From assembly GCF_900103365.1 (NCBI RefSeq), contig NZ_LT629703.1, positions 6,000,501 to 6,064,500 on the forward strand: a stretch of 64,000 nucleotides of DNA, read 5' to 3'. How positions within the stretch are numbered: position 1 is the first letter of the stretch; every line of letters starts with the position of its first letter. The position numbers and the translations under genes were made by a program. This document shows positions 1 through 64,000 of the stretch, piece after piece. This DNA comes from Afipia sp. GAS231. GTDB taxonomy: Bacteria; Pseudomonadota; Alphaproteobacteria; Rhizobiales; Xanthobacteraceae. The notes beneath the pieces are model-generated. The model saw nothing but the letters and a program-made list of their open reading frames with translations. It had not been told where the DNA came from and ran no database searches.

Positions 1-225
1 GTGCCCGCAGCGGCCGAGCAGGCAGGCCTTGTCGAGATGAATATGGGTGTCGACGAAGCCGGGCAGCACCAGTTTCCCGCCGACCTCGATCTCGACAGCC
101 TCGCAGGCGAGTTTTGGTTCGATGGCGGCGATCCGGCCGCCGGAGACGCCGATATCGACCGGGGTGGGCGAGGTCCGCGTCCGGGCATTGCGGAAGATCA
201 GGTCGAAGGCCGTTTTCGCGTTCAT
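1..225 (-). CDS. Amidohydrolase, cytosine-deaminase-like (N-terminal part, cut by window edge)
   Basis: Reading the minus strand from the ATG at 223-225, 75 uninterrupted codons run to the window edge. The product begins MNAKTAFDLIFRNARTR and reaches LPGFVDTHIHLDKACLLGR. An N-terminal beta-sandwich stretch followed by a G-F-V-D-T-H-I-H-L-D-K metal-binding motif is the signature of the cytosine deaminase/CodA-like branch of the amidohydrolase superfamily, which hydrolyses C-N bonds in cyclic amides or amidines. The two His of HIH would be metal ligands. The gene is divergent from the NTF2-like gene at 380. The substrate cannot be deduced because the rest of the barrel lies outside the window. 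Confidence 0.8.
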   Translation of the reverse strand, partial: MNAKTAFDLIFRNARTRTSPTPVDIGVSGGRIAAIEPKLACEAVEIEVGGKLVLPGFVDTHIHLDKACLLGRCGH

Positions 226-326
226 GGGTCCGGGCGGGCTGGAGCAGACCTTCAGCCTAGCCGAAGCGCAGGGAACGGACAGCTCCAGATTGTGTGCAGT
301 TTGGAGGCTAAACTGTTCAAAAAATG

Positions 327-337
327 TGCATGCAATT
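327..337. promoter_or_regulatory. TGCATGCAATT motif between divergent genes
   Basis: The 11-mer TGCATGCAATT lies in the gap between the divergent amidohydrolase fragment and the NTF2-like gene. The same 11-mer occurs in inverse orientation at 1724-1734 (AATTGCATGCA), between the GntR regulator and its divergent ABC operon. Sharing suggests a common regulator binding site, but chance cannot be excluded. Confidence 0.3.
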
Positions 338-379
338 TGGCGGACTGATTGTAGTATTTCGTATCCTTGGGAGAGTCAC

Positions 380-796
380 ATGTCCGTTGCCGCCAAAGCC
401 GAGAAAGCCATGTCTGATGCCGAGGTGGTGGAAGCCTATCTGACGGCGTCGATGATCCCGGATCCGGATGCCGCCGCGGCCTATATGAAGCCGGGCACCA
501 TCATCACCTTCACCGGCGGCCGCGAATTCGATCATCCGCGCGGCCCGACCGGCTTCAACGCGGCCCGCTATCGCTGGGTCAAGAAAAAGATGGATCGCTT
601 CGACGTCTGCCCGGGCGTGGACGAGACTGTGGTCTACAGCATCGGCACGCTCTACGGCGAATGGATCGACGGCACGCCGTTCGAAGGCAACCGCTATGTC
701 GATCGCTTCGTGGTGAAAGGCGGGCAGATCGTGAAGATGGACGTCTGGAACGACAGCGCCGAGCGGATTCTGGTGAAGCGAGGGATTGAGGCTTAG
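380..796 (+). CDS. NTF2-like / SnoaL-fold family protein
   Basis: This 138-residue protein has the size and pattern of the NTF2/SnoaL cone-fold family: an N-terminal helix (DAEVVEAYLTASMIPDPDAA), a central segment with a conserved-looking tyrosine/arginine region, and a C-terminal beta sheet ending VDRFVVKGGQIVKMDVWND. Such proteins are small isomerases, hydrolases or ligand-binding partners. The ATG at 380 was chosen because upstream codons in the frame cross the divergent gene. A second ATG at 410 is possible. It sits between an amidohydrolase and a GntR regulator, so a role in the same catabolic unit is inferred. The substrate is unknown. Confidence 0.65.
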   Translation: MSVAAKAEKAMSDAEVVEAYLTASMIPDPDAAAAYMKPGTIITFTGGREFDHPRGPTGFNAARYRWVKKKMDRFDVCPGVDETVVYSIGTLYGEWIDGTPFEGNRYVDRFVVKGGQIVKMDVWNDSAERILVKRGIEA

Positions 797-807
797 CTTT
801 GCGTTAT

Positions 808-892
808 CGTCATTGCGAGGAGCGAAGCGACGAAGCAATCCATTCTTTCTTTGCGCCGTGAGATGGATTGCTTCGCTTCGCTCGCAATGACG
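808..892. repeat. Palindromic intergenic repeat, family A, copy 1
   Basis: Begins CGTCATTGCGAGGAGCGAAG and ends CTTCGCTCGCAATGACG, giving a long imperfect hairpin. This is one of six related copies in the window (808, 4605, 20767, 21182, 24592, 44609). Here it lies between the 3' ends of the NTF2-like gene and the convergent GntR gene, where it could act as a bidirectional terminator. Confidence 0.9.
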
Positions 893-893
893 G

Positions 894-1652
894 TTAGCGC
901 GCCCTCACCACCTTCGACATTTTCACCACCCGCGCGCTCTCGCCCTCTTCGGCGTACGGCGCCAGAATATCCAGCAAATCGCGGCCGCGCTGCGGGGTGG
1001 GAGCTACCAGCGCCCTCGTCGCCACCGAATCCAGATGGCTGTGCATCAGGCCCATCACCTTGCTCTCGTCGCCCTTGACCAGCGCCGCGATGATGGCGCG
1101 ATGTTCGTTGATCGCGCATTCGGTGGAATGCGGACGGCTGTACAAGGACAGAGTGAGGCAGCAGCGATAGGCGACTTCGCTGACGTAACGCACGAGAATC
1201 GGGCTGTTCGTCATATGGGCGAGCAGGATGTGAAATTCGGTCGCGAGCCGGATCGAAACCGCGTCGGTGCCGCCACGGGCGCCATCCTCGGCATCGACAT
1301 GGGCGGTGAGTTCGGCGACCTGCGCCTTGGTCAGCTTGCCGGCGAGCTGGCGCACCACCAGGCGTTCGAGTTCGATGCGGATGTCGAAGGCGTCGCGGGC
1401 GTCCTGCCAGCTCGGTGTCGCCACCACGGCGATCCGGTTGCGGCGTAGCTCGACCAGGCCTTCTGCCGCGAGTTGTCCCAGCGCATGGCGGGCGATGGTG
1501 CGGCTGACGCCAAAACGTTCGCCGAGCGAATCCTCCGGCAATTTCGCGCCGGGCGCCAACGCCTGCTCGATAATGGCGCGGCGAAGCGCGCGGCAGATCA
1601 CGCTGACCTTGTCGGACGATTCTGCGGTCTTACTGCCTGGACGAGGCGCCAT
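894..1652 (-). CDS. GntR family transcriptional regulator (FCD/FadR subfamily)
   Basis: The 252-residue protein has an N-terminal winged helix-turn-helix (AIIEQALAPGAKLPEDSLGERFGVSRTIARHAL, about residues 28-60) and an all-helical C-terminal ligand-binding domain of FCD type, with histidines placed as in metal-dependent FCD pockets (EFHILLAHMTNS, HRAI, HSHLD). The ATG at 1652 has an AGGA eight bases upstream. A longer TTG start at 1712 is less likely. The gene is divergent from an SsuABC-like transporter operon. A perfect palindrome at 1710-1728 lies just upstream and is the best candidate operator. It probably represses the neighbouring uptake and amidohydrolase genes; the effector is unknown. 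Confidence 0.88.
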   Translation of the reverse strand: MAPRPGSKTAESSDKVSVICRALRRAIIEQALAPGAKLPEDSLGERFGVSRTIARHALGQLAAEGLVELRRNRIAVVATPSWQDARDAFDIRIELERLVVRQLAGKLTKAQVAELTAHVDAEDGARGGTDAVSIRLATEFHILLAHMTNSPILVRYVSEVAYRCCLTLSLYSRPHSTECAINEHRAIIAALVKGDESKVMGLMHSHLDSVATRALVAPTPQRGRDLLDILAPYAEEGESARVVKMSKVVRAR

Positions 1653-1709
1653 CGGGCGAATCCTGAAGGGAAGTGCTTCGAATGGCCATCTGATATCATA
1701 ATTGGCCAA

Positions 1710-1728
1710 CAATTGAGCGCCTCAATTG
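1710..1728. promoter_or_regulatory. Perfect palindrome CAATTGAG-CGC-CTCAATTG, candidate GntR operator
   Basis: Two 8-base arms that are exact reverse complements flank the 3-base centre CGC. It sits in the gap between the gntR gene and the divergent ABC transporter operon, and overlaps the AATTGCATGCA motif at 1724-1734. The position fits an auto-regulatory operator for the GntR protein; this is an inference. Confidence 0.5.
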
Positions 1729-1845
1729 CATGCAGGTTGAACCGAAGATTGCCCAAAACGAATCCGCAAAATTGCGCCAGAAATTGCGATCCCATTGATT
1801 TTCAAGGCTGACTCCGCTGGCATCCGGCTTGCATGCACTTTCGCA

Positions 1846-2712
1846 ATGATGCGCATGCAACCACACCAGGAATTCTCCGGAGCCCCGGTTTCGCCCGTCG
1901 CCCTGCCGATCGCGATCGAGCTGTCGGACGTCTCCGTCACCTTCGGTCGCGGCGAGCGCGCGGTGCCGGCGCTATCGCCGACGACGCTGCAGATTGCCGA
2001 CGGCGAGTTCGTGGCCCTGGTTGGGCCGTCCGGCTGCGGCAAGTCCACCATTTTAAGGCTGGTCTCCGGGCTGGTGCAGCCGACCACCGGCGTCGTCATC
2101 GTCGGCGGCCGTGAAGTCGCGGCGCGTGCCTTGCGCGTCGGCATGGCGTTCCAGAATCCGACCATGCTGCCCTGGATGACGATCGAGCGGAACATCATGC
2201 TGCCGCTCAAGATCGTCGAACCGTTCCGTTCCCAGTTCCGAAAATTGCGCAAGACCGAATTCCGCGACAAGGCCAATGCGCTGCTGGAGCAGGTCGGCCT
2301 CAAGGGGTTCGGCAGCCGTTATCCCTGGCAACTCTCCGGAGGCATGCTTCAGCGCGCCAATCTGTGCCGGGCCTTGATTCACGAGCCGCGCATGCTGCTG
2401 CTCGACGAACCGTTCGGCGCGCTCGACCAGTTCACCCGCGAGGAACTGTGGTCAATTCTTCAGGACCTCTGGATGGCGCACAAGCCGACCGTGCTGCTGG
2501 TGACCCATGACCTGCGCGAGGCTGCGTTCCTTGGCAGCCGCATCTGCGTGATGAGCGCGCGGCCTGGCCGCATCGTCGACGACAGCCCCGTCGACTTCGA
2601 GCGCCCCCGCACGGTCGCCAGAACCTTCGAGCCTGATTTCGTCGCGCTCAATCAGAAACTGCGCGCGTTCATCGTCGACGCCAGAACTGCTGCAAAACAG
2701 GGAGCGGCCTGA
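1846..2712 (+). CDS. ABC transporter ATP-binding protein, SsuB/TauB/NrtD type
   Basis: This is a 288-residue ATPase with Walker A GPSGCGKST (about residue 60), signature LSGGMLQR, Walker B LLLDEPFGALD and the switch histidine in LLVTHDLREA. The signature and the AFLGSRICVMSARPGRI stretch are typical of the nitrate/sulfonate/taurine/HMP importer group. Translation probably starts at the ATG 1846 (alternatives 1849 and 1855); no strong ribosome binding site is seen. The stop overlaps the permease start as TGATG, so the two are translationally coupled. Next to amidohydrolases, it likely energises uptake of an N-containing ring compound rather than a sulfonate, but this is inferred. Confidence 0.9.
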   Translation: MMRMQPHQEFSGAPVSPVALPIAIELSDVSVTFGRGERAVPALSPTTLQIADGEFVALVGPSGCGKSTILRLVSGLVQPTTGVVIVGGREVAARALRVGMAFQNPTMLPWMTIERNIMLPLKIVEPFRSQFRKLRKTEFRDKANALLEQVGLKGFGSRYPWQLSGGMLQRANLCRALIHEPRMLLLDEPFGALDQFTREELWSILQDLWMAHKPTVLLVTHDLREAAFLGSRICVMSARPGRIVDDSPVDFERPRTVARTFEPDFVALNQKLRAFIVDARTAAKQGAA

Positions 2713-3488
2713 TGCCCGATCTCGATTATCGCCAAAAGGCCTTTTCGGCGGGGCTGATCGTGCTGTTCTTCGTGGGGTGGGAACTGTTCTGCGTGGTGAC
2801 CCACATGTCCGATCTGGTGCTGCCGCGTCCGTCGCAGGTGTTCGTGACGCTGTTCCAGAAATTCCCGATCCTGTGGCCGCACATTTTGCAGACCCTGGCG
2901 ACCACCATGATCGGATTCGTGCTCGGCGTCGGCCTTGGTGTCTTGCTCGGCGCCGTGATCGGCGTTTCCAAGACCGCCTATGACACGTGCTACCCGCTGC
3001 TGGTCGGCTTCTCCTCGATTCCGAAGGTCGCCGTGGTGCCGATCTTCGTGCTGTGGTTCGGCTCCGGCTCGGTGCCGGCGATACTGACGGCGCTGTCGAT
3101 CTGCTTCTTCCCGATCGTCGTCAACATCGCGACCGGGCTCGCTACCACCGAACCCGAACTCGAGGACGTGCTGAAAGCGCTGGGCGCCAGCAAGTTCGAT
3201 ATCCTCTGGAATGTCGGTCTGCCCAGAACGATGCCATTCTTTTTTGCCTCATTGAAGGTCGCGGTCAGCTACGCCTTTGTCGGCGCGGTGCTGTCGGAGA
3301 CCGTCGCCTCGAACAGCGGCATCGGCAACGTGCTGATGACCGCGTCGTCGAATTTCAACGTGCCGCTGGTGTTCGCCGCGCTGTTCGTCCTCGCGGCGCT
3401 TGGCGTCGCGCTCTACGTCATCTTCTCGCTGATCGAAGGGCGCGTCACCGGTTGGGCCACCCGCAAGAACGATCTGATCGCCACCTGA
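2712..3488 (+). CDS. ABC transporter permease, SsuC/TauC type
   Basis: The 258-residue membrane protein has about six hydrophobic segments and the binding-protein-dependent permease EAA loop (ALGASKFDILWNVGLPRTMPF). The first transmembrane segment is AGLIVLFFVGWELF. Its start overlaps the stop of the ATPase gene by one base. It forms the inner-membrane channel of the importer encoded by 1846-4560. Confidence 0.9.
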   Translation: MPDLDYRQKAFSAGLIVLFFVGWELFCVVTHMSDLVLPRPSQVFVTLFQKFPILWPHILQTLATTMIGFVLGVGLGVLLGAVIGVSKTAYDTCYPLLVGFSSIPKVAVVPIFVLWFGSGSVPAILTALSICFFPIVVNIATGLATTEPELEDVLKALGASKFDILWNVGLPRTMPFFFASLKVAVSYAFVGAVLSETVASNSGIGNVLMTASSNFNVPLVFAALFVLAALGVALYVIFSLIEGRVTGWATRKNDLIAT

Positions 3489-3534
3489 ACTACGATTTCG
3501 TCAACCGTCATCCAACCCAGTCGAGGAGGTCACC

Positions 3535-4560
3535 ATGTTAGCCAGAGTAAGTGCCGCGCTGTTGGGAGCCGTTCTGTTCACGAGCGCTGCGAACGCCGAG
3601 GACACGACCATCAAGTTCAAGCTGGGGTGGACGACGCAAGGCAGCGACGCCGCGTTCTTCTATGCCAAGGACAACGGCTACTTCAAGGAGGAGGGCCTCA
3701 ACGTCGTGATCGACAAGGGCAACGGCTCCGGTGCGACCGTGACGCACATCATGTCGGGCGCCTACGACGCCGGCTTCGGCGACATCAACGCGATCATTCA
3801 GAATGCCTCGACCAAGCCAGAGGATGCACCGGTCATGGTCTACATGGTCTGGAACCAGCCGCCATTCGCGATCGTGACCAAGAACGGCAGCGGCATCAAC
3901 ACCATCAAGGATTTCGAAGGGCATACGCTCGGCGGCGCGCAGGGCACGCCGACCACGCGGCTGTTGCCGGTGTTCGTGCAGAAGAACAAGCTGGAAGGCG
4001 AGAAGATCAAGTTGTCCAACATGGCGCCGAATCTGCAGGAGCCGATGCTGATCAAGGGCGATATCGACGCCGCTCTGGTGTTCAACATCACCAGCTATTT
4101 CAACCTGGTCCTGAACAACCAGGATCCCGACAAGGACTACAAGTGGTTCTCGTTCGGCGACTACGGCATGGACCTCTATTCCAACGGCGTGATGGTGTCG
4201 CGCAAGCTGATGGCCTCCAACCCGAAAGCCGTGGCCGGCCTCGTCCGCGCCATCAACAAGGGCATGATCGCGGTCGCCAAGGATCAGAACGCCGGGATCA
4301 AGGCGGCGCTGAACTTCGACAATCAGATCAACGTCGATGTCGAAAAGCGCCGTCTGCAATATTCCTTCGACAAGCTGATCGTCTCGCCCGAGATGAAGGA
4401 AATCGGCGTCGGCGACGTCAAGGACGAGCGCATGGCCCGCGCCATCGGCATCGTCGTCGAAGGCTACCAGCTTGCCCGGACGCCTGCGCCATCGGAAGTC
4501 TTCTCCCGCGAATTCCTGCCGCCGCGCGCGGAGCGTGAGTTGGTGTATACGGCGAATTGA
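3535..4560 (+). CDS. ABC transporter substrate-binding protein, NMT1/SsuA-like
   Basis: The 341-residue protein starts with a Sec signal peptide (MLARVSAALLGAVLFTSAANA, cleavage near residue 22). The mature part is of NMT1/THI5-like type: KLGWTTQGSDAAFFYAKDNGYFKEEGL is the classic start of proteins that bind thiamine-pyrimidine precursors, sulfonates or related small molecules, followed by GNGSGATVTHIMSGAYDAGFGD. A strong AGGAGG lies seven bases before the ATG. It delivers substrate to the permease at 2712. The NMT1-like fold and nearby deaminase-type amidohydrolases make a pyrimidine-like ligand conceivable, but this is not shown by the sequence. Confidence 0.9.
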   Translation: MLARVSAALLGAVLFTSAANAEDTTIKFKLGWTTQGSDAAFFYAKDNGYFKEEGLNVVIDKGNGSGATVTHIMSGAYDAGFGDINAIIQNASTKPEDAPVMVYMVWNQPPFAIVTKNGSGINTIKDFEGHTLGGAQGTPTTRLLPVFVQKNKLEGEKIKLSNMAPNLQEPMLIKGDIDAALVFNITSYFNLVLNNQDPDKDYKWFSFGDYGMDLYSNGVMVSRKLMASNPKAVAGLVRAINKGMIAVAKDQNAGIKAALNFDNQINVDVEKRRLQYSFDKLIVSPEMKEIGVGDVKDERMARAIGIVVEGYQLARTPAPSEVFSREFLPPRAERELVYTAN

Positions 4561-4604
4561 CGATCTCCGCGTCGTGACGTCCTATCCGTCACTGACCGCT
4601 CTTC

Positions 4605-4689
4605 CGTCATTGCGAGGAGCGGAGCGACGAAGCAATCCAGTCTTTCGCTTGGCGGAAAGATGGATTGCTTCGCTTCGCTCGCAATGACG
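4605..4689. repeat. Palindromic intergenic repeat, family A, copy 2
   Basis: CGTCATTGCGAGGAGCGGAG at the left and CTTCGCTCGCAATGACG at the right form an imperfect hairpin with the same core as the other family A copies. The right end lies only 11 bases before the GTG start of the amidohydrolase at 4701, so the repeat would be in its transcript leader if transcription reads through from the ABC operon. Confidence 0.9.
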
Positions 4690-4700
4690 GGGAGGGGCCA

Positions 4701-6143
4701 GTGCCACAAGAAGTTACCGCCACCAGCCTCTTCTCCAGCCCCGAGTTTGGCCTGCTCTCGAATGCCGTCGTCCGGCACGACAACGGCGTTATCACCTCGA
4801 TCTCCGAGGGATCTGCATCAGCGACCGGCCCGCGTTCCCTCGTGCTTCCGGCCTTCGTCAACGCCCACGACCACGCGCGGCCGACCGCATCGTCGTTCGG
4901 CGCGATCGGCATGCCCTTGGAAAGTTGGATCCTGCGTTCGGCACTCGGCACGCCCGTTGATCCCTATCTGACGGCGGCCTCCGCGCTGGGGCGTTCGGCG
5001 CGGGCGGGGTGTGCCGCGATGATGGTGCATTACACGCGGCCGAGCGGCACCATGCCGCTGGTTGAGGAAGCCCGGGCGATCGCACGCGCGGCGTCCGATG
5101 TCGGTATCCGCATTGCCTTTGCGATTGCGGTGCGCGACCAGAATCCGGTCGTGTATGGCGACGGCGAGCCTGTCTTGTCGGAGCTCGCGAACGACGACCG
5201 CAAGACGATCGAGGAACTGTTCGTCCGCGCGCCGATGTCGCCCAAGGCCTATATCGAACTGACCGATGCGATCGCTGCCGCGATATCTGGCCCGAAGGTC
5301 GATGTGCAACTCGGCCCCGCTGGCGTGCAGTGGTGCTCGAAGCCGCTGCTCGAAGCGGTGGCGGAGAATTCGGCCGCGACCGGTCGCCGCATTCACATGC
5401 ATCTCCTTGAAACCATCTATCAGCGTGCCTGGGCCGATGCGAATTTCCCCGACGGTATCATGCGCTATCTCCACGACATCGGCTTCCTGTCGGAACGGTT
5501 GACACTCGCGCATTGCATCCATGCGCGTCCGGACGAGATCGAGATGATCGCGGCCTCCGGCGCGCGCATCGTCACCAATTTCAGTTCCAACATGCATCTG
5601 CGTTCCGGCCTCGCGCCGATCGCCGCCGCGCACCGCTGCGGCTGCGCGATTGCCGTCGGCGTCGACGGGCTGGCGCTCGACGAGGACGACGATGTGCTGC
5701 GCGAGATGCGGCTGGTGCAGATGATGCACGGCGGTCTCGGCTTCAAGCGGACCTGGACGCCTGCCGAATTTTTCGGCCTCGCCATTGCCAACGGGCGCAA
5801 GGCGACCGGCGCGCCGGGAACCGGGGCGCTGGTATCCGGCGCGCCAGCCGACTTCGTCACCCTCGATCTCGATCGGCTCGACCGCGACCGGATCATGCCG
5901 GTCGACCCGATCGATTTGCTGTTTGCCAGAGGCAATGCACAGCTGGTGCGCGACGTGGTTGTGGACGGTCGGTTGATCGTCAGCGAAGGCCGCTGCCTGG
6001 GCGTCGATCTCTCCGCGATCGAGCAGGAACTGCGCGGAATCTTCCGCATCAATGCCGGGAAACTCTCAGGCTTCCAGCGTGCGTGGCCACAGCTCTCGGC
6101 CGGCTTGCAAAACTGGTTCGAGCAGCAACTGGATTGCAGCTAA
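4701..6143 (+). CDS. Amidohydrolase, TRZ/ATZ (aminohydrolase) family
   Basis: This 480-residue metal-dependent hydrolase shows the expected ligand motifs in order: LPAFVNAHDHA (HxH), HMHLLET (HxHxxE), LTLAHCIHA, and VGVDGLALDEDDDVLREM (catalytic Asp region). This pattern fits the S-adenosylhomocysteine deaminase/atrazine hydrolase/guanine deaminase branch, which removes amino or other groups from N-heterocycles. The GTG at 4701 is chosen because GGAGGGG lies directly before it; longer starts would be inside the palindromic repeat. Transcribed with the ABC transporter upstream, it likely processes the imported compound. The exact substrate is unknown. Confidence 0.82.
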   Translation: MPQEVTATSLFSSPEFGLLSNAVVRHDNGVITSISEGSASATGPRSLVLPAFVNAHDHARPTASSFGAIGMPLESWILRSALGTPVDPYLTAASALGRSARAGCAAMMVHYTRPSGTMPLVEEARAIARAASDVGIRIAFAIAVRDQNPVVYGDGEPVLSELANDDRKTIEELFVRAPMSPKAYIELTDAIAAAISGPKVDVQLGPAGVQWCSKPLLEAVAENSAATGRRIHMHLLETIYQRAWADANFPDGIMRYLHDIGFLSERLTLAHCIHARPDEIEMIAASGARIVTNFSSNMHLRSGLAPIAAAHRCGCAIAVGVDGLALDEDDDVLREMRLVQMMHGGLGFKRTWTPAEFFGLAIANGRKATGAPGTGALVSGAPADFVTLDLDRLDRDRIMPVDPIDLLFARGNAQLVRDVVVDGRLIVSEGRCLGVDLSAIEQELRGIFRINAGKLSGFQRAWPQLSAGLQNWFEQQLDCS

Positions 6144-6179
6144 TCCCGGCACGTTGGTGCCATTGGTGAATTCCGTTGC

Positions 6180-6209
6180 GCGGAAGAAAATTCCGCTTGC
6201 ATCAGCAAG
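6180..6209. other. Two small adjacent hairpins in intergenic gap
   Basis: GCGGAA-gaaaa-TTCCGC (6180-6196) is followed immediately by CTTGC-atca-GCAAG (6196-6209). They lie between the amidohydrolase and the CoA-transferase gene. No T-run follows, so a classic terminator is not supported; they could be an RNA processing or attenuation site. The rest of the gap 6144-6288 holds nothing recognisable. Confidence 0.25.
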
Positions 6210-6288
6210 CGGGCGAGGTTTCATGGTCGCCAACAAGAAACTGAACCGGCAGTCACTTTGTGCCGGTCGTCGACCATGAGGAAGCTTG

Positions 6289-8730
6289 ATGGGCGCGTTG
6301 TCGCATCTGCGGATTGTCGAGATCGGGAGCGCCGCCGCAACGAGCTATTGCGCCCGCCTGTTTGCTGATTTCGGCGCCAGTGTTCAGAAAATCGAACCGC
6401 CGGCGGGAGATCTGCTGCGCCGCGCCGCGCCGTTGACCCCGAAGGGCAACAGCGCGTGGTTTGCGTTTCTCAATTTCAACAAGTCGAGTATCGCGCTCGA
6501 TCCGAACGACCCGAAGGCTGCATCGCGTCTTGCCGAGCTGATCGGTGGTTGCGACATCCTGCTCGACGGCCGCGACGTCGATGCGGCGGATTGTCCTGCG
6601 ATCGATCTCGCCGAGATCAAGCGGCGTCATCCCGGCCTCATTCACCTCGAAGCAAGCTGGTTCGGCGGCGAGGGGCCTTACGCCAAATTCGAGGCGACGG
6701 ACTCCACGATTCGCGCGCTGGTCGGTCTCGTCAAACTGGTCGGTCCGGCCGAGGGAACGCCCATGCATGCGCCGGACTTCCAGACCGGCATCTTCGCCGG
6801 CCTCTGGGGTTTCATCGCCGCGGCCTCATCGGTGCTGGGGCGGATGCAGGACGGGCGCGGCCGCAGCAGTCGCCTCAGCATCTTCGAGTCCTCGATTGCC
6901 GTCACCGAATACATCATGTTCGAGGCGTTCACGCGCGGCGACGTCATGCGGCGGATCGGCGTTAACAGGTTTTGGCCGACCTTTCCGGTCGGCATCTACG
7001 AAACCAAACAGGGCTGGCTCGGCGTCACCACGGTGACGCCGGCGCAATGGCGTTCGTGCTGCGAGATGCTTGGATTGCCTGAGTTGCGCGACGACGCGTC
7101 ATTGTTTCTCGGCGTCGACCGCCTTCAGCATGTCGATGTCATCGAGACCAAGTTCATTCCGAAGCTGAAGACGCGCACCGCGCAGGAATGGTTCGTGGAA
7201 GGCTTGCGGCGCAAGATCCCGATCGTGCCGGTGCCCGCGATTGCCGACCTCGTCGCGGATGAAGAAAAGCAGGTGCGCGGCGCCATCGTGCCGGTCATGA
7301 TCGGCGACGAAAGCGGCTTTACGGCAGGCTCGATGCAGCGCCTGACGGGAACGCCGCCGCGCAAAGGCGGCGCGGTTCCCGATATTGGCGAGCAGATGCT
7401 GGGCAGCGCCCATGTCACCGCGTCCGCTGGCGTAACAGCGCCCGCGCTACAGGGGCAGAAGCGTCTGCCGCTCGAAGGCATTCGTGTGGTCGATTTCTCG
7501 ATGGGCTGGGCCGGCCCGGTCTGCACGCGGACGCTGGCCGATCTCGGCGCCGACGTGATCAAGATCGAGGCCACGCAGTATCCGGACTGGTGGCGCGGCG
7601 TCGATCGCCGCCGGGCCTATGTCCAGGCGCAGATGTACGAAAAGTCCGTCCGCTATTGCATCATGAACCGCAACAAGCGCGGCATCACGCTCGATCTGAC
7701 CCGGCCGCAGGGCCTCGCGCTGGCCAAGCGACTGCTCGCCGACGCCGACCTCGTGGTCGACAATTATTCCGTCGAGGTGCTGCCGAAGATGGGCCTCGGT
7801 TACGACGTGCTGAGCAAGCTCAATCCAAAACTCGTGATGATGTCGATGTCGGCGTTCGGCGCCGGCAGCGCCTATCGCGATTGCCGCGCCTATGGTTCGA
7901 CGCTCGAACAAGGCTCGGGCCTGCCGAGCGTGGTCGGCGATCCCCTGGGCCCGCCAGTGATGAGTCATACCGCGTTCGGCGACGCCGTCGGCGGTCTCAA
8001 CGGCTGCGCGGCCGTTCTCACGGCGCTGGTTCACGCCAGATTGACCGGCAAGGGCCAGTTCATCGATCTCGCCCAGATCGAATGCATGATGCCGTTTGCC
8101 GCGCCCTGGATCACCGCGCATTCGATCGACGGCAAGGAGCCGGTAAAGTACGGCAACCGTCATCCGGATTTCGTGCCGCATGGTTGTTTCCCCTGCGCCG
8201 GTTCCGATAACTGGATCATGGTCGCGGTTTCCAGCGATGCGATGTGGCCGAAGCTGGCGCGCTTGCTCGGCCGGGCCGACTGGGCGCCTGACACGAAGCT
8301 GAAGCATGCGGCGGGGCGGCGCGCGATCGAGAGCGAGATCGAGGCCGCGATTGCGGCCTGGACCGCCATGCGCGATCCGGACGCTGCGATGAAGGAATTG
8401 CAGGCGGCGGGCATCGCCGCCGGTGTGGCGTGGCTGCCGATCGAACTGTTGCAAGACCCGCAACTCCATGCGCGTGGTTTTATTCAGTACGTCGATCGTG
8501 CCTTCATCGGTAAACATCCGCAGCCGTCGATGCCATTTCGTGAGTCCAACGAACCGTTTGCGATTCGCAGCGCGCCGCCGACACTCGGCGAACATAACCA
8601 CGAAATCCTCGGCGGCCTGCTCGGGCTGTCGGAAGCCGAGATTATCAAGCTCACGCGCGATGGCATCATCGGCACCGAGATGCTGATGGAAGAGCAGCTT
8701 GTGAAAGAGAAGAAGCGGGCGACGGGCTGA
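6289..8730 (+). CDS. Tandem CaiB/BaiF family III CoA-transferase fusion
   Basis: The 813-residue protein contains two complete family III CoA-transferase domains in series. The first runs from about residue 4 (LRIVEIGSAAATSYCARLFADFGASV) to 385. The second starts near 393 (LPLEGIRVVDFSMGWAGPVCTRTLADLGADVIKIE) and runs to the end. A normal member is about 400 residues. Each half keeps an Asp where the catalytic Asp of the family lies (HAPDFQTG; FGDAVGG) and an IDLAQIE/SIFESS-type helix. Such enzymes move CoA between carboxylic acids. The ATG at 6289 has AGGA six bases upstream. The stop overlaps the next ABC gene as TGATG, tying it to the oligopeptide-type transporter. The fusion would make an intramolecular pseudo-dimer. 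Confidence 0.88.
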   Translation: MGALSHLRIVEIGSAAATSYCARLFADFGASVQKIEPPAGDLLRRAAPLTPKGNSAWFAFLNFNKSSIALDPNDPKAASRLAELIGGCDILLDGRDVDAADCPAIDLAEIKRRHPGLIHLEASWFGGEGPYAKFEATDSTIRALVGLVKLVGPAEGTPMHAPDFQTGIFAGLWGFIAAASSVLGRMQDGRGRSSRLSIFESSIAVTEYIMFEAFTRGDVMRRIGVNRFWPTFPVGIYETKQGWLGVTTVTPAQWRSCCEMLGLPELRDDASLFLGVDRLQHVDVIETKFIPKLKTRTAQEWFVEGLRRKIPIVPVPAIADLVADEEKQVRGAIVPVMIGDESGFTAGSMQRLTGTPPRKGGAVPDIGEQMLGSAHVTASAGVTAPALQGQKRLPLEGIRVVDFSMGWAGPVCTRTLADLGADVIKIEATQYPDWWRGVDRRRAYVQAQMYEKSVRYCIMNRNKRGITLDLTRPQGLALAKRLLADADLVVDNYSVEVLPKMGLGYDVLSKLNPKLVMMSMSAFGAGSAYRDCRAYGSTLEQGSGLPSVVGDPLGPPVMSHTAFGDAVGGLNGCAAVLTALVHARLTGKGQFIDLAQIECMMPFAAPWITAHSIDGKEPVKYGNRHPDFVPHGCFPCAGSDNWIMVAVSSDAMWPKLARLLGRADWAPDTKLKHAAGRRAIESEIEAAIAAWTAMRDPDAAMKELQAAGIAAGVAWLPIELLQDPQLHARGFIQYVDRAFIGKHPQPSMPFRESNEPFAIRSAPPTLGEHNHEILGGLLGLSEAEIIKLTRDGIIGTEMLMEEQLVKEKKRATG

Positions 8731-9809
8731 TGGCAACGGCGGGGCCGGCACAGCGCGAGGCGGAAGCGGTTGCGGCCAACCCGCAGGCGCTGATGTCGGT
8801 GCGCGGCCTCGGCATCCGCTTCAAGACCTCGCAGGGAGTCTGGCAGGCGACACGCAAGATCGATTTCGACATTGCACCGGGTGAACGTGTCGGCATCGTC
8901 GGCGAAAGCGGCTGCGGCAAGACGATTACCGGGCTTTCGATCCTGCGGCTGCTGCCGAACAATATGGCCGGCCTCGACGGCTCGATCCGGTTCGAAGGGG
9001 TCGATCTTGCCAAATGCAGCGCGCGGGAAATGCGTGCGATCCGCGGCCGCCGCATCGCCATGATCTTTCAGGAACCGATGAGCGCGCTCGATCCGGTGTT
9101 CACCGTCGGTCACCAGATTGCCGAAACCCTGCGCGTCCATACCGGGGTGGCTAAGGAGGAGGCGAGGGCGCGCACGCTTGATATGCTTCGCCGCGTCGGC
9201 ATCGCTTCGCCGGAGCGACGGATCGACGATTATCCGCATCAATTGTCCGGCGGCATGCGCCAGCGGGTGATGATCGCAGCCGCCCTGATCTGCGGTCCGC
9301 AACTGCTGATCGCGGACGAGCCGACCACCGCGCTCGACGTCACCGTGCAGGCGCAGATCCTGGAATTGCTGCGCGACCTCAGCGAGACCTCGAAAACCGC
9401 GCTGATGCTGATCACGCATGACCTCGGCGTCGTCGCCGAGACCTGCACCCGGATGATCACGATGTATGCCGGCGAGGTGATCGAGGATGCCAGCGTCGAC
9501 GCCGCGCTGGTGCGGCCGCTGCATCCCTATACGTCGGGCCTGCTGCGCTCGCTGCCGCACTTGAGCCCGCGCCACGGCAAGCTGCCGTCGATCCCGGGCC
9601 GTGTGCCTTCCATTGCCGACATGCCGAACGGCTGTCGCTTCAAGGCGCGCTGTCCGCATGCGGTGTCCGGCTGCGAAGCCGAGCAGGAACTGCGCGATGC
9701 CGGGAACGGCCGCAAGGTCCGCTGCTGGCGCTTTGCCGAACTCGATCTGCCCGGCGCGCTGCAACATGCCGCCACGGCGCCGATCGCGGCGATGGTTGCC
9801 CGCCCATGA
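8730..9809 (+). CDS. Opp/Dpp-type ABC transporter ATP-binding protein (first)
   Basis: This 359-residue ATPase has Walker A GESGCGKT, signature LSGGMRQR, Walker [17 protein letters not shown], and a C-terminal oligopeptide-transporter domain with the cysteine cluster [14 protein letters not shown], typical of DppD/OppD. It starts at an ATG overlapping the CoA-transferase stop by one base and overlaps the next ATPase by four (ATGA). It energises the importer encoded by 8730-14220. Confidence 0.92.
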
Positions 9810-10810
9810 GCGCGCCGGCAGCCGATATTTCGAAGGACTTGATCGTCTCCGTGCGCGATCTGCAGGTCCAGTTCCAGACCAGCGATCGCCGCGCCACCGT
9901 GAAAGCGGTCGACGGCGTCAATTTCGACGTTCGCCGCGGCGAGACTTTTGGCATCATTGGCGAATCCGGATCCGGCAAGACCACGATCGGCCGCGCGCTG
10001 GTGTTCCTGCTGAAGCCTTCCGCCGGTGCGATCCTGCATAACGGTGTCGATCCGCTGGCGATGCCACGCAGAGAATTTCAAAGCCACCGCCGCGACTACC
10101 AGATCATCTTTCAGGACCCCAACGCCGCGCTCAACCCGCGGATGACGATCCTGTCGTCGGTGCTGGAGCCGCTGGAGCTCGCGCGTGGCGGCACCAAAGC
10201 CGAGCGCCTGATCCGGGCGCGCGAGGCGCTCGATCGCGTCGGCTTGCCGCAGGACGTCGGCGACCGCTATCCGCATCAATTGTCCGGCGGCCAGAAGCAG
10301 CGCGTGGTGATCGCCCGCGCGCTGACGTTACGGCCGAAACTGATCGTCTGCGACGAGGTGGTGGCGGCGCTGGATATGTCGATCCGCGGCGACGTGCTCA
10401 ACCTGTTTGCGGAGTTGCAGCGCGACCTCGGACTGACATACGTCTTCATTACCCACGACCTTGCCGTGGTGTCGCATATCAGCGAGCGCATCGCGGTGAT
10501 GTATCTCGGCCGGTTTGTCGAACTCGGGCCCACCGAACAGGTGTCGGAGAAGCCGCTGCATCCCTATACAAGGGCGTTGCTGTCGGCCGAGCCGCGGCCG
10601 CTGCCGTCCTCGATGCGCGGCGAGCAGAGGATCATGCTGCAGGGTGAAATCCCGAGCCCGATCGATCCGCCGTCCGGCTGCCGCTTCCGTACCCGCTGCC
10701 AGTACGCGCAGGATCTTTGCGCCGAGAAGACGCCGGACTGGCGCGAGCTGTTGCCCGATCACTGGGTCGCCTGCCATTTCGCCGATCGCCCGAATTTTTC
10801 GCCGAACTAA
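9806..10810 (+). CDS. Opp/Dpp-type ABC transporter ATP-binding protein (second)
   Basis: The 334-residue ATPase has Walker A GESGSGKT, signature LSGGQKQR, Walker B LIVCDEVVAALDMSIRG and the C-terminal CRFRTRCQYAQDLC cysteine cluster, matching DppF/OppF. In the Walker B extension, D-E-V-V-A-A-L-D departs slightly from the usual D-E-P-T-S-A-L-D but keeps the catalytic Glu. The gene overlaps its upstream partner by four bases. Confidence 0.92.
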   Translation: MSAPAADISKDLIVSVRDLQVQFQTSDRRATVKAVDGVNFDVRRGETFGIIGESGSGKTTIGRALVFLLKPSAGAILHNGVDPLAMPRREFQSHRRDYQIIFQDPNAALNPRMTILSSVLEPLELARGGTKAERLIRAREALDRVGLPQDVGDRYPHQLSGGQKQRVVIARALTLRPKLIVCDEVVAALDMSIRGDVLNLFAELQRDLGLTYVFITHDLAVVSHISERIAVMYLGRFVELGPTEQVSEKPLHPYTRALLSAEPRPLPSSMRGEQRIMLQGEIPSPIDPPSGCRFRTRCQYAQDLCAEKTPDWRELLPDHWVACHFADRPNFSPN

Positions 10811-10831
10811 CCTACTGCCGGAGGACTTGCC

Positions 10832-12379
10832 ATGACCCACACCACCCGACGCGAGCTGATGGCGCTGATATCTGGCGCGCTCGCAGGATCAGCCCTCGGC
10901 GGCAACGCCTTCGCGCAAGCCACGCCGAAGAAGGGCGGCATTCTGCGGATCTCGGCGCCGGCCAATCCGTCGAGCCTTGACCCGGCCACCGGCGGCGCCG
11001 GCTCCGACCACGCCTTCCTGTTCACGATGTACGACACGCTGACCGAATGGGATTTCGAGACGCTGAAGCCCAAGCCCGGCCTTGCCGAGAGCTGGAAGTT
11101 CACCGATCCGACGACGCTGGTGCTCAACATCCGCGCCGGCGTCACCTTCCACGACGGCACGCCGCTCGATGCCGAGGCGGTCAAGTTCAACCTCGAACGC
11201 AACAAGAGCGATGCGAAATCCAACATCAAGGCCGATCTGGCCTCGATGGCTTCTGCCGAAGCGAGCGGCCCGATGCAGGTCACCGTGAAGCTGAGCACAC
11301 CGGATGCGGCGTTGCCCGGTATTCTCTCCGACCGGGCCGGCATGATGGTGTCGCCGACGGCGGTGAAGGCGGCTTCCGCCGGCAGCCTCAATCGCACGCC
11401 GGTCGGCGCCGGCGCCTACGCCTTCGTGAGCTGGGCCGACGGCGAAAAGATCGTCGTCAAGCGCAACGAGAAATACTGGAAGCCGAATCGTCCTTACCCT
11501 GATGGCATCGAGTTCTCGATCATTCCGGAACTGACCACCGGCGCGCGCTCGGTCACCGCCGGCCAGAACGACCTGATCTACCAGTTGCCGCCGCGCCAGA
11601 AGGCGATCATGGACCGCGTGCCCTCGGTCAAGGTCTTCAATGGCCCGACGCTCTACGTGTTCCAGATCTTCCTGAACTGGGCAAAACCACCGTTCGACAA
11701 CATCAAGGTGCGGCAGGCGTTCAATTTCGCCGTCGATCGCGAAGCCTTCGTCAAGGCAGCACTCGCCGGTCTTGCCGAGCCCGCTTACATGAACCTGCCG
11801 AAGTCGCATTGGGCCTACGACAAGTCGGTCGCGGCACTCTACCCCTATGATCCCGACAAGGCGAAGAAGCTGCTCGCCGAGGCCGGCTTCAAGGAAGGCA
11901 CCGTGATCGAGATCGGCGGCTACACCGATCAGGATTCGGTGCAGCGCGAGGAAATCCTGATCGAGATGTTCCGCAAGGCGGGGATGAACGTCAAATTCGT
12001 CAACGCGCCGATCGCGGAGGCGTCCGCCTCGTTCTTCGGCCCCGAGAAGCGCAACTCGGGCCTGCTCGCGGCCTGGACCGGCCGTCCCGACCCCAGCCTG
12101 ACCTACTCGCTGATGTTCACCAAGGACGCCTATTACAATGGCGGCCGGGCACCGGTGCCGCCGGAGCTCGAAGCTGCGATCAAGGAATCGCGGGCGTCGG
12201 AAGACATCGAGACCCGTGCCAAGGCGTTCGCCACCGTTCAGCGGCTGGTGATGGAAAATGCCTACGTGCTGCCGCTCGCGTTCCAGTTCGAACTGGTGGC
12301 GATGAACAAGAAGGTGCAGGGCTACAGGCCCAACCTTCTGGGCAAGCCGAAATACGACGACGTCTGGCTGGAGAGCTAG
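10832..12379 (+). CDS. ABC transporter substrate-binding protein, family 5 (OppA/DppA type)
   Basis: The 515-residue periplasmic protein has a twin-arginine-like signal (TTRRELMALISGALAGSALGGNAFA, cleavage near residue 30). The family 5 hallmarks follow: RISAPANPSSLDPATGGAGSD, PKPGLAESWKFTDPTTLVLNIRAGVTFHDGTPLDAEAVKFNLER. GGAGG lies nine bases before the ATG. Family 5 proteins bind peptides, nickel, opines, glutathione or similar. With CoA-transferase and acyl-CoA carboxylase neighbours, the ligand could be an organic acid or conjugate, but the sequence does not say. Confidence 0.92.
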   Translation: MTHTTRRELMALISGALAGSALGGNAFAQATPKKGGILRISAPANPSSLDPATGGAGSDHAFLFTMYDTLTEWDFETLKPKPGLAESWKFTDPTTLVLNIRAGVTFHDGTPLDAEAVKFNLERNKSDAKSNIKADLASMASAEASGPMQVTVKLSTPDAALPGILSDRAGMMVSPTAVKAASAGSLNRTPVGAGAYAFVSWADGEKIVVKRNEKYWKPNRPYPDGIEFSIIPELTTGARSVTAGQNDLIYQLPPRQKAIMDRVPSVKVFNGPTLYVFQIFLNWAKPPFDNIKVRQAFNFAVDREAFVKAALAGLAEPAYMNLPKSHWAYDKSVAALYPYDPDKAKKLLAEAGFKEGTVIEIGGYTDQDSVQREEILIEMFRKAGMNVKFVNAPIAEASASFFGPEKRNSGLLAAWTGRPDPSLTYSLMFTKDAYYNGGRAPVPPELEAAIKESRASEDIETRAKAFATVQRLVMENAYVLPLAFQFELVAMNKKVQGYRPNLLGKPKYDDVWLES

Positions 12380-12382
12380 TTG

Positions 12383-13339
12383 ATGGCGCGACGAAGTCCG
12401 GCACGGGTGATCGGCGGCCGCCTGCTGCAGGCGTTGCCGGTCATCCTGCTCGCGACCTTCATGGTGTTCGCGCTGCTCAAGCTGGTGCCCGGCGATATCG
12501 CGGTGACGCTGGCCGGCGACAACGCCACCGATACCCGCATTGCCGAGATCAGAAATCTTTACGGCCTCGACCGCCCGTTCCTGGTGCAGTACGGCGCCTG
12601 GCTCGGCCATGTCGTGCAGGGCGATCTCTCGCAATCGCTGCTGACCGGCGAGAAGGTCGCGACCTCGATCGGCCGCGCCTTTCCCAACACCCTCTTGATC
12701 GTGGCGATCGCGCTGGTGCTGGCGCTGGTCACGGGCATTCCGATGGGCGTGATCGCCGCGATCAAGCCGAACGGCTGGGTCGACAAGACGGTCAGCCTGA
12801 TCGCATCGCTTGGCGTCGCCATTCCCGGCTTCTGGCTGGCGATGATCCTGGTCGCCGAGATTTCGCTGAAACTGAACTGGCTGCCGGCGACCGGCGCCAA
12901 ATCGTTCAGCGTGTCGCCGGTCGATGCCATCCGCCACGCGCTGCTGCCCGGGATCGCGATTGCCGCCTATGGCATGGCCGAAGTGGCGCGGCAGTTGCGC
13001 GGCTCGCTGCTGGAAGTGCTGTCGTCGCAATATGTCCGCACCCTGCACGCCAAGGGCCTGTCGATGTCGCGCATTCTCTGGCAGCACGGGTTGAAAAATG
13101 TCAGCGTCAACCTGTTCACCATCATCAGCCTCTTGGTCAACCGCATGCTGGCGGCGACCGTGGTGATCGAGGCGGTGTTCGCCATTCCCGGTCTCGGCAG
13201 CCTGATCGTGCGCGGCGCCATCCAGCGCGACTTCCCGATCGTGCAGGGCGTGGTGTTCGCGATGGTGATCGTGGTCATCGCGGTCAACCTGATTGCCGAT
13301 CTCCTATGCGCTGCCGTCGATCCGAGGATCGAGCAATGA
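12383..13339 (+). CDS. Opp/Dpp-type ABC transporter permease (DppB-like)
   Basis: The 318-residue permease has an N-terminal transmembrane segment (LLQALPVILLATFMVFALLKLVPGD), the DppB-typical VPGD motif and NLYGLDRPFLVQY stretch, and the EAA loop around YVRTLHAKGLSMSRILWQHGLKN. The ATG at 12383 follows the upstream stop by three bases (a TTG at 12380 is an alternative). The stop overlaps the next permease by ATGA. Confidence 0.92.
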   Translation: MARRSPARVIGGRLLQALPVILLATFMVFALLKLVPGDIAVTLAGDNATDTRIAEIRNLYGLDRPFLVQYGAWLGHVVQGDLSQSLLTGEKVATSIGRAFPNTLLIVAIALVLALVTGIPMGVIAAIKPNGWVDKTVSLIASLGVAIPGFWLAMILVAEISLKLNWLPATGAKSFSVSPVDAIRHALLPGIAIAAYGMAEVARQLRGSLLEVLSSQYVRTLHAKGLSMSRILWQHGLKNVSVNLFTIISLLVNRMLAATVVIEAVFAIPGLGSLIVRGAIQRDFPIVQGVVFAMVIVVIAVNLIADLLCAAVDPRIEQ

Positions 13340-14220
13340 CGGACGCAACCCTCGTGACGCGCAAGCTGCATGCCGAGCCGGGGAGGCTGAAGCGCCTGTT
13401 GCGCTGGCTGGCCGGCGATCTGCGCGCGGCGCTGGCTATTCTTGTGCTGCTGATATTGGTAATCGTCGCCGTCGGCGCGCCCTGGATCGCGCCCTATGCG
13501 CCGACCGCGCAGGATGTCAACAACATGCTGGCGCCGCCCGGGCCGCAACACCTGCTCGGTACCGACGATCTCGGCCGCGACATCTTCAGCCGCCTGATCT
13601 ACGGCGCCCCGGCGACGGTCTACGCCAGCCTGCTCGCGGTCGGCGTTGCGGTTGCCATCGGCCTGCCGGTGGGCTTAGCCGCTGGCTTCTTCGGCGGCTG
13701 GACCGACGACGTCATCAGCCGGATCATCGACACGTTTCTGTCGTTCCCGGCCATCGTGCTGGCGATCGCCGTCACCGGCGCGCTCGGCATCGGGCTGACC
13801 AACGGCATGATCGCGGTCGGCATCGTGATGTTTCCGGCGCTGGCCCGGATCGTTCGCGCCCGGACCCTGATCGTGCGACAGGAGCTCTATGTCGACGCCT
13901 CCAGGTGTTTCGGTGCGCCGGCCTGGCATATCCTGTGGAAGCACGTGCTGCCGAACGCGCTGCAGCCCGTCATCGTCCAGGTCACGTTGCTGCTGGCGGC
14001 GGCCCTGCTGGCGGAGGCCAGCCTCTCTTTCCTCGGCCTTGGCATCCAGCCCCCGAACCCGAGCTGGGGCGCCATGCTGGCCCGCGCCTACCAGTATATG
14101 GAGATCGCGCCCGAGCAAATGTACGCGCCGGGGCTTGCCATTCTGGTAGTGTCGTTGGCATTCAATGCGCTGGGCGAATCCCTGCGTATCGTGCTCGATC
14201 CGACCATGCGGGATCGCTAA
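13336..14220 (+). CDS. Opp/Dpp-type ABC transporter permease (DppC-like)
   Basis: The 294-residue permease has the DppC signature HLLGTDDLGRDIFSRLIYGA after the first transmembrane segment, then EAA loop YVDASRCFGAPAWHILWKHVLPN and C-terminal ASLSFLGLGIQPPNPSWGAML. The ATG at 13336 overlaps the upstream stop by four bases. It completes the five-gene importer. Confidence 0.93.
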   Translation: MTDATLVTRKLHAEPGRLKRLLRWLAGDLRAALAILVLLILVIVAVGAPWIAPYAPTAQDVNNMLAPPGPQHLLGTDDLGRDIFSRLIYGAPATVYASLLAVGVAVAIGLPVGLAAGFFGGWTDDVISRIIDTFLSFPAIVLAIAVTGALGIGLTNGMIAVGIVMFPALARIVRARTLIVRQELYVDASRCFGAPAWHILWKHVLPNALQPVIVQVTLLLAAALLAEASLSFLGLGIQPPNPSWGAMLARAYQYMEIAPEQMYAPGLAILVVSLAFNALGESLRIVLDPTMRDR

Positions 14221-14250
14221 CGCCATTTGAGAGCCCAAACGGAAGCATTC

Positions 14251-17200
14251 ATGTCCTTTCAGAAATTGCTGATCGCCAACCGCGGCGAGATCGCCATTCG
14301 CATCGCGCGGGCCGCGAGTGAAACCGGCTTGGAGTCGGTTGCGATCTATCCGGCCGACGACGCGCTGTCGCTGCATGTCCGCACCGCCGATGAGCCCCAC
14401 GAAATCCCGGGGCGGGGCGCGCGGGCCTATCTCGACATCGAGGCGGTGGTGGCGGCGGCGAAGGCCACCGGCTGCGATGCGCTGCATCCCGGTTACGGCT
14501 TCCTCAGCGAGAACTCCGCGCTGGCGCGGCGCTGCGCCGAGGAAGGCATCGTCTTCATCGGCCCGTCGCCCGAGGCGCTCGATCTGTTCGGCGACAAGGG
14601 ACAGGCCAAGGCGCTGGCGAAGCAGTGCCGCGTGCCGATCATCGAGGGCACTGAGGGCGCGACCAGCCTCGACGACGTCAAGGCGTTTTTTAACTCGCTG
14701 GGCGAGGGCGCCGCCGTCATGATCAAGGCCATCGCCGGCGGCGGCGGCCGCGGCATGCGCATCGTCGATGACGCGTCGAAGCTGGAAGAGGCCTATGCGC
14801 GCTGCCAGTCCGAGGCCAAGGCCGCCTTCGGCAGCGATGGCGTCTATGTCGAGCGTCTGATTCGCAATGCCCGCCACATCGAAGTGCAGATCATCTGCGA
14901 CCACCACGGCGCGATCAGCCATCTCTGGGAGCGCGAATGCACGATCCAGCGCCGCAACCAGAAACTGATCGAGGTGGCGCCGAGCCCGTCGCTGAGTGAG
15001 AGCCTGCGTACACGTATCATCGATGCCGCCAAGGAGCTGGCGGCCGCCGCGAACTACCGCAATCTCGGCACCTTCGAATTCCTGGTCGATAACGAGGCCC
15101 AAGGAAAAGATAGAGGCGACGACAAGGCGTTCGCTTTCATCGAGGCCAATCCGCGGCTGCAGGTCGAGCATACCGTGACCGAGGCGGTGCTCGGCATCGA
15201 CCTGGTGCAAGCGCAGCTTGCGGTGGCTGATGGAGCCACGCTGGGCTCACTCGGTCTGGCACAGGCCTATATCCCGAAGCCGCGCGGCTACGCGATGCAG
15301 CTCCGCGTCAACATGGAGGTGATGGACGAGACCGGCGCCACCAAGCCGACCGGCGGCACGCTGTCGATGTTCGACCTGCCGTCCGGCCCCGGCGTCCGCG
15401 TCGATACGTTCGGCTACTCCGGCTATAAGACCAGCGCCGCCTTCGACTCGCTGCTGGCGAAAGTGATCGTGCATGCGCCGGGCGGGAAATGGCCCGACGT
15501 GGTGCAAAAGGCGCAGCGTTCGCTGCGCGAATTCCGGATCGGTGGCGTCGCCACCAATATTCCGTTCCTGGCCGCAATCCTGGCGCATCCGGATTTTGCC
15601 GCCAACCATGTCAGCACCGGCTTCATCGATGGGCATGCGGCCGAGCTGGTAGCTGCGGCAAAGGAGACTACGGCGGAGACATTGCTCGCCGATGCCGGAA
15701 GCGCTGCGGAGAACGGCGCGCCCGTCACCGAAATCCCGGCGACCGGCCCGGCTGGTTCCGTTCCAGTCCCGGCGCCGCTGCAAGGGACCATCGTTGCAAT
15801 CGAGGTGCGGGAAGGCGACCTGGTGCGCCCCGGCCAGCAGATCGCCGTGCTCGAATCCATGAAGATGGAGCATCTGGTGACGGCGCCACATGGCGGCAAG
15901 GTGACGAAGGTGATTGCCGGCGTCGGCGTCACCCTGATGCAGGACGAGGCCATTCTCTATCTCGAACCCGCCGAGATCGATGCCCATGACGTGATCGAGG
16001 AAGAGACCGTCGATCTCGATCACATCCGCCCTGATCTGGCCGAAATGATCGCGCGTCACGCCATCACGCTCGACGAGAACCGCCCGGCCTCGGTCGAGCG
16101 CCGCCGCAAGACCAACCAGCGCACCGCGCGCGAGAACGTCGCGCAACTGGTCGATGAAGGCTCGTTCGTCGAATACGGCTCGCTGGCGATCGCCGCCCAG
16201 CGCCGCCGCCGCAAGGTCGACGATCTCATCATGAACACGCCGGCCGACGGCCTGATCTCCGGCGTCGCCACCGTCAACGCCGAAAAATTCGGCCCTGAAG
16301 CCGCGCGCTGCATGGTGATCTCCTACGACTACACCGTACTGGCCGGCACCCAGGGCCACATGAACCACAAGAAGATCGACCGCATGCTGAGCCTCACCGA
16401 GCAGTGGAAGCTGCCGCTGGTGTTCTATGCCGAAGGCGGCGGCGGCCGTCCCGGCGATACCGACCGGCTCGGCCTGACCGGCCTCGACGGGCCGTCGTTC
16501 GTGCAGTTCGCCAGATTGTCAGGGCTGGTGCCCGTCGTCGGTGTCGTGTCCGGCTATTGCTTCGCCGGCAACGCCGCGATGCTCGGTTGCTGTGACGTCA
16601 TCATAGCCACGAAAAACGCGTCGATCGGCATGGGCGGCCCGGCGATGATCGAGGGCGGCGGCCTTGGCGTCTATCATCCGGCCGAAGTCGGCCCGGTGTC
16701 GTTCCAGTCGCCGAACGGCGTGATCGATATTCTGGTCGAGGACGAGGAGGAGGCGACTTCGGTCGCGCAAAAATACCTGTCGTATTTCCAGGGCGCGGTG
16801 AAGGACTGGAAAGCGCCGGACCAGCGGCTGTTGCGTCGGGCGATCCCTGAAAACCGGCTGCGGGTCTATGATATCAGGAACGTGATCGATGGGCTCGCCG
16901 ATGAAGGCTCGGTGCTGGAAATCCGCAGGGATTTCGGCGTCGGCATGATCACGGCTTTCATCCGTATCGAAGGCAAGCCGTTCGGCTTGATTGCCAACAA
17001 CCCGAAACATCTCGGCGGCGCGATCGATGCCGCCGCGGGCGACAAGGCCGGGCGCTTCCTGCAGCTCTGCGACGCCTTTGATATTCCGATCGTGTCGCTG
17101 TGCGATACGCCGGGCTTCATGGTCGGTCCCGAAGCGGAAAAGACCGCGATCGTGCGCCACGTCGCGCGCATGTTCGTCACCGGCGCCAGCATTACCGTGC

Positions 17201-17580
17201 CGCTGTTCGGCATCGTGCTCCGGAAGGGTTATGGCTTGGGTGCCCAGGCGATGATCGGCGGCGGCTTCCACGCCTCGTTCTTCACCGTGGCGTGGCCGAC
17301 CGGCGAGTTCGGCGGCATGGGCCTCGAAGGCTATGTGCGGCTCGGCTTCCGCAAGGAGATGGAAGCGATCGCCGATCCCACTGAGCGCGAGAACTGGTAC
17401 AAGGCCAAGGTCGCCGAGATGTACGACAGGGGCAAGGCGCTCTCGATCGCCTCGGTGCTGGAGATCGACGAAGTGATCGATCCCGCGGATACAAGGCACT
17501 GGATCATGTCCGGCCTGCGCTCGGTACCGAAGCCGGAAGCGCGCACGGAGAAAAAGCGGCCGTGTATCGACGCGTGGTGA
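14251..17580 (+). CDS. Single-chain biotin-dependent acyl-CoA carboxylase (BC-BCCP-CT fusion)
   Basis: The 1109-residue polypeptide carries all three activities. Biotin carboxylase occupies about residues 1-455 (LLIANRGEIAIRI; KAIAGGGGRGMR ATP loop; ECTIQRRNQK; ANPRLQVEHTVTE). The biotinyl domain lies near 505-575 with ESMKMEH and the biotinylated lysine at K538. Carboxyltransferase spans about 600-1095 (YDYTVLAGTQGHMNHKK; FLQLCDAFDIPIVSLCDTPGFMVG). Most alphaproteobacterial acyl-CoA carboxylases split these over two subunits. The architecture and length resemble the single-chain long-chain acyl-CoA carboxylases known from mycobacteria. The ATG at 14251 begins directly at the BC domain. It lies 30 bases after the ABC operon, so it is probably co-transcribed. 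The acyl-CoA substrate is not determined. Confidence 0.92.
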   Translation: MSFQKLLIANRGEIAIRIARAASETGLESVAIYPADDALSLHVRTADEPHEIPGRGARAYLDIEAVVAAAKATGCDALHPGYGFLSENSALARRCAEEGIVFIGPSPEALDLFGDKGQAKALAKQCRVPIIEGTEGATSLDDVKAFFNSLGEGAAVMIKAIAGGGGRGMRIVDDASKLEEAYARCQSEAKAAFGSDGVYVERLIRNARHIEVQIICDHHGAISHLWERECTIQRRNQKLIEVAPSPSLSESLRTRIIDAAKELAAAANYRNLGTFEFLVDNEAQGKDRGDDKAFAFIEANPRLQVEHTVTEAVLGIDLVQAQLAVADGATLGSLGLAQAYIPKPRGYAMQLRVNMEVMDETGATKPTGGTLSMFDLPSGPGVRVDTFGYSGYKTSAAFDSLLAKVIVHAPGGKWPDVVQKAQRSLREFRIGGVATNIPFLAAILAHPDFAANHVSTGFIDGHAAELVAAAKETTAETLLADAGSAAENGAPVTEIPATGPAGSVPVPAPLQGTIVAIEVREGDLVRPGQQIAVLESMKMEHLVTAPHGGKVTKVIAGVGVTLMQDEAILYLEPAEIDAHDVIEEETVDLDHIRPDLAEMIARHAITLDENRPASVERRRKTNQRTARENVAQLVDEGSFVEYGSLAIAAQRRRRKVDDLIMNTPADGLISGVATVNAEKFGPEAARCMVISYDYTVLAGTQGHMNHKKIDRMLSLTEQWKLPLVFYAEGGGGRPGDTDRLGLTGLDGPSFVQFARLSGLVPVVGVVSGYCFAGNAAMLGCCDVIIATKNASIGMGGPAMIEGGGLGVYHPAEVGPVSFQSPNGVIDILVEDEEEATSVAQKYLSYFQGAVKDWKAPDQRLLRRAIPENRLRVYDIRNVIDGLADEGSVLEIRRDFGVGMITAFIRIEGKPFGLIANNPKHLGGAIDAAAGDKAGRFLQLCDAFDIPIVSLCDTPGFMVGPEAEKTAIVRHVARMFVTGASITVPLFGIVLRKGYGLGAQAMIGGGFHASFFTVAWPTGEFGGMGLEGYVRLGFRKEMEAIADPTERENWYKAKVAEMYDRGKALSIASVLEIDEVIDPADTRHWIMSGLRSVPKPEARTEKKRPCIDAW

Positions 17581-17588
17581 CTATCCTT

Positions 17589-17718
17589 ACCTCTCCCGCT
17601 TGCGGGGGAGGTCGGCGCTCGCATAGCGAGCGACGGGTGGGGGAAGCTCTATCCACACGACGAGCCGTTTCGCGGATGCACCCCCACCCCGACCCTCCCC
17701 CGCAAGCCGGAGAGGGGG
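17589..17718. repeat. Inverted intergenic repeat, family C, copy 1 (CTCCCGCTTGCGGGGGAGG)
   Basis: The left arm has CTCTCCCGCTTGCGGGGGAG and the right arm CTCCCCCGCAAGCCGGAGAG, with GGGTGGGGG and its complement inside. It separates the 3' ends of two convergent genes and could terminate both. A second copy is at 36701-36834. Confidence 0.88.
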
Positions 17719-17736
17719 CGCAGGCACCGAATGCAA

Positions 17737-19341
17737 TCACCCCAATCTCAACTCCGCATACCCCTTCGCCGCGACCTCGTCGCACCTTGCGCGATACGCC
17801 GGTGCGCTGCCGCTATAGCGGGCGATGATGCGGGTCTGTTTGCCTTCGACGTTGGAGTTGATGCCGGTCATCCAGGAATTGACCTCGTTGGATAGCAGCC
17901 CGACGCCGAGCGCCTTGACGTGATCGGTCCATGACGTCACGCCCTCCGGCGTCGCTTCCAGCAGCGTCAGCTTGCTGGCCTGCGCAAACCGCACCAGCCC
18001 GGTGACCCAGTCGACGCTGTATTCGATGCTGCGCGGGATATTGCCGAGTGCGGTGTGCGGCCCCATCAGCATCATCATGTTCGGGAATTCGTGGACCATG
18101 ATGCCGAGATAGGTCTCCGGGCCTTTCTTCCACTTGTCCTTCAGTCGTGCGCCGTGCAGCCCGCGGAAATCGATCTTGTCGAACGCGCCGGTGAGAGCAT
18201 CGAAACCGGTGGCATAGATGATGATGTCGAACTCGAACTCTCCAGCGCTGGTCTTGATACCCGCAGCGGTGATGCGCTCGATCGGCGTCTCCGTGATGTC
18301 GACGAACTCGACATTGTCGCGGTTGTAGACCTCGTAATAAAACGTCTCCAGCGGCAGCCGGCGCGTGCCAAAGCCATGGTTTTTCGGAATCAGCTTCTCG
18401 GCCACCGCCTGATTCTTCACCCGCTGCCGGATCTTGCGCGCGACGAAATCGGAGATCGTCGCGTTGGCCTTGCGGTCGGTCAGGATGTCCTTGAAGTTGC
18501 CCTGCCAGATGCCGAAACCGCGTTCGCCATAGAGCTTCTCGTAAAACGCCTCGCGTTCCTCGTCGGTCACCTCGAACGCCCCGCGCGGGTCCGGCGTGTG
18601 CAGGAAACAGGCAAAGGTTTCCTGGCAACGCGCGAACATCTCGGGGTAGCCGGCCTTGATCTGCTTCTGGGTCTCGGCGTCGATCTTGCCGTTGTGCAGC
18701 GGCGCGCACCAGTTCGGCGTGCGCTGGAACACGGTGAGGTGCCCGACTTGCCCGGCAATGGTCTGGATCGTCTGTACACCGGTGGCGCCGGTGCCGATCA
18801 CCGCGACGCGCTTGCCGGCGAAATCCACCGGCTCATGCGGCCATCGCGCGGTATGAAACGACTGCCCCTTGAAATCGTCGCGCCCCTCGATGCGCGGCAG
18901 CGTCGGCGTCGACAGCGGGCCGATCGCGGTGATCAGGAACCGCGTATCGAAGCTGCTGCCGTCCTCGAGCGTAACGGTCCAGCTCCGCGAATCCTCATTA
19001 AAGGTCGCAGCAGTAACCCGGCTCTTGAACTGGATGTCGCGGCGCAGGTCGAACTTGTCGGCGACGTGGTTGAGATAGCGCAGCGTTTCCGGCTGGCCGG
19101 CGAAATGCTCGGACCAGTCCCATTCCTCCAGCAGTTCCTTGGAAAACGAATAGCCGTAGGAATAGCTTTCCGAATCGAAGCGCGCCCCGGGATAGCGGTT
19201 CCAGTACCAGGTGCCGCCGACATTGGTGCCGGCCTCGAACACCCGCACGCGCAGGCCCAGTTCGCGCAGCCGGTAGAGCTGATACATGCCCGACATGCCC
19301 GCGCCGATGATGATGGCGTCGAAATCCGGAATTGGCGTCAC
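17737..19341 (-). CDS. FAD/NADPH-dependent Baeyer-Villiger-type monooxygenase
   Basis: This flavoprotein of about 534 residues has the N-terminal FAD site DAIIIGAGMSGMYQ, the [19 protein letters not shown] block, the Baeyer-Villiger fingerprint FKGQSFHTARWP, and a second Rossmann site VAVIGTGATGVQ for NADPH. These identify a class B monooxygenase of the cyclohexanone/phenylacetone monooxygenase type, converting ketones to esters or lactones. The GTG at 19341 gives an N-terminus two residues before PIPDFD; a TTG at 19365 is a possible longer start. It is divergent from a cytochrome P450, which suggests oxidative attack on one hydrophobic ketone or terpenoid-like compound. Confidence 0.9.
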   Translation of the reverse strand: MTPIPDFDAIIIGAGMSGMYQLYRLRELGLRVRVFEAGTNVGGTWYWNRYPGARFDSESYSYGYSFSKELLEEWDWSEHFAGQPETLRYLNHVADKFDLRRDIQFKSRVTAATFNEDSRSWTVTLEDGSSFDTRFLITAIGPLSTPTLPRIEGRDDFKGQSFHTARWPHEPVDFAGKRVAVIGTGATGVQTIQTIAGQVGHLTVFQRTPNWCAPLHNGKIDAETQKQIKAGYPEMFARCQETFACFLHTPDPRGAFEVTDEEREAFYEKLYGERGFGIWQGNFKDILTDRKANATISDFVARKIRQRVKNQAVAEKLIPKNHGFGTRRLPLETFYYEVYNRDNVEFVDITETPIERITAAGIKTSAGEFEFDIIIYATGFDALTGAFDKIDFRGLHGARLKDKWKKGPETYLGIMVHEFPNMMMLMGPHTALGNIPRSIEYSVDWVTGLVRFAQASKLTLLEATPEGVTSWTDHVKALGVGLLSNEVNSWMTGINSNVEGKQTRIIARYSGSAPAYRARCDEVAAKGYAELRLG

Positions 19342-19530
19342 TCCCGAGATTATGGTTGGCGCCAAAACTATCCGGTCTCACGCCCGTGGACAAACCCCGC
19401 CTCTGCGCGTGGCAGGGTTGCAGGTTTGCCGCCGGTCGGTCCAAGCCGGCTTTACTCAAGCCCGCATCTGCCCCTATCGTCGGGATCGGGATCGCCCGCC
19501 AAGCGGCGACTGAACAAGGGGAGGGAAGCG

Positions 19531-20757
19531 ATGGCCCAGGCGCAGCAGCGCAAGCTGAGCTCGATCGACGTCAGCGACCCCCGGCTTTATCAGGACGACA
19601 CCTGGCACGAGCTATTCGCACAACTGCGCCGTGACGATCCCGTGCATTATTGCGAGGCTTCGCCTTTTGGGCCGTATTGGTCGGTGACGCGATACGACGA
19701 CATTTTTGCGGTCGAACTCGACCATGCGAATTATTCGTCGAGTTCCGAGCTTGGCGGCATCCAGATCACGGACCAGCCGAAAGGGCGGGAGATTCCGAAC
19801 TTCCTCCGGATGGACCCGCCCGGCCACACCGCGCATCGGCGCACGGTAGCCCCGATCGTGGCGCCTTCTCATCTCGCCAATTTCGAGCCGCTGATCCGCA
19901 AGCGGACATCAGACGTGCTGGACGCACTGCCGCGCAACCAGACCTTCGACTGGGCCGAGCGCGTCTCGACCGACCTGACCAACATGATGCTGGCGACCCT
20001 GTTCGATTTTCCCTGGGAAGATCGCATGAAGCTGACCTGGTGGTCGGATGTCGCGATCGCCAATGTGAATTCGCCCGAGGCCGTGGTGCATTCCGACGAC
20101 GAGCGGTTGGCCGAACTGACCAAGATGGCGGACTATTTCCGCAAATTGTGGGATTCGCGTGCGGCAGCGCCGCCGGCGTTCGATCTGATCTCGATGCTGT
20201 CGCATTCCGAAGCAACACGAAACCTGCAGGCGCGCGAATTCATCGGCACCATCGCGCTCCTGATCGTCGGCGGCAACGACACCACCCGCAATTCCATGAC
20301 CGGCGGGCTGATGGCGCTGGTGGAAAACCCTGATCAATTCGAGCTGCTGCGCGGGCGGCGCGAACTGGTGCCGAGCCTCGTCTCCGAGATCATCCGCTAC
20401 TACACGCCGGTGCTGCACATGCGCCGCACCGCGCGCGCCGACGTCGAACTCGCCGGCCGCAGCATCGCCAAAGGCGACAAGGTGGTGATGTGGTACATCT
20501 CCGGCAACCGCGACGAAGGCAAGATCGACCGGGCGGACCAGTTCATCATCGACCGCGCCAAACCGCGCCAGCATCTCGCCTTCGGCGCCGGCATCCACCG
20601 CTGTGTCGGCGACCGCCTCGCCGAACAGCAGATCCGCATCCTCTGGGAGGAAATTTTGGCGCGCGAATTGCGTTTCGAGATCATGGGTCCGCCGCAACGG
20701 CTGTATTCGAATTTCATCCGCGGGATAAGGTCGTTGCCGGTGAGGATTGTGAGCTGA
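19531..20757 (+). CDS. Cytochrome P450
   Basis: The 408-residue soluble bacterial P450 has the I-helix oxygen-binding motif GGNDTTRN, the K-helix EIIR (ExxR), and the haem-binding loop FGAGIHRCVG with the thiolate ligand C358. Length and the absence of a membrane anchor are normal for bacterial class I enzymes that need a separate ferredoxin and reductase; neither is adjacent. GGGGAGGGAAG precedes the ATG at 19531. It is divergent from the Baeyer-Villiger enzyme, with 189 bases between them. The substrate is unknown. Confidence 0.93.
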   Translation: MAQAQQRKLSSIDVSDPRLYQDDTWHELFAQLRRDDPVHYCEASPFGPYWSVTRYDDIFAVELDHANYSSSSELGGIQITDQPKGREIPNFLRMDPPGHTAHRRTVAPIVAPSHLANFEPLIRKRTSDVLDALPRNQTFDWAERVSTDLTNMMLATLFDFPWEDRMKLTWWSDVAIANVNSPEAVVHSDDERLAELTKMADYFRKLWDSRAAAPPAFDLISMLSHSEATRNLQAREFIGTIALLIVGGNDTTRNSMTGGLMALVENPDQFELLRGRRELVPSLVSEIIRYYTPVLHMRRTARADVELAGRSIAKGDKVVMWYISGNRDEGKIDRADQFIIDRAKPRQHLAFGAGIHRCVGDRLAEQQIRILWEEILARELRFEIMGPPQRLYSNFIRGIRSLPVRIVS

Positions 20758-20766
20758 AACATCCGC

Positions 20767-20853
20767 CGTCATTGCGAGGAGCGAAGCGACGAAGCAATCC
20801 AGTCTTTGCCGCGAAAAGGAAGACTGGATTGCTTCGCTACGCTCGCAATGACG
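20767..20853. repeat. Palindromic intergenic repeat, family A, copy 3
   Basis: CGTCATTGCGAGGAGCGAAG ... CTCGCAATGACG hairpin, ending 20 bases before the GIY-YIG gene. Together with copy 4 at 21182 it brackets that gene. Confidence 0.9.
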
Positions 20854-20873
20854 GTGGCTAGACGGAAGCTCTG

Positions 20874-21161
20874 ATGAAGCAGCCCTGCGTATATATGATG
20901 ACGAACAAGCGGAATGGAACGATCTACGTGGGTGTCACCTCCGATTTGCCAAAACGGGCTTTCGAGCATCGAGAGGGGGTAGTGAAAGGCTTTTCGAAAA
21001 AGTACGGTTGCAAGATGCTGGTTTGGTATGAGTTGCATGAAACAATGGTTGACGCGATCACACGAGAAAAGCAGATCAAGGCTGGCAGTCGCGCAAGGAA
21101 ACTGGAACTGATTGAGGCTATGAATCCCGAGTGGAATGACCTCTATGAGAATCTCATTTGA
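20874..21161 (+). CDS. Small GIY-YIG nuclease-fold protein
   Basis: The 95-residue protein is a stand-alone GIY-YIG domain. CVYMMTNKRNGTIYVGVTSDLPKRAFEHREG carries the VYM...YVG pair in place of GIY...YIG, the conserved Arg in LPKR, the His of EH, and a glutamate-rich C-terminal helix (EKQIKAG; NPEWNDLYE). The superfamily cleaves DNA with a single metal. Small free-standing members are common in rhizobia and have no settled function. GGAAG precedes the ATG. The gene lies exactly between two palindromic repeats, with a more AT-rich composition than its neighbours, which suggests acquisition together with or by way of the repeats. Confidence 0.88.
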   Translation: MKQPCVYMMTNKRNGTIYVGVTSDLPKRAFEHREGVVKGFSKKYGCKMLVWYELHETMVDAITREKQIKAGSRARKLELIEAMNPEWNDLYENLI

Positions 21162-21181
21162 GCCAGCCCGAGACCTATCCC

Positions 21182-21269
21182 CGTCATTGCGAGCGAAGCG
21201 AAGCAATCCAGCCTTGCCGCAACGAAGAAAGAACTGGATTGCTTCGTCGCTGCGCTCCTCGCAATGACG
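21182..21269. repeat. Palindromic intergenic repeat, family A, copy 4
   Basis: CGTCATTGCGAGCGAAGCGA ... CTCCTCGCAATGACG hairpin; relative to copy 3 the short and long arms are exchanged, so the element is in the opposite orientation. It begins 21 bases after the GIY-YIG stop and ends 23 bases before the GMC oxidoreductase start. Confidence 0.9.
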
Positions 21270-21292
21270 GAAGTAAGATCTAAGGGACAAGA

Positions 21293-22894
21293 ATGAAGCA
21301 CGAACCCGTTGACGTCCTGATCATTGGTGCCGGCGCATCCGGCGCCGCGGTGGCGTGGAGTCTGGCCGATACCAAGATGCACATCCTTTGTCTCGACCAG
21401 GGCGACTGGATGAAGTCGTCGGAATATCCGAGCACGGGGCGCGACTGGGAGGCGAAGTTCTACGGCGAATGGTCGACCAGCCCTAACATCCGCGCGCGGC
21501 CCGAGGACTATCCGATCAACGACGACAACTCGCCGATCAAGGTCGTCAACTTCAACGGCGTCGGCGGTTCGACAGTCATGTACACCGCGCACTGGCCACG
21601 GCTGCACCCCTCGGATTTCAAGGTCAAGACGCTCGACGGCGTCGCTGACGACTGGCCGATCGATTACGATGCACTCGCCCCGTTCTTCGAGGAGAACGAC
21701 CGGATGATGGGCGTATCGGGGCTATCAGGCGATCCGCTTTCGCCGCTGACGCACCCACCGATGCCGCCGCAGCCGCTCGGGCTCTCCGGTCCGGTGATCG
21801 GCAAGGCCATGAACAAACTCGGCTGGCACTGGTGGCCGTCGGATACGACGGTCGCGACGATGGACTACGAAGGTCGCGCCCGCTGCATTAATCTCGGCCA
21901 TTGCACGCCGGCCTGCGCGCAAGGCGCCAAAGCCTCGACCGACATCACCTATTGGCCGGCGGCGTTGCGCGCCGGGGTCGAACTGCGCACGCATTGCCGG
22001 GTGCGCGAGATCACGACCAACGAGGACGGCATGGCCTCCGGCGTGATCTATTACGACAAGGACGGCGTCGAACAGTTTCAGCCGGCCGAGGTCGTCATCA
22101 TCGCCTGCAATGGCGTCGGTACACCGCGGCTGCTGCTGAATTCGAAGTCAGAGCGTTTCCCGAATGGGCTTGCCAATTCGTCCGGCCTGGTCGGCAAGAA
22201 CCTGATGTTCCATCCCTATGCGCAGACCTACGGCTTCGTGCAGGAGCCGACCGACAGCAACCGCGCGCCGCCGACCTGTCTCTGGAGCAAGGAGTTCTAC
22301 GACACCGATCTGTCGCGCGGCTTCGTCCGTGGCTACGGCATCCAGTTCGGCCGCGGCGCAGGACCGGTATTCGAGGCCGTCGCGAGCGAGCAGAAGGGCA
22401 TTTTGCCGTGGGGCGCGGATCATCACCGCGTTTTCCGCCGGCTCAACGGCCATCGCATCGGCGTCTCCGCCATCTGCGAGGATTTGCCCGAGGAGCACAA
22501 CCGGGTCACGCTCGATCCGGTGCTCAGGGATAGCCACGGCATTCCGGCGCCGAAGATCGATTACACGATCAGCGAGAACAGCCGGAAGATGATGGAGCAT
22601 GGCCTGGCGCGCGGCCGCGAGATTCTCGAAGCCGCCGGTGCTACCGACATCTGCATCAACAACCCGATCCCCTGGGGCGGCTGGCATCTGCTCGGCACCG
22701 CGCGCATGGGTACCGACCCGGCGCGCTCGGTGGTGAACGAATGGGGCCGCTCGCACGACGTGAAAAATCTGTTCATCGTCGACGGCAGCGTGTTTGTCAC
22801 CTCGGGCGGCGTCAACCCGACCTCCACCATTCAAGCCGTTGCGCTCTACATCGCCGACCAGATGAAGCAGCGCCTCGCCAATTTGTTCGATTGA
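21293..22894 (+). CDS. GMC family FAD oxidoreductase
   Basis: The 533-residue enzyme has the N-terminal FAD fold VDVLIIGAGASGAAVAWSLAD, the second GMC block FNGVGGSTVMYTAHWPR, a conserved CTPACAQGAKAS stretch, and the C-terminal substrate/active-site region GWHLLGTARMG and FIVDGSVFVTSGGVNPTSTIQA containing the His/Asn pair of the family. These enzymes oxidise alcohols, polyols or aldose-type sugars. The next gene encodes a small partner like subunit 3 of gluconate 2-dehydrogenase, so this is probably the catalytic subunit of a membrane-linked dehydrogenase that passes electrons to the respiratory chain. No signal peptide is seen. Confidence 0.9.
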   Translation: MKHEPVDVLIIGAGASGAAVAWSLADTKMHILCLDQGDWMKSSEYPSTGRDWEAKFYGEWSTSPNIRARPEDYPINDDNSPIKVVNFNGVGGSTVMYTAHWPRLHPSDFKVKTLDGVADDWPIDYDALAPFFEENDRMMGVSGLSGDPLSPLTHPPMPPQPLGLSGPVIGKAMNKLGWHWWPSDTTVATMDYEGRARCINLGHCTPACAQGAKASTDITYWPAALRAGVELRTHCRVREITTNEDGMASGVIYYDKDGVEQFQPAEVVIIACNGVGTPRLLLNSKSERFPNGLANSSGLVGKNLMFHPYAQTYGFVQEPTDSNRAPPTCLWSKEFYDTDLSRGFVRGYGIQFGRGAGPVFEAVASEQKGILPWGADHHRVFRRLNGHRIGVSAICEDLPEEHNRVTLDPVLRDSHGIPAPKIDYTISENSRKMMEHGLARGREILEAAGATDICINNPIPWGGWHLLGTARMGTDPARSVVNEWGRSHDVKNLFIVDGSVFVTSGGVNPTSTIQAVALYIADQMKQRLANLFD

Positions 22895-22901
22895 GGAAAT
22901 G

Positions 22902-23348
22902 ATGTCCGAACCAGCTTTGACCCAGCGCCAGCGGGACGACCTCCGAACCGTTGCCGGCATGATCATTCCCGCGAGCGACGAGTTCAAGGTGCCCGGTGCC
23001 GACGATGCGGTAATTCAGGCCGACATCCTCAGCACGCTCGGCCGCGATACGTCTCTGGTCATTGCGGCGCTCGATCATCTCGCGGACCTCGCAGGCAAGC
23101 CGCTCGCTGAACTCGATCAGGCGCAACAGGACAAGATTGCCAGCGAATTCCGCACCACCGGCGGCGGGGCCGCCGCGACGCTCGTCCGCGTCGTGCTGCA
23201 ATGTTACTACCGCGACGACCGGGTGTTGCGTTCGCTCGGACTGGAGCTGCGCGCGCCGTTTCCGCAGGGTTATACGCTGGAGCAGGGCGATTGGTCGCTG
23301 CTCGATCCGGTCAAGGCCCGGCCGCCAAGCTTGCGTCGGGCGCAATAG
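22902..23348 (+). CDS. Gluconate 2-dehydrogenase subunit 3-like protein
   Basis: This small protein of 148 residues has the segment LRTVAGMIIPASDEFKVPGADDA followed by helical repeats, the pattern of gluconate 2-dehydrogenase subunit 3 proteins. These accompany GMC dehydrogenase catalytic subunits and may aid export or assembly. Unlike many family members it shows no twin-arginine signal. The two adjacent ATGs at 22899 and 22902 share GAGGAA; the second has better spacing. It follows the GMC gene by seven bases, so the pair forms an operon. Confidence 0.7.
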   Translation: MSEPALTQRQRDDLRTVAGMIIPASDEFKVPGADDAVIQADILSTLGRDTSLVIAALDHLADLAGKPLAELDQAQQDKIASEFRTTGGGAAATLVRVVLQCYYRDDRVLRSLGLELRAPFPQGYTLEQGDWSLLDPVKARPPSLRRAQ

Positions 23349-23433
23349 GGGGCGGGGCAGCCTTGCGCCCGGCGCGGAGGCTCTTGCGGCGGCGGAATTC
23401 GGCCACCATCTGAGGTGACCGAAGGAATTCGCC

Positions 23434-24459
23434 ATGCTGGATGTTACCTCAGATATTGCCGGTGACGGGCTATCGCCGGACGCGACCGAGCCCACGCCTG
23501 CGAACGACCAGGCGTTGCTGGATGCCTATTCCAACGCCGTGATCGGCGTGACCGAGCGCGTCGGACCGGCCGTGGTCCGTGTCGAAACCGGCCCTAAAGT
23601 GCGTACCGCCCGCGAGCGCGGCGGGCTCGGTTCCGGGATCGTGATTTCGCCGGACGGGCTGGTGCTGACCAACAGCCACGTGGTCGGCACATCCAAGGAG
23701 ATCAGGCTGCGCGACACCGAGGGCTTTGTCACCGATGCCCACGTGCTCGGCCAGGATCCCGACACCGACCTGGCCTTGTTGCGGGCCGACGGCGCGCGTG
23801 ATCTGCCCTATGCCTCGCTCGGCAATTCCAAGAGCCTGCGCCGCGGCCAGCTCGTGGTCGCGATCGGCAATCCCTTAGGCTTTGAATCGACGGTGACCGC
23901 CGGCGTGGTGTCGGCGCTCGGCCGCTCGATCCGCTCGGTGAGCGGGCGCACCATCGAAGACGTGATCCAGACCGACGCCGCGCTCAACCCCGGCAATTCG
24001 GGCGGGCCGCTGGTGTCGTCATCGTCGGAGGTGATCGGCATCAATACCGCGATCATCAACGGCGCGCAGGGCATCTGCTTTGCGGTGGCCAGCAACACCG
24101 CGCAGTTCGTGCTGTCGGAGATCATCCGCCACGGCTATGTCCGGCGCGCCTATATCGGCGTCGCCGGCCAGACCGCGCCGGTCCCGCGGCGGCATGCGGT
24201 GGTCGCCGGCGTCGACAACGCGATGGGTGCGCTGCTGGCGCAGATCGAGCCGGACAGTCCGGCGGCGAAGGCGGGTCTGTTGCCGGGCGATGTCGTGATC
24301 AAGCTCGACGGCGTCGAGATCAATGGCGTCGACGATTTGATCCGCGTACTCGACCGCGACCGCATCAGCCGCACGCTCGCGATGGACGTGCTGCGCATGG
24401 GCCGCCTGCGCGCGATCGACATTCACCCGATCGAACGCAAGAAGGCGGCAAGGCAGTAA
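23434..24459 (+). CDS. HtrA/DegP-type trypsin-like serine protease with one PDZ domain
   Basis: The 341-residue protease has the triad in family order: H82 in LTNSHVVG, D112 in DTDLALL, and S189 in NPGNSGGPL. A C-terminal PDZ domain follows (about 245-335), with the ligand-binding stretch GALLAQIEPDSPAAKAGLLPGDVVIKLDG. HtrA proteases degrade misfolded proteins, usually in the periplasm. No convincing signal peptide or membrane anchor precedes the domain, so this copy may be cytoplasmic or the true N-terminus may be missed. GAAGGAATT precedes the ATG at 23434. Confidence 0.9.
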   Translation: MLDVTSDIAGDGLSPDATEPTPANDQALLDAYSNAVIGVTERVGPAVVRVETGPKVRTARERGGLGSGIVISPDGLVLTNSHVVGTSKEIRLRDTEGFVTDAHVLGQDPDTDLALLRADGARDLPYASLGNSKSLRRGQLVVAIGNPLGFESTVTAGVVSALGRSIRSVSGRTIEDVIQTDAALNPGNSGGPLVSSSSEVIGINTAIINGAQGICFAVASNTAQFVLSEIIRHGYVRRAYIGVAGQTAPVPRRHAVVAGVDNAMGALLAQIEPDSPAAKAGLLPGDVVIKLDGVEINGVDDLIRVLDRDRISRTLAMDVLRMGRLRAIDIHPIERKKAARQ

Positions 24460-24467
24460 TGCTAGAC

Positions 24468-24566
24468 CCTCATGTTGAGGAGCCGCGAAGCAGCGTCTCG
24501 AACCATGAGGGCCCGTATGCGGCCGTCCTTCGAGACGCAGGCTTCGCCTGCTCCTCAGGATGAGGA
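24468..24566. repeat. Palindromic intergenic repeat, family B, copy 1
   Basis: CCTCATGTTGAGGAGCCGCG ... GCCTGCTCCTCAGGATGAGG forms a hairpin with nested GTCTCGAA/TTCGAGAC arms. It follows the HtrA stop by eight bases. Related copies lie at 46895 (full) and 36907 (fragment). Confidence 0.85.
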
Positions 24567-24591
24567 GAAGCGGAGATGCTTTCGGGGAAGC

Positions 24592-24676
24592 CGTCATTGC
24601 GAGCGAAGCGAAGCAATCCAGTCTTTCTTTTTCGGTAAGACTGGATTGCTTCGTCGCTACGCTCCTCGCAATGACG
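24592..24676. repeat. Palindromic intergenic repeat, family A, copy 5
   Basis: CGTCATTGCGAGCGAAGCGA ... GCTCCTCGCAATGACG hairpin between the convergent ends of the HtrA gene and the alpha/beta hydrolase gene, directly after a family B repeat. Confidence 0.9.
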
Positions 24677-24692
24677 GCGGAGAGACCGATAT

Positions 24693-25472
24693 TTACCGCA
24701 ACGCCGCCAGTAATTCGTCGGGCGCTTCGACCATCATCATGTGGCCGGCGCCCGGCAGCACCACGGTGCGTGCGTTGGGCGTCGCCGCGGCGAGAGTCTT
24801 GCCGGCCTTGGCCGGTGTCATCATGTCGCGTTCGCCGAGAACGAACGTGGCGGGCACCTTGACCTGCGCGGCCGCAGCCAGCGCGCCCTGATAGGCATTG
24901 CAGGCGTTGAGATCGCTATACAGCACGCCCGGACGCGACTGCTGCAACACGCGCTGCGCGCCCTGATGCATCCACAGGCCCGGCGCGAGACTGCCGCCGA
25001 GTTCAGCCGCGAAGCCGAGGCCCCAGATCGAGACCATGTCGTAGGCGTCAGCGCTGTTGGCCTCGGCGGCCTTGAGCAGATCGGGGCCGACCGTCATCGT
25101 CGCGGCGGTGCCGATCAGGCCGAGACCCGAGACCTTGTCCGGATGCCGCGCCGAGCTCTCGAGCGCGATCAGCGAGCCCATGGAGTGGCCGATCAGCTTG
25201 GCCTTCGGCGCGCCGGCAGCGTCGAGCAAAGCCGCGGTCCAGTCGGCCATGTCGGCGATGGTCGGCAGCGCCGCACCGGACGAACGGCCATGCGCCGGCA
25301 AGTCCGGCGCCAGCACGGAAAAACCGTGATGGGCGAACCAGCGGCTGTGCAGCGCCCAGGTCGAATGATCGAAGCCGGCGCCGTGCAGCATCACGACGGC
25401 AGGCAACGCCGGATCGAACGGACGGCCGCCGGTGGCAACGAACGTATCAATTCCATTCACGGAAAGCTGCAT
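24693..25472 (-). CDS. Alpha/beta hydrolase
   Basis: The 259-residue alpha/beta hydrolase has the oxyanion loop VVMLHGAGFDHSTWALHSRWF, the nucleophile elbow GHSMGS (catalytic Ser), an acid region and the terminal histidine in LPGAGHMMMVEAPDELL. It is the last gene of the minus-strand series nicA-nicB-pncB-metY-hydrolase, starting three bases after the metY stop, which implies co-translation. In a nicotinate operon it might hydrolyse an ester or amide precursor, but this is speculation; the sequence shows only the fold. Confidence 0.85.
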   Translation of the reverse strand: MQLSVNGIDTFVATGGRPFDPALPAVVMLHGAGFDHSTWALHSRWFAHHGFSVLAPDLPAHGRSSGAALPTIADMADWTAALLDAAGAPKAKLIGHSMGSLIALESSARHPDKVSGLGLIGTAATMTVGPDLLKAAEANSADAYDMVSIWGLGFAAELGGSLAPGLWMHQGAQRVLQQSRPGVLYSDLNACNAYQGALAAAAQVKVPATFVLGERDMMTPAKAGKTLAAATPNARTVVLPGAGHMMMVEAPDELLAALR

Positions 25473-25475
25473 GGC

Positions 25476-26771
25476 TCACACCTTCTGCGACGCGCGGAGC
25501 GCCTGGCCGAGATCGTCGATGATGTCGGACACCGTCTCAATGCCGACCGACAGCCGCACCAGTTCCTCGCCGATGCCGGAGGCCTTGAGCTGTGCGGCGT
25601 CCATCTGCTGATGCGTGGTGCTGGCGGGGTGAATCACCAGCGTCTTGGCGTCGCCGACATTGGCGAGATGGCTGATCATCCGCAGCGTCTCGATGAACTT
25701 CTTGCCGGCAGGCCGGCCGCCCTTGATGCCGAAAGAGACGATCGATCCGGCGCCGCGCGGCAGCAGCCGCTTCGCCAGCTCGTGATCGGGATGGCTCTCC
25801 AGTGCGGGATGCAGCACCCACTCCACCGCCTTGTTGGCGGTGAGGAATTCGAGCACCGTGAGCGTATTGGTCATATGGCGCTCCATTCGCACGCCGAGCG
25901 TCTCGACGCCCTGCAGCAACTGGAACGCATTGGTCGGCGAAAGACACGCGCCGAAATCGCGCAACCCTTCGGTGCGGGCGCGCATAATGAAGGCGGCCTG
26001 GCCGAATTGCTCGTCGAAGACGATACCGTGATAGCCGGCATAGGGCTCGGTCAGAACCGGGAATTTGCCTGACGCGTGCCAGTCGAACCGGCCGCCGTCG
26101 ACGATGACGCCGCCGATCGCGATACCGTGGCCGCCGATCCATTTGGTCGCGGAGTTCATCACGATGTCGGCGCCGAGCTCGATCGGGCGGCTGAGAAACG
26201 GCGTCGCAAAGGTGTTGTCGATCAACAACGGAATTTTGGCGTCATGCGCGATCTGCGCCACCGCCGGAATATCCAGCACTTCCAGCCCGGGATTGCCGAT
26301 GGTCTCGCCGATCAGCAGCCGCGTATTCGGCTTGATCGCGGCGCGGAATTCGTCGAGCGCGCGGGGCTTGACGAAGGTCGTGGTGATGCCGAAGCGCGGT
26401 AGCGTGTGCGCCAACAGGTTGATGGTGCCGCCATAGAGCGAGGAGGAGGCGACGATGTGGTCTCCGGCGTTGAGGAGCGTCGCGATCGCCAGATGCAGCG
26501 CGGCCATGCCGCTCGCGGTGCAGACCGCGCCGACGCCAGCTTCCAGTGCGGCCAGCCGCTCTTCGAGCACCGCGGTCGTCGGGTTTGAGATGCGCGTATA
26601 AATGTGCCCGGCGCGTTCGAGGTTGAACAGCGCGGCGGCGTGATCGGAATCCTGAAACACATAGGATGTGGTCTGGTAGATCGGAACCGCGCGGGCGCCG
26701 GTTGCGGGATCCGGGCGCTGGCCGGCATGCAGGCTCAGCGTTTCAAAGGCAGGCGGCTTGGGTGCGGGCAT
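25476..26771 (-). CDS. metY: O-acetylhomoserine aminocarboxypropyltransferase-type PLP enzyme (MetY-like)
   Basis: The 431-residue Cys/Met-metabolism PLP enzyme starts FETLSLHAGQRPDPATGARAVPIYQTTSYVFQDSDHAAALF, characteristic of O-acetylhomoserine sulfhydrylases. The PLP-binding lysine is in NSATKWIGGHG. Insertions relative to cystathionine gamma-synthases give the longer MetY length. The enzyme would make homocysteine from O-acetylhomoserine and sulfide, or add another thiol. It lies 45 bases downstream of pncB on the same strand, so it may ride in the nicotinate operon without being part of the pathway. Confidence 0.9.
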   Translation of the reverse strand: MPAPKPPAFETLSLHAGQRPDPATGARAVPIYQTTSYVFQDSDHAAALFNLERAGHIYTRISNPTTAVLEERLAALEAGVGAVCTASGMAALHLAIATLLNAGDHIVASSSLYGGTINLLAHTLPRFGITTTFVKPRALDEFRAAIKPNTRLLIGETIGNPGLEVLDIPAVAQIAHDAKIPLLIDNTFATPFLSRPIELGADIVMNSATKWIGGHGIAIGGVIVDGGRFDWHASGKFPVLTEPYAGYHGIVFDEQFGQAAFIMRARTEGLRDFGACLSPTNAFQLLQGVETLGVRMERHMTNTLTVLEFLTANKAVEWVLHPALESHPDHELAKRLLPRGAGSIVSFGIKGGRPAGKKFIETLRMISHLANVGDAKTLVIHPASTTHQQMDAAQLKASGIGEELVRLSVGIETVSDIIDDLGQALRASQKV

Positions 26772-26816
26772 GCGGAACTCGTTAGCTCGATGGGTCTTGA
26801 ATGGAGTTGCGGCGGT

Positions 26817-28121
26817 TCAGACGTGCACGGCGGTGCGGACGCGGCCGGCATTGCCGAACACGCGCAAGTATCGCTCGACCTCGGAAGCCGATCCGGTGGC
26901 CTTCTCGGGATTGTCCGACAGCTTGACCGCCGGCCTTCCGTCGACCGACGTCACCTTGCAGACCAGCGAGATCGGATCGAGATCGGCCGACCCATCCGGC
27001 GCGCAGCCGACGAAATCATTGGTGAGGTTGGTGCCCCAACCGAACGAGATACGAACGCGGCCGTCGAAATGGCGATAGGTCTCCTCGATTGAACCGACAT
27101 CCATGCCGTCGGAGAACACCAAAAGCTTCTCGCGGGGATCGCGGCCCTTCTGCTTCCACCACTTGATGATCTCTTCACCGGCCGTGATCGGCGGCGCGCT
27201 GTCGGGACGAAAGCCGGTCCAGTCGGCGACCCAGTCGGGGGCGTCGCGCAGGAACGGCTTGGTGCCGAAGGCGTCGGGCAAAGCGATCAGCAAATTGCCG
27301 CCATAGGTGTGGCGCCATTGATCGAGGATGCGATACGGCGCCCAGCGCAATTCGGTATCGTCGTTGGCAAGCGCCGCTGCGACCATCGGCAATTCATGCG
27401 CGTTGGTGCCGATCGCTTCGAGATCGTTGTCCATCGCCAGCAGCACGTTCGAGGTGCCGGTGAAGGAGGAACCGAGACCTTCCTTGACGGCCTCGACGCA
27501 CCAGCGCTGCCACAGAAAACCGTGGCGGCGGCGGGTGCCGAAGTCGGACAGCCGCAGGCCGTCCAGCTTGCGCAACCGCTCGACCTTGGACCACAGCTTG
27601 GCCTTGGCGCGGGCGTAGAGCACGTCGAGCACGAAGCGGCCTTGACCCTTGGTGGAATGCCGCGAACGCAATTCGTTCATGATCGCGAGCGCCGGGATTT
27701 CCCACATTGTGGTGTGGGTCCACGGCCCGTGGAAATGCAATTCGTACTGGCCGTCCACCTTGCGCAGCTCGTATTCGGGCAGGCGGAAATTGGCGAGCCA
27801 GTTGATGAAGTCAGGCGAGAACATCTGGGTCTTGCCGTAGAACGTATTACCGGCAAGCCAGATCAGTTCCTTCTTGGAAAAACGGATGGTGCGGGCGTGG
27901 TCAAGCTGGGCGCGCAGCTCGCCCTCGTCGATCACCTCGGCGAGCCGCACGTGCTTGCTGCGGTTGATGACCGAGAAGGTCACCTGCTGCTCCGGGTAGA
28001 ACTCCCGGATCATCTGCTGCATCAGCAGCTTGTAAAAATCGGTGTCGAGCAGGCTGCGCACGATCGGATCGAGCCGCCAGCCATGGTTGTAGGTCCGGGA
28101 TGCGATATCGGTAACTGCCAT
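26817..28121 (-). CDS. pncB: Nicotinate phosphoribosyltransferase
   Basis: The 434-residue enzyme matches PncB in length and landmarks: [31 protein letters not shown] at the N-terminus, [37 protein letters not shown] and the phosphoribosyl-binding [21 protein letters not shown] and [12 protein letters not shown] blocks. It converts nicotinate plus PRPP to nicotinate mononucleotide for NAD salvage, with ATP hydrolysis. The gene lies 61 bases downstream of the nicB-like gene in the same direction. This puts the salvage enzyme and the competing degradative enzyme for nicotinate in one transcription unit. Confidence 0.95.
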
Positions 28122-28182
28122 GAGGGAACTCTATCGTGCCGGAGGCCGCCCAACCAGTGGGTTTCGGCCGCGGCATGGCTGG

Positions 28183-31100
28183 TCAGCGCGCGATATCCTG
28201 CCGGATACGGCCAATCGCCGCATGAATATCGGTCCAGGCCGGCTTATCCGGGGCAAATTGCCGCCGCAGGTAGGACGCCAGTTCGGCGACCTGGTCGTCG
28301 GTAAAACTGTCTTTAAAGGCCGGCATATAGCCGAGGTCGGACGACGCCGGTGCAGCAATGCCATGGAGGATGACCTGAACCAGGTTGTCCGGATGGGCGC
28401 TGTGCAGATTGCTGTTCAGCGCCAGCGACGGCCGGCTGCCGAACAGCGGCGCGCCGCCGACCTCGTGACATACCGCGCAGGCGCCCTGGTAGAGCCGGGC
28501 ACCGACGCTCGCGGCCGCCGATGTCCTCGTGCTGCTCGCGGCTTCGAGTTTCGCGGCGAGAGTATGTTGATCGATGGCGGTCTCGTTGAAGGAAGCGAGA
28601 TAGACCGCCATGGCGCGGATGTCCTGGTCGGGCAGCGCGCCCAACTCCTTCACGACCGGCGCCATCGGTCCGGCCGCCACACCATGGAAGCGGGATTCGC
28701 CGGAGCGCAAATAGGCGAACAGTTCGTCTTCGTTCCACGGGATCGGTGCTTGCGACAGCGATGTCAGAGCTGGCGCTTCCCAGCCTTCGGCAAACCCGCC
28801 GGCGAGATAGGCGTTCGCCTGCTCTGCGCCGAGCGCGTTGCGCGGCGAATGGCAGGCGCTGCAATGGCCAAGGCCTTCGACCAGATAGGCACCGCGATTC
28901 CAGGTCTCGGATTTAGCCGGGTCGGCCTGGAACACGGCAGACTTGTGGAACAGCGCATTCCATCCCGCCAGCAGCGGACGCAGGTTGAACGGGAACGCCA
29001 ACGCGTTTGGCTTGGCCTCCGTGCGCACCGGCGATTGCGCCATCAGATAGGCATAGAGCGCCTGCAGGTCGGCATCGCTGGTCCTGGCGAAATGCGGATA
29101 CGGAAACGCCGGATAGAGCTGCTTGCCGTCGCGATGGATGCCTTCGCGCATCGCGCGTTCGAAAGCGGGATACGACCACGCGCCGATGCCGGTTTCGAGG
29201 TCGGGTGTGATGTTGGTCGAATAGATCGTGCCGAACGGCGTCTGCAGCGGTCGGCCGCCGGCGTTGAGAATGCCGCTCGCGGAGGTGTGGCACACCGCGC
29301 AATCGCCGAGCGCGGCGAGTTGCTGGCCGCGGGCGATCGTCGCCGCCGAATAGACCGAGGCATCCGGCCGCGCGATCGGCGCGATCGATCGCCATGGCAG
29401 CACGGCAGTGCCGATGCCGACCACAGCGGCGCACAACGCTGCGGCGGTTGCCAATACGCCGCGACGAACCGAAAACGGATTCTGCCATGTGCGAGAAGGC
29501 GGCGGCGCGGAAGCAGGTGCTGGCAATGCCTCCGGTGAGGCGGGCGCATCACCGCGCAATCCCTTCAGGATGCGTTCCGGCGTGAACGGCAATTCGCGAA
29601 ACCGCACGCCGGTCGCGTCAAAGATCGCATTGGCGATGGCGGCGGCGCTGGGGACGGATGCGGACTCGCCGACACCGAGCGGCGGCTGGTCCTGCCGCGG
29701 CAGCATCAGCACGTCGATCTTGGGTACGTCCGGAAATTTGATGATGGGGTAGGCGCCCCATTCGCGCGCCGTCACGGACGAGCGGTCGAACGACACTTCC
29801 TCCATCAGCGCGCGGCTGGTCGACTGGATGACGTTACCGTGAATCTGGTGACGAACACCGTCCGGGTTGATCATCAGGCCGGAATCCTGCCCGGCGACGA
29901 CGCGGGTAACGCTGACATCGCCGGTCGCCCTGTTGACGGCGACGTCGGCGATCCATGCCGACCATGCTGCGCCGTAGCCCGGAAACTTGCTGTGGACGTA
30001 CAGCGCGTAGGCGAAACCGCGCCCGCGCACGATATCGCCTTCGGCTTCGGGCTGCTCGCGAACCGGCCGCGGCTTCCAGCCTGCGCGCTCGGCAACGGCA
30101 TTGACGAGATCGATCGCACGCGCGTCCTTCAGATAGCGCAGGCGATACTCGATCGGATCGACGCCGGCCTCGGATGCGACCTCGTCGATCCAGGATTCAT
30201 GGGCGAACGTATTGGGCAGCGCCGAGACGCCGCGCAGCCACGAAGCGCGCACGATCGGCGGCATGTCGTGTACGACCACGCGCAGGTTGTCGTAGTCATA
30301 GGGCGGGATCGCGGTGCGGTCGCCCATCTCAAGCACGGCGGGCGTGTTCGGGACTTCGCCGGTCAGCAGCAGCGCCAGCGTCGGCGCGCCGTTCGAGGGA
30401 TAGCGCGTCGCAAAGTCATAACCGGCGACGCTGCCATCGGCGTTCACCCCGCCATTGACATCCATCAACTGCGCCGTGCCCTTCGGCTCCCAGGCGTGCT
30501 CCTGCTCGCGGGTCAACTGCACGCGGACGGGGCGGCCGACGGCGCGCGACAGCAGCACGGCATCGGCGGACACGTCGTCCGCGCAGTTGCGGCCGTAGCA
30601 TCCGGCGGCTTCCAGCCGGATCACCTCGATTTCGGCTTCCCGCCGATGGATCAGCCGCGCCAGTTCGGTGCGCAGATGGTGCGGGTTCTGCGTGCCCGAC
30701 CAGACCCGGGCCTGGTCGTCCTGATAGTCGGCAACCGCGCAGGAGGGACCGATCGAGGCGTGCATCTGGTACGGCCAGACATAGGTCCGCGGCATCGGCT
30801 TGGCGGCGCCTGCAATCGCCGCATCGACGTCGCCTTTGTCGATCAGCGTCCGCGGCTCGGAAGGATTGGCGCGCAACGCCGTCGGGATGTCGCCGAGATC
30901 GGGCAGGACAGGCGTCGGCTTCCACGTTACCTTCAACTGCGCGGCCGCCTTGATCGCGTTCTCCTCGCGCTCGGCGACGACGCCGACGAAGTCACCGATC
31001 CGAACCACCGCGACCAGCCCTGGAATATCGCGCACCGAGGCTTCATCGACCGCGATCAGGCTGGTGCCGACGAAATCACCGGCATCGACGCCGGCATAGG

Positions 31101-31734
31101 GCGGGCGCACGACGCGGCCATGCAGCATGCCGGGAACGCGGACGTCGTGAACGTAGACCAGTTCGCCGGTCGCCTTGGCCGGCAGATCGACGCGCGGCAC
31201 CGATTGCCCGACAATGGAATAGGTGCCGACGTCCTTCACGGGGATATCGTCGGTCAGTTCAAGCTGGATGGTGTCGCCTGCGATCAACTCGCCATAGCTG
31301 ACGCTGCGGTTATCCCTGCCGCGCACCAGGCCGTCTTCGATGGTGAGATCCTCGACCACAAGTTCCAGCCGCTCCGCCGCCCGCGCGATCAGAAATTGCC
31401 TCGCCTGCGCCGCCGCCTTGCGCAGCGGCACGGCCGTGATCTGAATGGTTTCGCTCGCGATCGTCGCGCCCTGGTTCGGAACGCGCGAGGTATCGCCGAG
31501 CACGACGATGACGCGGGCAAAGGACACGTCGAGCTCTTCGGCGACGATCTGCCCCAGCGCGGTACGGATGCCGGTGCCGAGATCGACATGACCGTTATAG
31601 GCGGTGACCGATCCGTCTGACGTGATCTTGATGAAAGTCTCGAACTTGACGGCTTCGACAGGAGAGGCGGGACGAACGACGGTCAGCGTTCCCTGCGGGC
31701 GTTCGTTCGTCGCGGGAGAGTCCGGCGCGGCCAT
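28183..31734 (-). CDS. nicB: Nicotinate dehydrogenase-like large subunit: molybdopterin domain fused to three cytochrome c domains
   Basis: The 1183-residue fusion begins with a xanthine-dehydrogenase-type molybdopterin domain (about residues 20-745; GHVDLGTGIRTALGQIVAEEL; a catalytic-type Glu in GVGESASVPSAAAIANA). One transmembrane segment follows near 759-781, then three haem-c motifs C812AVCH, C958SACH and C1086AVCH. This order and length match NicB of Pseudomonas putida, which with NicA hydroxylates nicotinate to 6-hydroxynicotinate and passes electrons to the membrane cytochrome chain. The ATG at 31734 overlaps the nicA stop (TGATG). Neighbouring hnr, ena and pncB support nicotinate as substrate. 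Another N-heterocycle or an aldehyde remains possible, because similar fusions exist for other substrates. Confidence 0.82.
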   Translation of the reverse strand: MAAPDSPATNERPQGTLTVVRPASPVEAVKFETFIKITSDGSVTAYNGHVDLGTGIRTALGQIVAEELDVSFARVIVVLGDTSRVPNQGATIASETIQITAVPLRKAAAQARQFLIARAAERLELVVEDLTIEDGLVRGRDNRSVSYGELIAGDTIQLELTDDIPVKDVGTYSIVGQSVPRVDLPAKATGELVYVHDVRVPGMLHGRVVRPPYAGVDAGDFVGTSLIAVDEASVRDIPGLVAVVRIGDFVGVVAEREENAIKAAAQLKVTWKPTPVLPDLGDIPTALRANPSEPRTLIDKGDVDAAIAGAAKPMPRTYVWPYQMHASIGPSCAVADYQDDQARVWSGTQNPHHLRTELARLIHRREAEIEVIRLEAAGCYGRNCADDVSADAVLLSRAVGRPVRVQLTREQEHAWEPKGTAQLMDVNGGVNADGSVAGYDFATRYPSNGAPTLALLLTGEVPNTPAVLEMGDRTAIPPYDYDNLRVVVHDMPPIVRASWLRGVSALPNTFAHESWIDEVASEAGVDPIEYRLRYLKDARAIDLVNAVAERAGWKPRPVREQPEAEGDIVRGRGFAYALYVHSKFPGYGAAWSAWIADVAVNRATGDVSVTRVVAGQDSGLMINPDGVRHQIHGNVIQSTSRALMEEVSFDRSSVTAREWGAYPIIKFPDVPKIDVLMLPRQDQPPLGVGESASVPSAAAIANAIFDATGVRFRELPFTPERILKGLRGDAPASPEALPAPASAPPPSRTWQNPFSVRRGVLATAAALCAAVVGIGTAVLPWRSIAPIARPDASVYSAATIARGQQLAALGDCAVCHTSASGILNAGGRPLQTPFGTIYSTNITPDLETGIGAWSYPAFERAMREGIHRDGKQLYPAFPYPHFARTSDADLQALYAYLMAQSPVRTEAKPNALAFPFNLRPLLAGWNALFHKSAVFQADPAKSETWNRGAYLVEGLGHCSACHSPRNALGAEQANAYLAGGFAEGWEAPALTSLSQAPIPWNEDELFAYLRSGESRFHGVAAGPMAPVVKELGALPDQDIRAMAVYLASFNETAIDQHTLAAKLEAASSTRTSAAASVGARLYQGACAVCHEVGGAPLFGSRPSLALNSNLHSAHPDNLVQVILHGIAAPASSDLGYMPAFKDSFTDDQVAELASYLRRQFAPDKPAWTDIHAAIGRIRQDIAR

Positions 31735-32225
31735 CAGCTCTGCGCCTCGACGACATGGCCGGCGGCGCGCATCGCCGCGCGCATGATTTCGATATGGGCG
31801 CCGCAGCGGCAGAGATGATGACGCAGCGCTTCCATCACCTCTTCCTCGGAAGGCCGGGCGCTGCGATTGAGCAGCGCTCGGGTCGTGATGATCATGCCGT
31901 TCAGGCAATAGCCGCATTGCGCGGCCTGTTCGCTGATGAAAGCCTGTTGCACGGGATCGGGATGTTCGCGCGTGCCGAGCCCTTCGAGCGTCACGATATC
32001 GCGCCCGGTGCAGCCCTCGATCGGGATGACGCAGGAGCGCGCCGCGACGCCGTCGATCAGTACCGCACAGGCGCCGCATTCGCCGAGCCCGCAGCCATAT
32101 TTCGGTCCGTTCAGAGCGAGGTCGTTGCGCAAGACGTAAAGCAGCGCGGTGTCGGGAGCGGCGTCGACGTCGCAGGTCTTGCCGTTCACGGTCAGGCGCA
32201 TCTTGCTCTGCGTCATGCTTCCCAT
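31734..32225 (-). CDS. nicA: Nicotinate dehydrogenase-like small subunit, 2 x [2Fe-2S]
   Basis: The 163-residue iron-sulfur protein carries a plant-type [2Fe-2S] motif YGCGLGECGACAVLIDG with a fourth Cys in ARSCVIP, and a second alpha-helical cluster motif QCGYCLNGM ... LCRCGAH. This is the standard small subunit of xanthine-dehydrogenase-family hydroxylases. It would relay electrons from the molybdopterin site to the cytochromes of the large subunit. Start codons at 32225 and 32216 are both possible. It is the first gene of the minus-strand operon, with a promoter and an operator-like palindrome at 32268-32295 immediately upstream. Confidence 0.88.
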   Translation of the reverse strand: MGSMTQSKMRLTVNGKTCDVDAAPDTALLYVLRNDLALNGPKYGCGLGECGACAVLIDGVAARSCVIPIEGCTGRDIVTLEGLGTREHPDPVQQAFISEQAAQCGYCLNGMIITTRALLNRSARPSEEEVMEALRHHLCRCGAHIEIMRAAMRAAGHVVEAQS

Positions 32226-32267
32226 GCCTCTCGCTGCGCTGCAAAATCCTGCGCTGGATGCGGGGGA

Positions 32268-32295
32268 AAGATACCGTTTGTGTACAAACGTGCAA
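32268..32295 (-). promoter_or_regulatory. Putative nicA promoter
   Basis: On the minus strand TTGCAC (32295-32290) and TATCTT (32273-32268) are separated by 16 bases and resemble -35 and -10 boxes. The palindromic motif at 32275-32290 fills the spacer, so a bound repressor would block RNA polymerase. The distance to the nicA start is about 43 bases. Confidence 0.5.
32275..32290. promoter_or_regulatory. Operator-like palindrome CGTTTGTGTACAAACG (nicA side)
   Basis: Arms CGTTTG and CAAACG flank a TGTA centre. It shares the pattern TTYG-TGTA-CRAA with the sites at 32429-32442 and 46034-46063. Its size and symmetry suit a MarR-type dimer, and a marR gene ends the facing operon. Confidence 0.6.
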
Positions 32296-32398
32296 GCCGC
32301 GCGTTTCCGCGCCGCAGCGCGCTGCCCGCTTTATGAACAAGGGGGCGAGGCAAATGAGTTTTTATGCGGCAATGGCGCATTTTCGCTTTTGTTGCCGC

Positions 32399-32427
32399 TT
32401 GACAGGATTTCGGTCCACGCGCAACAT
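32399..32427 (+). promoter_or_regulatory. Putative hnr promoter
   Basis: TTGACA (32399-32404) and CAACAT (32422-32427) are separated by 17 bases. The -35 box is perfect and the -10 box weak, which suits an activated or de-repressed promoter. The operator at 32429-32442 begins one base after the -10 box and would cover the expected transcription start near 32434. Confidence 0.5.
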
Positions 32428-32428
32428 C

Positions 32429-32442
32429 GTTCGTGTACGAAC
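32429..32442. promoter_or_regulatory. Operator-like palindrome GTTCGTGTACGAAC (hnr side)
   Basis: Arms GTTCG and CGAAC flank TGTA, the same design as the nicA-side site 140 bases away. Its placement over the hnr transcription start indicates repression when occupied. Confidence 0.6.
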
Positions 32443-32503
32443 AATTGATCGGATCCGTGAGGGCGCGGCTGCGATCACGGCCTTTCGAACTGCAGGCTTG
32501 TTC

Positions 32504-33952
32504 ATGACCGACGTTTCGACCGCCGCCATCGGCGACAAGATCCGCTGCGATGCCTGTCCGGTGATGTGCTACATCAAGCCGGGCGCGGCGGGCGCGTGCG
32601 ATCGCTATGCCAATCACGACGGCGAACTGGTGCGCGTCGATCCGCATATCGTGCTGGAGCGAACGGTGTCGCATGGCGGACGGCTGGTGCCGTTCCAGGC
32701 CGGCGGCGACTGGGATGGCAAGCTGGTTCACGAGCCCAGCGTGTTCGTGACCGCGATCGGCGCCGGCACCACCTATCCCGATTACAAGCCGGCGCCCTTC
32801 ATCGTTTCCTCCGAGATCGACGGCGTCGACATGGTCACGGTCGTGACCGAAGGCATTTTCAGCTATTGCGGCGTCAAGGTGAAGATCGACACCGATCGCT
32901 ATCTCGGCCCGGAAACCGCGACGGTGCGGGCGCAGGGCGAGGCGATCGGCCATGTCACCACCAGCGAATACGGCTCGCAGATGCTGTCGCTCGGCGGCGT
33001 GCACCATCTGACCGGCGGTTCCAAGAAGGAAGGCCGCGTCACCTGCGATGCGCTGATGGACCTCTCCAATTGCAAGCCGGTGGAGCTGACCATCGATGGC
33101 GGCGCCACGGTCGTGGTGCAGGCGGGCTATCCGCCGATCGTCAACGGCGTGCCGGAAGAGCGGATGCGGGTGGGGTGCGGTTCGGCCACCATCGGCATGT
33201 TCGCCAAGCAATGGCAGGGCAAGGTCGACGAAGTCGTGGTCGTGGACGACCACATCACCGGCGTGCTCAGTGAGCATCAGGCCGGCAAGCTGCTCGATAT
33301 TCCCGATACCGGGATCAAGATGAAGGGCCGGCGCTCGACGCCGGGCCGTTACTTCCAGGTCGCCGAGCCCGGCACCGGCTGGGGCGGCACCAAAATTTCC
33401 GATCCGCTGTCGGTGCTGGGCCCGTTCGACCCGAAGGAAGCAAGACCGGGGCTCACGATGCTGATGGTCTCGACCACCGGCGAGCATGCCGCCTATTACG
33501 AACTCGACGAGGCCTTGCGTCCGGTCGAGAAGCAGATGCCGCTCGATCTGAAACTCTCGGTCGAACGCATTCAGGAAAATTGCGAGCCGGCAATGTGCAC
33601 GGTGCTGTTCATGGGCGGCGCCGGCGGCTCGCTGCGCGCCGGCGTGACCGATAATCCGGTGCGGCTGACGCGGTCGGTGAAGGACGCGCTGACCCGGGTC
33701 ACCAGCGGCGGCGCGCCGGTTTACGTCTGGCCCGGCGGCGGCATCACCTTCATGGTCGACGTCACCCGGATGCCGGCCGGCGCCTTCGGTTATGTGCCGA
33801 CGCCGGCGCTGGTCGCGCCGATCGAATTCACGCTCAAGCTCTCTGACTACGCCGTCCTCGGCGGCCATATGGACCATGTGGTTCCATTGGCGTCGCTGCG
33901 CGACAATACCGAAACCCGGCCAATGCCGACCATTCCGGGGCGGGGCGCATGA
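32504..33952 (+). CDS. hnr: 6-hydroxynicotinate reductase
   Basis: The 482-residue protein has an N-terminal cysteine cluster IRCDACPVMCYIKPGAAGACDRYANHDGEL, suited to an iron-sulfur centre. Further conserved-looking cysteines lie in FSYCGVKVKIDTDRY, VGCGSATIGMF and ENCEPAMCTVLFMGG. I recognise it as the family of Hnr from the Eubacterium barkeri nicotinate gene cluster, which reduces 6-hydroxynicotinate to 1,4,5,6-tetrahydro-6-oxonicotinate with reduced ferredoxin. A divergent nicotinate hydroxylase upstream and an enamidase 12 kb away supply the steps before and after, which strongly supports the call. It heads a plus-strand operon and overlaps the next gene by four bases. The start ATG at 32504 lacks a strong ribosome binding site. 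Confidence 0.82.
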   Translation: MTDVSTAAIGDKIRCDACPVMCYIKPGAAGACDRYANHDGELVRVDPHIVLERTVSHGGRLVPFQAGGDWDGKLVHEPSVFVTAIGAGTTYPDYKPAPFIVSSEIDGVDMVTVVTEGIFSYCGVKVKIDTDRYLGPETATVRAQGEAIGHVTTSEYGSQMLSLGGVHHLTGGSKKEGRVTCDALMDLSNCKPVELTIDGGATVVVQAGYPPIVNGVPEERMRVGCGSATIGMFAKQWQGKVDEVVVVDDHITGVLSEHQAGKLLDIPDTGIKMKGRRSTPGRYFQVAEPGTGWGGTKISDPLSVLGPFDPKEARPGLTMLMVSTTGEHAAYYELDEALRPVEKQMPLDLKLSVERIQENCEPAMCTVLFMGGAGGSLRAGVTDNPVRLTRSVKDALTRVTSGGAPVYVWPGGGITFMVDVTRMPAGAFGYVPTPALVAPIEFTLKLSDYAVLGGHMDHVVPLASLRDNTETRPMPTIPGRGA

Positions 33953-34857
33953 AACGCCTCCCGCAAATCGCGCTTCTTCCTGACGGCAAGCGGCTGCATT
34001 TGCAGGATGGTCCGATCGATCTGGTCATCGAGGCGAAGGGCCGCGACGCGGACGTGCGCGCGGCCTATCAGGCCGCGGCCCATCGCTTCACCGGGCTGCT
34101 CGATGAACTCTGCGCGGAACTGACTGAGTTGCGCCAGCCGGTCGATCCGGTTCGTTGCGCGCTGAAAGGCGTCGTCGCGCGCCGCATGCATGCGGCCGTG
34201 GCGCCGTTTGCCGCCGATCACTTCATAACACCGATGGCAGCTGTGGCCGGTTCGGTCGCAGAAGAAATTCTCGGCGCCATGCTGAGCGCCGCACGGCTTG
34301 ACCGCGCCTATGTCAACAATGGCGGCGATATCGCACTTTATCTGGCTGACGGCGAGCAGTTCACCGTCGGCCTGATGGACCGGCCCGACCGGCAAGGCCT
34401 GCTGCGCGCGATGACCATCGATGCCGACGATCCCGTGCGTGGCGTGGCGACCAGTGGACGCCACGGCCGCAGTTTTTCGCTCGGGATCGCCGACGCCGTC
34501 ACCGTGCTGGCAAAGACAGCATCGCAGGCCGATGCCGCCGCCACCATCATCGCCAATGCCGTGGATCTGCCCGGCCATCCCGCGGTTGTCCGTTGCCCCG
34601 CGAACGAATTGCAGCCGGATAGCGACCTCGGATCGCGTCTTGTGACCCGCGATGTTGGCCCGCTCGGCGAAAATGAAATCGAGACCGCGCTGAGGGCAGG
34701 GGCCCGCCAGGCGCAGCAGTTGCTGGCGGCCGGGTTGATCGAAGGCGCCGCCTTGCGTCTTGAGGGCGAGACGGTCGGTGTGGGAACAACGGGAATTGCG
34801 ACACGCGCGTTGCCGGCGCTTCATGGAAGCGCGATACAGGATACGATGCATGTCTGA
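33949..34857 (+). CDS. UPF0280 family protein, ApbE-like
   Basis: The 302-residue protein belongs to the UPF0280 family, which shares the T-fold architecture of ApbE flavin transferases. Visible hallmarks are HFITPMAAVAGSVAEEIL, AYVNNGGDIALYL (compare the NGGDI-type flavin-binding loop of ApbE) and VATSGRHGRSFSLGIADAVTVLA (compare the C-terminal ApbE core). True ApbE proteins attach FMN covalently to a Thr/Ser of a target. The ATG overlaps the hnr stop by four bases (ATGA), so it is made together with Hnr. A role in maturing Hnr, for example flavin attachment, is an attractive inference but unproven. Confidence 0.75.
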   Translation: MKRLPQIALLPDGKRLHLQDGPIDLVIEAKGRDADVRAAYQAAAHRFTGLLDELCAELTELRQPVDPVRCALKGVVARRMHAAVAPFAADHFITPMAAVAGSVAEEILGAMLSAARLDRAYVNNGGDIALYLADGEQFTVGLMDRPDRQGLLRAMTIDADDPVRGVATSGRHGRSFSLGIADAVTVLAKTASQADAAATIIANAVDLPGHPAVVRCPANELQPDSDLGSRLVTRDVGPLGENEIETALRAGARQAQQLLAAGLIEGAALRLEGETVGVGTTGIATRALPALHGSAIQDTMHV

Positions 34858-34876
34858 TCGGAAGCGAGGCGAATAA

Positions 34877-35461
34877 ATGAGCGCGATCATTCGCAAAATC
34901 GTCACGGTGGTCGAAGAGACCCATCTGGAGATGGGGCAAAAGGTCGCGCCGCCGACCCGGCGCGCGGCGGCGATCGCCGTGATCGAAAACCCGTTTGCCG
35001 GCCGCTATGTCGAGGACCTTTCGCCATTGATCGCGATCGGCGAGGAGCTCGGCGAACTGCTGTCGAAAAAGGCGGTGGCGGCGCTCGGGATCGACGGCGC
35101 CAAGGCGCACAGTTACGGCAAGGCCGCCGCGGTCGGCGAAAACGGCGAACTCGAACACGCGGCAGCGATCTTGCATCCCAAGATGGGCGCGCCAGTGCGC
35201 AAGGTGCTGGGCAAGGGAGCGGCGCTGATCCCGTCATCGAAGAAACGCAGCGGCCCCGGAACCACGCTGGATATTCCGCTCGGCCACAAGGACGCGGCGT
35301 TCGTGCGCAGTCATTTCGACGGCATGGAAGTGCAGATCAACGACGCGCCGCGCGCCAACGAGATCATGGTCGCGGTGGCGGTGACCGACAGCGGCAGGCC
35401 ATTGCCGCGTGTCGGCGGATTGACGGTTTCTGAGGTCAAAGGCGAAGACGGTTTGAGATAG
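34877..35461 (+). CDS. DUF1185 / AA_synth family protein
   Basis: The 194-residue protein (IIRKIVTVVEETHLEMGQKVAPPTRRAAAIAVIENPFAGRYVEDLSPLI ...) matches the amino-acid-synthesis (DUF1185) family, soluble proteins with an AroH/YjgF-like fold that often accompany amidohydrolases and ABC transporters. ENPFAGRY, HSYGKAAAVGENGE and SSKKRSGPGTTLDIPLGHKDAAFVRSHFDGMEVQINDAPR look like the conserved blocks. No enzymatic activity is established for the family as far as I know. It lies 19 bases after the UPF0280 gene inside the hnr operon, so it may act on a pathway intermediate. Confidence 0.75.
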   Translation: MSAIIRKIVTVVEETHLEMGQKVAPPTRRAAAIAVIENPFAGRYVEDLSPLIAIGEELGELLSKKAVAALGIDGAKAHSYGKAAAVGENGELEHAAAILHPKMGAPVRKVLGKGAALIPSSKKRSGPGTTLDIPLGHKDAAFVRSHFDGMEVQINDAPRANEIMVAVAVTDSGRPLPRVGGLTVSEVKGEDGLR

Positions 35462-35487
35462 ATTTATCGGACACTGGAGGGTTGAGG

Positions 35488-36690
35488 ATGCAACGCAGAC
35501 ATTTGCTCGGAGCGGGATTGGCGATCGCGGTCGCCGGTTTTGCCAACAACGCGATGGCGCAGGCCGAAATCAAGATCGGCGAAATCAACAGCTATTCGCT
35601 GTTGCCCGCTTTCACCGAACCCTATCGCAAGGGCTGGCAGCTCGCGGTCGAGGAAATCAATGCCGCAGGCGGCATCGGCGGCAAGAAGCTCGTCGTCGTC
35701 TCCAAGGATGACGGCGGCAAGCCGGCCGACGCCCAGACCGCCGCCAACGAACTGGTGTCGAGCGAGAACGTGGCGATGCTCACGGGCACGTTCCTGTCCA
35801 ACATCGGCCTCGCCGTCAGCGATTTCGCCAACCAGAAGAAGGTGTTTTTTCTGGCAGCCGAACCGCTGACCGACGCGGTCACCTGGTCGAAGGGCAACCG
35901 CTACACCTTCCGTCTGCGTCCCTCCAATTACATGCAGGCGGCGATGCTGGTGGAAGAGGCCGCGAAGTTGCCCGCCAAGCGCTGGGCGACGATCGCGCCG
36001 AACTATGAGTACGGCCAGTCTGCCGTTGCGGTGTTCAAAAAGTTGATGTCGGAGAAGCGTCCCGATATCGTCTGGGTCGACGAGCAGTGGCCGCCGCAGG
36101 GCAAGATCGATGCGGGCCCGGTGGTGCAGGCGGTTGCCGCCGCCAATCCCGAGGCGATCCTCAACGTCACCTTCGGCGCCGATCTCGTCAAGCTGGTGCG
36201 TGAAGGCAATACCCGTGGCCTGTTCAAGGACCGTAAAGTAGTTTCGTTCCTGACCGGCGAGCCGGAATATCTCGATCCGCTGAAGGAAGAGACGCCGGAA
36301 GGCTGGATCGTCACCGGTTATCCCTGGTACGACATCAAGACGCCGGATCACGACAAGTTCCTGAAAGCCTATCAGGCCAAGTACAACGACTATCCGCGTC
36401 TCGGCTCGATCGTCGGCTACCAGACCATCAAGGCGGCGGCCGCAATCCTCGCCAAGGCCGGCTCGAGCGATCCGGAAAAACTGATCACGGCGGCTGAGGG
36501 CTTGTCGATGCCGTCGCCGTTCGGCGAAATCACCTTCCGCAAGATCGACCACCAGTCGACGCTTGGCGCCTATGTCGGCAAGACCGCGCAGAAGGACGGC
36601 AAGGGCGTGATGGTGGAGTCGGTCTATCGCAAGGGTGGCGACTATCTCCCTGGTGACGCCGAAGTCGAAAAGCTTCGCCCGAAGGATTGA
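35488..36690 (+). CDS. Branched-chain-type ABC transporter substrate-binding protein
   Basis: The 400-residue periplasmic-binding protein has a signal peptide (RRHLLGAGLAIAVAGFANNAMA, cleavage near residue 24) and the LivJ/LivK-type type I fold: IKIGEINSYSLLPAFTEPYRKGWQLAVEEINAAGGIGGKKLVVVSKDDGGKPADAQTAANELVS. GGAGG lies seven bases before the ATG 35488. In the hnr operon it probably captures nicotinate, 6-hydroxynicotinate or another aromatic acid for the Liv-type permease downstream; ligands of this family cannot be read from sequence. Confidence 0.9.
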   Translation: MQRRHLLGAGLAIAVAGFANNAMAQAEIKIGEINSYSLLPAFTEPYRKGWQLAVEEINAAGGIGGKKLVVVSKDDGGKPADAQTAANELVSSENVAMLTGTFLSNIGLAVSDFANQKKVFFLAAEPLTDAVTWSKGNRYTFRLRPSNYMQAAMLVEEAAKLPAKRWATIAPNYEYGQSAVAVFKKLMSEKRPDIVWVDEQWPPQGKIDAGPVVQAVAAANPEAILNVTFGADLVKLVREGNTRGLFKDRKVVSFLTGEPEYLDPLKEETPEGWIVTGYPWYDIKTPDHDKFLKAYQAKYNDYPRLGSIVGYQTIKAAAAILAKAGSSDPEKLITAAEGLSMPSPFGEITFRKIDHQSTLGAYVGKTAQKDGKGVMVESVYRKGGDYLPGDAEVEKLRPKD

Positions 36691-36700
36691 AATCTTACTT

Positions 36701-36834
36701 CTCCCTCTCCCGCTTGCGGGGGAGGGTTGGGGTGGGGGTGCTTCAACATCGGGATTCCCCGCGTGGAGAGAACCCCCACCCGCCGCGCTCTTCGAGCGCG
36801 TCGGCCTCCCCCGCAAGCGGGAGAGGCGAAGCGA
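36701..36834. repeat. Inverted intergenic repeat, family C, copy 2
   Basis: CTCCCTCTCCCGCTTGCGGG and CCCGCAAGCGGGAGAG form the ends, with the same core as 17589-17718. It lies within the hnr-liv operon, between the binding protein and permease genes, so it could lower downstream expression by forming a hairpin in the message. Confidence 0.88.
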
Positions 36835-36906
36835 GCCAGCCATCAGGTCTCGCGAGCACTATATGCGATTGCCCCGCCGCAGGCGGAGCGAAATGAAGAA
36901 AGCAAG

Positions 36907-36951
36907 ACCTCATCCTGAGGAGGCGCGCAGCGCCGTCTTGAAGGATGAAGC
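36907..36951. repeat. Family B repeat fragment
   Basis: CCTCATCCTGAGGAGGCGCG and a following GTCTTGAAGGATGAAG match one arm of the family B repeats at 24468 and 46895. With the family C element it fills most of the 294-base gap 36691-36984; nothing else is recognisable there. Confidence 0.65.
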
Positions 36952-36984
36952 CACCGCACTGAAACGCGCCCAACCGGACCACCC

Positions 36985-38871
36985 ATGGCCTTTTATGTCG
37001 TTCAGTTCCTGACCGGTCTTGCCAGCGCGGCGTCGCTGTTTCTGGTAGCATCAGGGCTGTCGATCATTTTTGGCGTCACGCGAATCGTCAACTTCGCCCA
37101 TGGCGCGTTCTATATGCTCGGCGCCTATGTCGCGTTCACGCTGACCGAGCGGTTTTCCGGCGCGCTCGGCTTTTGGGGCGGCGTTGTCGCCGCCGCGCTG
37201 ATCGTCGCCGCCGTCGGCGTCCTCGTCGAGATGGTGCTGCTGCGGCGGATCTATCATGCGCCGGAACTGTTCCAGTTACTGGCGACCTTTGGCCTGACCC
37301 TGATGGTCGAAGACCTCGTGGTTCTGATCTGGGGACCGGACGATCTGCTCGGCCGCCGCGCGCCCGGCTTCAAAGGCGCGATCGATTTCTTCGGCCAGAA
37401 CATCCCGAGCTACGACCTGTTCCTGATCGCGCTCAGCCCGGTCGTGCTCGGAATCCTGTGGTTGCTGTTCCAGCGCACGCGCTGGGGCGTGCTGGTGCGC
37501 GCGGCGACGCAGGACCGCGACATGGTGGCGGCGCTCGGCGTCAATCAGAAATGGCTGTTCACCAGCGTGTTCGCGCTCGGCGTCTTTCTCGCCAGCCTCG
37601 GCGGCGCGCTGCAGATCCCGCGCGACGCCGTGCATCACGCGCTGGACTTGCGGATCATCGTCGACGTCTTCGTCGTGGTCGTGATCGGCGGGCTCGGCAG
37701 CATCATCGGCGCCTTTGTCGCCGCGGTGCTGGTGTCCGAACTCAACGCCTTCGGCATCCTGATTTTTCCGAAGATCTCCATCATCCTGGTGTTCCTGGTG
37801 ATGGCGGTGGTCTTGATTGTGCGTCCCTGGGGCCTGTTCGGCAAACCGGAAGCCGCAGCGCGGCGAACGCCCGGCCTGACGGTTAATCCGTGGCGGCCGC
37901 TGACGTCGAACGAACGGCTGGCTTCGCTTGGCGCGCTGATGGTGGCGGCGGCGCTGCCGTTCGTGGCCGGCAATTACGCGCTGACAGTCGGCTCCGAGAT
38001 CGCGATCTTCGTGATCTTCGCCGCCAGTCTCCACTTCCTGATGTCGGTCGGCGGGCTGGCCTCGTTCGGCCACGCCGCCTATTTCGGCCTCGGCGCCTAT
38101 GGCGTTGCGTTCCTCGCCAAGCTGGCGGGATTGCCGATGATCGTCTCACTGCTGCTCGGTCCGCTGCTGGGCCTGCTCGGTGCCGCGGTGTTCGGCTTCT
38201 TTGCCGTGCAATTGTCAGGTGTCTACTTTGCGATGCTGACGCTGGCCTTTGCGCAGATCGTGTGGTCGATCGCGTTCCAGTGGGTTACGGTGACCGGCGG
38301 CGACAATGGCATTCTGGGAGTCTGGCCGGAGAAATGGGCGGCGAGCCCGTCGAGCTTCTATTGGTTGTCGCTCGCCATCGCCGCGCTTGCGGTCGCGGTA
38401 TTGCGCATCATCGTGTTCTCGCCGTTCGGGTTTGCACTCCGCGCCACACGGGATTCCCCGCTGCGCAGCGAGGCGATCGGCATCAACGGCAAACGCGTGC
38501 AGTGGACCGCCTTCGTCATCGCGGGCACCGTCGCCGGCATTGCCGGCGCGCTGTTCGCGTACCTCAAGGGCAGCGTTTTCCCGGATAACCTTGGTATATC
38601 CCTTTCCGTCGATGCGCTGGTCATGGTGCTGCTCGGCGGTGTCGAGACGGTCTCCGGTGCGGTCGTCGGCGCCATCGTCTACAAGGCGCTCAACATCTGG
38701 CTGGTCAGCCAGACCGATCTCTCCAAACTGGTATTGGGCGGCTTCATCGTCCTGATCGTGGTGGTTTTCCCGAAGGGCATCGTCGGCATGCTGGAGACGA
38801 TCAAAAACCGCCGGCGATCTTCTGCGTCGAAGTCGGCATTGCTGACATCCCGGATCGAGACTGCCGAATGA
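36985..38871 (+). CDS. Fused branched-chain-type ABC permease (LivH-LivM)
   Basis: The 628-residue protein joins two permeases normally encoded separately. The LivH-like half (about residues 1-290) contains LSIIFGVTRIVNFAHGAFYMLGAYVAF and AATQDRDMVAALGVNQKWLF. The LivM-like half (about 310-628) contains GLASFGHAAYFGLGAYGVAFLAK and ALRATRDSPLRSEAIGINGKRVQW. Each half has its EAA-type loop. Fused LivHM permeases are known in rhizobia. Start at ATG 36985; no strong ribosome binding site precedes it. The stop overlaps the LivG-like gene by four bases. Confidence 0.9.
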   Translation: MAFYVVQFLTGLASAASLFLVASGLSIIFGVTRIVNFAHGAFYMLGAYVAFTLTERFSGALGFWGGVVAAALIVAAVGVLVEMVLLRRIYHAPELFQLLATFGLTLMVEDLVVLIWGPDDLLGRRAPGFKGAIDFFGQNIPSYDLFLIALSPVVLGILWLLFQRTRWGVLVRAATQDRDMVAALGVNQKWLFTSVFALGVFLASLGGALQIPRDAVHHALDLRIIVDVFVVVVIGGLGSIIGAFVAAVLVSELNAFGILIFPKISIILVFLVMAVVLIVRPWGLFGKPEAAARRTPGLTVNPWRPLTSNERLASLGALMVAAALPFVAGNYALTVGSEIAIFVIFAASLHFLMSVGGLASFGHAAYFGLGAYGVAFLAKLAGLPMIVSLLLGPLLGLLGAAVFGFFAVQLSGVYFAMLTLAFAQIVWSIAFQWVTVTGGDNGILGVWPEKWAASPSSFYWLSLAIAALAVAVLRIIVFSPFGFALRATRDSPLRSEAIGINGKRVQWTAFVIAGTVAGIAGALFAYLKGSVFPDNLGISLSVDALVMVLLGGVETVSGAVVGAIVYKALNIWLVSQTDLSKLVLGGFIVLIVVVFPKGIVGMLETIKNRRRSSASKSALLTSRIETAE

Positions 38872-39659
38872 GCATGGTCCCCACATTGCTGTCGGTCGAA
38901 GGCTTGAGCAAGTCCTATGGCGGCGTGCATGCTGTGCGGGGCGTGTCGTTCGAACTGCGTGCCGGTGAAATCCTGGCGCTGATCGGGCCCAATGGTGCTG
39001 GAAAAAGCACCTGCTTCGACATGCTCAACGGCCAGAACATTCCGGATAGCGGCAAAATCCGTTTGCTCGGCGAGGACACCGCGGGCCGGAAGCCGCGTGC
39101 GATCTGGCGGCTCGGCGTCGGGCGTACCTTCCAGATCACGGCGACGTTCCCGACCATGACAGTGCGCGAAAACGTGCAGGTCGCGCTGGTTTCGTATGGC
39201 AAGCAATTGTTCAATCTGTGGACGTCGACCGCGGCCTACGCGCGCGAGGAAGCCGGCCGGCTGCTCGATCTCGTCGGCATGGGCGCCTATGCCGAGCGCC
39301 CCTGCGGCGAACTCGCCTATGGCGATCTCAAGCGTCTTGAGCTTGCGATCGCGCTCGCCAACCAGCCGAAGCTGCTCCTGATGGATGAGCCGACCGCCGG
39401 CATGGCGCCGCGCGAGCGCATCGAGCTGATGCGGCTGACCGCGCGCATCGCCCGCGAACAGTCGATCGGCGTGCTCTTTACCGAACACGACATGGACGTG
39501 GTGTTCGAGCATGCCGACCGCATCCTCGTGCTCAACCGCGGCACCCTGATCGCCGAAGGCTCTCCGGAAGAAGTCCGCGGCAATCCGCAGGTGCGCGCGA
39601 TCTATCTCGGCGAAGGCCTAGTCTATGACGCGCGCCACCGCGAGGGAGCCGGTGCATGA
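38868..39659 (+). CDS. Branched-chain-type ABC transporter ATP-binding protein (LivG-like)
   Basis: The 263-residue ATPase has Walker A GPNGAGKST, a LivG-type stretch GRTFQITATFPTMTVRENVQVAL, signature LAYGDLKRLELAIALA and Walker B LLLMDEPTAGMAPRER. The degenerate signature (YGDLKR instead of SGGQ) is usual for LivG. Starts in an ATGA overlap with the permease and itself overlaps livF by four bases. Confidence 0.92.
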   Translation: MSMVPTLLSVEGLSKSYGGVHAVRGVSFELRAGEILALIGPNGAGKSTCFDMLNGQNIPDSGKIRLLGEDTAGRKPRAIWRLGVGRTFQITATFPTMTVRENVQVALVSYGKQLFNLWTSTAAYAREEAGRLLDLVGMGAYAERPCGELAYGDLKRLELAIALANQPKLLLMDEPTAGMAPRERIELMRLTARIAREQSIGVLFTEHDMDVVFEHADRILVLNRGTLIAEGSPEEVRGNPQVRAIYLGEGLVYDARHREGAGA

Positions 39660-40360
39660 AGCTCACGGTGAAGGATCTCAACAGCTTTTACGGCCCGGCG
39701 CACATCCTGTTCGATATCGCGCTCGAAGTCGGCGACGGCGAAGTGGTCGCGCTGCTCGGCCGCAACGGCGCCGGCAAGTCGACCACCTTCCGCTCCATCG
39801 TAGGATTGGTGCAAAACCGTTCCGGGCAGATCGTGTTCGAAGGCAAGGACGTCTCGACCGAGCCGACGCATGCCATCGTGCGCGGCGGGCTCGGCTATGT
39901 GCCGGAGGAGCGGCGGATCTTCACGGATCTCACGGTCGAGGAAAACCTCGAGGTCGGCAAGCAGCCGAAGCGGCCAAACGCGCCATATTGGACGCGCGAA
40001 AAATTGTTCACGCTGTTTCCGAATCTGGGCGAAATGCGCAACCGCCCGGGCGGACGCATGAGCGGCGGCGAGCAGCAGATGCTGACGATCGCGCGGACGC
40101 TGATGGGCAATCCCTCGCTGGTGCTGCTCGACGAACCCTCGGAAGGCCTGTCGCCAAAAATCGTCGAGCAGATGGTCGATGCGATCCTGGCGATGAAGAA
40201 AGAGGGCGTCAGCATCGTGGTGTCCGAACAAAACCTGCATTTCGCGCGGTTGATTTCGGATCGCGCCTACATCATCGAACGCGGCAAGATCTGTTTCGGC
40301 GGCACGATGGCCGAACTCGACGCGCGGCCGGATATCCGGGACGCGCATCTGTCATTGTGA
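39656..40360 (+). CDS. Branched-chain-type ABC transporter ATP-binding protein (LivF-like)
   Basis: The 234-residue ATPase has Walker A GRNGAGKST, GLGYVPEERRIFTDLTVEENL, signature MSGGEQQMLTIARTLM, Walker B LVLLDEPSEGLSPK and the switch region VVSEQNLHFA. These are typical LivF features. It completes the importer of the hnr operon. Confidence 0.92.
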   Translation: MKLTVKDLNSFYGPAHILFDIALEVGDGEVVALLGRNGAGKSTTFRSIVGLVQNRSGQIVFEGKDVSTEPTHAIVRGGLGYVPEERRIFTDLTVEENLEVGKQPKRPNAPYWTREKLFTLFPNLGEMRNRPGGRMSGGEQQMLTIARTLMGNPSLVLLDEPSEGLSPKIVEQMVDAILAMKKEGVSIVVSEQNLHFARLISDRAYIIERGKICFGGTMAELDARPDIRDAHLSL

Positions 40361-40392
40361 TTGGCGAAGAATAGAAGAGGCGGGGAGCGAAC

Positions 40393-40848
40393 ATGGGAAG
40401 GGGTGCTTTGCCGAAACGGAGCGTCAAGCCGCAGAGGCCGTCCTACATTCTCGACGAGCAGATCGGCTTCATCCTGCGCCAGGTCTGGCAGCGCCATGCC
40501 ACGATCTTCGCCCGCGAAATCGGCATCAACCTGACGTCGGCGCAGTGGGCGGCGCTGGCGAAACTGACCGAGACCGGGCCGTGCTCGCAGAATTTGCTGG
40601 GGCGGCTGACCGCGATGGACGTCGCCACCATCAAGGGCGTGATCGATCGCCTCACCGCACGCGGCCTGACCGAGACCAGCCCCGACCCGGAAGATGGCCG
40701 CCGCCTGCTGGTCAGCCTCACCCGCGCCGGCCAGCAACTGGCCGAGAAGGCCGCGCCGAACGCGCTGGCGATCACCAAGGAAACGCTGGCGCCGCTCGAC
40801 GCCAAGGAGCGCGAGACGCTGATGGTGCTGTTGAACAAGCTGCGGTGA
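40393..40848 (+). CDS. MarR family transcriptional regulator
   Basis: The 151-residue winged-helix regulator has the MarR core ILRQVWQRHATIFAREIGINLTSAQWAALAKLTETGPCSQNLLGRLTAMDVATIKGVIDRLTARGL, with the wing DPEDGRRLLVSLT. It lies 32 bases after livF and so appears to be the last gene of the hnr operon. In other bacteria nicotinate degradation is controlled by MarR repressors that sense 6-hydroxynicotinate (NicR, BpsR). I infer that this protein binds the TTYGTGTACRAA sites at the nicA/hnr and ena/fpr promoters. A duplicated piece of its 3' end is found at 43114-43254. Confidence 0.9.
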   Translation: MGRGALPKRSVKPQRPSYILDEQIGFILRQVWQRHATIFAREIGINLTSAQWAALAKLTETGPCSQNLLGRLTAMDVATIKGVIDRLTARGLTETSPDPEDGRRLLVSLTRAGQQLAEKAAPNALAITKETLAPLDAKERETLMVLLNKLR

Positions 40849-40912
40849 TTCGGCGCACTTGCCCAATTTGAGTTGGATCGCGGTGGCGCGGCGGTGCCGT
40901 GCGGCGTTCGCG

Positions 40913-41587
40913 CTACTCCGTGAGATGGAGCACCAGTGCGACGGCCCCCACCAGAATGAGGCTAACGGCCCAGGACGTATCCAGATTGAACCAGCTCCGC
41001 GATATGAATTTGAGACCAAAAAAGCGGTAGACCAGCCATGCCAGGCATCCGCCGGCCGCGATCATCGCGGCAGCGTGGACGACGGAGACCAGCACGGCCA
41101 TACCGAGATTGGCATTGATCAGGGTCCCAGCTGCGATGTGGCCGTTGTCGAGGTCGGCTTCCCGGCAGAGGCCGAGATAGATCGGCACCAGCATGAGCCC
41201 CGCGCCATGGGCGATTGCCACGGCGAAGGACCAGAGCCCCAGTTGTGTCGGTCGTATCCGCGCCAACGCTCGTGGATGGCGCCGGTAGACGAGGCGGAAG
41301 ATACCGAATCCGATGACAAGGAGGCTGGCGCCGATCTGTACCTGGCGCTGCCATTCGACGAGGGCGACCAGCAGCGCGAAGGGAAGGATCACCAGCAGCA
41401 TCGCGAGCAGATGGCCGGCCGCTAGCGCCCCAAGCGCGGCCGGCATGGCCCGCGAACTCCTTTCCATCAATCCAGCCGACACGGCGAGCGGCCACCCCAT
41501 TCCCGGATTTGCGCCGTGGTAGAGGCCGCTCGCGACGACAGCCAGCCAGAGCCAGGCAGGTGTCCAATCGGCTGCGCTCACATTCAA
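40913..41587 (-). CDS. Multi-pass membrane protein with HGANPGMGW motif
   Basis: The 224-residue protein has about six hydrophobic segments and a striking motif in the first one, GLYHGANPGMGWPLAVSAGL, plus GAGLMLVPIYLGL and ANLGMAVLVSVVHAAAM with histidines inside membrane segments. I do not recognise a named family. Histidines in helices recall nickel/cobalt or sulfur-compound transporters of the NicO/UreH/TauE type, so metal transport is a possibility. The ATG overlaps the stop of the SBP56-like gene by four bases, so the two are translationally coupled and probably work together. Confidence 0.6.
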   Translation of the reverse strand: MNVSAADWTPAWLWLAVVASGLYHGANPGMGWPLAVSAGLMERSSRAMPAALGALAAGHLLAMLLVILPFALLVALVEWQRQVQIGASLLVIGFGIFRLVYRRHPRALARIRPTQLGLWSFAVAIAHGAGLMLVPIYLGLCREADLDNGHIAAGTLINANLGMAVLVSVVHAAAMIAAGGCLAWLVYRFFGLKFISRSWFNLDTSWAVSLILVGAVALVLHLTE

Positions 41588-42984
41588 ACCGACGGATAGC
41601 AGAACGAATCGGTCGAACAGTCACCGCCGTCGAGCCGGATCTGATGCGCCCGGTAGCCGTCGGGGAAGCTGACCCAGTAGTCGTTTGCCAGCTCGAGGCC
41701 ACCGCCCGGACTGGCATTGGCCATTACCTCGGCGCCGGGTATTCCGCTTGGATAGAACTGGTCGTCCCAGGTCGAGTAGAGTGAGTTGGTCCAGTATACG
41801 CGTTTGCCGTCGCGGCTGATCTCCACCATCTGCGGACCGCCTGCAAAGGCCTTGCCGTTCGGATGAGGCGTACGGCGTGCGATGCCGCCGATGTGGACCG
41901 ATCCGGCAAGCTTGGGCTTTCTCGGATCGCTGACGTCGTATTGACGCATTTCGCCGGTGCCCCAGCAGGACACGTAGAGAAACTTGTCATCCATGGACAG
42001 GTCGATATCCGTTACCAGCGGCGGCACGGCCCCAAAGCCCTGCAGGAGCGGCGGCAACTGGTCCTTCGACGCAGGCTCGGGCGGGATCGTCGCCGTCTTT
42101 TCGATGTGAAACTTGCCGCCCTCGCGCCACCAGGTCCAGATCGAGCCTTCGAGGTTTGTGGTGTCGACCACGACGCCCAGGAATCCGTACTCGCGAACGG
42201 GATCATGCGCCGGACGCACCTCCAGTGCCATTTGATGGTTGGCGCCGAGGTCGATGGTCTGAACATTCCGCCGCGCCCGCAGATCCCAGAAGTGGATCCG
42301 ATGGCCATATTTGTTGGAGAGAAGATCCTCGGGCACAATTCCGTTCTCGAACTGCGGTGGCAACGCCCACTCGCTGGTCACCATGTAATCGCGTGGCAGG
42401 TTCCACCAGAAGTCATAGTGCAGGTTTTGAGAACCGCGATCGATCTCCCACCGTCCGAGGACATCGAATGTCTCGCAGTCCATGATGAAGACGCCGGGCG
42501 GTCCATCGGTGCCATCCTTGCCGCCGCCGCCGAGCGTGCTGACGTAAATGCCGTCCGGCCCGCAGTGGATCGTGTGCGGCCGCGAGTACCCGGTCTTCTT
42601 GAAGATTTCCTCGGGTTCGATAATTTTGTGAATCTTGGCCAGGGTGGGATCCGGCTTGGTATCGATGACGTAAATCCGGGAGGATCGGATACCGGGGATG
42701 ATGAGGTAACGGCGTTCCAGGAATGTGTGTGCGGTGAGCGGTGACAAAGACGACGAGCAGGCGTTCCACCCGAAATGGTGAAACTCGTCCCCCTTATTGG
42801 GCATTGTCACGGTGTGGACGACCTGACCGAAGCTCGAAGAGCCAGGCTTGACGTCGATCACGGCGAGCGCGTCGGGCTTTGAAAAGTCCGGGCTAAGCAG
42901 CAAGGTGTAGGCGAAACGCTCTGGCGGAGCTTCCATCGCAAGCTTCGGCGATGCGTGAAACGTCGGGTCTGGCCTGATCGTCAT
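41584..42984 (-). CDS. Selenium-binding protein SBP56 / methanethiol oxidase family
   Basis: The 466-residue beta-propeller shows the SBP56 hallmarks EFHHFGWNACSSSLS, RRYLIIPGIRSSRIYVID, RPHTIHCGPDGIYVSTLGG, NLHYDFWWNLPRDYMVTSEW and IGGIARRTPHPNGKAFAGGPQMVEISRDGKRVYWTNSLY. Family members include human SELENBP1 and bacterial MtoX, copper-dependent enzymes oxidising methanethiol to formaldehyde, sulfide and hydrogen peroxide. The conserved CSSC is CSSS here, so only the first Cys of the pair remains. No signal peptide is seen, unlike periplasmic MtoX. The ATG 42984 has GGGAGG upstream; a longer in-frame start at 43035 lacks one. Confidence 0.85.
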   Translation of the reverse strand: MTIRPDPTFHASPKLAMEAPPERFAYTLLLSPDFSKPDALAVIDVKPGSSSFGQVVHTVTMPNKGDEFHHFGWNACSSSLSPLTAHTFLERRYLIIPGIRSSRIYVIDTKPDPTLAKIHKIIEPEEIFKKTGYSRPHTIHCGPDGIYVSTLGGGGKDGTDGPPGVFIMDCETFDVLGRWEIDRGSQNLHYDFWWNLPRDYMVTSEWALPPQFENGIVPEDLLSNKYGHRIHFWDLRARRNVQTIDLGANHQMALEVRPAHDPVREYGFLGVVVDTTNLEGSIWTWWREGGKFHIEKTATIPPEPASKDQLPPLLQGFGAVPPLVTDIDLSMDDKFLYVSCWGTGEMRQYDVSDPRKPKLAGSVHIGGIARRTPHPNGKAFAGGPQMVEISRDGKRVYWTNSLYSTWDDQFYPSGIPGAEVMANASPGGGLELANDYWVSFPDGYRAHQIRLDGGDCSTDSFCYPSV

Positions 42985-43005
42985 CGTACTGCCTCCCTGT
43001 TTGCC

Positions 43006-43019
43006 TTGGTGTGTACCAA
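43006..43019. promoter_or_regulatory. Palindrome TTGGT-GTGT-ACCAA upstream of the SBP56-like gene
   Basis: Five-base perfect arms around GTGT, 22 bases before the SBP56-like ATG on the minus strand. The core GTGTAC is shared with the nic/ena sites, but the arms differ, so it may be a different operator or chance. Confidence 0.3.
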
Positions 43020-43113
43020 CCTGGCTCAGCGGCATGCAGCAGAACTAACCGGGCTCGTTGATTCCTCTTGCGATGCCGCCGGCTGGGTTCGCTTGTAGTG
43101 ACCATACACCCCC

Positions 43114-43254
43114 ATGCTGTCCGATGAAAGAAACGATGCGGGCTTCAATCCCGCGGAGGCCGACAAGGCCGCACCGAACGCGATCGCGATCACCAAGGAA
43201 ACGCTGGCGCCGTTCGACGCCAAAGAGCGCGTGCTGTTGAACAAATTACGCTGA
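43114..43254 (+). pseudogene. Decayed second copy of the marR 3' end
   Basis: An open frame of 46 codons encodes KAAPNAIAITKETLAPFDAK followed by ERVLLNKLR, almost the same as the MarR C-terminus at 40738-40848 (20 of 23 aligned residues identical, then a four-codon deletion, then seven of seven). The DNA-binding domain is missing, so it cannot function as a regulator. The preceding part (MLSDERNDAGFNP) does not match. This lies 2.3 kb downstream of the intact gene, on the far side of the SBP56/membrane-protein pair. The rest of the 314-base gap 42985-43298 holds the palindrome at 43006 and nothing else recognisable. Confidence 0.8.
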
Positions 43255-43298
43255 GTGCGCGACCAATACAGACAAGTAATTTCCTCGGGATTGCTTCA

Positions 43299-43673
43299 AT
43301 GAAAGCGTTGCCGCTGCTTACGGCAGGATTGGTCATGATCGCCGGGTGCGGCGTCGCATCGGCGGCGCAACCCTATGAAGGGTTTTGGGCGTCGACCAAA
43401 AAAGATTGCAGCGACAAGGACAGCGCCAACCGCATGAACATCGAGGGCGGCAACCGGCTCTATTGGTATGAGACGCGATGCCGCGCCGGCGAGATCAAAC
43501 CTGATGGCGATCGCGCCTGGAAGATGCGTTTGTCCTGCGAAGGCGAGGGTGAGAAATTCAAGTCCAGTCCGCGCATTTCGATCGCGACCGACGGCAAACT
43601 GGTGATCGACAACGGGCCGGTCGGCCAGGCGAAACGCCAGAGCTACGTGCGTTGCACACGAAGACCTGATTAA
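43299..43673 (+). CDS. Small secreted protein of unknown function
   Basis: The 124-residue protein has a clear signal peptide (MKALPLLTAGLVMIAGCGVASA, cleavage near residue 22). A small mature domain follows with four cysteines (KKDCSDK, ETRCRAG, RLSCEGE, YVRCTRR), suggesting two disulfides. I recognise no family; similar small periplasmic proteins of unknown function are common in Bradyrhizobium. It lies between the marR remnant and a crotonase gene. Confidence 0.75.
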   Translation: MKALPLLTAGLVMIAGCGVASAAQPYEGFWASTKKDCSDKDSANRMNIEGGNRLYWYETRCRAGEIKPDGDRAWKMRLSCEGEGEKFKSSPRISIATDGKLVIDNGPVGQAKRQSYVRCTRRPD

Positions 43674-43720
43674 CTCCGATCTCGCTGACGTGTTGCCGCA
43701 GCGCTGATCGGAGGATTCCC

Positions 43721-44578
43721 ATGACCAAAGTCATTTACGAGCGCGATGGCCGCATTGCACGCATTACGCTGAACAGGCCGGAAGTCATGAATGCGATCGA
43801 CGACGAGTTGCCGGACGCGCTTGCCGATGCGGTCGCGCGCGCCGACAACGATGCGGGCGCGCATGTGATCGTGCTTGCGGGCGCCGGCCGGGCCTTCTGT
43901 GCCGGATACGACCTGACCGCCTACGCCTCCGGAGATGCAGCCAACCGCTATACGCAGGAGATGCCGTGGGATCCGATGAAGGATTACGCCGCCATGTCCG
44001 ACAACACCAACAAGTTCATGAGTCTTTTCCGCTCGAAGCGGCCGGTGATCTGCAAGGTTCAGGGTTTTGCCGTGGCCGGCGGCTCCGACATCGCGCTCTG
44101 TTCCGACATGATCGTCATGGCGGAAGATGCGCGTATCGGCTATCCGCCCGTGCGCGTCTGGGGTTGTCCGACGACGGCGATGTGGGTCTATCGGCTGGGC
44201 GCCGAGAAAGCCAAGCGCATGCTGTTCACCGGGGACAAAATCACCGGGACTGAGGCGGCCGCGCTGGGTCTCGTGCTGAAGGCCGTTCCGGCCGATCGGC
44301 TGGACGACGAAGTCGACGCCCTCGCGCACCGGATCGCAACCGTGCCGCAAAACCAGCTCATGATGCAGAAGCTGATGGTCAACCAGGCGCTCTACAACAT
44401 GGGATTGATGGGCACGCAGATGATCGCGACCGTGTTCGACGGCATCACCCGGCATTCTCCCGAAGGGCTGAACTTCAAGCGGCGGTCGGAGGAAATGGGC
44501 TGGAAGCATGCGGTGGACGAGCGCGATCAAGGCACTTTCGACTGGACCACCAATCAACCGATCACGCAAAACCGATAA
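43721..44578 (+). CDS. Enoyl-CoA hydratase/isomerase (crotonase) family protein
   Basis: The 285-residue crotonase has ARITLNRPEVMNAIDDELPDAL, the CoA/oxyanion loop GAGRAFCAGYDLTAY, and the second oxyanion block FAVAGGSDIALCSDMIVMAEDARIGYP. Catalytic Glu positions are not clearly of the classic two-Glu hydratase form: the second region reads RVWGCPTTAMWVYRLG, so isomerase, hydrolase or other crotonase activity is possible. GGAGG precedes the ATG. Its place beside the enamidase suggests a role in later CoA-linked steps, for example after glutarate, but this is inferred. Confidence 0.85.
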   Translation: MTKVIYERDGRIARITLNRPEVMNAIDDELPDALADAVARADNDAGAHVIVLAGAGRAFCAGYDLTAYASGDAANRYTQEMPWDPMKDYAAMSDNTNKFMSLFRSKRPVICKVQGFAVAGGSDIALCSDMIVMAEDARIGYPPVRVWGCPTTAMWVYRLGAEKAKRMLFTGDKITGTEAAALGLVLKAVPADRLDDEVDALAHRIATVPQNQLMMQKLMVNQALYNMGLMGTQMIATVFDGITRHSPEGLNFKRRSEEMGWKHAVDERDQGTFDWTTNQPITQNR

Positions 44579-44608
44579 TCGGGAATCAATCGCGGCTTGA
44601 TGCTCAGC

Positions 44609-44720
44609 CGTCATTGCCTGCAACAAACGCGAAGCGTTTGTGCAGGGGAGCGCAGCGACAAAGCAATCCATTCTTTCTTCGCCCGGCAAGATGGATTGCT
44701 TCGCTTCGCTCGCAATGACG
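44609..44720. repeat. Palindromic intergenic repeat, family A, copy 6, with internal extra hairpin
   Basis: CGTCATTGC at the left and CTTCGCTCGCAATGACG at the right mark a family A element. It is interrupted near the left end by an additional hairpin, CTGCAACAAACGC-gaa-GCGTTTGTGCAG (44618-44645), absent from the other five copies. It separates the convergent crotonase and enamidase genes. Confidence 0.85.
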
Positions 44721-44749
44721 GTCGAACATCAAGCCAGTGTTACGTGAAG

Positions 44750-45949
44750 CTAATGCCCACTCACGATCTCCGGCACCCGTCCCGCCGGCGGGGTGTTGCG
44801 GCTGCGCTGGGTGCGGACGATGCCGTCGATGATGGTCATGCCGATGCCGGGCAGGTCGCCGAGCTGCACGCTGTGCAGGATGTTCCGGCCTGGCGAATGC
44901 TGCGCCATGTCCATGATGACGAAGTCGGCCGAGCGGCCGACTTCGATGATGCCGCAATCCAGTTCGCGCATCCGGGCGGTGTTGCCGGTGGCGAGGCAGA
45001 AGGCGATTTCCGCCGGGAGTTCGCCGAGCGACGACAGCAGCGACACCATGCGCAGGATGCCGAGCGGCTGCACGCCCGAGCCGGCCGGAGCATCAGTGCC
45101 GAGAATGACGCGGTGAAGATCGCCCATCTCGCGCGCGACGCGTAGCGTAAACAGCGCCGAGCGCTCGTTGCCGTTGTGAACCAGTTCGAGGCCGCGCTTG
45201 CAGCCCTCACAGATGCAGCGGATCTGATCGTCGGGCAGGGCGGTATGGCCGCCATTGATGTGGCCGACCACGTCGGTGTCGGCTTCCAGCACCACGTCCT
45301 TGTCGATCAGGCCGGAGCCGGGGATCGAAGGCCCGCCGGTGTGGATGGTGCTCTGGATGCCGTATTTGCGCGCCCAGCCCACCATCTTGCGCGCGGTCGG
45401 GCCGTCCTTGACGCCGCCGAGGCCGACTTCGCCGAGCAGCTTGACGCCGGCCGCGGCCAATTCCTTGAAGTCGTCCTCGACCATCTCGCATTCGATCACC
45501 GGCGCGCCGGCATGCACCTTCACGCCGCCGGGCCGCAGCGTCCAGAACGAGCGCTGCGCGAAGATCGCCATCGCCTTGAGGCCGACGACGTCGCGCGGCC
45601 GGCCGGGCATGTGGACTTCGCCCGCCGAGATCATGGTGGTGACGCCGCCATGCAGATAGCTGTCGATCCAGTTGATCTGGTTCTGCCGCGGCGTCCAGTC
45701 GCCCGCTACCGGATGGACGTGGCTGTCGATCAGGCCGGGCGCGACCGTGGTGCCGTTGGCATTGACCACGGTGGTGGCACCTTCGGTATCGACGTCTTTG
45801 AAGCGGCCGATCGCGGTGATCTTGCCGTTCTCGGCCACGATGGTGTCGGCATCGAGGATCGGCTTTTCCAGCGCCCCTGACAGCAACAACCCGATATTGC
45901 GGATCACCAGCTTGCTCGGGCCGGTTGCCTGGGGTGCGTCATGGGCCAT
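44750..45949 (-). CDS. ena: Enamidase (1,4,5,6-tetrahydro-6-oxonicotinate amidohydrolase)
   Basis: The 399-residue amidohydrolase has metal-ligand motifs DSHVHP, GEVGLG, HTGGPSIPGSG, HINGGHTALPDDQI and GTDAPAGSGV. The run of GGVTTMISAGEVHMPGRP, RPGGVKVHAGAP and the C-terminal RNTPPAGR closely follows what I remember of Eubacterium barkeri enamidase. That enzyme hydrolyses the enamide ring of 1,4,5,6-tetrahydro-6-oxonicotinate to 2-formylglutarate plus ammonia. AAGGA lies eight bases before the ATG 45949; a longer in-frame start at 45994 is less likely. It is divergent from fpr, with a double operator-like palindrome between them. With hnr in the window this gives two consecutive pathway steps. 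Confidence 0.85.
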   Translation of the reverse strand: MAHDAPQATGPSKLVIRNIGLLLSGALEKPILDADTIVAENGKITAIGRFKDVDTEGATTVVNANGTTVAPGLIDSHVHPVAGDWTPRQNQINWIDSYLHGGVTTMISAGEVHMPGRPRDVVGLKAMAIFAQRSFWTLRPGGVKVHAGAPVIECEMVEDDFKELAAAGVKLLGEVGLGGVKDGPTARKMVGWARKYGIQSTIHTGGPSIPGSGLIDKDVVLEADTDVVGHINGGHTALPDDQIRCICEGCKRGLELVHNGNERSALFTLRVAREMGDLHRVILGTDAPAGSGVQPLGILRMVSLLSSLGELPAEIAFCLATGNTARMRELDCGIIEVGRSADFVIMDMAQHSPGRNILHSVQLGDLPGIGMTIIDGIVRTQRSRNTPPAGRVPEIVSGH

Positions 45950-46033
45950 GGTTTTGTCCTTGTTGTTCAATGCCTTCGGAGCGCCGGAGACCATCTTGCC
46001 CGCGGCTTGACGCCGGGATCAAGAAGGATTATT

Positions 46034-46063
46034 CATTCGTACACGAATGATCGTGTACGAATG
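46034..46063. promoter_or_regulatory. Double operator-like palindrome between ena and fpr
   Basis: CATTCGTACACGA and TCGTGTACGAATG are perfect 13-base inverted arms around ATGA (14 bases counting the outer t-a pair). Each arm itself holds a copy of the TTCGTGTACGAA motif seen at the nicA/hnr promoters: TTCGTACACGAA at 46036-46047 and ATCGTGTACGAA at 46050-46061. It lies 84 bases from the ena start and 41 bases from the fpr start, well placed to control both genes. Confidence 0.65.
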
Positions 46064-46104
46064 ATTTTGCCGCCAATCTGGCCCGCACGTCAAGGAAACT
46101 GACG

Positions 46105-46878
46105 ATGAGCAATTTCAACCAGGAAAGCGTCCTCAGCGTCCACCACTGGACCGACACGCTGTTCTCCTTCACCACCACGCGCGATCCCTCGTTCCGGTTC
46201 AGGAACGGCGAGTTCACCATGATCGGGCTCAAGGTCGGCGAGAAGCCGCTGCTGCGCGCCTACAGCGTCGCCAGCGCCAATTACGAGGACCGGCTGGAAT
46301 TCTTCTCGATCAAGGTGCCGGATGGCCCGCTGACCTCGCGCCTCCAGCACCTGAAGCAGGGCGACGAGATCATCGTTAGCCGCAAGGCCACCGGCACGCT
46401 TGTCATCGACAACCTCGAAGACGGCCGCAACCTCTACCTGATCGGCACCGGCACCGGCCTCGCGCCGTTCCTGAGCGTGATCAAGGATCCCGAGACCTAT
46501 GAGCGGTTCGAGAAGGTGGTGCTGCTGCATGGCTGCCGCCGCGTCAAGGAACTCGCTTATGGCGAGATGATCACCGAGAAACTGCCGAACGACGAGTTGA
46601 TCGGCGACTACATCCGCAACCAGTTGATCTATTACCCGACCGTGACCCGCGATCCCTTCCGCAACCGCGGCCGCATCACCGACCTGATCAATTCGGGAAA
46701 ACTGTTCGGCGATATCGGGCTGGCCGCGCTCGATCCCGTGCATGATCGCGTCATGATCTGCGGCAGCCCGGCGCTGGTGGCCGACACCCGCACCCTGCTC
46801 AACGGCAAGGGCTTTGTCGAAGGCAACCACGGCGAGCCGGCGCAGTTCGTGGTCGAGAAGGCGTTCGCGGAGCGCTAG
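46105..46878 (+). CDS. fpr: Ferredoxin/flavodoxin-NADP+ reductase
   Basis: The 257-residue flavoprotein has the Fpr-type FAD motif RAYSVAS, the pyrophosphate-binding stretch EFFSIKVPDGPLTSRLQHLKQGD, the NADP motif LIGTGTGLAPFLSVI, and CGSPALVADTRTLLNGKGFVEG near the C-terminus. It moves electrons between NADPH and ferredoxin. AAGGAAA precedes the ATG. It shares the ena promoter region and its putative operator. Because Hnr is thought to use reduced ferredoxin, this enzyme is a good candidate for its electron supply; the ferredoxin is not in the window. Confidence 0.92.
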   Translation: MSNFNQESVLSVHHWTDTLFSFTTTRDPSFRFRNGEFTMIGLKVGEKPLLRAYSVASANYEDRLEFFSIKVPDGPLTSRLQHLKQGDEIIVSRKATGTLVIDNLEDGRNLYLIGTGTGLAPFLSVIKDPETYERFEKVVLLHGCRRVKELAYGEMITEKLPNDELIGDYIRNQLIYYPTVTRDPFRNRGRITDLINSGKLFGDIGLAALDPVHDRVMICGSPALVADTRTLLNGKGFVEGNHGEPAQFVVEKAFAER

Positions 46879-46894
46879 CAGCACACTCAGTCTT

Positions 46895-46990
46895 CCTCAT
46901 CCTGAGGAGCCGCGAAGCGGCGTCTCGAAGGATGGGCTACAGTCTGGCTCTCATGGTTCGAGACGCGCTTCGCGCTCCTCACCATGAGGG
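46895..46990. repeat. Palindromic intergenic repeat, family B, copy 2
   Basis: CCTCATCCTGAGGAGCCGCG ... GCGCTCCTCACCATGAGGG with internal GTCTCGAAGGATG and GGTTCGAGAC arms. It lies between the convergent fpr and soxA genes. The remaining gap up to 47117 shows nothing recognisable. Confidence 0.85.
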
Positions 46991-47117
46991 GATAGGTCAA
47001 GCCCTGACCGCGGGCGCCTCCAGCGGCATGCCATTTCTACTTTGCATATGGGGTTGTTTTCGCGATTTTGTGTTTGGCCCCTCCGGAGCGTCCGGATCTG
47101 CCGTGCTGGCGCTCATA

Positions 47118-47891
47118 CTAAGGCCGTACCGCCGGTGCTTCCAGCGGCATCCCCCGCGCCCGCGACATCAGGTACAGCTCCAGTTCCACCAGTTCCGGCG
47201 CGCCGTAGTCATAGGCCTGCGCGCGGATGCCGGTGATACAGGCGCGCAGGCGCCGCTGCAGCGACCCCAGCGATTGCCACTCCAGCCGGTAGAGCGGATA
47301 TCCCGTCGGGTGGGCCTGCGTGATCGCCGACCCGGCCAGCCGCTTGTCCCAGTTGTCGTCATGGCAGTTGGCGCAGCCGAGATTGAGCTGGCCCTGCCGC
47401 TGCATGAACAGCTCACGCCCCTTGGCAATGAACGGTTCGAGCTGCGGATCACTGCCGGTTTCGATCGCTTTGCCTTGCGACTGCCGGGCGATGAAGGCGG
47501 TCAGCGCCAGCAGATCGCGGCTCTCATAGGCCAGCGGCGACGCCTGCTGATGGTTGGTGCGGCACAGGTTGATGCGCTGTTCCAGATCGACGGGACGGCC
47601 GAGCGCCTTGTCGAAGGCGGGGTAATGCGCGGCGACGCCCTTCATGCTGGCATCGGCGTCATTATGGCAGTCGGCGCAGGCCTTGTTGGCGGAACCGACC
47701 TTGCGCTTCCACAGCGCTTCGCCGTCGAGCACCCAGAGCATGCCGGGATTGGTCGTGTCGTCGTCCTGCATCGCCTTGGTATCCGGCGTCATGAAGCTGT
47801 AGCCGGAGCGGCGTTCGGCCTGCGGGATTTCGGCGGCGCCGACGGAACCCGCCAGCAGCAGCGCAACGAATATGATGCCGGCCAGTCTCAT
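47118..47891 (-). CDS. soxA: Sulfur oxidation c-type cytochrome SoxA
   Basis: The 257-residue protein has a signal peptide (MRLAGIIFVALLLAGSVGAA) and two haem-binding motifs, CADCH and CANCH, with the SoxA active-site cysteine in RLRACITGIRAQ near the C-terminus. This is the dihaem SoxA type. With SoxX it links a sulfur substrate such as thiosulfate to the cysteine of SoxY. The ATG 47891 overlaps the soxZ stop by four bases. Last gene of the cluster. Confidence 0.93.
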   Translation of the reverse strand: MRLAGIIFVALLLAGSVGAAEIPQAERRSGYSFMTPDTKAMQDDDTTNPGMLWVLDGEALWKRKVGSANKACADCHNDADASMKGVAAHYPAFDKALGRPVDLEQRINLCRTNHQQASPLAYESRDLLALTAFIARQSQGKAIETGSDPQLEPFIAKGRELFMQRQGQLNLGCANCHDDNWDKRLAGSAITQAHPTGYPLYRLEWQSLGSLQRRLRACITGIRAQAYDYGAPELVELELYLMSRARGMPLEAPAVRP

Positions 47892-48208
47892 TCGACCGTG
47901 ATCGAAGCGGAAGCAGTTTCGGAAAAGCCGTTGTCGCCGATCCATTCGAACTCGAATTTGCCGCTCGCGGTTGCCGTGGTGAAGAAGCTGATGAACGGGT
48001 TGGCGGCGATCGCGGGATAGAGGTCAACGCGGAAAATCTCCGTGCCGTTATAGCGGCACGTGAAGCCGGTGATAATGTCGCGAGGCACGATTTCGCCTGA
48101 CGCCATATGACGATAACCGGTCTCCATGATGTGCGACATCAGCGTCTTGATCTCGATGATGTCACCGCGCTTCGCTTTCTTGGGAATGTTGATCAGGGCC
48201 GCGGCCAT
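47888..48208 (-). CDS. soxZ: Thiosulfate oxidation carrier complex protein SoxZ
   Basis: The 106-residue immunoglobulin-like protein has the SoxZ pattern INIPKKAKRGDIIEIKTLMSHIMETGYRH and PFISFFTTATASGKFEFEWIGDNG. It pairs with SoxY to form the substrate carrier. It has no signal peptide; it is exported with SoxY. The ATG overlaps the soxY stop (TGATG), and its ribosome binding site GAGGAGG lies inside the soxY coding end. Confidence 0.93.
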   Translation of the reverse strand: MAAALINIPKKAKRGDIIEIKTLMSHIMETGYRHMASGEIVPRDIITGFTCRYNGTEIFRVDLYPAIAANPFISFFTTATASGKFEFEWIGDNGFSETASASITVE

Positions 48209-48693
48209 CAGATCACCTCCTCGGTACAGGCCGCCAGTGTCACGATGATATCGACGCTAACCGACCAGAACGAATCGTCGGAAAGCTTTGCGATCGCTGT
48301 GATCTTCTGGCTGTCGGCGAGTCTGATCCGGGTCGAGACCTGCGCCCGGCCGGCGTTCGGGCCGAGATAGAAGTTGCCGACATTGGGTTGCGGGTTCTTC
48401 TCATTGAAGACGTGGATGCTCTTGACGTGGTTGTCAGGTGTCATCGGGTTGTCGACGCTGACCGTCATCGGCACGGTATTGCCGTTCTCGACCAGCGGCG
48501 GCACGTCGAGCTTCACCTTGCCGGTGCGCACCACGGCATCGCCCACGACCTGACGGATCGCGGAAGCCAGCATCGCCGGTGTCGCTTCGGCGGGTCGCAG
48601 CGTCACGACCGGCACCGCGCCAGCCACGGCAGCGCCGCCGGCGAGGCCGAGGAACTGGCGGCGGGTCGAATGGAAGCGTCGGTGCATCGTCAT
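48208..48693 (-). CDS. soxY: Thiosulfate oxidation carrier protein SoxY with atypical C-terminus
   Basis: The 161-residue protein has a twin-arginine signal (STRRQFLGLAGGAAVAGAVP) and a SoxY domain (GNTVPMTVSVDNPMTPDNHVKSIHVFNEKNPQPNV; RAQVSTRIRLADSQKI). Canonical SoxY ends GGCGG, whose Cys carries the sulfur intermediate. Here the end is VTLAACTEEVI: one Cys is kept, but the glycines are replaced and five residues follow. Other reading frames do not restore GGCGG. ATG 48687 is an alternative start. The carrier may interact with different partners from canonical SoxY. Confidence 0.9.
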   Translation of the reverse strand: MTMHRRFHSTRRQFLGLAGGAAVAGAVPVVTLRPAEATPAMLASAIRQVVGDAVVRTGKVKLDVPPLVENGNTVPMTVSVDNPMTPDNHVKSIHVFNEKNPQPNVGNFYLGPNAGRAQVSTRIRLADSQKITAIAKLSDDSFWSVSVDIIVTLAACTEEVI

Positions 48694-48696
48694 TTC

Positions 48697-49152
48697 CTAG
48701 TCACGCAAGCTCGCCAGATACGCCACGATATCCTCGATCTGTTCGGCCGACAGGATCGGCTTGCCGCGCCAGGATGGTCCGACACGGTCAAGCCCGTCGA
48801 CGCGATAATAGGACGGCATGATGGTCGCGGCATTGAGATGCGAGGCGTCGACCAGCCTGAGCCGAAGTTGCCCTTCCGACCAGCGGCTGCCGGAACCGGC
48901 GAGGCTGGGGGCAAGGTCGCCCTGGAACCTCAATTCCGGAAACGGACCGCTGTGGCAAAGGATGCAGGTGCTCGACCGTTCGACGACCAGCGCGCGCCCG
49001 CGCGCCACGTCGCCCGGCGTAGTCGTGAGCCGTTCCGGAATGGCGTCGCCGACAACAGCGTAGGAGTGCAAGGCTTGGGCGCCGGCCGGGCAGGGCAGCG
49101 TCAGCCACGCTGCTCCAAGACATGCCGCCAAGATCTGGATTGCATTAGCCAA
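48697..49152 (-). CDS. soxX: Sulfur oxidation c-type cytochrome SoxX
   Basis: The monohaem cytochrome of about 151 residues has a hydrophobic signal (IQILAACLGAAWLTLPCPAGAQA), the haem motif CILCHSGPFPELRFQGDLAPSL and a methionine ligand region in AATIMPSYYRV. The end PILSAEQIEDIVAYLASLRD is typical of SoxX. No ATG precedes the signal; the TTG at 49152, with GGTGGA five bases upstream, overlaps the end of the flavoprotein gene by eight bases and is the best start. With SoxA it forms the SoxXA complex. Confidence 0.88.
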   Translation of the reverse strand: MANAIQILAACLGAAWLTLPCPAGAQALHSYAVVGDAIPERLTTTPGDVARGRALVVERSSTCILCHSGPFPELRFQGDLAPSLAGSGSRWSEGQLRLRLVDASHLNAATIMPSYYRVDGLDRVGPSWRGKPILSAEQIEDIVAYLASLRD

Positions 49153-50407
49153 AGATGTCCACCGTGATCGTCTTGAACCAGTTGTCCGCACGCTCCGCTT
49201 CGCGCCGGCGCTCCTCGCGCGGCGCATCGACCGGGCTTGTCGCGCTCTCGACCTCGGCGAACTGCCCGTCCTTGGGCAGATAGACGCCCGACAGCGAGAA
49301 CGCGTAGCCGGGTTCGACCGTGTTGTAGCAGGCCCCGGTCAGCCGCGGGGTCTCCGGTGGTTTGCCGGATAGTATGTTCACCACCGCGGCGGCGCAGGCC
49401 TTGCCTTGCGCGTGCGCGGCGGAGGCCGATTTCGGCAATTGTCCGGCGATGCAGGCGTCGCCGATGACATGAACATTGGGCACCAGTTTCGAGACAAAAC
49501 TGACGGGATCGATCGGGCACCAGCCGGTGTTGTCGGCTACCCCTGCGATGTCGGCGATGCGGCCGGCCTTCTGCGGCGGAATCACGCTGGCGACATCGGC
49601 GGTGTAGTTGCCGAAATCGGTGACGATGGTGTTGGTCACGGCATCGACCGACGTCACCCGGCCACCTTGCGACAGCGCGATCCGTTCGATCATGCCGGGA
49701 TACAGTTCCTTCCAGGCGGCCTCGAACAGTTTTTGCTGCGAGAACCCGTCCTTGGCGTCGAGGATCAAAACCTTGGACCGCGGCTTCCTGTTCTTCAGGT
49801 AATGCGCAATCAGGCTGGCGCGCTCGTAAGGCGCCGGCGGACAGCGCAAGGGGGCGGCGGGAACCGCCAGCACCACGGTGCCGCCATCGGCCATGGCTTC
49901 GATCTGCTTGCGAAGAAGTATTGTCTGTTCGCCGGCCTTCCAGGCATGCGGCATTTTGGCCGCGGCGGCTTCGTCGTAGCCGGGCAGGGCGTCGAAGCGC
50001 AGGTCGATGCCGGGCGCCAGCACCAGGCGGTCGTAGGCCAGCGAATTGCCGTCGGCCAAAGTGACGGTGCGCGCCAAGGAATCGATCTTCGTCGCGGCTT
50101 GCGCAGCGACGGTCACGCCACTGGCGGCGATACGGTCATAGGTGAACTGCTGCATCGGAAGTTCCCGCAAACCCGCGATCACTTCATTGCTGAAGGGGCA
50201 GGCGGTAAACACTTGATTTGGCTCGAGCAGCGTCACCTGCAACTTTGGATCAAGCTGCCGCAGCGCCCGCGCACAGCTGGCGCCGCCAAAGCCGCCGCCG
50301 ATCACGACAATGCGCGCCGCGCCTTGCGCGAGCGAAGGATGCGCGAAAGCTGAAGCGGCGGCAGCCGAAGCAATGCCGCGAGCGACATCCCGGCGCGTGA
50401 CGTCCAT
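49145..50407 (-). CDS. fccB: Flavocytochrome c sulfide dehydrogenase flavoprotein subunit (FccB/SoxF type)
   Basis: The 420-residue flavoprotein has a twin-arginine signal (VTRRDVARGIASAAAASAFAHPSLA), the FAD site ARIVVIGGGFGGASCARAL, and the TACPFSNEVIAG block whose Cys binds FAD covalently in this family. The two redox-active cysteines of the family are present in PLRCPPAPYERA and LTGACYNTVEPGYAFS. It oxidises sulfide and passes electrons to a cytochrome c partner. No dedicated FccA cytochrome gene is adjacent; SoxX or SoxA may serve. First gene of the sulfur cluster. Confidence 0.9.
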   Translation of the reverse strand: MDVTRRDVARGIASAAAASAFAHPSLAQGAARIVVIGGGFGGASCARALRQLDPKLQVTLLEPNQVFTACPFSNEVIAGLRELPMQQFTYDRIAASGVTVAAQAATKIDSLARTVTLADGNSLAYDRLVLAPGIDLRFDALPGYDEAAAAKMPHAWKAGEQTILLRKQIEAMADGGTVVLAVPAAPLRCPPAPYERASLIAHYLKNRKPRSKVLILDAKDGFSQQKLFEAAWKELYPGMIERIALSQGGRVTSVDAVTNTIVTDFGNYTADVASVIPPQKAGRIADIAGVADNTGWCPIDPVSFVSKLVPNVHVIGDACIAGQLPKSASAAHAQGKACAAAVVNILSGKPPETPRLTGACYNTVEPGYAFSLSGVYLPKDGQFAEVESATSPVDAPREERRREAERADNWFKTITVDIFG

Positions 50408-50461
50408 GCGTTAAATCCGAAAAGGAGCGAGCGGCGGCCGGGTGAGGCCGCCGCTCATGTT

Positions 50462-52651
50462 TCAGGCGAAGCTGATGTTCTGGTCCCGCAACGGCACCGA
50501 ACGAATCCGCTTGCCGGTCGCGGCGAAGTAGGCGTTGAGCACCGCCGGTCCCGCCACGCAGATGGTGGGTTCGCCGACGCCGCCCCAGAAGCCGCCGCTC
50601 GGCATCACGATCGATTCCACCTTCGGCATTTCGGCAATCCGCATCGAGTTGTAGGTGTCGAAGTTGGTCTGCTCGATCGCGCCGTTCTTCACGGTGCAGC
50701 CGCCATAGAACAGGCCGGACAGGCCGTAGACGAAGGAGCCCGCGATCTGCCGTTCGATCTGCGCCGGATTGACGGCATAGCCGGGATCGGTGGCGGCGAC
50801 GATGCGATGCACCTTGATCTTGTTGCCGTCGGTCACCGAGATCTCGGCGGCGCCGGCGACATAGCTGCCATAGCCCATGTGCTGGGCGATGCCGCGATAG
50901 ACGCCTTGCGGCGCCGGCGTGCCCCAGCCGATTTTCTCGGCCACGGCGTTGAGCACCGCCAGATGCTTCGGATGTGTCGCCATCAGCTTCCGGCGGAACG
51001 CGAGCGGATCCTGGCCGACCGACTGCGCCAGCTCATCCATGAAGCATTCCAGATAGATCGCGTTGTGATTGACGTTGACGCCGCGCCAGAAGCCGGGCGG
51101 GACATGCGGGTTGCGCATGGAATGCTCGACCAGCAAATTCGGCACGCTGTAGCCGATGGCCGCCTCGCCGGACGCGTTGAGGCCCTGGAATGCCACCGGA
51201 TCCTTGCCGTTCTCCAGCGCCGCCGGGCGTAAAGAGAACAGGATGGATTGGCCGGACAACCTGACATGCAGCGCCGTCAGGTTGTTGTCGGCATCGAAGG
51301 CCCCGGTCAATTTGCACTGCGTGATCGGGTGATACATGCCGTGCTGCATGTCTTCCTCGCGCGACCACAGCAACTTGACCGGCGTGCCTGGCATCTGTTT
51401 GGCGATCAGGACCGCTTGGCGGACATAATCGGTCTGGCCGCGACGGCCGAAGCCGCCGCCCAGCATCTGCTTGTGTACGTCGCACTTGTCGGCCGAAAGG
51501 CCGGAAGCCTCCAGCGTTGCGGCGAAAGCGGCTTCGCCGTTCTGGGTGCCGCACCAGACCTCGCATTTGTCCGCGGTCCAAACCGCTGTCGCGTTGAGCG
51601 GCTCCATCGTTGCGTGGTTCTGGTAGGGGTAGTTGTAGACCGCCTCGACCTTCTTGGCGGCACTGGCAATCGCCGCCTTGGCGTCACCGTTGGTATTGCC
51701 GACATAGGCCGGCTGGGCATTGTCGAGGCCTTCGGCGAGCCATTTGGCGATCGATTCGCTGGAGACCTTGGCGTTGGCGCCTTCGTCCCAGACAATGGGC
51801 AGCGCTTCGAGTGCTGACTTCGCATGCCACCAGGTATCGGCGACGACGGCGACCGCGGTGTCGTCGACCTTCACCACCTTCTTGACGCCCTTCATGCCCA
51901 TAACCTTGGCTTCGTCGTAGCTTTTCAGCTTGCCGCCAAACACCGGGCAGGCCTTGATGGCGGCGTTGAGCATGTCCGGCAGCTTGATATCGATGCCGTA
52001 GGTCATCTTGCCGGTGGTCTTGTCGACGGTATCGAGTCGCTTCAATCCCTTGCCAGCAATCTTCCAGTCCTTCGGATCCTTCAGCTTGACGTCGGCATCC
52101 GCCGGCGGCGTCAGTTTCGCCGCGGCTTCCACCACCTTGCCGTAGGTCGTGGTCTTGCCCGACGCCGCATGGGTGATGACGCTGTTGGACGCGGTGCATT
52201 CCGACGCGGGTACTTTCCATTCGTTCGCCGCGGCCTGGACCAGCATCATGCGCGCGGTGGCGCCGCCCTTGCGGACATATTCATGGCTGGCGCGGATGCC
52301 GCGGCTGCCGCCGGTCGAGAAATCGCCCCACGCACGCTTGCGGGCGACGCTTTGACCCGGCGTCGGAAACTCGGTGGTGACCTTGGACCAGTCGCATTCG
52401 AGTTCTTCAGCGACGAGCTGGGCGAGGCCGGTGAGCGTGCCCTGTCCCATCTCTGAACGGGCGATGCGGATCACGACAGTATCGTCGGGACGGATGACCA
52501 CCCAGGCGTTGACCTCCGGCGAGCCGTCGGCGGCGCGGACCACGGTCGGTCCGCCAAAGGGAATGTCGAGGCCGAGCGTAAGTCCGGCGCCGGCAACTGC
52601 GGTGCCGCCGATCACGAAGGCGCGACGATTGAGTGTGACGTGCTTGTTCAT
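50462..52651 (-). CDS. Isoquinoline 1-oxidoreductase-like molybdopterin subunit
   Basis: The 729-residue protein has a twin-arginine signal (LNRRAFVIGGTAVAGAGLTLG) and the IorB-type layout of the xanthine dehydrogenase family: ARSEMGQGTLTGLAQLVAEELECDW, QNHATMEPLNATAVW, QMLGGGFGRRG, and the catalytic Glu in GGVGEPTICVAGPAVLNAYF. The signal implies a periplasmic or membrane-facing enzyme. Unlike the nicB-like protein it has no cytochrome domains. Substrates in this family are aromatic N-heterocycles or aldehydes; nothing here fixes which. It follows its iron-sulfur subunit by ten bases and precedes fccB by 54 on the same strand, so all may be one transcript. Confidence 0.87.
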   Translation of the reverse strand: MNKHVTLNRRAFVIGGTAVAGAGLTLGLDIPFGGPTVVRAADGSPEVNAWVVIRPDDTVVIRIARSEMGQGTLTGLAQLVAEELECDWSKVTTEFPTPGQSVARKRAWGDFSTGGSRGIRASHEYVRKGGATARMMLVQAAANEWKVPASECTASNSVITHAASGKTTTYGKVVEAAAKLTPPADADVKLKDPKDWKIAGKGLKRLDTVDKTTGKMTYGIDIKLPDMLNAAIKACPVFGGKLKSYDEAKVMGMKGVKKVVKVDDTAVAVVADTWWHAKSALEALPIVWDEGANAKVSSESIAKWLAEGLDNAQPAYVGNTNGDAKAAIASAAKKVEAVYNYPYQNHATMEPLNATAVWTADKCEVWCGTQNGEAAFAATLEASGLSADKCDVHKQMLGGGFGRRGQTDYVRQAVLIAKQMPGTPVKLLWSREEDMQHGMYHPITQCKLTGAFDADNNLTALHVRLSGQSILFSLRPAALENGKDPVAFQGLNASGEAAIGYSVPNLLVEHSMRNPHVPPGFWRGVNVNHNAIYLECFMDELAQSVGQDPLAFRRKLMATHPKHLAVLNAVAEKIGWGTPAPQGVYRGIAQHMGYGSYVAGAAEISVTDGNKIKVHRIVAATDPGYAVNPAQIERQIAGSFVYGLSGLFYGGCTVKNGAIEQTNFDTYNSMRIAEMPKVESIVMPSGGFWGGVGEPTICVAGPAVLNAYFAATGKRIRSVPLRDQNISFA

Positions 52652-52661
52652 GACATCCCCC

Positions 52662-53111
52662 TCAAGCGTTCGCAGCGGCGTGAATGGCCTCGCGAACCTG
52701 CTGGAAGGTTCCGCAGCGGCAGATATTGGTGATGGCCTCGTCGATATCCTGGTCGGTCGGCTTCGGCTTTTCCTTGAGCAGGGCGGCGACCGCCATGATC
52801 ATGCCGCTCTGGCAATAGCCGCACTGCGGAACGTCATTGGCGACCCAGGCCTGTTGCACCTTGTGCAGCGCGCCATTGCCGGCGAGGCCTTCAATGGTGG
52901 TGATCTGTTTGCCGGCGGCTTCGCTGACCGCGATGCCGCAGGAGCGCATCGCGACGCCATCGATATGGACCGTACAGGCCCCGCATTGTGCAATGCCGCA
53001 ACCGTATTTGGTCCCGGTCAGTCCGACATTCTCCCTGATAGCCCAAAGCAGCGGGGTGTCGTCTTCGACGTCTATCGTTATTGATTTGCCGTTTATCGTG
53101 AGGTTTGCCAT
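52662..53111 (-). CDS. Isoquinoline 1-oxidoreductase-like [2Fe-2S] subunit
   Basis: The 149-residue iron-sulfur protein has a plant-type cluster [17 protein letters not shown] with RSCGIAV, and an alpha-helical cluster QCGYCQSGM ... ICRCGTFQQ. It is the electron-transfer subunit of the molybdoenzyme encoded immediately downstream. No signal peptide; it would be exported with the folded large subunit. Confidence 0.9.
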
Positions 53112-53259
53112 CGCGTATCCCCTGTTAGCTCAATCCATCGAGAGAGCTGCGGGGCGATGTTGGCTTGCAATCTGGAGCAGTTCAAATCAACAATATGCGT
53201 CTACGAGATGGATGAAAATTAATGAGCCGGTGTTACGTATCGGCGTCATTGCATAGCAG

Positions 53260-54696
53260 TCATGTTCGTGATGCTGGGACTGCGAGGCGCAGGAAACTCA
53301 TCAGGCTTCCAACCGCTGCGAATCCGGCGCCGACCGCTAGCGCAACGGTCGCGCCATTGTGGCCGCCGAGGGCAAAACACAAGGCCGCGAGTGCGGCGCC
53401 CAGCGTTTGCCCGGTCAGACGGGAAGTCGCGACAATGCTGCTCGCGCTGCCGCTGCGATGCGGCGGCGCGCTCGACATCAATGCCCTCAAATTGGGCGTT
53501 TGAAAGAAGCCGAATCCGATCCCGCACACCACCATGCGCCAGACGATGTCGGCCGTCCCTGGATCGTCGGGAAGCGTCGCCAGCAGCACCATGCCGATGC
53601 CCAGCAGTGCCAGACCGCAGCCTCCGAGAATGCCGACCGGAAAGCGGTCGGACAGCCGGCCGCCGACCGGTGCCATCATGGCGACCACCAACGGCCAGGG
53701 CGTCATGAAGAATCCTGTCTCGACCTGCGAGCGCATCAGCACGTCCTCGAAATAGAACGGCAGCGCGACCATGGCTAGGCCCTGCACCGAGAAGGAGCAG
53801 ACCGAAGTGGCCGACGACAATGCGAACATTGGCCGCTTAAACAGGTCGATCGGCAGCATCGGCGCCGGGTGGTCGGCGTTCCGGCGGGCGAGGTGCCAGC
53901 CGAGCAGCAATGCGCCGACCAGTTCGGCCACGACCAGCGCCGGCGGTGCCCCGTGCGCGGCGCTGCCGATTCCGATGATGAAGAGGCCGAGGCAGCTTGC
54001 GGTCAGACCGGCGCTCAAGAAATCGAACGCATGCACCGCGCGTGGCGTCTTCGGCAGGGTCTTCAGGCCGATCACGACGGCAATCACGCCGAAAGGGAGG
54101 TTGATCGCGAACAGCCATGGCCAGCTTCCGACCGCCAGGACGGCGGAAGCGATCGTGGGTCCGAGCGTCATCGCGGTTCCGACCACCAGCGCATTGTGGC
54201 CGAAGCCGCGGCCCATCATCCGGGTCGGGTAGACAAAACGCACCAGCGCCGCGTTGACGCTCATGATACCGCTGGCGCCGAGCCCTTGTAGCGCTCTCGC
54301 CGCGGTCAGGCTGGGCAACGACCACGCCAAAGCGCAGCCGAGCGAGGCCAGCGTAAACAGCACCACGCCGCCGATATAGATCCGCTCATGACCGACGATC
54401 TCGCCGAGCGCGCCGAGCGGCAACAGGGTCGCGACCAGCGCGATCTGATAGACGTTGACGACCCAGACCACGTCGGCCGCGCTGACATGGAGGTCGGCGG
54501 CGATCGCGGGCAGGGCGATATTGGCGATCGCGGTATCCAGCGAGGCCAGCGCCAGCGTGGTGAAGATCGCCGCCACCGCCCAGCGCCTGAGTTCCGGCGG
54601 CAGGCCGTCCATCGGCGGGGCGGACGGCTTTATGGCAGTTGGGTCTAACATCGCGATCGGGTTCTCTGCGGCGGGAGCGACGGCCCCGCTGGGCAT
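53260..54696 (-). CDS. MFS transporter, DHA2/EmrB-like drug exporter
   Basis: The 478-residue membrane protein has 12-14 predicted helices. DHA2-family motifs are LASLDTAIANIALPAIAADLHVSAADVVWVVNVYQIALVATLLPLGALGEIVGHERIYIGG and ALQGLGASGIMSVNAAL. It would export a drug-like compound by proton antiport. Start codons at 54696 and 54651 are both possible. It is divergent from the Fbp-type transporter, and no regulator is adjacent. Confidence 0.9.
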   Translation of the reverse strand: MPSGAVAPAAENPIAMLDPTAIKPSAPPMDGLPPELRRWAVAAIFTTLALASLDTAIANIALPAIAADLHVSAADVVWVVNVYQIALVATLLPLGALGEIVGHERIYIGGVVLFTLASLGCALAWSLPSLTAARALQGLGASGIMSVNAALVRFVYPTRMMGRGFGHNALVVGTAMTLGPTIASAVLAVGSWPWLFAINLPFGVIAVVIGLKTLPKTPRAVHAFDFLSAGLTASCLGLFIIGIGSAAHGAPPALVVAELVGALLLGWHLARRNADHPAPMLPIDLFKRPMFALSSATSVCSFSVQGLAMVALPFYFEDVLMRSQVETGFFMTPWPLVVAMMAPVGGRLSDRFPVGILGGCGLALLGIGMVLLATLPDDPGTADIVWRMVVCGIGFGFFQTPNLRALMSSAPPHRSGSASSIVATSRLTGQTLGAALAALCFALGGHNGATVALAVGAGFAAVGSLMSFLRLAVPASRT

Positions 54697-54933
54697 GTAC
54701 TACGGCCACCGGACGGACCACAGGGGCGCGGTTGCATGATGCATATGCGAAGGGACGACGCGGGCTCCAAAAAGGGGCAGACGGCGTGCATGTGACACCA
54801 ATTTCACGGCATCCGCGCCATTTCGTCCCGCCGACTTTCGGATAGCTTTCCGCCCGGGAGCCGATCGACTAGGGTCGCGGCCTACGGCGGCCGCAAGACC
54901 AAAAAAAGACGGCCGCCGGCGAGGGGAAGCGTT

Positions 54934-56703
54934 TTGCACGGACAGACGGGCCGGCGCACCGAAATCACGCACAGCGCCAGCGGGGGCGTGCGCCGGCGCA
55001 TGTGGAGCGTGCTTTGGGTCGCGCTGCTGCTGGCGATCCTCGGGTTTCTGGTCATCTATCCCGTCTTCATGCTGCTGCTGGGGGCGCTTACCGACACCAA
55101 TCCGGTGGTCGATGGCCTCAGCCTCAGTCACCTCTCGATTGCCAATTTCCTCACCGTGCTGGCGAACCCCAATGTCGCCGAGGCCTTGCTGAACACGTTG
55201 ATCGCCTGCGGCGGCGGCACCCTGATCGCGGTTGTGATCGGCCTGTTGTTTTCCTGGATCGTGGTTCGCACCAATACGCCGTTCAAGGGATTTATCGCCG
55301 CTGCCAGCATCCTGCCGCTGTTCGCGCCGCCGCTGGTGGCCGGTGTCGCCTGGGCCATTCTGGGGTCGCCCAAGACGGGGCTGATCAACACCATGTTCAA
55401 ATGGATCGGGCTCGACTGGCGCGTCGATCTCTATTCGCTGTCGGGGCTGGTGTTCGTATTCGGCATCTACTACGCGCCCTATGTCTACATGTTCACTTCC
55501 TCGGCGCTGCGCAACATGGATCCGAGCCTCGAAGAGGCCGCCGAGATTTCCGGCGCCAGCGCTTTTTCGACATTGTTCACGGTGACGTTCCCGCTGATCA
55601 TGCCGGCAATCGTCTCCGGCATGCTGCTGTCGTTTATCGTGATGCTCGGCATCTACGGCATTCCAGCGGTGCTGGGTGCACCGACCAATCTCGCCGTGCT
55701 GACGACCTACATCTTCAAGCTCACCAACTGGTCGCCGCCGCTGTACAACACCGCGGCCGCGGTTGCGATCATCCTGATGGTCGTCACCGGCGGGCTGGTG
55801 TTCTTGCAGCAGAAAGTGTTGAGCGGCCGCAGCTATACGACGGTGGCCGGCAAGGCGTTCCGCCCCCGCAACCTCGATCTCGGGCGCTGGCGCTGGTTCA
55901 CCTTCGGTCTCGGCATCGTCTATCTCGTGATCGTGGTGGTGCTGCCGTCGCTGGCGCTGATCGTGGCGGCGTTCCGCAAGTTCATGTTCATTCGCGACGC
56001 CGCCAGCCTGTTCGACATGCGGCAATATTCGATGATGCATTTCAACAGCATCTTCGACAATCCGCTGACGCTGAGGTCGATCTACAACGCGGTCGAGGTC
56101 GGCGTGATCACGGCGGTGGTCGGCGGTGCGCTGGCCTTTGCCATCGGCTACACCATCCATCGCACGCAAGTGACCGGACGGCGCTGGATCGATCTGATCT
56201 CGACCGTGCCGGTCGCGATCCCCGGCCTCGTGGTCGGCGTCGCCTATCTCTGGGCCTGGATCGGCATTCCCGGCGGGCTCTACGGCACGATCTGGATTCT
56301 GGCGCTGGCATTCATCGCGCGCTTCATGCCGGATACGGTGAAGGCGCTCTCGACCTCGTTCCTGCAGATTCATCGCGAACTGGAAGAGGCCGCCTGGGTC
56401 TGCGGCAAGGGCATGCTCGGCACCATCCGGACCATCGTGCTGCCGTTGGCGCGGCCCGGCGTGATCGCCTCGATGACGCTGTTGTTCGTATTGGCGGTGC
56501 GCGAGCTCGGCTCGTCGCTGTTTCTCTACACCAGCAACACCATGGTGATGTCGGTGCTGCTGCTCGACTATTACGAAGGCGGCAATATCGGCAAGACCGC
56601 CGCATTCAGCATCGTGCAGACGATCCTGCTCGGCGTTCTCATCGGCGGCGCCAACTGGCTGTCGCGCGGTGCCGCGCAGGGCAGCGTCGCGCGCACTGGA
56701 TAA
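54934..56703 (+). CDS. Fbp-type ABC transporter permease with two permease domains
   Basis: The 589-residue protein has two permease domains with EAA loops (MDPSLEEAAEISGASAFSTLFTVTFPL and IHRELEEAAWVCGKGMLGTIRTIVLPLARPG), the architecture of FbpB/ThiP/PhnU-type permeases. A TTG at 54934 preceded by GAGGGGAAG seems to be the start; no ATG lies before the first membrane segment that would fit better. The 237-base gap 54697-54933 separates it from the divergent MFS gene and shows no clear regulatory motif. Confidence 0.88.
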   Translation: MHGQTGRRTEITHSASGGVRRRMWSVLWVALLLAILGFLVIYPVFMLLLGALTDTNPVVDGLSLSHLSIANFLTVLANPNVAEALLNTLIACGGGTLIAVVIGLLFSWIVVRTNTPFKGFIAAASILPLFAPPLVAGVAWAILGSPKTGLINTMFKWIGLDWRVDLYSLSGLVFVFGIYYAPYVYMFTSSALRNMDPSLEEAAEISGASAFSTLFTVTFPLIMPAIVSGMLLSFIVMLGIYGIPAVLGAPTNLAVLTTYIFKLTNWSPPLYNTAAAVAIILMVVTGGLVFLQQKVLSGRSYTTVAGKAFRPRNLDLGRWRWFTFGLGIVYLVIVVVLPSLALIVAAFRKFMFIRDAASLFDMRQYSMMHFNSIFDNPLTLRSIYNAVEVGVITAVVGGALAFAIGYTIHRTQVTGRRWIDLISTVPVAIPGLVVGVAYLWAWIGIPGGLYGTIWILALAFIARFMPDTVKALSTSFLQIHRELEEAAWVCGKGMLGTIRTIVLPLARPGVIASMTLLFVLAVRELGSSLFLYTSNTMVMSVLLLDYYEGGNIGKTAAFSIVQTILLGVLIGGANWLSRGAAQGSVARTG

Positions 56704-56726
56704 CAAGATCAATGGGAGGATTGGCC

Positions 56727-57761
56727 GTGAATAGAAGGATCTTCATCAGTGCTGTCGCGCTGGCCGGCGTTGCCGGTTTCGGATTGGCATCGACAACTTC
56801 CACGCAGGCGCAGGAATTCGCCTCGCCCGAACTGATTGCTGCTGCAAAGGCAGAAGGCAAACTGGTGTTCTACACGGCGAATTTCGCTGAAATCGAACAG
56901 GTCACCATCAAGGAGTTCAACAAGCGCTTTCCTGAGATCAAGGTCGAGATGGTGCGCGCTCCTGGCGGCCAGCTCATCACGCGCATTAAGACCGAGGCCG
57001 CGGCCGGCAAGTTGATCGCCGACGTGGTCGACCATTCCGACCGCGCCTTGATGCAGCCGCTGGAAGACCTGTTCCAGGATTACGCGCCGCCGAACGCGGC
57101 CGACTACAATCCGGAGGCGTTGATTTCGCCAAAATTCTGGCCGCGCGCCACCATCGCCTGGTCGATCGCCTACAACACCGAATTGGTGAAAGACCCGCCA
57201 AAGACCTGGAAGGATCTCACCAAGCCCGAATACGACAAAATGATCGGCCAGGTGTTCGCGCAGTCCGGCGGCACCACCTGGACCCGGATCATGTTCGAGC
57301 GTCAAGTGCTCGGCGAAGACTATTGGGCAAAGCAGGCTGCGACCCATCCGATTCTCTATCCGTCCGGCGCACCGATGGCGGATGCGCTGGTGCGCGGCGA
57401 GGTGGCGATAGGCCCGCTGCTTTACAACATCGTCTATCAGAAACAGAGGGACGGTGCGCCGATCAAGATTTTCTTCCCGCCGGAAGGGACGCCAGTCAAT
57501 CCATATGCCTCGGGAATTACCAAGACCGCAACGCATCCGAATGCCGCGAAACTGTTCTTGAACTGGTCGCTGTCGAAGGAGGGGCAGACCTTCATGATCA
57601 AGGAGTTCGGCAATCTGACCTCGCTGAAGGATCCGCCGATCTATCCCGAAGGCTTCGACCCCAAGGTGGTCAAGGTCTGGTATCCCAAGTTCGATGACTA
57701 CGTGAAGCTGCACGGCCCCTGGGTTGCGGAATGGGACAAGACCTTCGGTTACCGGCAGTGA
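56727..57761 (+). CDS. Fbp-type extracellular solute-binding protein (family 1)
   Basis: The 344-residue protein has a signal peptide (NRRIFISAVALAGVAGFGLASTTSTQAQ, cleavage near 29) and the family 1 start ELIAAAKAEGKLVFYTANFAEIEQVTIKEFNKRFPEIKVEMVR. The class binds Fe3+, thiamine, phosphonates or sugars. Iron-coordinating tyrosine pairs are not evident, so Fe3+ is not assured. The GTG at 56727 is chosen because GGGAGGA lies seven bases before it. Confidence 0.88.
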   Translation: MNRRIFISAVALAGVAGFGLASTTSTQAQEFASPELIAAAKAEGKLVFYTANFAEIEQVTIKEFNKRFPEIKVEMVRAPGGQLITRIKTEAAAGKLIADVVDHSDRALMQPLEDLFQDYAPPNAADYNPEALISPKFWPRATIAWSIAYNTELVKDPPKTWKDLTKPEYDKMIGQVFAQSGGTTWTRIMFERQVLGEDYWAKQAATHPILYPSGAPMADALVRGEVAIGPLLYNIVYQKQRDGAPIKIFFPPEGTPVNPYASGITKTATHPNAAKLFLNWSLSKEGQTFMIKEFGNLTSLKDPPIYPEGFDPKVVKVWYPKFDDYVKLHGPWVAEWDKTFGYRQ

Positions 57762-57789
57762 GCGTGATGCGTATGAAGAAGGTTCGTTC

Positions 57790-58893
57790 ATGACGACGAC
57801 GCTCGAAGTCACCGACCTGCGCAAGCAGTTTGCGATCGGCCGGCCGGCGATCGACGGCGTCAGCTTTAGCGTGCCGGCCGGCGAAATCGTTGTGCTGCTC
57901 GGGCCCTCCGGTTGCGGCAAGACGACGACGTTGCGCTGCGTGGCTGGTCTTGAGCATCCGACGTCGGGTGAGATCAGCATTGCCGGCAAGGTCGTGTCCT
58001 CGCCCGGACGCGGCATTCTGGTGCCGCCGCGCTCGCGCGAACTCGGCATGGTGTTTCAGTCCTATGCGGTGTGGCCGCACATGACGGTGCGGCAGAACGT
58101 GGTCTATCCGCTCAAGCACCGGAAGTTTTCCCGCGAGGAAGCCCGCCGCATGGTCGACGAAGCGCTGGCACTGGTCGGCTTGTCGGAATATGCCGAACGA
58201 CCGGTGGTGGCGCTTTCGGGCGGACAGATGCAACGCGTGGCGCTGGCGCGCAGTATCGTCTACCGGCCGCAACTGCTGCTGCTCGATGAGCCGCTCTCGA
58301 ATCTCGACGCCAAGCTGCGGCTGCGGCTGCGCGACGACCTGCGCGTGATCCTGAAGCAGACCGGCATGACTGCGCTCTACGTGACTCACGACCAGGCCGA
58401 GGCGGTGGTGCTCGGTGACCGCATCGGCGTGATGCGCAACGGCAAACTGCTGCAGATGGGTACGCCCGACGAGATCTATAACCGTCCCGCCGACCTGTTC
58501 GTCGCCAATTTTACCGGCGCGACCAACGAACTTGAAGGCAGGCTGGTTTCGCGCAGCGGCGAATTCGGGACGGTCGATTTCGGCGAAGGAAGACAGGGCG
58601 AGGTGGCGCTGCTGCATTCCTGCGGGCCGGACGACAAGGTACGGATTGCGCTGCGGCCGGAGAACATCACGATCGGCGCCAATAACGGCGTCAATAATTT
58701 CCCGGCCCGCGTGCTCGACCGCCGTTACCAGGGCACGCAGACCGCCTACGGCATCGAACTGTTCGGCAAGCGGCTGGAAGTGGTCGAACTCGGCACCGCG
58801 GCCCGGCATCAGGTCGGGATCGAGACGCTGGTCTCACTGCCACGCGAAAGCTGCTGGGCCTATCGCGATACCGGACCGGTGTCGCATGACTAG
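57790..58893 (+). CDS. Fbp/Pot-type ABC transporter ATP-binding protein
   Basis: The 367-residue ATPase has Walker A GPSGCGKTT, signature LSGGQMQR, Walker B LLLLDEPLSNLDAKLR and a C-terminal TOBE domain (ANFTGATNELEGRL ... VRIALRPENITIG). It belongs to the importer at 54934-57761. AAGAAGG precedes the ATG 57790, which lies 28 bases after the binding-protein stop. Confidence 0.92.
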   Translation: MTTTLEVTDLRKQFAIGRPAIDGVSFSVPAGEIVVLLGPSGCGKTTTLRCVAGLEHPTSGEISIAGKVVSSPGRGILVPPRSRELGMVFQSYAVWPHMTVRQNVVYPLKHRKFSREEARRMVDEALALVGLSEYAERPVVALSGGQMQRVALARSIVYRPQLLLLDEPLSNLDAKLRLRLRDDLRVILKQTGMTALYVTHDQAEAVVLGDRIGVMRNGKLLQMGTPDEIYNRPADLFVANFTGATNELEGRLVSRSGEFGTVDFGEGRQGEVALLHSCGPDDKVRIALRPENITIGANNGVNNFPARVLDRRYQGTQTAYGIELFGKRLEVVELGTAARHQVGIETLVSLPRESCWAYRDTGPVSHD

Positions 58894-58975
58894 CGCCTGA
58901 AGCCCTGGGCCCCCGCAGACGCTCGATCCGTCGGTGAAGATGGATGCGAGCAAGGTGAAGAAGCAGGAGACGGGT

Positions 58976-59054
58976 CGTCGTTCCGGGACGGTCCGAAGGA
59001 CCAGACCCGGAAGTTCGAGATTCCGGGCTCGATGCTTCGCATCGCCCCGGAATG
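58976..59054. repeat. Inverted repeat between convergent genes (CCGGAA type)
   Basis: TTCCGGGACGGTCCGAAGGACCAGACCC is followed by TTCCGGGCTCGATGCTTCGCATCGCCCCGGAA, giving nested stems (GGTCC...GGACC; GATGC...GCATC; TTCCGGG...CCCCGGAA). It separates the convergent ATPase and TctC-like genes and could terminate both. Confidence 0.6.
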
Positions 59055-59066
59055 TCGACGAGGGCC

Positions 59067-60041
59067 TTACTGCGGCGTCATCCCCGACGCCTTGACCACC
59101 GCCGTCAATTTGTCGTGGTCGGTCTTCATCAGCGAAGCCAGCTCACCCAGCGACATCGGCTTGCCCGGAATATCGGCGATTGAGAGTTGCTTGATGACAT
59201 CGGGATTGAGCAGCGCCTTGTTGATGCCGTCGTTGATTTTAGTGGCAATCGCATCCGGCGTCCCCGCCGGCACATAGATGCCGTACCAGGAAACATAGGA
59301 CGCGCCGGGATATCCGGCCTCGGCGATGGTCGGCACGTCAGGGAGATCGGTGATGCGATTCTCGGTGAAGACGGCCAGCGGCCTGATCTTGCCATCCTTG
59401 ATGTGCGGCAGGGCCAGCGCCAGTGAGACGATTTCGAGATTCATCAGGTCGGTCATCAGGTCGATCAGCGCCGGCGGTTGGCCTTTGTAGCCGACATTGG
59501 TCAGCTTGATGTCGGCGGCCTGGAACAGTTTCTGCGCGGTCAGATCGATCGACGAACCGGTGCCCGGATTGCCGAAGTTGAGTTGGCCGGGCTTGCTCCG
59601 CGCCAGCTCGACGAATTCGGCGAGCGTCTTGACCGGCAGCGAGGGGTTGACGACGGCGACGCTCTGATTCCAGATCGCGAGGCCAACGCATGTAAGGCCC
59701 TTCATCGCGTCCCAGCCGGCATCCTTGTACAAGGTAGGGTTCACCAGCGCCGCCGGTCCCGTCACCAGCCAGGTGTAGCCATCGGGATCGCTGCGTGCGA
59801 CCGCCGCAGTGCCGATATTGCTGTTGCCGCCGGGCCGCGCTTCGACCACGACGGTTTGCTTCCAGTCGCGGCCGACCTGTTCGGTGACCGCGCGAGCGAC
59901 GATGTCGACGATGCCGCCGGCGGGGTAGGGCACCACGATGTGGATCGCCCGGCTCGGATAGTTGCTTTGTGCCTGCGCGGTCTGGCCGAGCAGCAATGTG
60001 AGGCCCATGGCAATGCCGAGGGCGGATTTGAGTCCGCTCAT
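59067..60041 (-). CDS. Tripartite tricarboxylate transporter-type binding protein (Bug/TctC family)
   Basis: The 324-residue periplasmic protein has a signal peptide (LKSALGIAMGLTLLLGQTAQAQ) and the Bug hallmarks YPSRAIHIVVPYPAGGIVDIVARAV, VVVEARPGGNSNIGTAAVARSDPDGYTWL and NFGNPGTGSSIDLTAQKLFQ. Bug proteins bind carboxylates or small aromatics, often without dedicated TctAB membrane genes nearby, as here. GGGGAGA precedes the ATG 60041. It lies 62 bases downstream of the iclR gene on the same strand. Confidence 0.92.
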   Translation of the reverse strand: MSGLKSALGIAMGLTLLLGQTAQAQSNYPSRAIHIVVPYPAGGIVDIVARAVTEQVGRDWKQTVVVEARPGGNSNIGTAAVARSDPDGYTWLVTGPAALVNPTLYKDAGWDAMKGLTCVGLAIWNQSVAVVNPSLPVKTLAEFVELARSKPGQLNFGNPGTGSSIDLTAQKLFQAADIKLTNVGYKGQPPALIDLMTDLMNLEIVSLALALPHIKDGKIRPLAVFTENRITDLPDVPTIAEAGYPGASYVSWYGIYVPAGTPDAIATKINDGINKALLNPDVIKQLSIADIPGKPMSLGELASLMKTDHDKLTAVVKASGMTPQ

Positions 60042-60103
60042 TGTTTTCTCCCCCTGTTGTCGGCACCGTTCGAGCGATGCGTCTTGCCGGATCGTCAGGT
60101 TAT

Positions 60104-60919
60104 TCAGCCGTTGGCGACCAGCGAACGGATGCTGCGCGCGAGGCCGAGGATGCGGGGCCCGCATTCGCGCTCGATCTGCTCGGCGCTGAAACGAAATGAC
60201 GGGATGCCGCAATTGACGGAGAGGCAATCGCCCGACGGCGTCCGGTACAGCGGCGCCGCGACGCCAAAGATCTCGCGCCGCCACTCGCCGAGCGAGACCG
60301 CAAAGCCGCGCTCCTTGCACAGTTCGATATCCGGCAGCATCCGCGTTTGCACGTAGTCGGCTTCTTCCGGACGCTCGGCCTTGACGTCGGCGACGTAGGC
60401 CGCCTGTTCTTCCGTCGTGAACAGCGACAGCAAAGCGCGCCCCACGGCGGTCGTCGCCAGCGTGCCGGTAAAACCGACATCGGGGAGGTGCGCCACCGCA
60501 TCGGTGGTGCGCACCGTCTCGACATAAATGAAGTCGAGCCCGAACGGCATCGCGATGGAAACCGTGCCGCCGGTGTAGGCCGCGAATTCGCGGATCAGCG
60601 GGCGAGCGACTTGCCGGACTTTCAGCGCCGACAAAACCGGATAGGCGGCGGCGAGCACGCCAAGCCCGAGTTCGAATCGGCCCTTGGCGTCGCGTTTGAG
60701 GTAGCCGAGCTGCTCCAGCGTGTAGGAAAGCCGCGACACGGTCGGCCGCGACAAGCCGGTATGCAGCGCGAGATCTGCATTCGACAGCGATCCGGTGCGA
60801 TTGCGGAAAGCGGCCAGCACGTCGAGCCCATGCGCCAGCGTGGTCGCAAAGGCGGGATCGGCATGGTCCTCCGGGGCCTTGGCCCGGGACGAGGGATCGA
60901 CGCTGGAGATCGCTGCCAT
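60104..60919 (-). CDS. IclR family transcriptional regulator
   Basis: The 271-residue regulator has an N-terminal winged helix (LAHGLDVLAAFRNRTGSLSNADLALHTGLSRPTVSRLSYTLEQLGYLKRDAKGRFELG) and an IclR effector domain (VSIAMPFGLDFIYVETVRTTDAVAHLPDVGFTGTLATTAVGRALL). It is divergent from an acyl-CoA dehydrogenase/monooxygenase pair, which it probably controls. No ribosome binding site precedes the ATG; a promoter-like pair ends seven bases upstream, so the message may be leaderless. Confidence 0.92.
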   Translation of the reverse strand: MAAISSVDPSSRAKAPEDHADPAFATTLAHGLDVLAAFRNRTGSLSNADLALHTGLSRPTVSRLSYTLEQLGYLKRDAKGRFELGLGVLAAAYPVLSALKVRQVARPLIREFAAYTGGTVSIAMPFGLDFIYVETVRTTDAVAHLPDVGFTGTLATTAVGRALLSLFTTEEQAAYVADVKAERPEEADYVQTRMLPDIELCKERGFAVSLGEWRREIFGVAAPLYRTPSGDCLSVNCGIPSFRFSAEQIERECGPRILGLARSIRSLVANG

Positions 60920-60925
60920 GACGGA

Positions 60926-60954
60926 ATATTGGTCAGAACTGGGACTATTGTCAA
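60926..60954 (-). promoter_or_regulatory. Putative iclR promoter, possibly leaderless
   Basis: On the minus strand TTGACA (60954-60949) and CAATAT (60931-60926) are separated by 17 bases. The expected transcription start falls at or next to the iclR ATG (60919). Confidence 0.4.
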
Positions 60955-61021
60955 GATATCGGAATGAATTTGCAATTCGTGTCGTTATACGCTTAGTTCT
61001 CTCCCAAAAGTGGGAGGCGAC

Positions 61022-62266
61022 ATGGATTTCGATCTTTCCGGTCGATCGGAGCAATGGCGGAACAAGCTGCAGGCGTTCTTCGACGCCGAGGTGCTGCCGC
61101 GCCATCGCGCCTGGCTCGAACACGTCGTCGGCAAGGGCGAGGCCGCACCTTTCATGGGCGACTTGCAGCAGAAGGCGCGCGCGGCGGGCTTGTGGAATCT
61201 TGGCCTGCCTGAACTGGCCGACAGCGAGCCCGGCACGCGGCTTTCCAACCTCGAATACGCGCCACTGGCCGAAATCATGGGCCGGCTGTTCTGGGCGCCG
61301 GAAGTCTTCAACTGCCAGGCGCCTGATGTGCCCAACATGATCGCGCTGCAGAATTGCGCGACACAAGAACAGAAGGCGCGCTGGCTGCAGCCGCTGCTGG
61401 AAGCAAAAACCCGTTCGGCGTTCGGCATGACCGAACCCGATGTCGCTTCGTCCGACGCGACCAACGTTGCCACGCGCATGGTTCGCGACGGCGACGACTA
61501 CGTCATCAACGGCCGCAAATGGTTCATCACCGGTGCCGCGCATCCGCAGTGCAGTTTCCTGATCGTGATGGGCGTGACCGACCCGGACACCGACCGGACG
61601 CGCCGCCATTCCTGCATTATCGTCCCGATGCAAACGCCGGGCGTTCGTCTGGTGCGGCGGCTGCGCTGGATGGGATGCGAGGATCACGTCGCGCCGATCG
61701 GCGAACTCGCCTTCGACAATGTCCGCGTGCCGGCGGCGAACCTGCTCGGTGCCGAGGGCGAAGGTTTCAAGGTCGCACAAATTCGTCTGGGCCCGGCGCG
61801 CATCCATCACTGCATGCGTTCGATCGGGCTGTGCGAACTCTTGATCGAACTGATGATGGTGCGATCGTCGGAGCGCAAGGCGTTCGGCCGCGCCGTGATC
61901 GAATACGACACGATCCAGCGCTGGATCGCCGAAGCCCGCGTCGAACTGGAGCAGGCGCGCTTGCTGGCCTATCGCTGCGCCTGGCGGCTCGACCAGGCCG
62001 GTCATCACGGCGCCTGGCGCGACGTTTCGCTGATCAAGGTCGCGGTGCCCGCCATGCTGCAGCGGATCGCCGATCGCGCCATGCAGGTGTTCGGCGCCAT
62101 GGGCGGCTCCGACGACACGCCGATCCATCAGGCGCTGGCCTGGGGGCGCTTGCTGCGGATTGGCGACGGCCCCGATGAAGTGCATCTGCGGCAGATATTT
62201 CGGATGGAGCCGATGCCGGCCTGGTCGATCGCCAATTCACCGTATCTGTCTGCACACCCGTCCTGA
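61022..62266 (+). CDS. Acyl-CoA dehydrogenase
   Basis: The 414-residue flavoenzyme has the FAD/substrate motif FGMTEPDVASSDATN, NGRKWFITGAAHPQC and the C-terminal GAMGGSDDTPIHQALAWGRLLRIGDGPDEVHLRQI. The family introduces a double bond alpha-beta to CoA thioesters. The N-terminus and length resemble long-chain/ACAD-10/11-like members. The ATG 61022 has GGGAGG upstream (GTG 61010 is possible). It is divergent from iclR and 50 bases before the Baeyer-Villiger-type gene. Confidence 0.92.
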   Translation: MDFDLSGRSEQWRNKLQAFFDAEVLPRHRAWLEHVVGKGEAAPFMGDLQQKARAAGLWNLGLPELADSEPGTRLSNLEYAPLAEIMGRLFWAPEVFNCQAPDVPNMIALQNCATQEQKARWLQPLLEAKTRSAFGMTEPDVASSDATNVATRMVRDGDDYVINGRKWFITGAAHPQCSFLIVMGVTDPDTDRTRRHSCIIVPMQTPGVRLVRRLRWMGCEDHVAPIGELAFDNVRVPAANLLGAEGEGFKVAQIRLGPARIHHCMRSIGLCELLIELMMVRSSERKAFGRAVIEYDTIQRWIAEARVELEQARLLAYRCAWRLDQAGHHGAWRDVSLIKVAVPAMLQRIADRAMQVFGAMGGSDDTPIHQALAWGRLLRIGDGPDEVHLRQIFRMEPMPAWSIANSPYLSAHPS

Positions 62267-62316
62267 GCGGTGCTAATGACGGCCTTATACCTTGATTTCT
62301 CGAAGGACGCTTTCGG

Positions 62317-64000
62317 ATGACGATCACAGACCAGCCCCAGGCCTTGCAGACCCCTTCGATCGACAAGGAGCGGCTGCGCAAAAAATATCTGGAGGAGCGC
62401 AACAAGCGGCTCCGCGCCGACGGCAACGACCAGTATCTGCAAGTCACCGGACATCTCGCCCGTTATCTCGACGACCCCTATACACCGGTCACCCCGCGGG
62501 CGCCGAAGACCGATCATGTCACGTTCGCTTTTATCGGCGGCGGCTTTGCCGGGCTTGCCACTGCAGCGCGGCTGTCGGAAGCCGGCATCAAGGATGTCCG
62601 CATCATCGAGAAGGGCGGCGATTTCGGCGGCACCTGGTACTGGAACCGGTATCCCGGAGCGCAATGCGATACGGCTTCGCTGATCTATATGCCGATGCTC
62701 GAAGAAACCGGGCACATGCCGTCGGAGAAGTACGCGCATGCGCCGGAGATCCTGGCGCACTGCCAGCGCATCGGCAAACAATTCGGTCTCTACGACCACG
62801 CGCTGTTTCACACGATCGTCGAAAGCCTCGAATGGGACGAGGCAAAATCGCGCTGGAACATCCGCACCAACCGCGGTGATGCCTTCACGGCGCAGTTTCT
62901 CGGCATGGGCACCGGGCCGCTGCACGTGCCAAAATTGCCGGGCATTCCCGGCATCGACAGTTTCAAGGGCCACTCGTTCCATACCAGCCGCTGGGATTAC
63001 GACTACACTGGTGGCGACCCCCAGGGCGGGCTGATGGGAAAGCTGGCCGACAAACGCGTCGGCATCATCGGCACCGGGGCGACCTCGGTGCAGTGCGTGC
63101 CGTATCTCGCGCGTGCCTGCAAGGAGTTGTACGTATTTCAGCGCACGCCTTCGTCGGTCGATGTGCGCGCCAACGCGCCGATCGATCCGGAGTGGTTTTC
63201 AGAGATTGCGACGCCCGGCTGGCAGCAGCGCTGGCTGGAGAACTTTACCGCGAACCAGGCCGGAGGCGGCGCCGAGGAAGATCTGGTTCAGGACGGCTGG
63301 ACCGACTTGTCGCGGCGCATCCGCGCCAAGATCATGCTGTTGCCGCGCGAGCAGCGTACCTTGCAGAATATGCGGGCGGCATTCGAGGATTCCGACTTCG
63401 AGAAGATGGAGGAAATCCGCAACCGCGTCGACGCGCTGGTGAAAGACCGCGAAACCGCCGGCAAGCTCAAGGCCTGGTATGGCCAGCTCTGCAAAAGGCC
63501 GTGCTTCCATGACGCCTATCTGCAGGCTTTCAACACACCGGGGACGCATCTGGTCGATACCGACGGCAAGGGCGTCGAGCGGATTACCGCGAATGGCGTC
63601 GTCGTCGCTGGGAAGGAATATCAGCTCGACTGCCTGATTTACGCTTCCGGCTTCGAGGTCGGCACCGAGTATAAGAGGCGCTCCGGCTTCGACCTCACCG
63701 GGCGGGCCGGCGTCAAGCTATCGGACTATTGGTCCGAGGGCATGCGCACCAAGCACGGCATCCACGTGCATGGTTTTCCGAATGCGTTCTTCGTGCAGCC
63801 GACGCAAGGCGCCAATCTGATCTCCAACGTGCCGCATAACCTGACCGAGGCGGCGCGCACCATTGCGATGATGGTGACGCATGCCCAGTCAAACGGTTTC
63901 AAGGAAATCGAAGTCACCAAAGAGGCTGAGGATAAGTGGATCGAGTTGCTGCTCACCAGCGTCGGCCGGATGATCGGCGGTCCCGACTGTACGCCCGGCT
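62317..64000 (+). CDS. Baeyer-Villiger-type monooxygenase, cyclohexanone monooxygenase-like (C-terminus cut by window edge)
   Basis: An open frame from ATG 62317 runs to the window end (561 codons visible). Features in order: an N-terminal extension ([21 protein letters not shown]), FAD site [33 protein letters not shown], the fingerprint [23 protein letters not shown] site [12 protein letters not shown] and [20 protein letters not shown]. The N-terminal extension and length fit the larger cyclopentadecanone/steroid-type enzymes. It would insert oxygen next to a ketone; with the acyl-CoA dehydrogenase upstream it suggests breakdown of an alicyclic or terpenoid ketone. Confidence 0.88.

What the first reader, a model, noticed from the sequence alone, without database searches (positions are those of the whole stretch)
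24693..46878. A probable nicotinate catabolic regulon of the reductive (6-hydroxynicotinate reductase/enamidase) type in an alphaproteobacterium
The sequence shows, within 22 kb, a NicA/NicB-like hydroxylase, an Hnr-like iron-sulfur reductase, an enamidase-like amidohydrolase, a ferredoxin-NADP reductase, PncB, a MarR regulator and a complete importer. Established: P. putida NicAB makes 6-hydroxynicotinate; E. barkeri Hnr and Ena take it to 1,4,5,6-tetrahydro-6-oxonicotinate and 2-formylglutarate. Inference: these genes form one pathway here, mixing an aerobic-type hydroxylase with an anaerobic-type reductive ring opening. Genes for converting 2-formylglutarate to central metabolism are not visible, so further genes should lie elsewhere.
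Basis: partly seen in the sequence, partly recalled or inferred. Interest (0 to 1): 0.85.

Follow-up and report, generated by a model that had tools for sequence, protein, structure and literature searches.

The report
Vitamin B3 breakdown cluster, reductive route
This soil bacterium carries a compact, probably jointly controlled gene cluster that likely breaks down vitamin B3 by a route already described in its relatives; two of its genes of unknown function look like constant helpers of the key enzymes, which can now be tested.

Summary
The genes are there; the pathway is well supported but not new. Ena aligns almost end to end with the solved Eubacterium barkeri enamidase. Hnr is 40% identical to the E. 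barkeri Hnr in the same locus as that enamidase. Shettigar et al. [quoted passage not shown] A 14-bp palindrome matches fully only three times in the 7.58-Mb genome, all in the nicA/hnr and ena/fnr promoters, so ena and fnr join the regulon.

New leads: (1) UPF0280, distant ApbE kin, occurs in the same 32 of 398 phylum genomes as Hnr, within 600 bp of it. In 3 of 3 genomes that also carry the DUF39 homocysteine enzyme there is a second UPF0280. (2) Hnr shows a weak similarity to DUF39 that beats controls; DUF39's essential cysteine aligns with an invariant serine. (3) PF06684 type A is in 18 of 18 enamidase-bearing Hnr genomes and 1 of 14 others.

I infer that UPF0280 matures Hnr and PF06684-A works at the enamidase step. 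No activity was tested.

The parts
28183..31734 (-). nicB-like: molybdenum-cofactor large subunit with three haem c motifs
   Evidence: MoCoBD_1, MoCoBD_2, Cytochrome_CBB3; start and length; CxxCH at 812, 958, 1086
31734..32225 (-). nicA-like: [2Fe-2S] small subunit of the hydroxylase
   Evidence: NCBIfam matches to iron-sulfur subunits of xanthine dehydrogenase and kin, all below their own cut-offs
32276..32289 (.). operator copy 1, on the nicA side of the nicA/hnr intergenic region
   Evidence: GTTTGTGTACAAAC; one of three full matches in the whole genome
32429..32442 (.). operator copy 2, in front of hnr
   Evidence: GTTCGTGTACGAAC; 152-153 bp from copy 1 in 10 of 10 genomes of the genus searched, own included
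32504..33952 (+). hnr-like: 6-hydroxynicotinate reductase, core without the N-terminal ferredoxin domain of E. barkeri-type homologues
   Evidence: 40% to E. barkeri ORF in L039; start chosen from relatives; ferredoxin domains in E. barkeri-type homologues
33949..34857 (+). UPF0280 (COG2122), distant ApbE relative, overlapping hnr by 4 bp
   Evidence: NF003322 432.5 bits against cut-off 290; same 32 of 398 genomes as hnr
34877..35461 (+). PF06684 (AA_synth, DUF1185) protein, type A
   Evidence: PF06684 250.9 bits; PDB 2qtp E 1.5e-86; clade A in tree
35488..36690 (+). substrate-binding protein of the ABC importer
   Evidence: Peripla_BP_6; ATG start read
36985..38871 (+). fused permease of the ABC importer
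   Evidence: BPD_transp_2, two stretches
38868..39659 (+). ABC ATPase 1
   Evidence: ABC_tran, BCA_ABC_TP_C
39656..40360 (+). ABC ATPase 2
   Evidence: ABC_tran
40393..40848 (+). MarR-type regulator, candidate for the palindrome
   Evidence: MarR; binding not tested
44750..45994 (-). ena-like: enamidase
   Evidence: PDB 2vun E 1.4e-108 over residues 27-410
46035..46048 (.). operator copy 3, in the ena/fnr divergent promoter
   Evidence: ATTCGTACACGAAT
46049..46062 (.). operator copy 4, one mismatch, directly beside copy 3
   Evidence: GATCGTGTACGAAT
46105..46878 (+). ferredoxin-NADP reductase-like protein, candidate electron path to Hnr
   Evidence: PRK10926 156 bits, below its cut-off of 390; neighbour of hnr in L062 and L063

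Best explanation
An inducible catabolic regulon for nicotinate by the reductive route. The importer brings in nicotinate (inferred). NicAB hydroxylates it to 6-hydroxynicotinate and passes electrons to the respiratory chain through its haems (inferred from architecture). Hnr reduces the ring to 1,4,5,6-tetrahydro-6-oxonicotinate, probably with electrons from NADPH through the FNR-like protein and a ferredoxin encoded elsewhere (inferred). Ena opens the ring to 2-formylglutarate (inferred from homology). The MarR protein probably represses both divergent promoter pairs through the shared palindrome (inferred). The confidence below is for this pathway and regulon. Less certain parts: UPF0280 is a maturation factor for Hnr (about 0.6), most likely through its flavin (about 0.4); PF06684-A assists at or just after the enamidase step (about 0.55), most likely by hydrolysing or isomerising the enamine product.
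For: Ena to 2vun; Hnr, UPF0280, PF06684, NicA and Ena homologues together in E. barkeri L039; palindrome with 3 full matches in 7.58 Mb, all in this cluster, 0 for the reversed-pattern control; both copies between nicA and hnr kept at 152-153 bp in 10 of 10 genus genomes; Hnr and UPF0280 in the same 32 of 398 genomes; E. barkeri UPF0280 above the Pfam ApbE cut-off, 30.1 against 25.6; PF06684-A in 18 of 18 Ena-positive and 1 of 14 Ena-negative Hnr genomes; in G123 and G194 the PF06684 pair sits beside Ena on a contig other than that of Hnr; published pathway for the corresponding cluster (PMC3511419).
Against: No enzyme activity, induction or growth was tested. The window UPF0280 scores below the Pfam ApbE cut-off, 18.2 against 25.6; the ApbE target motif D-x-x-[ST]-G-A-[ST] is in 0 of 169 Hnr rows; [quoted passage not shown] E. 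barkeri Ena is described as bifunctional, doing the deamination itself (PMC9304392), so a separate enamine hydrolase may be unneeded. 14 of 32 Hnr genomes lack Ena at E<=1e-40, so Hnr does not always feed Ena. G386 has PF06684-A without Ena. 6 of the 9 relatives have 1 or 2 full palindrome matches away from the cluster. MarR was not shown to bind.
Confidence: 0.85

Rival explanations
1. UPF0280 delivers sulfur (persulfide) or helps build the iron-sulfur centre of Hnr rather than handling flavin, as proposed for the archaeal homologue MA1715.
For: MA1715 is called a sulfur trafficking protein in PMC12068725; COG2122 is needed with DUF39 for homocysteine synthesis in D. vulgaris (PMC5764234); Hnr has invariant cysteines C15, C18, C22, C32, C225 and C360 in 82 rows.
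Against: No cysteine is invariant in 39 UPF0280 sequences, and no column has cysteine in more than 12 of 39. In the (weak) alignment the essential DUF39 cysteine meets serine in Hnr, 168 of 168 non-gap rows.
Confidence: 0.3
2. The cluster acts on another pyridine acid (or 6-substituted nicotinate) and not mainly on nicotinate.
For: 14 of 32 Hnr genomes lack Ena, and several Hnr clusters carry a different NicA-containing hydroxylase (915 or 1016 aa in the three read), so Hnr-type clusters are not uniform. SG-6C feeds 6-chloronicotinate into the corresponding pathway.
Against: The window has the NicAB, Hnr and Ena set, and strain SG-6C with the corresponding cluster degrades nicotinate through 6-hydroxynicotinate (PMC3511419).
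Confidence: 0.1
3. PF06684-A is a second ring-opening hydrolase or a structural or regulatory companion, not an enamine hydrolase.
For: [quoted passage not shown] for the homologue HcdD no effect could be observed (PMC7913881); type B occurs with Hnr where Ena is missing.
Against: Type A tracks Ena rather than replacing it (18 of 18 with, 1 of 14 without).
Confidence: 0.45
4. The Hnr-DUF39 similarity is convergence or chance, and the shared UPF0280 neighbour reflects two unrelated clients.
For: HHalign probability only 19-21%; shallow profiles gave P 0.27; with columns set by the window sequence the score was 24.2, P 0.038, against a best control of 22.4 among 61; Hnr profile against DUF39 sequences best E 0.33 against 1.2 for the best decoy; Pfam HcyBio not listed for 10 Hnr proteins at E<=10, though HMMER's filters drop most weak matches; structure searches of both models found no shared solved fold.
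Against: Score 35.7 against 26.0 for the best of 100 scrambled controls and 21.2 for the best unrelated family; the DUF39 profile finds 60 of 169 Hnr rows at E<=1 against 0 of 338 decoys.
Confidence: 0.4

Closest known systems
Nicotinate degradation cluster of Azorhizobium caulinodans, B. japonicum USDA110, R. palustris HaA2 and Bradyrhizobiaceae SG-6C (Shettigar et al. 2012, PMC3511419; passages read)
   Same: As described in the text: Hnr (42% to E. [quoted passage not shown]
   Different: The passages I read give no role for the two unknowns and no operator. I did not align the window gene by gene with those records.
Eubacterium barkeri nicotinate locus (L039)
   Same: Hnr 40%, UPF0280 31%, NicA 39%, Ena 46%, PF06684 56% identity to the window.
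   Different: E. barkeri-type Hnr homologues have an N-terminal double [4Fe-4S] ferredoxin domain, absent in the window protein; the window has an FNR-like gene and haem-bearing NicB.
P. putida NicAB (recalled, not compared by sequence here)
   Same: Two-part hydroxylase with [2Fe-2S] subunit and MoCo subunit carrying three haem c motifs.
   Different: In Pseudomonas the ring is opened oxidatively (PMC9304392, passages); here reduction and hydrolysis are inferred.
DUF39 (COG1900, L-aspartate semialdehyde sulfurtransferase) with COG2122
   Same: UPF0280 gene beside it in L070 and L071; weak profile similarity to Hnr.
   Different: Essential Cys54 (PMC12068725) aligns with serine in Hnr; different reaction.

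Membership tests
Reductive (E. barkeri type) nicotinate pathway | 6-hydroxynicotinate reductase homologue | tested here: met
   40% over 457 aa to the E. barkeri ORF; activity not tested
Reductive (E. barkeri type) nicotinate pathway | Enamidase | tested here: met
   2vun E 1.4e-108 over residues 27-410; metal ligands not checked one by one
Reductive (E. barkeri type) nicotinate pathway | Genes taking 2-formylglutarate further | not tested
   no search was made for either the anaerobic or the glutarate branch
NicAB-type hydroxylase | [2Fe-2S] subunit plus MoCo subunit with c-type haems | tested here: met
NicAB-type hydroxylase | Sequence identity to P. putida NicAB | not tested
   no P. putida sequence was compared
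UPF0280 (PRK04334) | Score over the curated cut-off | tested here: met
   NF003322 432.5 bits against 290
ApbE FMN transferase | Pfam ApbE over cut-off | tested here: not met
   window protein 18.2 against 25.6; the E. barkeri homologue passes with 30.1
ApbE FMN transferase | A-D-x-x-A-T stretch shared with FAD:protein FMN transferases | tested here: inconclusive
   invariant A194 D195 A198 T199 line up with AD-x-x-AT of 6nxj, but that match is weak (sequence E 0.07, domain E 1.2); its metal-binding role is recalled
ApbE FMN transferase | Client carries D-x-x-[ST]-G-A-[ST] | tested here: not met
   0 of 169 Hnr rows; motif from PMC12052999
DUF39/COG1900 (HcyBio) | Pfam HcyBio match | tested here: not met
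   not listed for window Hnr or 10 E. barkeri-type Hnr at E<=10
DUF39/COG1900 (HcyBio) | Profile-profile similarity | tested here: inconclusive
   probability 19-21%, above all controls, weaker
DUF39/COG1900 (HcyBio) | Essential Cys54 | tested here: not met
   serine in 168 of 168 non-gap Hnr rows if the weak alignment is right
PF06684 | Score over the curated cut-off | tested here: met
   250.9 bits against 27

The most novel reading that the evidence does not exclude
6-Hydroxynicotinate reductase is a redox branch of the DUF39/COG1900 sulfurtransferase superfamily in which the essential cysteine became an invariant serine (Ser120 of the window protein), and UPF0280/COG2122 is the shared, client-specific modifying enzyme of the superfamily, attaching a flavin (or other group) at or near that position in Hnr; PF06684-A is the enamine hydrolase that completes the enamidase step.
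Probability: 0.25. Interest if true: 0.8.

Novelty: new member of a known kind. Interest (0 to 1): 0.5.

Why it matters
The pathway itself is on record, so the cluster is a further example. What matters is that two families without a settled function gain narrow, testable roles. UPF0280 goes with Hnr as tightly as a subunit would (the same 32 genomes among 398), and in the 3 genomes tested that also have DUF39 a second copy appears. This offers an aerobic system for asking what COG2122 proteins do, a question pursued so far, in the papers I saw, in methanogens and sulfate reducers. PF06684, known from solved structures, a guessed link to amino-acid metabolism and a reported helper role in trigonelline breakdown, is tied here to enamidase. 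The operator gives a ready reporter for the regulator of this cluster.

Tried and rejected
Hnr-UPF0280 fusion proteins: P0034, P0085 and P0094 carry both parts, but the joins read like frameshifts or deletions in assemblies (judged by eye), so they are not used as evidence.

Enoyl-CoA hydratase (43721-44578), SBP56 and its neighbour, PncB, MetY-like and alpha/beta hydrolase as pathway members: in L050 and L051 MarR adjoins Ena with no hydratase or SBP56 between. The hydratase was not found above 70 bits in any of 31 fetched stretches of 15-20 kb, but the nearest relative, G287, was not fetched across that interval. PncB and its neighbours are absent from L050, which covers the place; L051 stops too soon. 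Rejected as core members on this limited evidence; PncB beside the cluster remains plausible for salvage.

HHalign: one search was run in a wrong (global) mode and is not used. with shallow profiles gave P 0.27 at the same motif. One search, meant to add secondary structure, did not score it (column 0.0).

Covalent flavin in E. barkeri Hnr is recalled from the 2006 paper and could not be checked: the paper is not held, and in the 15 of 43 papers listed I saw none that reports it. Kitts 1992, Rauch and Perona 2016 and the trigonelline paper are not held. PMC12746152 and PMC12482172 held the terms only in reference lists. Paper searches answered: in an open-access library only. None of their listings showed a paper linking UPF0280 or PF06684 to Hnr or Ena, or Hnr to DUF39; most listed papers were not opened.

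One search used an unrelated family (PF02746), served to place the window and is otherwise unused. One search stopped at its last step for want of a window Ena row; the earlier tables stand. Rows dropped: Hnr of L041 and L043 (cut or mis-started) and of L009 and L010 (near copies of the window row), and proteins outside 470-530 aa, from the profile, which also took only every sixth of the close relatives P0002-P0120; L049 is not a true enamidase locus (25% identity); L043 ends about 200 bp after its Hnr match and cannot show UPF0280; a 40-residue PF06684 fragment in G159 was left out of the tree.
Full report
What is there. The window is bases 6000501-6064500 of a single 7.58-Mb contig. Named near relatives of its Hnr include Afipia and Bradyrhizobium proteins; the organism itself is not named. 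The nicB/nicA pair (28183-32225, minus strand) faces hnr (32504-33952, plus), followed by a UPF0280 gene overlapping by four bases, a PF06684 gene, a four-gene branched-chain-type importer and a MarR gene ending at 40848. Ena (44750-45994, minus) faces an FNR-like gene (46105-46878, plus). NicB carries three CxxCH motifs.

Tests of identity. Ena aligns with solved enamidase 2vun along residues 27-410, E 1.4e-108. With the 2vun sequence I fetched 11 named loci, 10 of them at 60-100% identity: nine Bacillota and one deltaproteobacterial assembly. In the E. barkeri locus L039 the window proteins find Hnr 40%, UPF0280 31%, NicA 39%, Ena 46% and PF06684 56%.

Prior art. Shettigar et al. 2012 (PMC3511419; [quoted passage not shown] they cite the 1989 and 1992 Azorhizobium papers for the reductive route in an aerobe. 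A 2022 paper (PMC9304392, passages) repeats the comparison.

Regulon. The two divergent intergenic regions share a palindrome. Written as RTTYGTRYACRAAY it has three full matches in the whole genome, all here: 32276, 32429 and 46035; the reversed-pattern control has none. The pattern was drawn from these sites, so the test is their absence elsewhere. A fourth, one-mismatch copy adjoins the third; with up to one mismatch the window has 4 matches against 0.20 expected, and 0 of 100 shuffles reach 4. At one mismatch the genome has 20 places, 4 of them here, against 10 for the control; the other 16 were not examined. In nine further genomes of the genus the nicA/hnr pair of sites is kept in 9 of 9 at 152-153 bp. 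Each has 1 or 2 further full matches: at ena/fnr in G287, G200 and G217, elsewhere in the other six, where the control pattern gives 0 to 1 (0 to 2 over all nine). In G035 and G111 the ena/fnr region holds near-matches.

UPF0280 and Hnr. Among 398 genomes of the phylum, 32 have Hnr and 32 have UPF0280: the same 32 handles, on the same contig within 600 bp of each other (in G167 a MarR gene lies between). Ten of them are one genus, so independent events are fewer (15 genera). UPF0280 also adjoins Hnr in 9 of the 10 loci L039-L048, the tenth ending about 200 bp after Hnr. In 17 genomes searched for both, 14 have one copy and no DUF39, and 3 have two copies and DUF39. The second copy adjoins DUF39 in 2 of those 3; in the third it is on another contig. 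The family is distantly ApbE-like: the E. barkeri member passes Pfam's ApbE cut-off, the window member does not. A profile of seven UPF0280 proteins finds PDB 2o34 at 1.2e-14; of its 13 other hits, all at E 0.05-1.4, 8 are FAD:protein FMN transferases and 5 are unrelated. In print, COG2122 is required with DUF39 for homocysteine synthesis and is called distantly related to ApbE without reaching its flavin-binding region (PMC5764234, passages), or a sulfur trafficking protein (PMC12068725, passages). No cysteine is invariant in the 39 UPF0280 sequences aligned.

Hnr and DUF39. Because both have a UPF0280 partner I compared them. Profile-profile score 35.7, P 0.0012, probability 19%; server comparison 35.9; best of 100 scrambled controls 26.0, reversed 16.8; best unrelated family against Hnr 21.2. 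A DUF39 profile finds 8, 35 and 60 of 169 Hnr rows at E 0.01, 0.1 and 1, against 0 of 338 decoys at each; the best rows are E. barkeri-type Hnr, and the window row itself gives no reportable domain. Against this: one search gave P 0.27 with shallow profiles, only 24.2 with the window as reference, an Hnr profile against DUF39 sequences was barely above decoys (best E 0.33 against 1.2), and Pfam HcyBio is not listed. In the aligned motif DUF39 Cys53, which I take to be the essential Cys54 of the literature (PMC12068725), meets Hnr Ser120, serine in all 168 non-gap rows of 169. I hold common descent at about 0.6.

Aerobic adaptation. E. barkeri-type Hnr homologues begin with a double [4Fe-4S] ferredoxin domain; the window protein has the CxxCxxxC stretch of the core at residue 15 and no such domain. 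The FNR-like gene shares the operator with ena and is the divergent neighbour of hnr in two distant genomes, L062 and L063. I infer that a separate NADPH-to-ferredoxin path replaced the built-in ferredoxin.

PF06684. Of the 32 Hnr genomes 18 have Ena at E<=1e-40 and 31 have PF06684. A tree of 59 PF06684 rows gives clade A (window type, 19 rows from 19 genomes, support 88/87) and clade B (28 rows, support 100/100), with six rows from the E. barkeri-type loci and six outlying rows. Clade A is in 18 of 18 Ena-positive genomes and in 1 of 14 Ena-negative ones, G386 (Fisher P 4e-8 without correction for kinship). In G123 and G194 the A and B genes adjoin Ena on a contig other than that of Hnr. In E. 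barkeri PF06684 starts 54 bp after Ena. A homologue, TgnF, is said to stimulate a semialdehyde dehydrogenase step of trigonelline breakdown (PMC7913881, passage, citing a paper not held). As far as I recall, E. barkeri and Azorhizobium share only the steps up to ring opening, so the common task is probably enamine hydrolysis or isomerisation rather than decarboxylation. This is inference.

Verdict.

Noticed in passing
window 47118-50407 (-): Sulfur-oxidation genes next to the cluster: an ORF with haem-binding motifs (47118-47945, no family search), SoxY, a cytochrome c and a flavocytochrome c sulfide dehydrogenase flavoprotein, followed by a MoCoBD protein at 50462-52651.
   Followed up: no
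window 41584-43035 (-) and 40913-41587 (-): SBP56 selenium-binding protein with an adjoining ORF that looks like a membrane protein (no family search), between the MarR gene and ena; both found in the relatives L067 and L068, not in L050 or L051.
   Followed up: partly
window 18055-20757 (+): A 900-aa ORF with a cytochrome P450 domain only in its C-terminal part (543-870); the rest has no Pfam match at E<=0.001.
   Followed up: no
L055, L058, L053 and similar: In several Hnr clusters, mostly of genomes without Ena, NicA-like and weakly NicB-like stretches lie directly in front of hnr; in the three read as ORFs they form one protein of 915 or 1016 aa. Its substrate is unknown.
   Followed up: partly
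L065 (G016), about 9324-10700: Hnr is found as two overlapping pieces in this genome, which may be a frameshift or an assembly error.
   Followed up: no
plasmids: Hnr homologues at 60-80% identity occur on 26 plasmid records, 12 of them Sulfitobacter and 4 Rhizobium, so hnr is also plasmid-borne.
   Followed up: no
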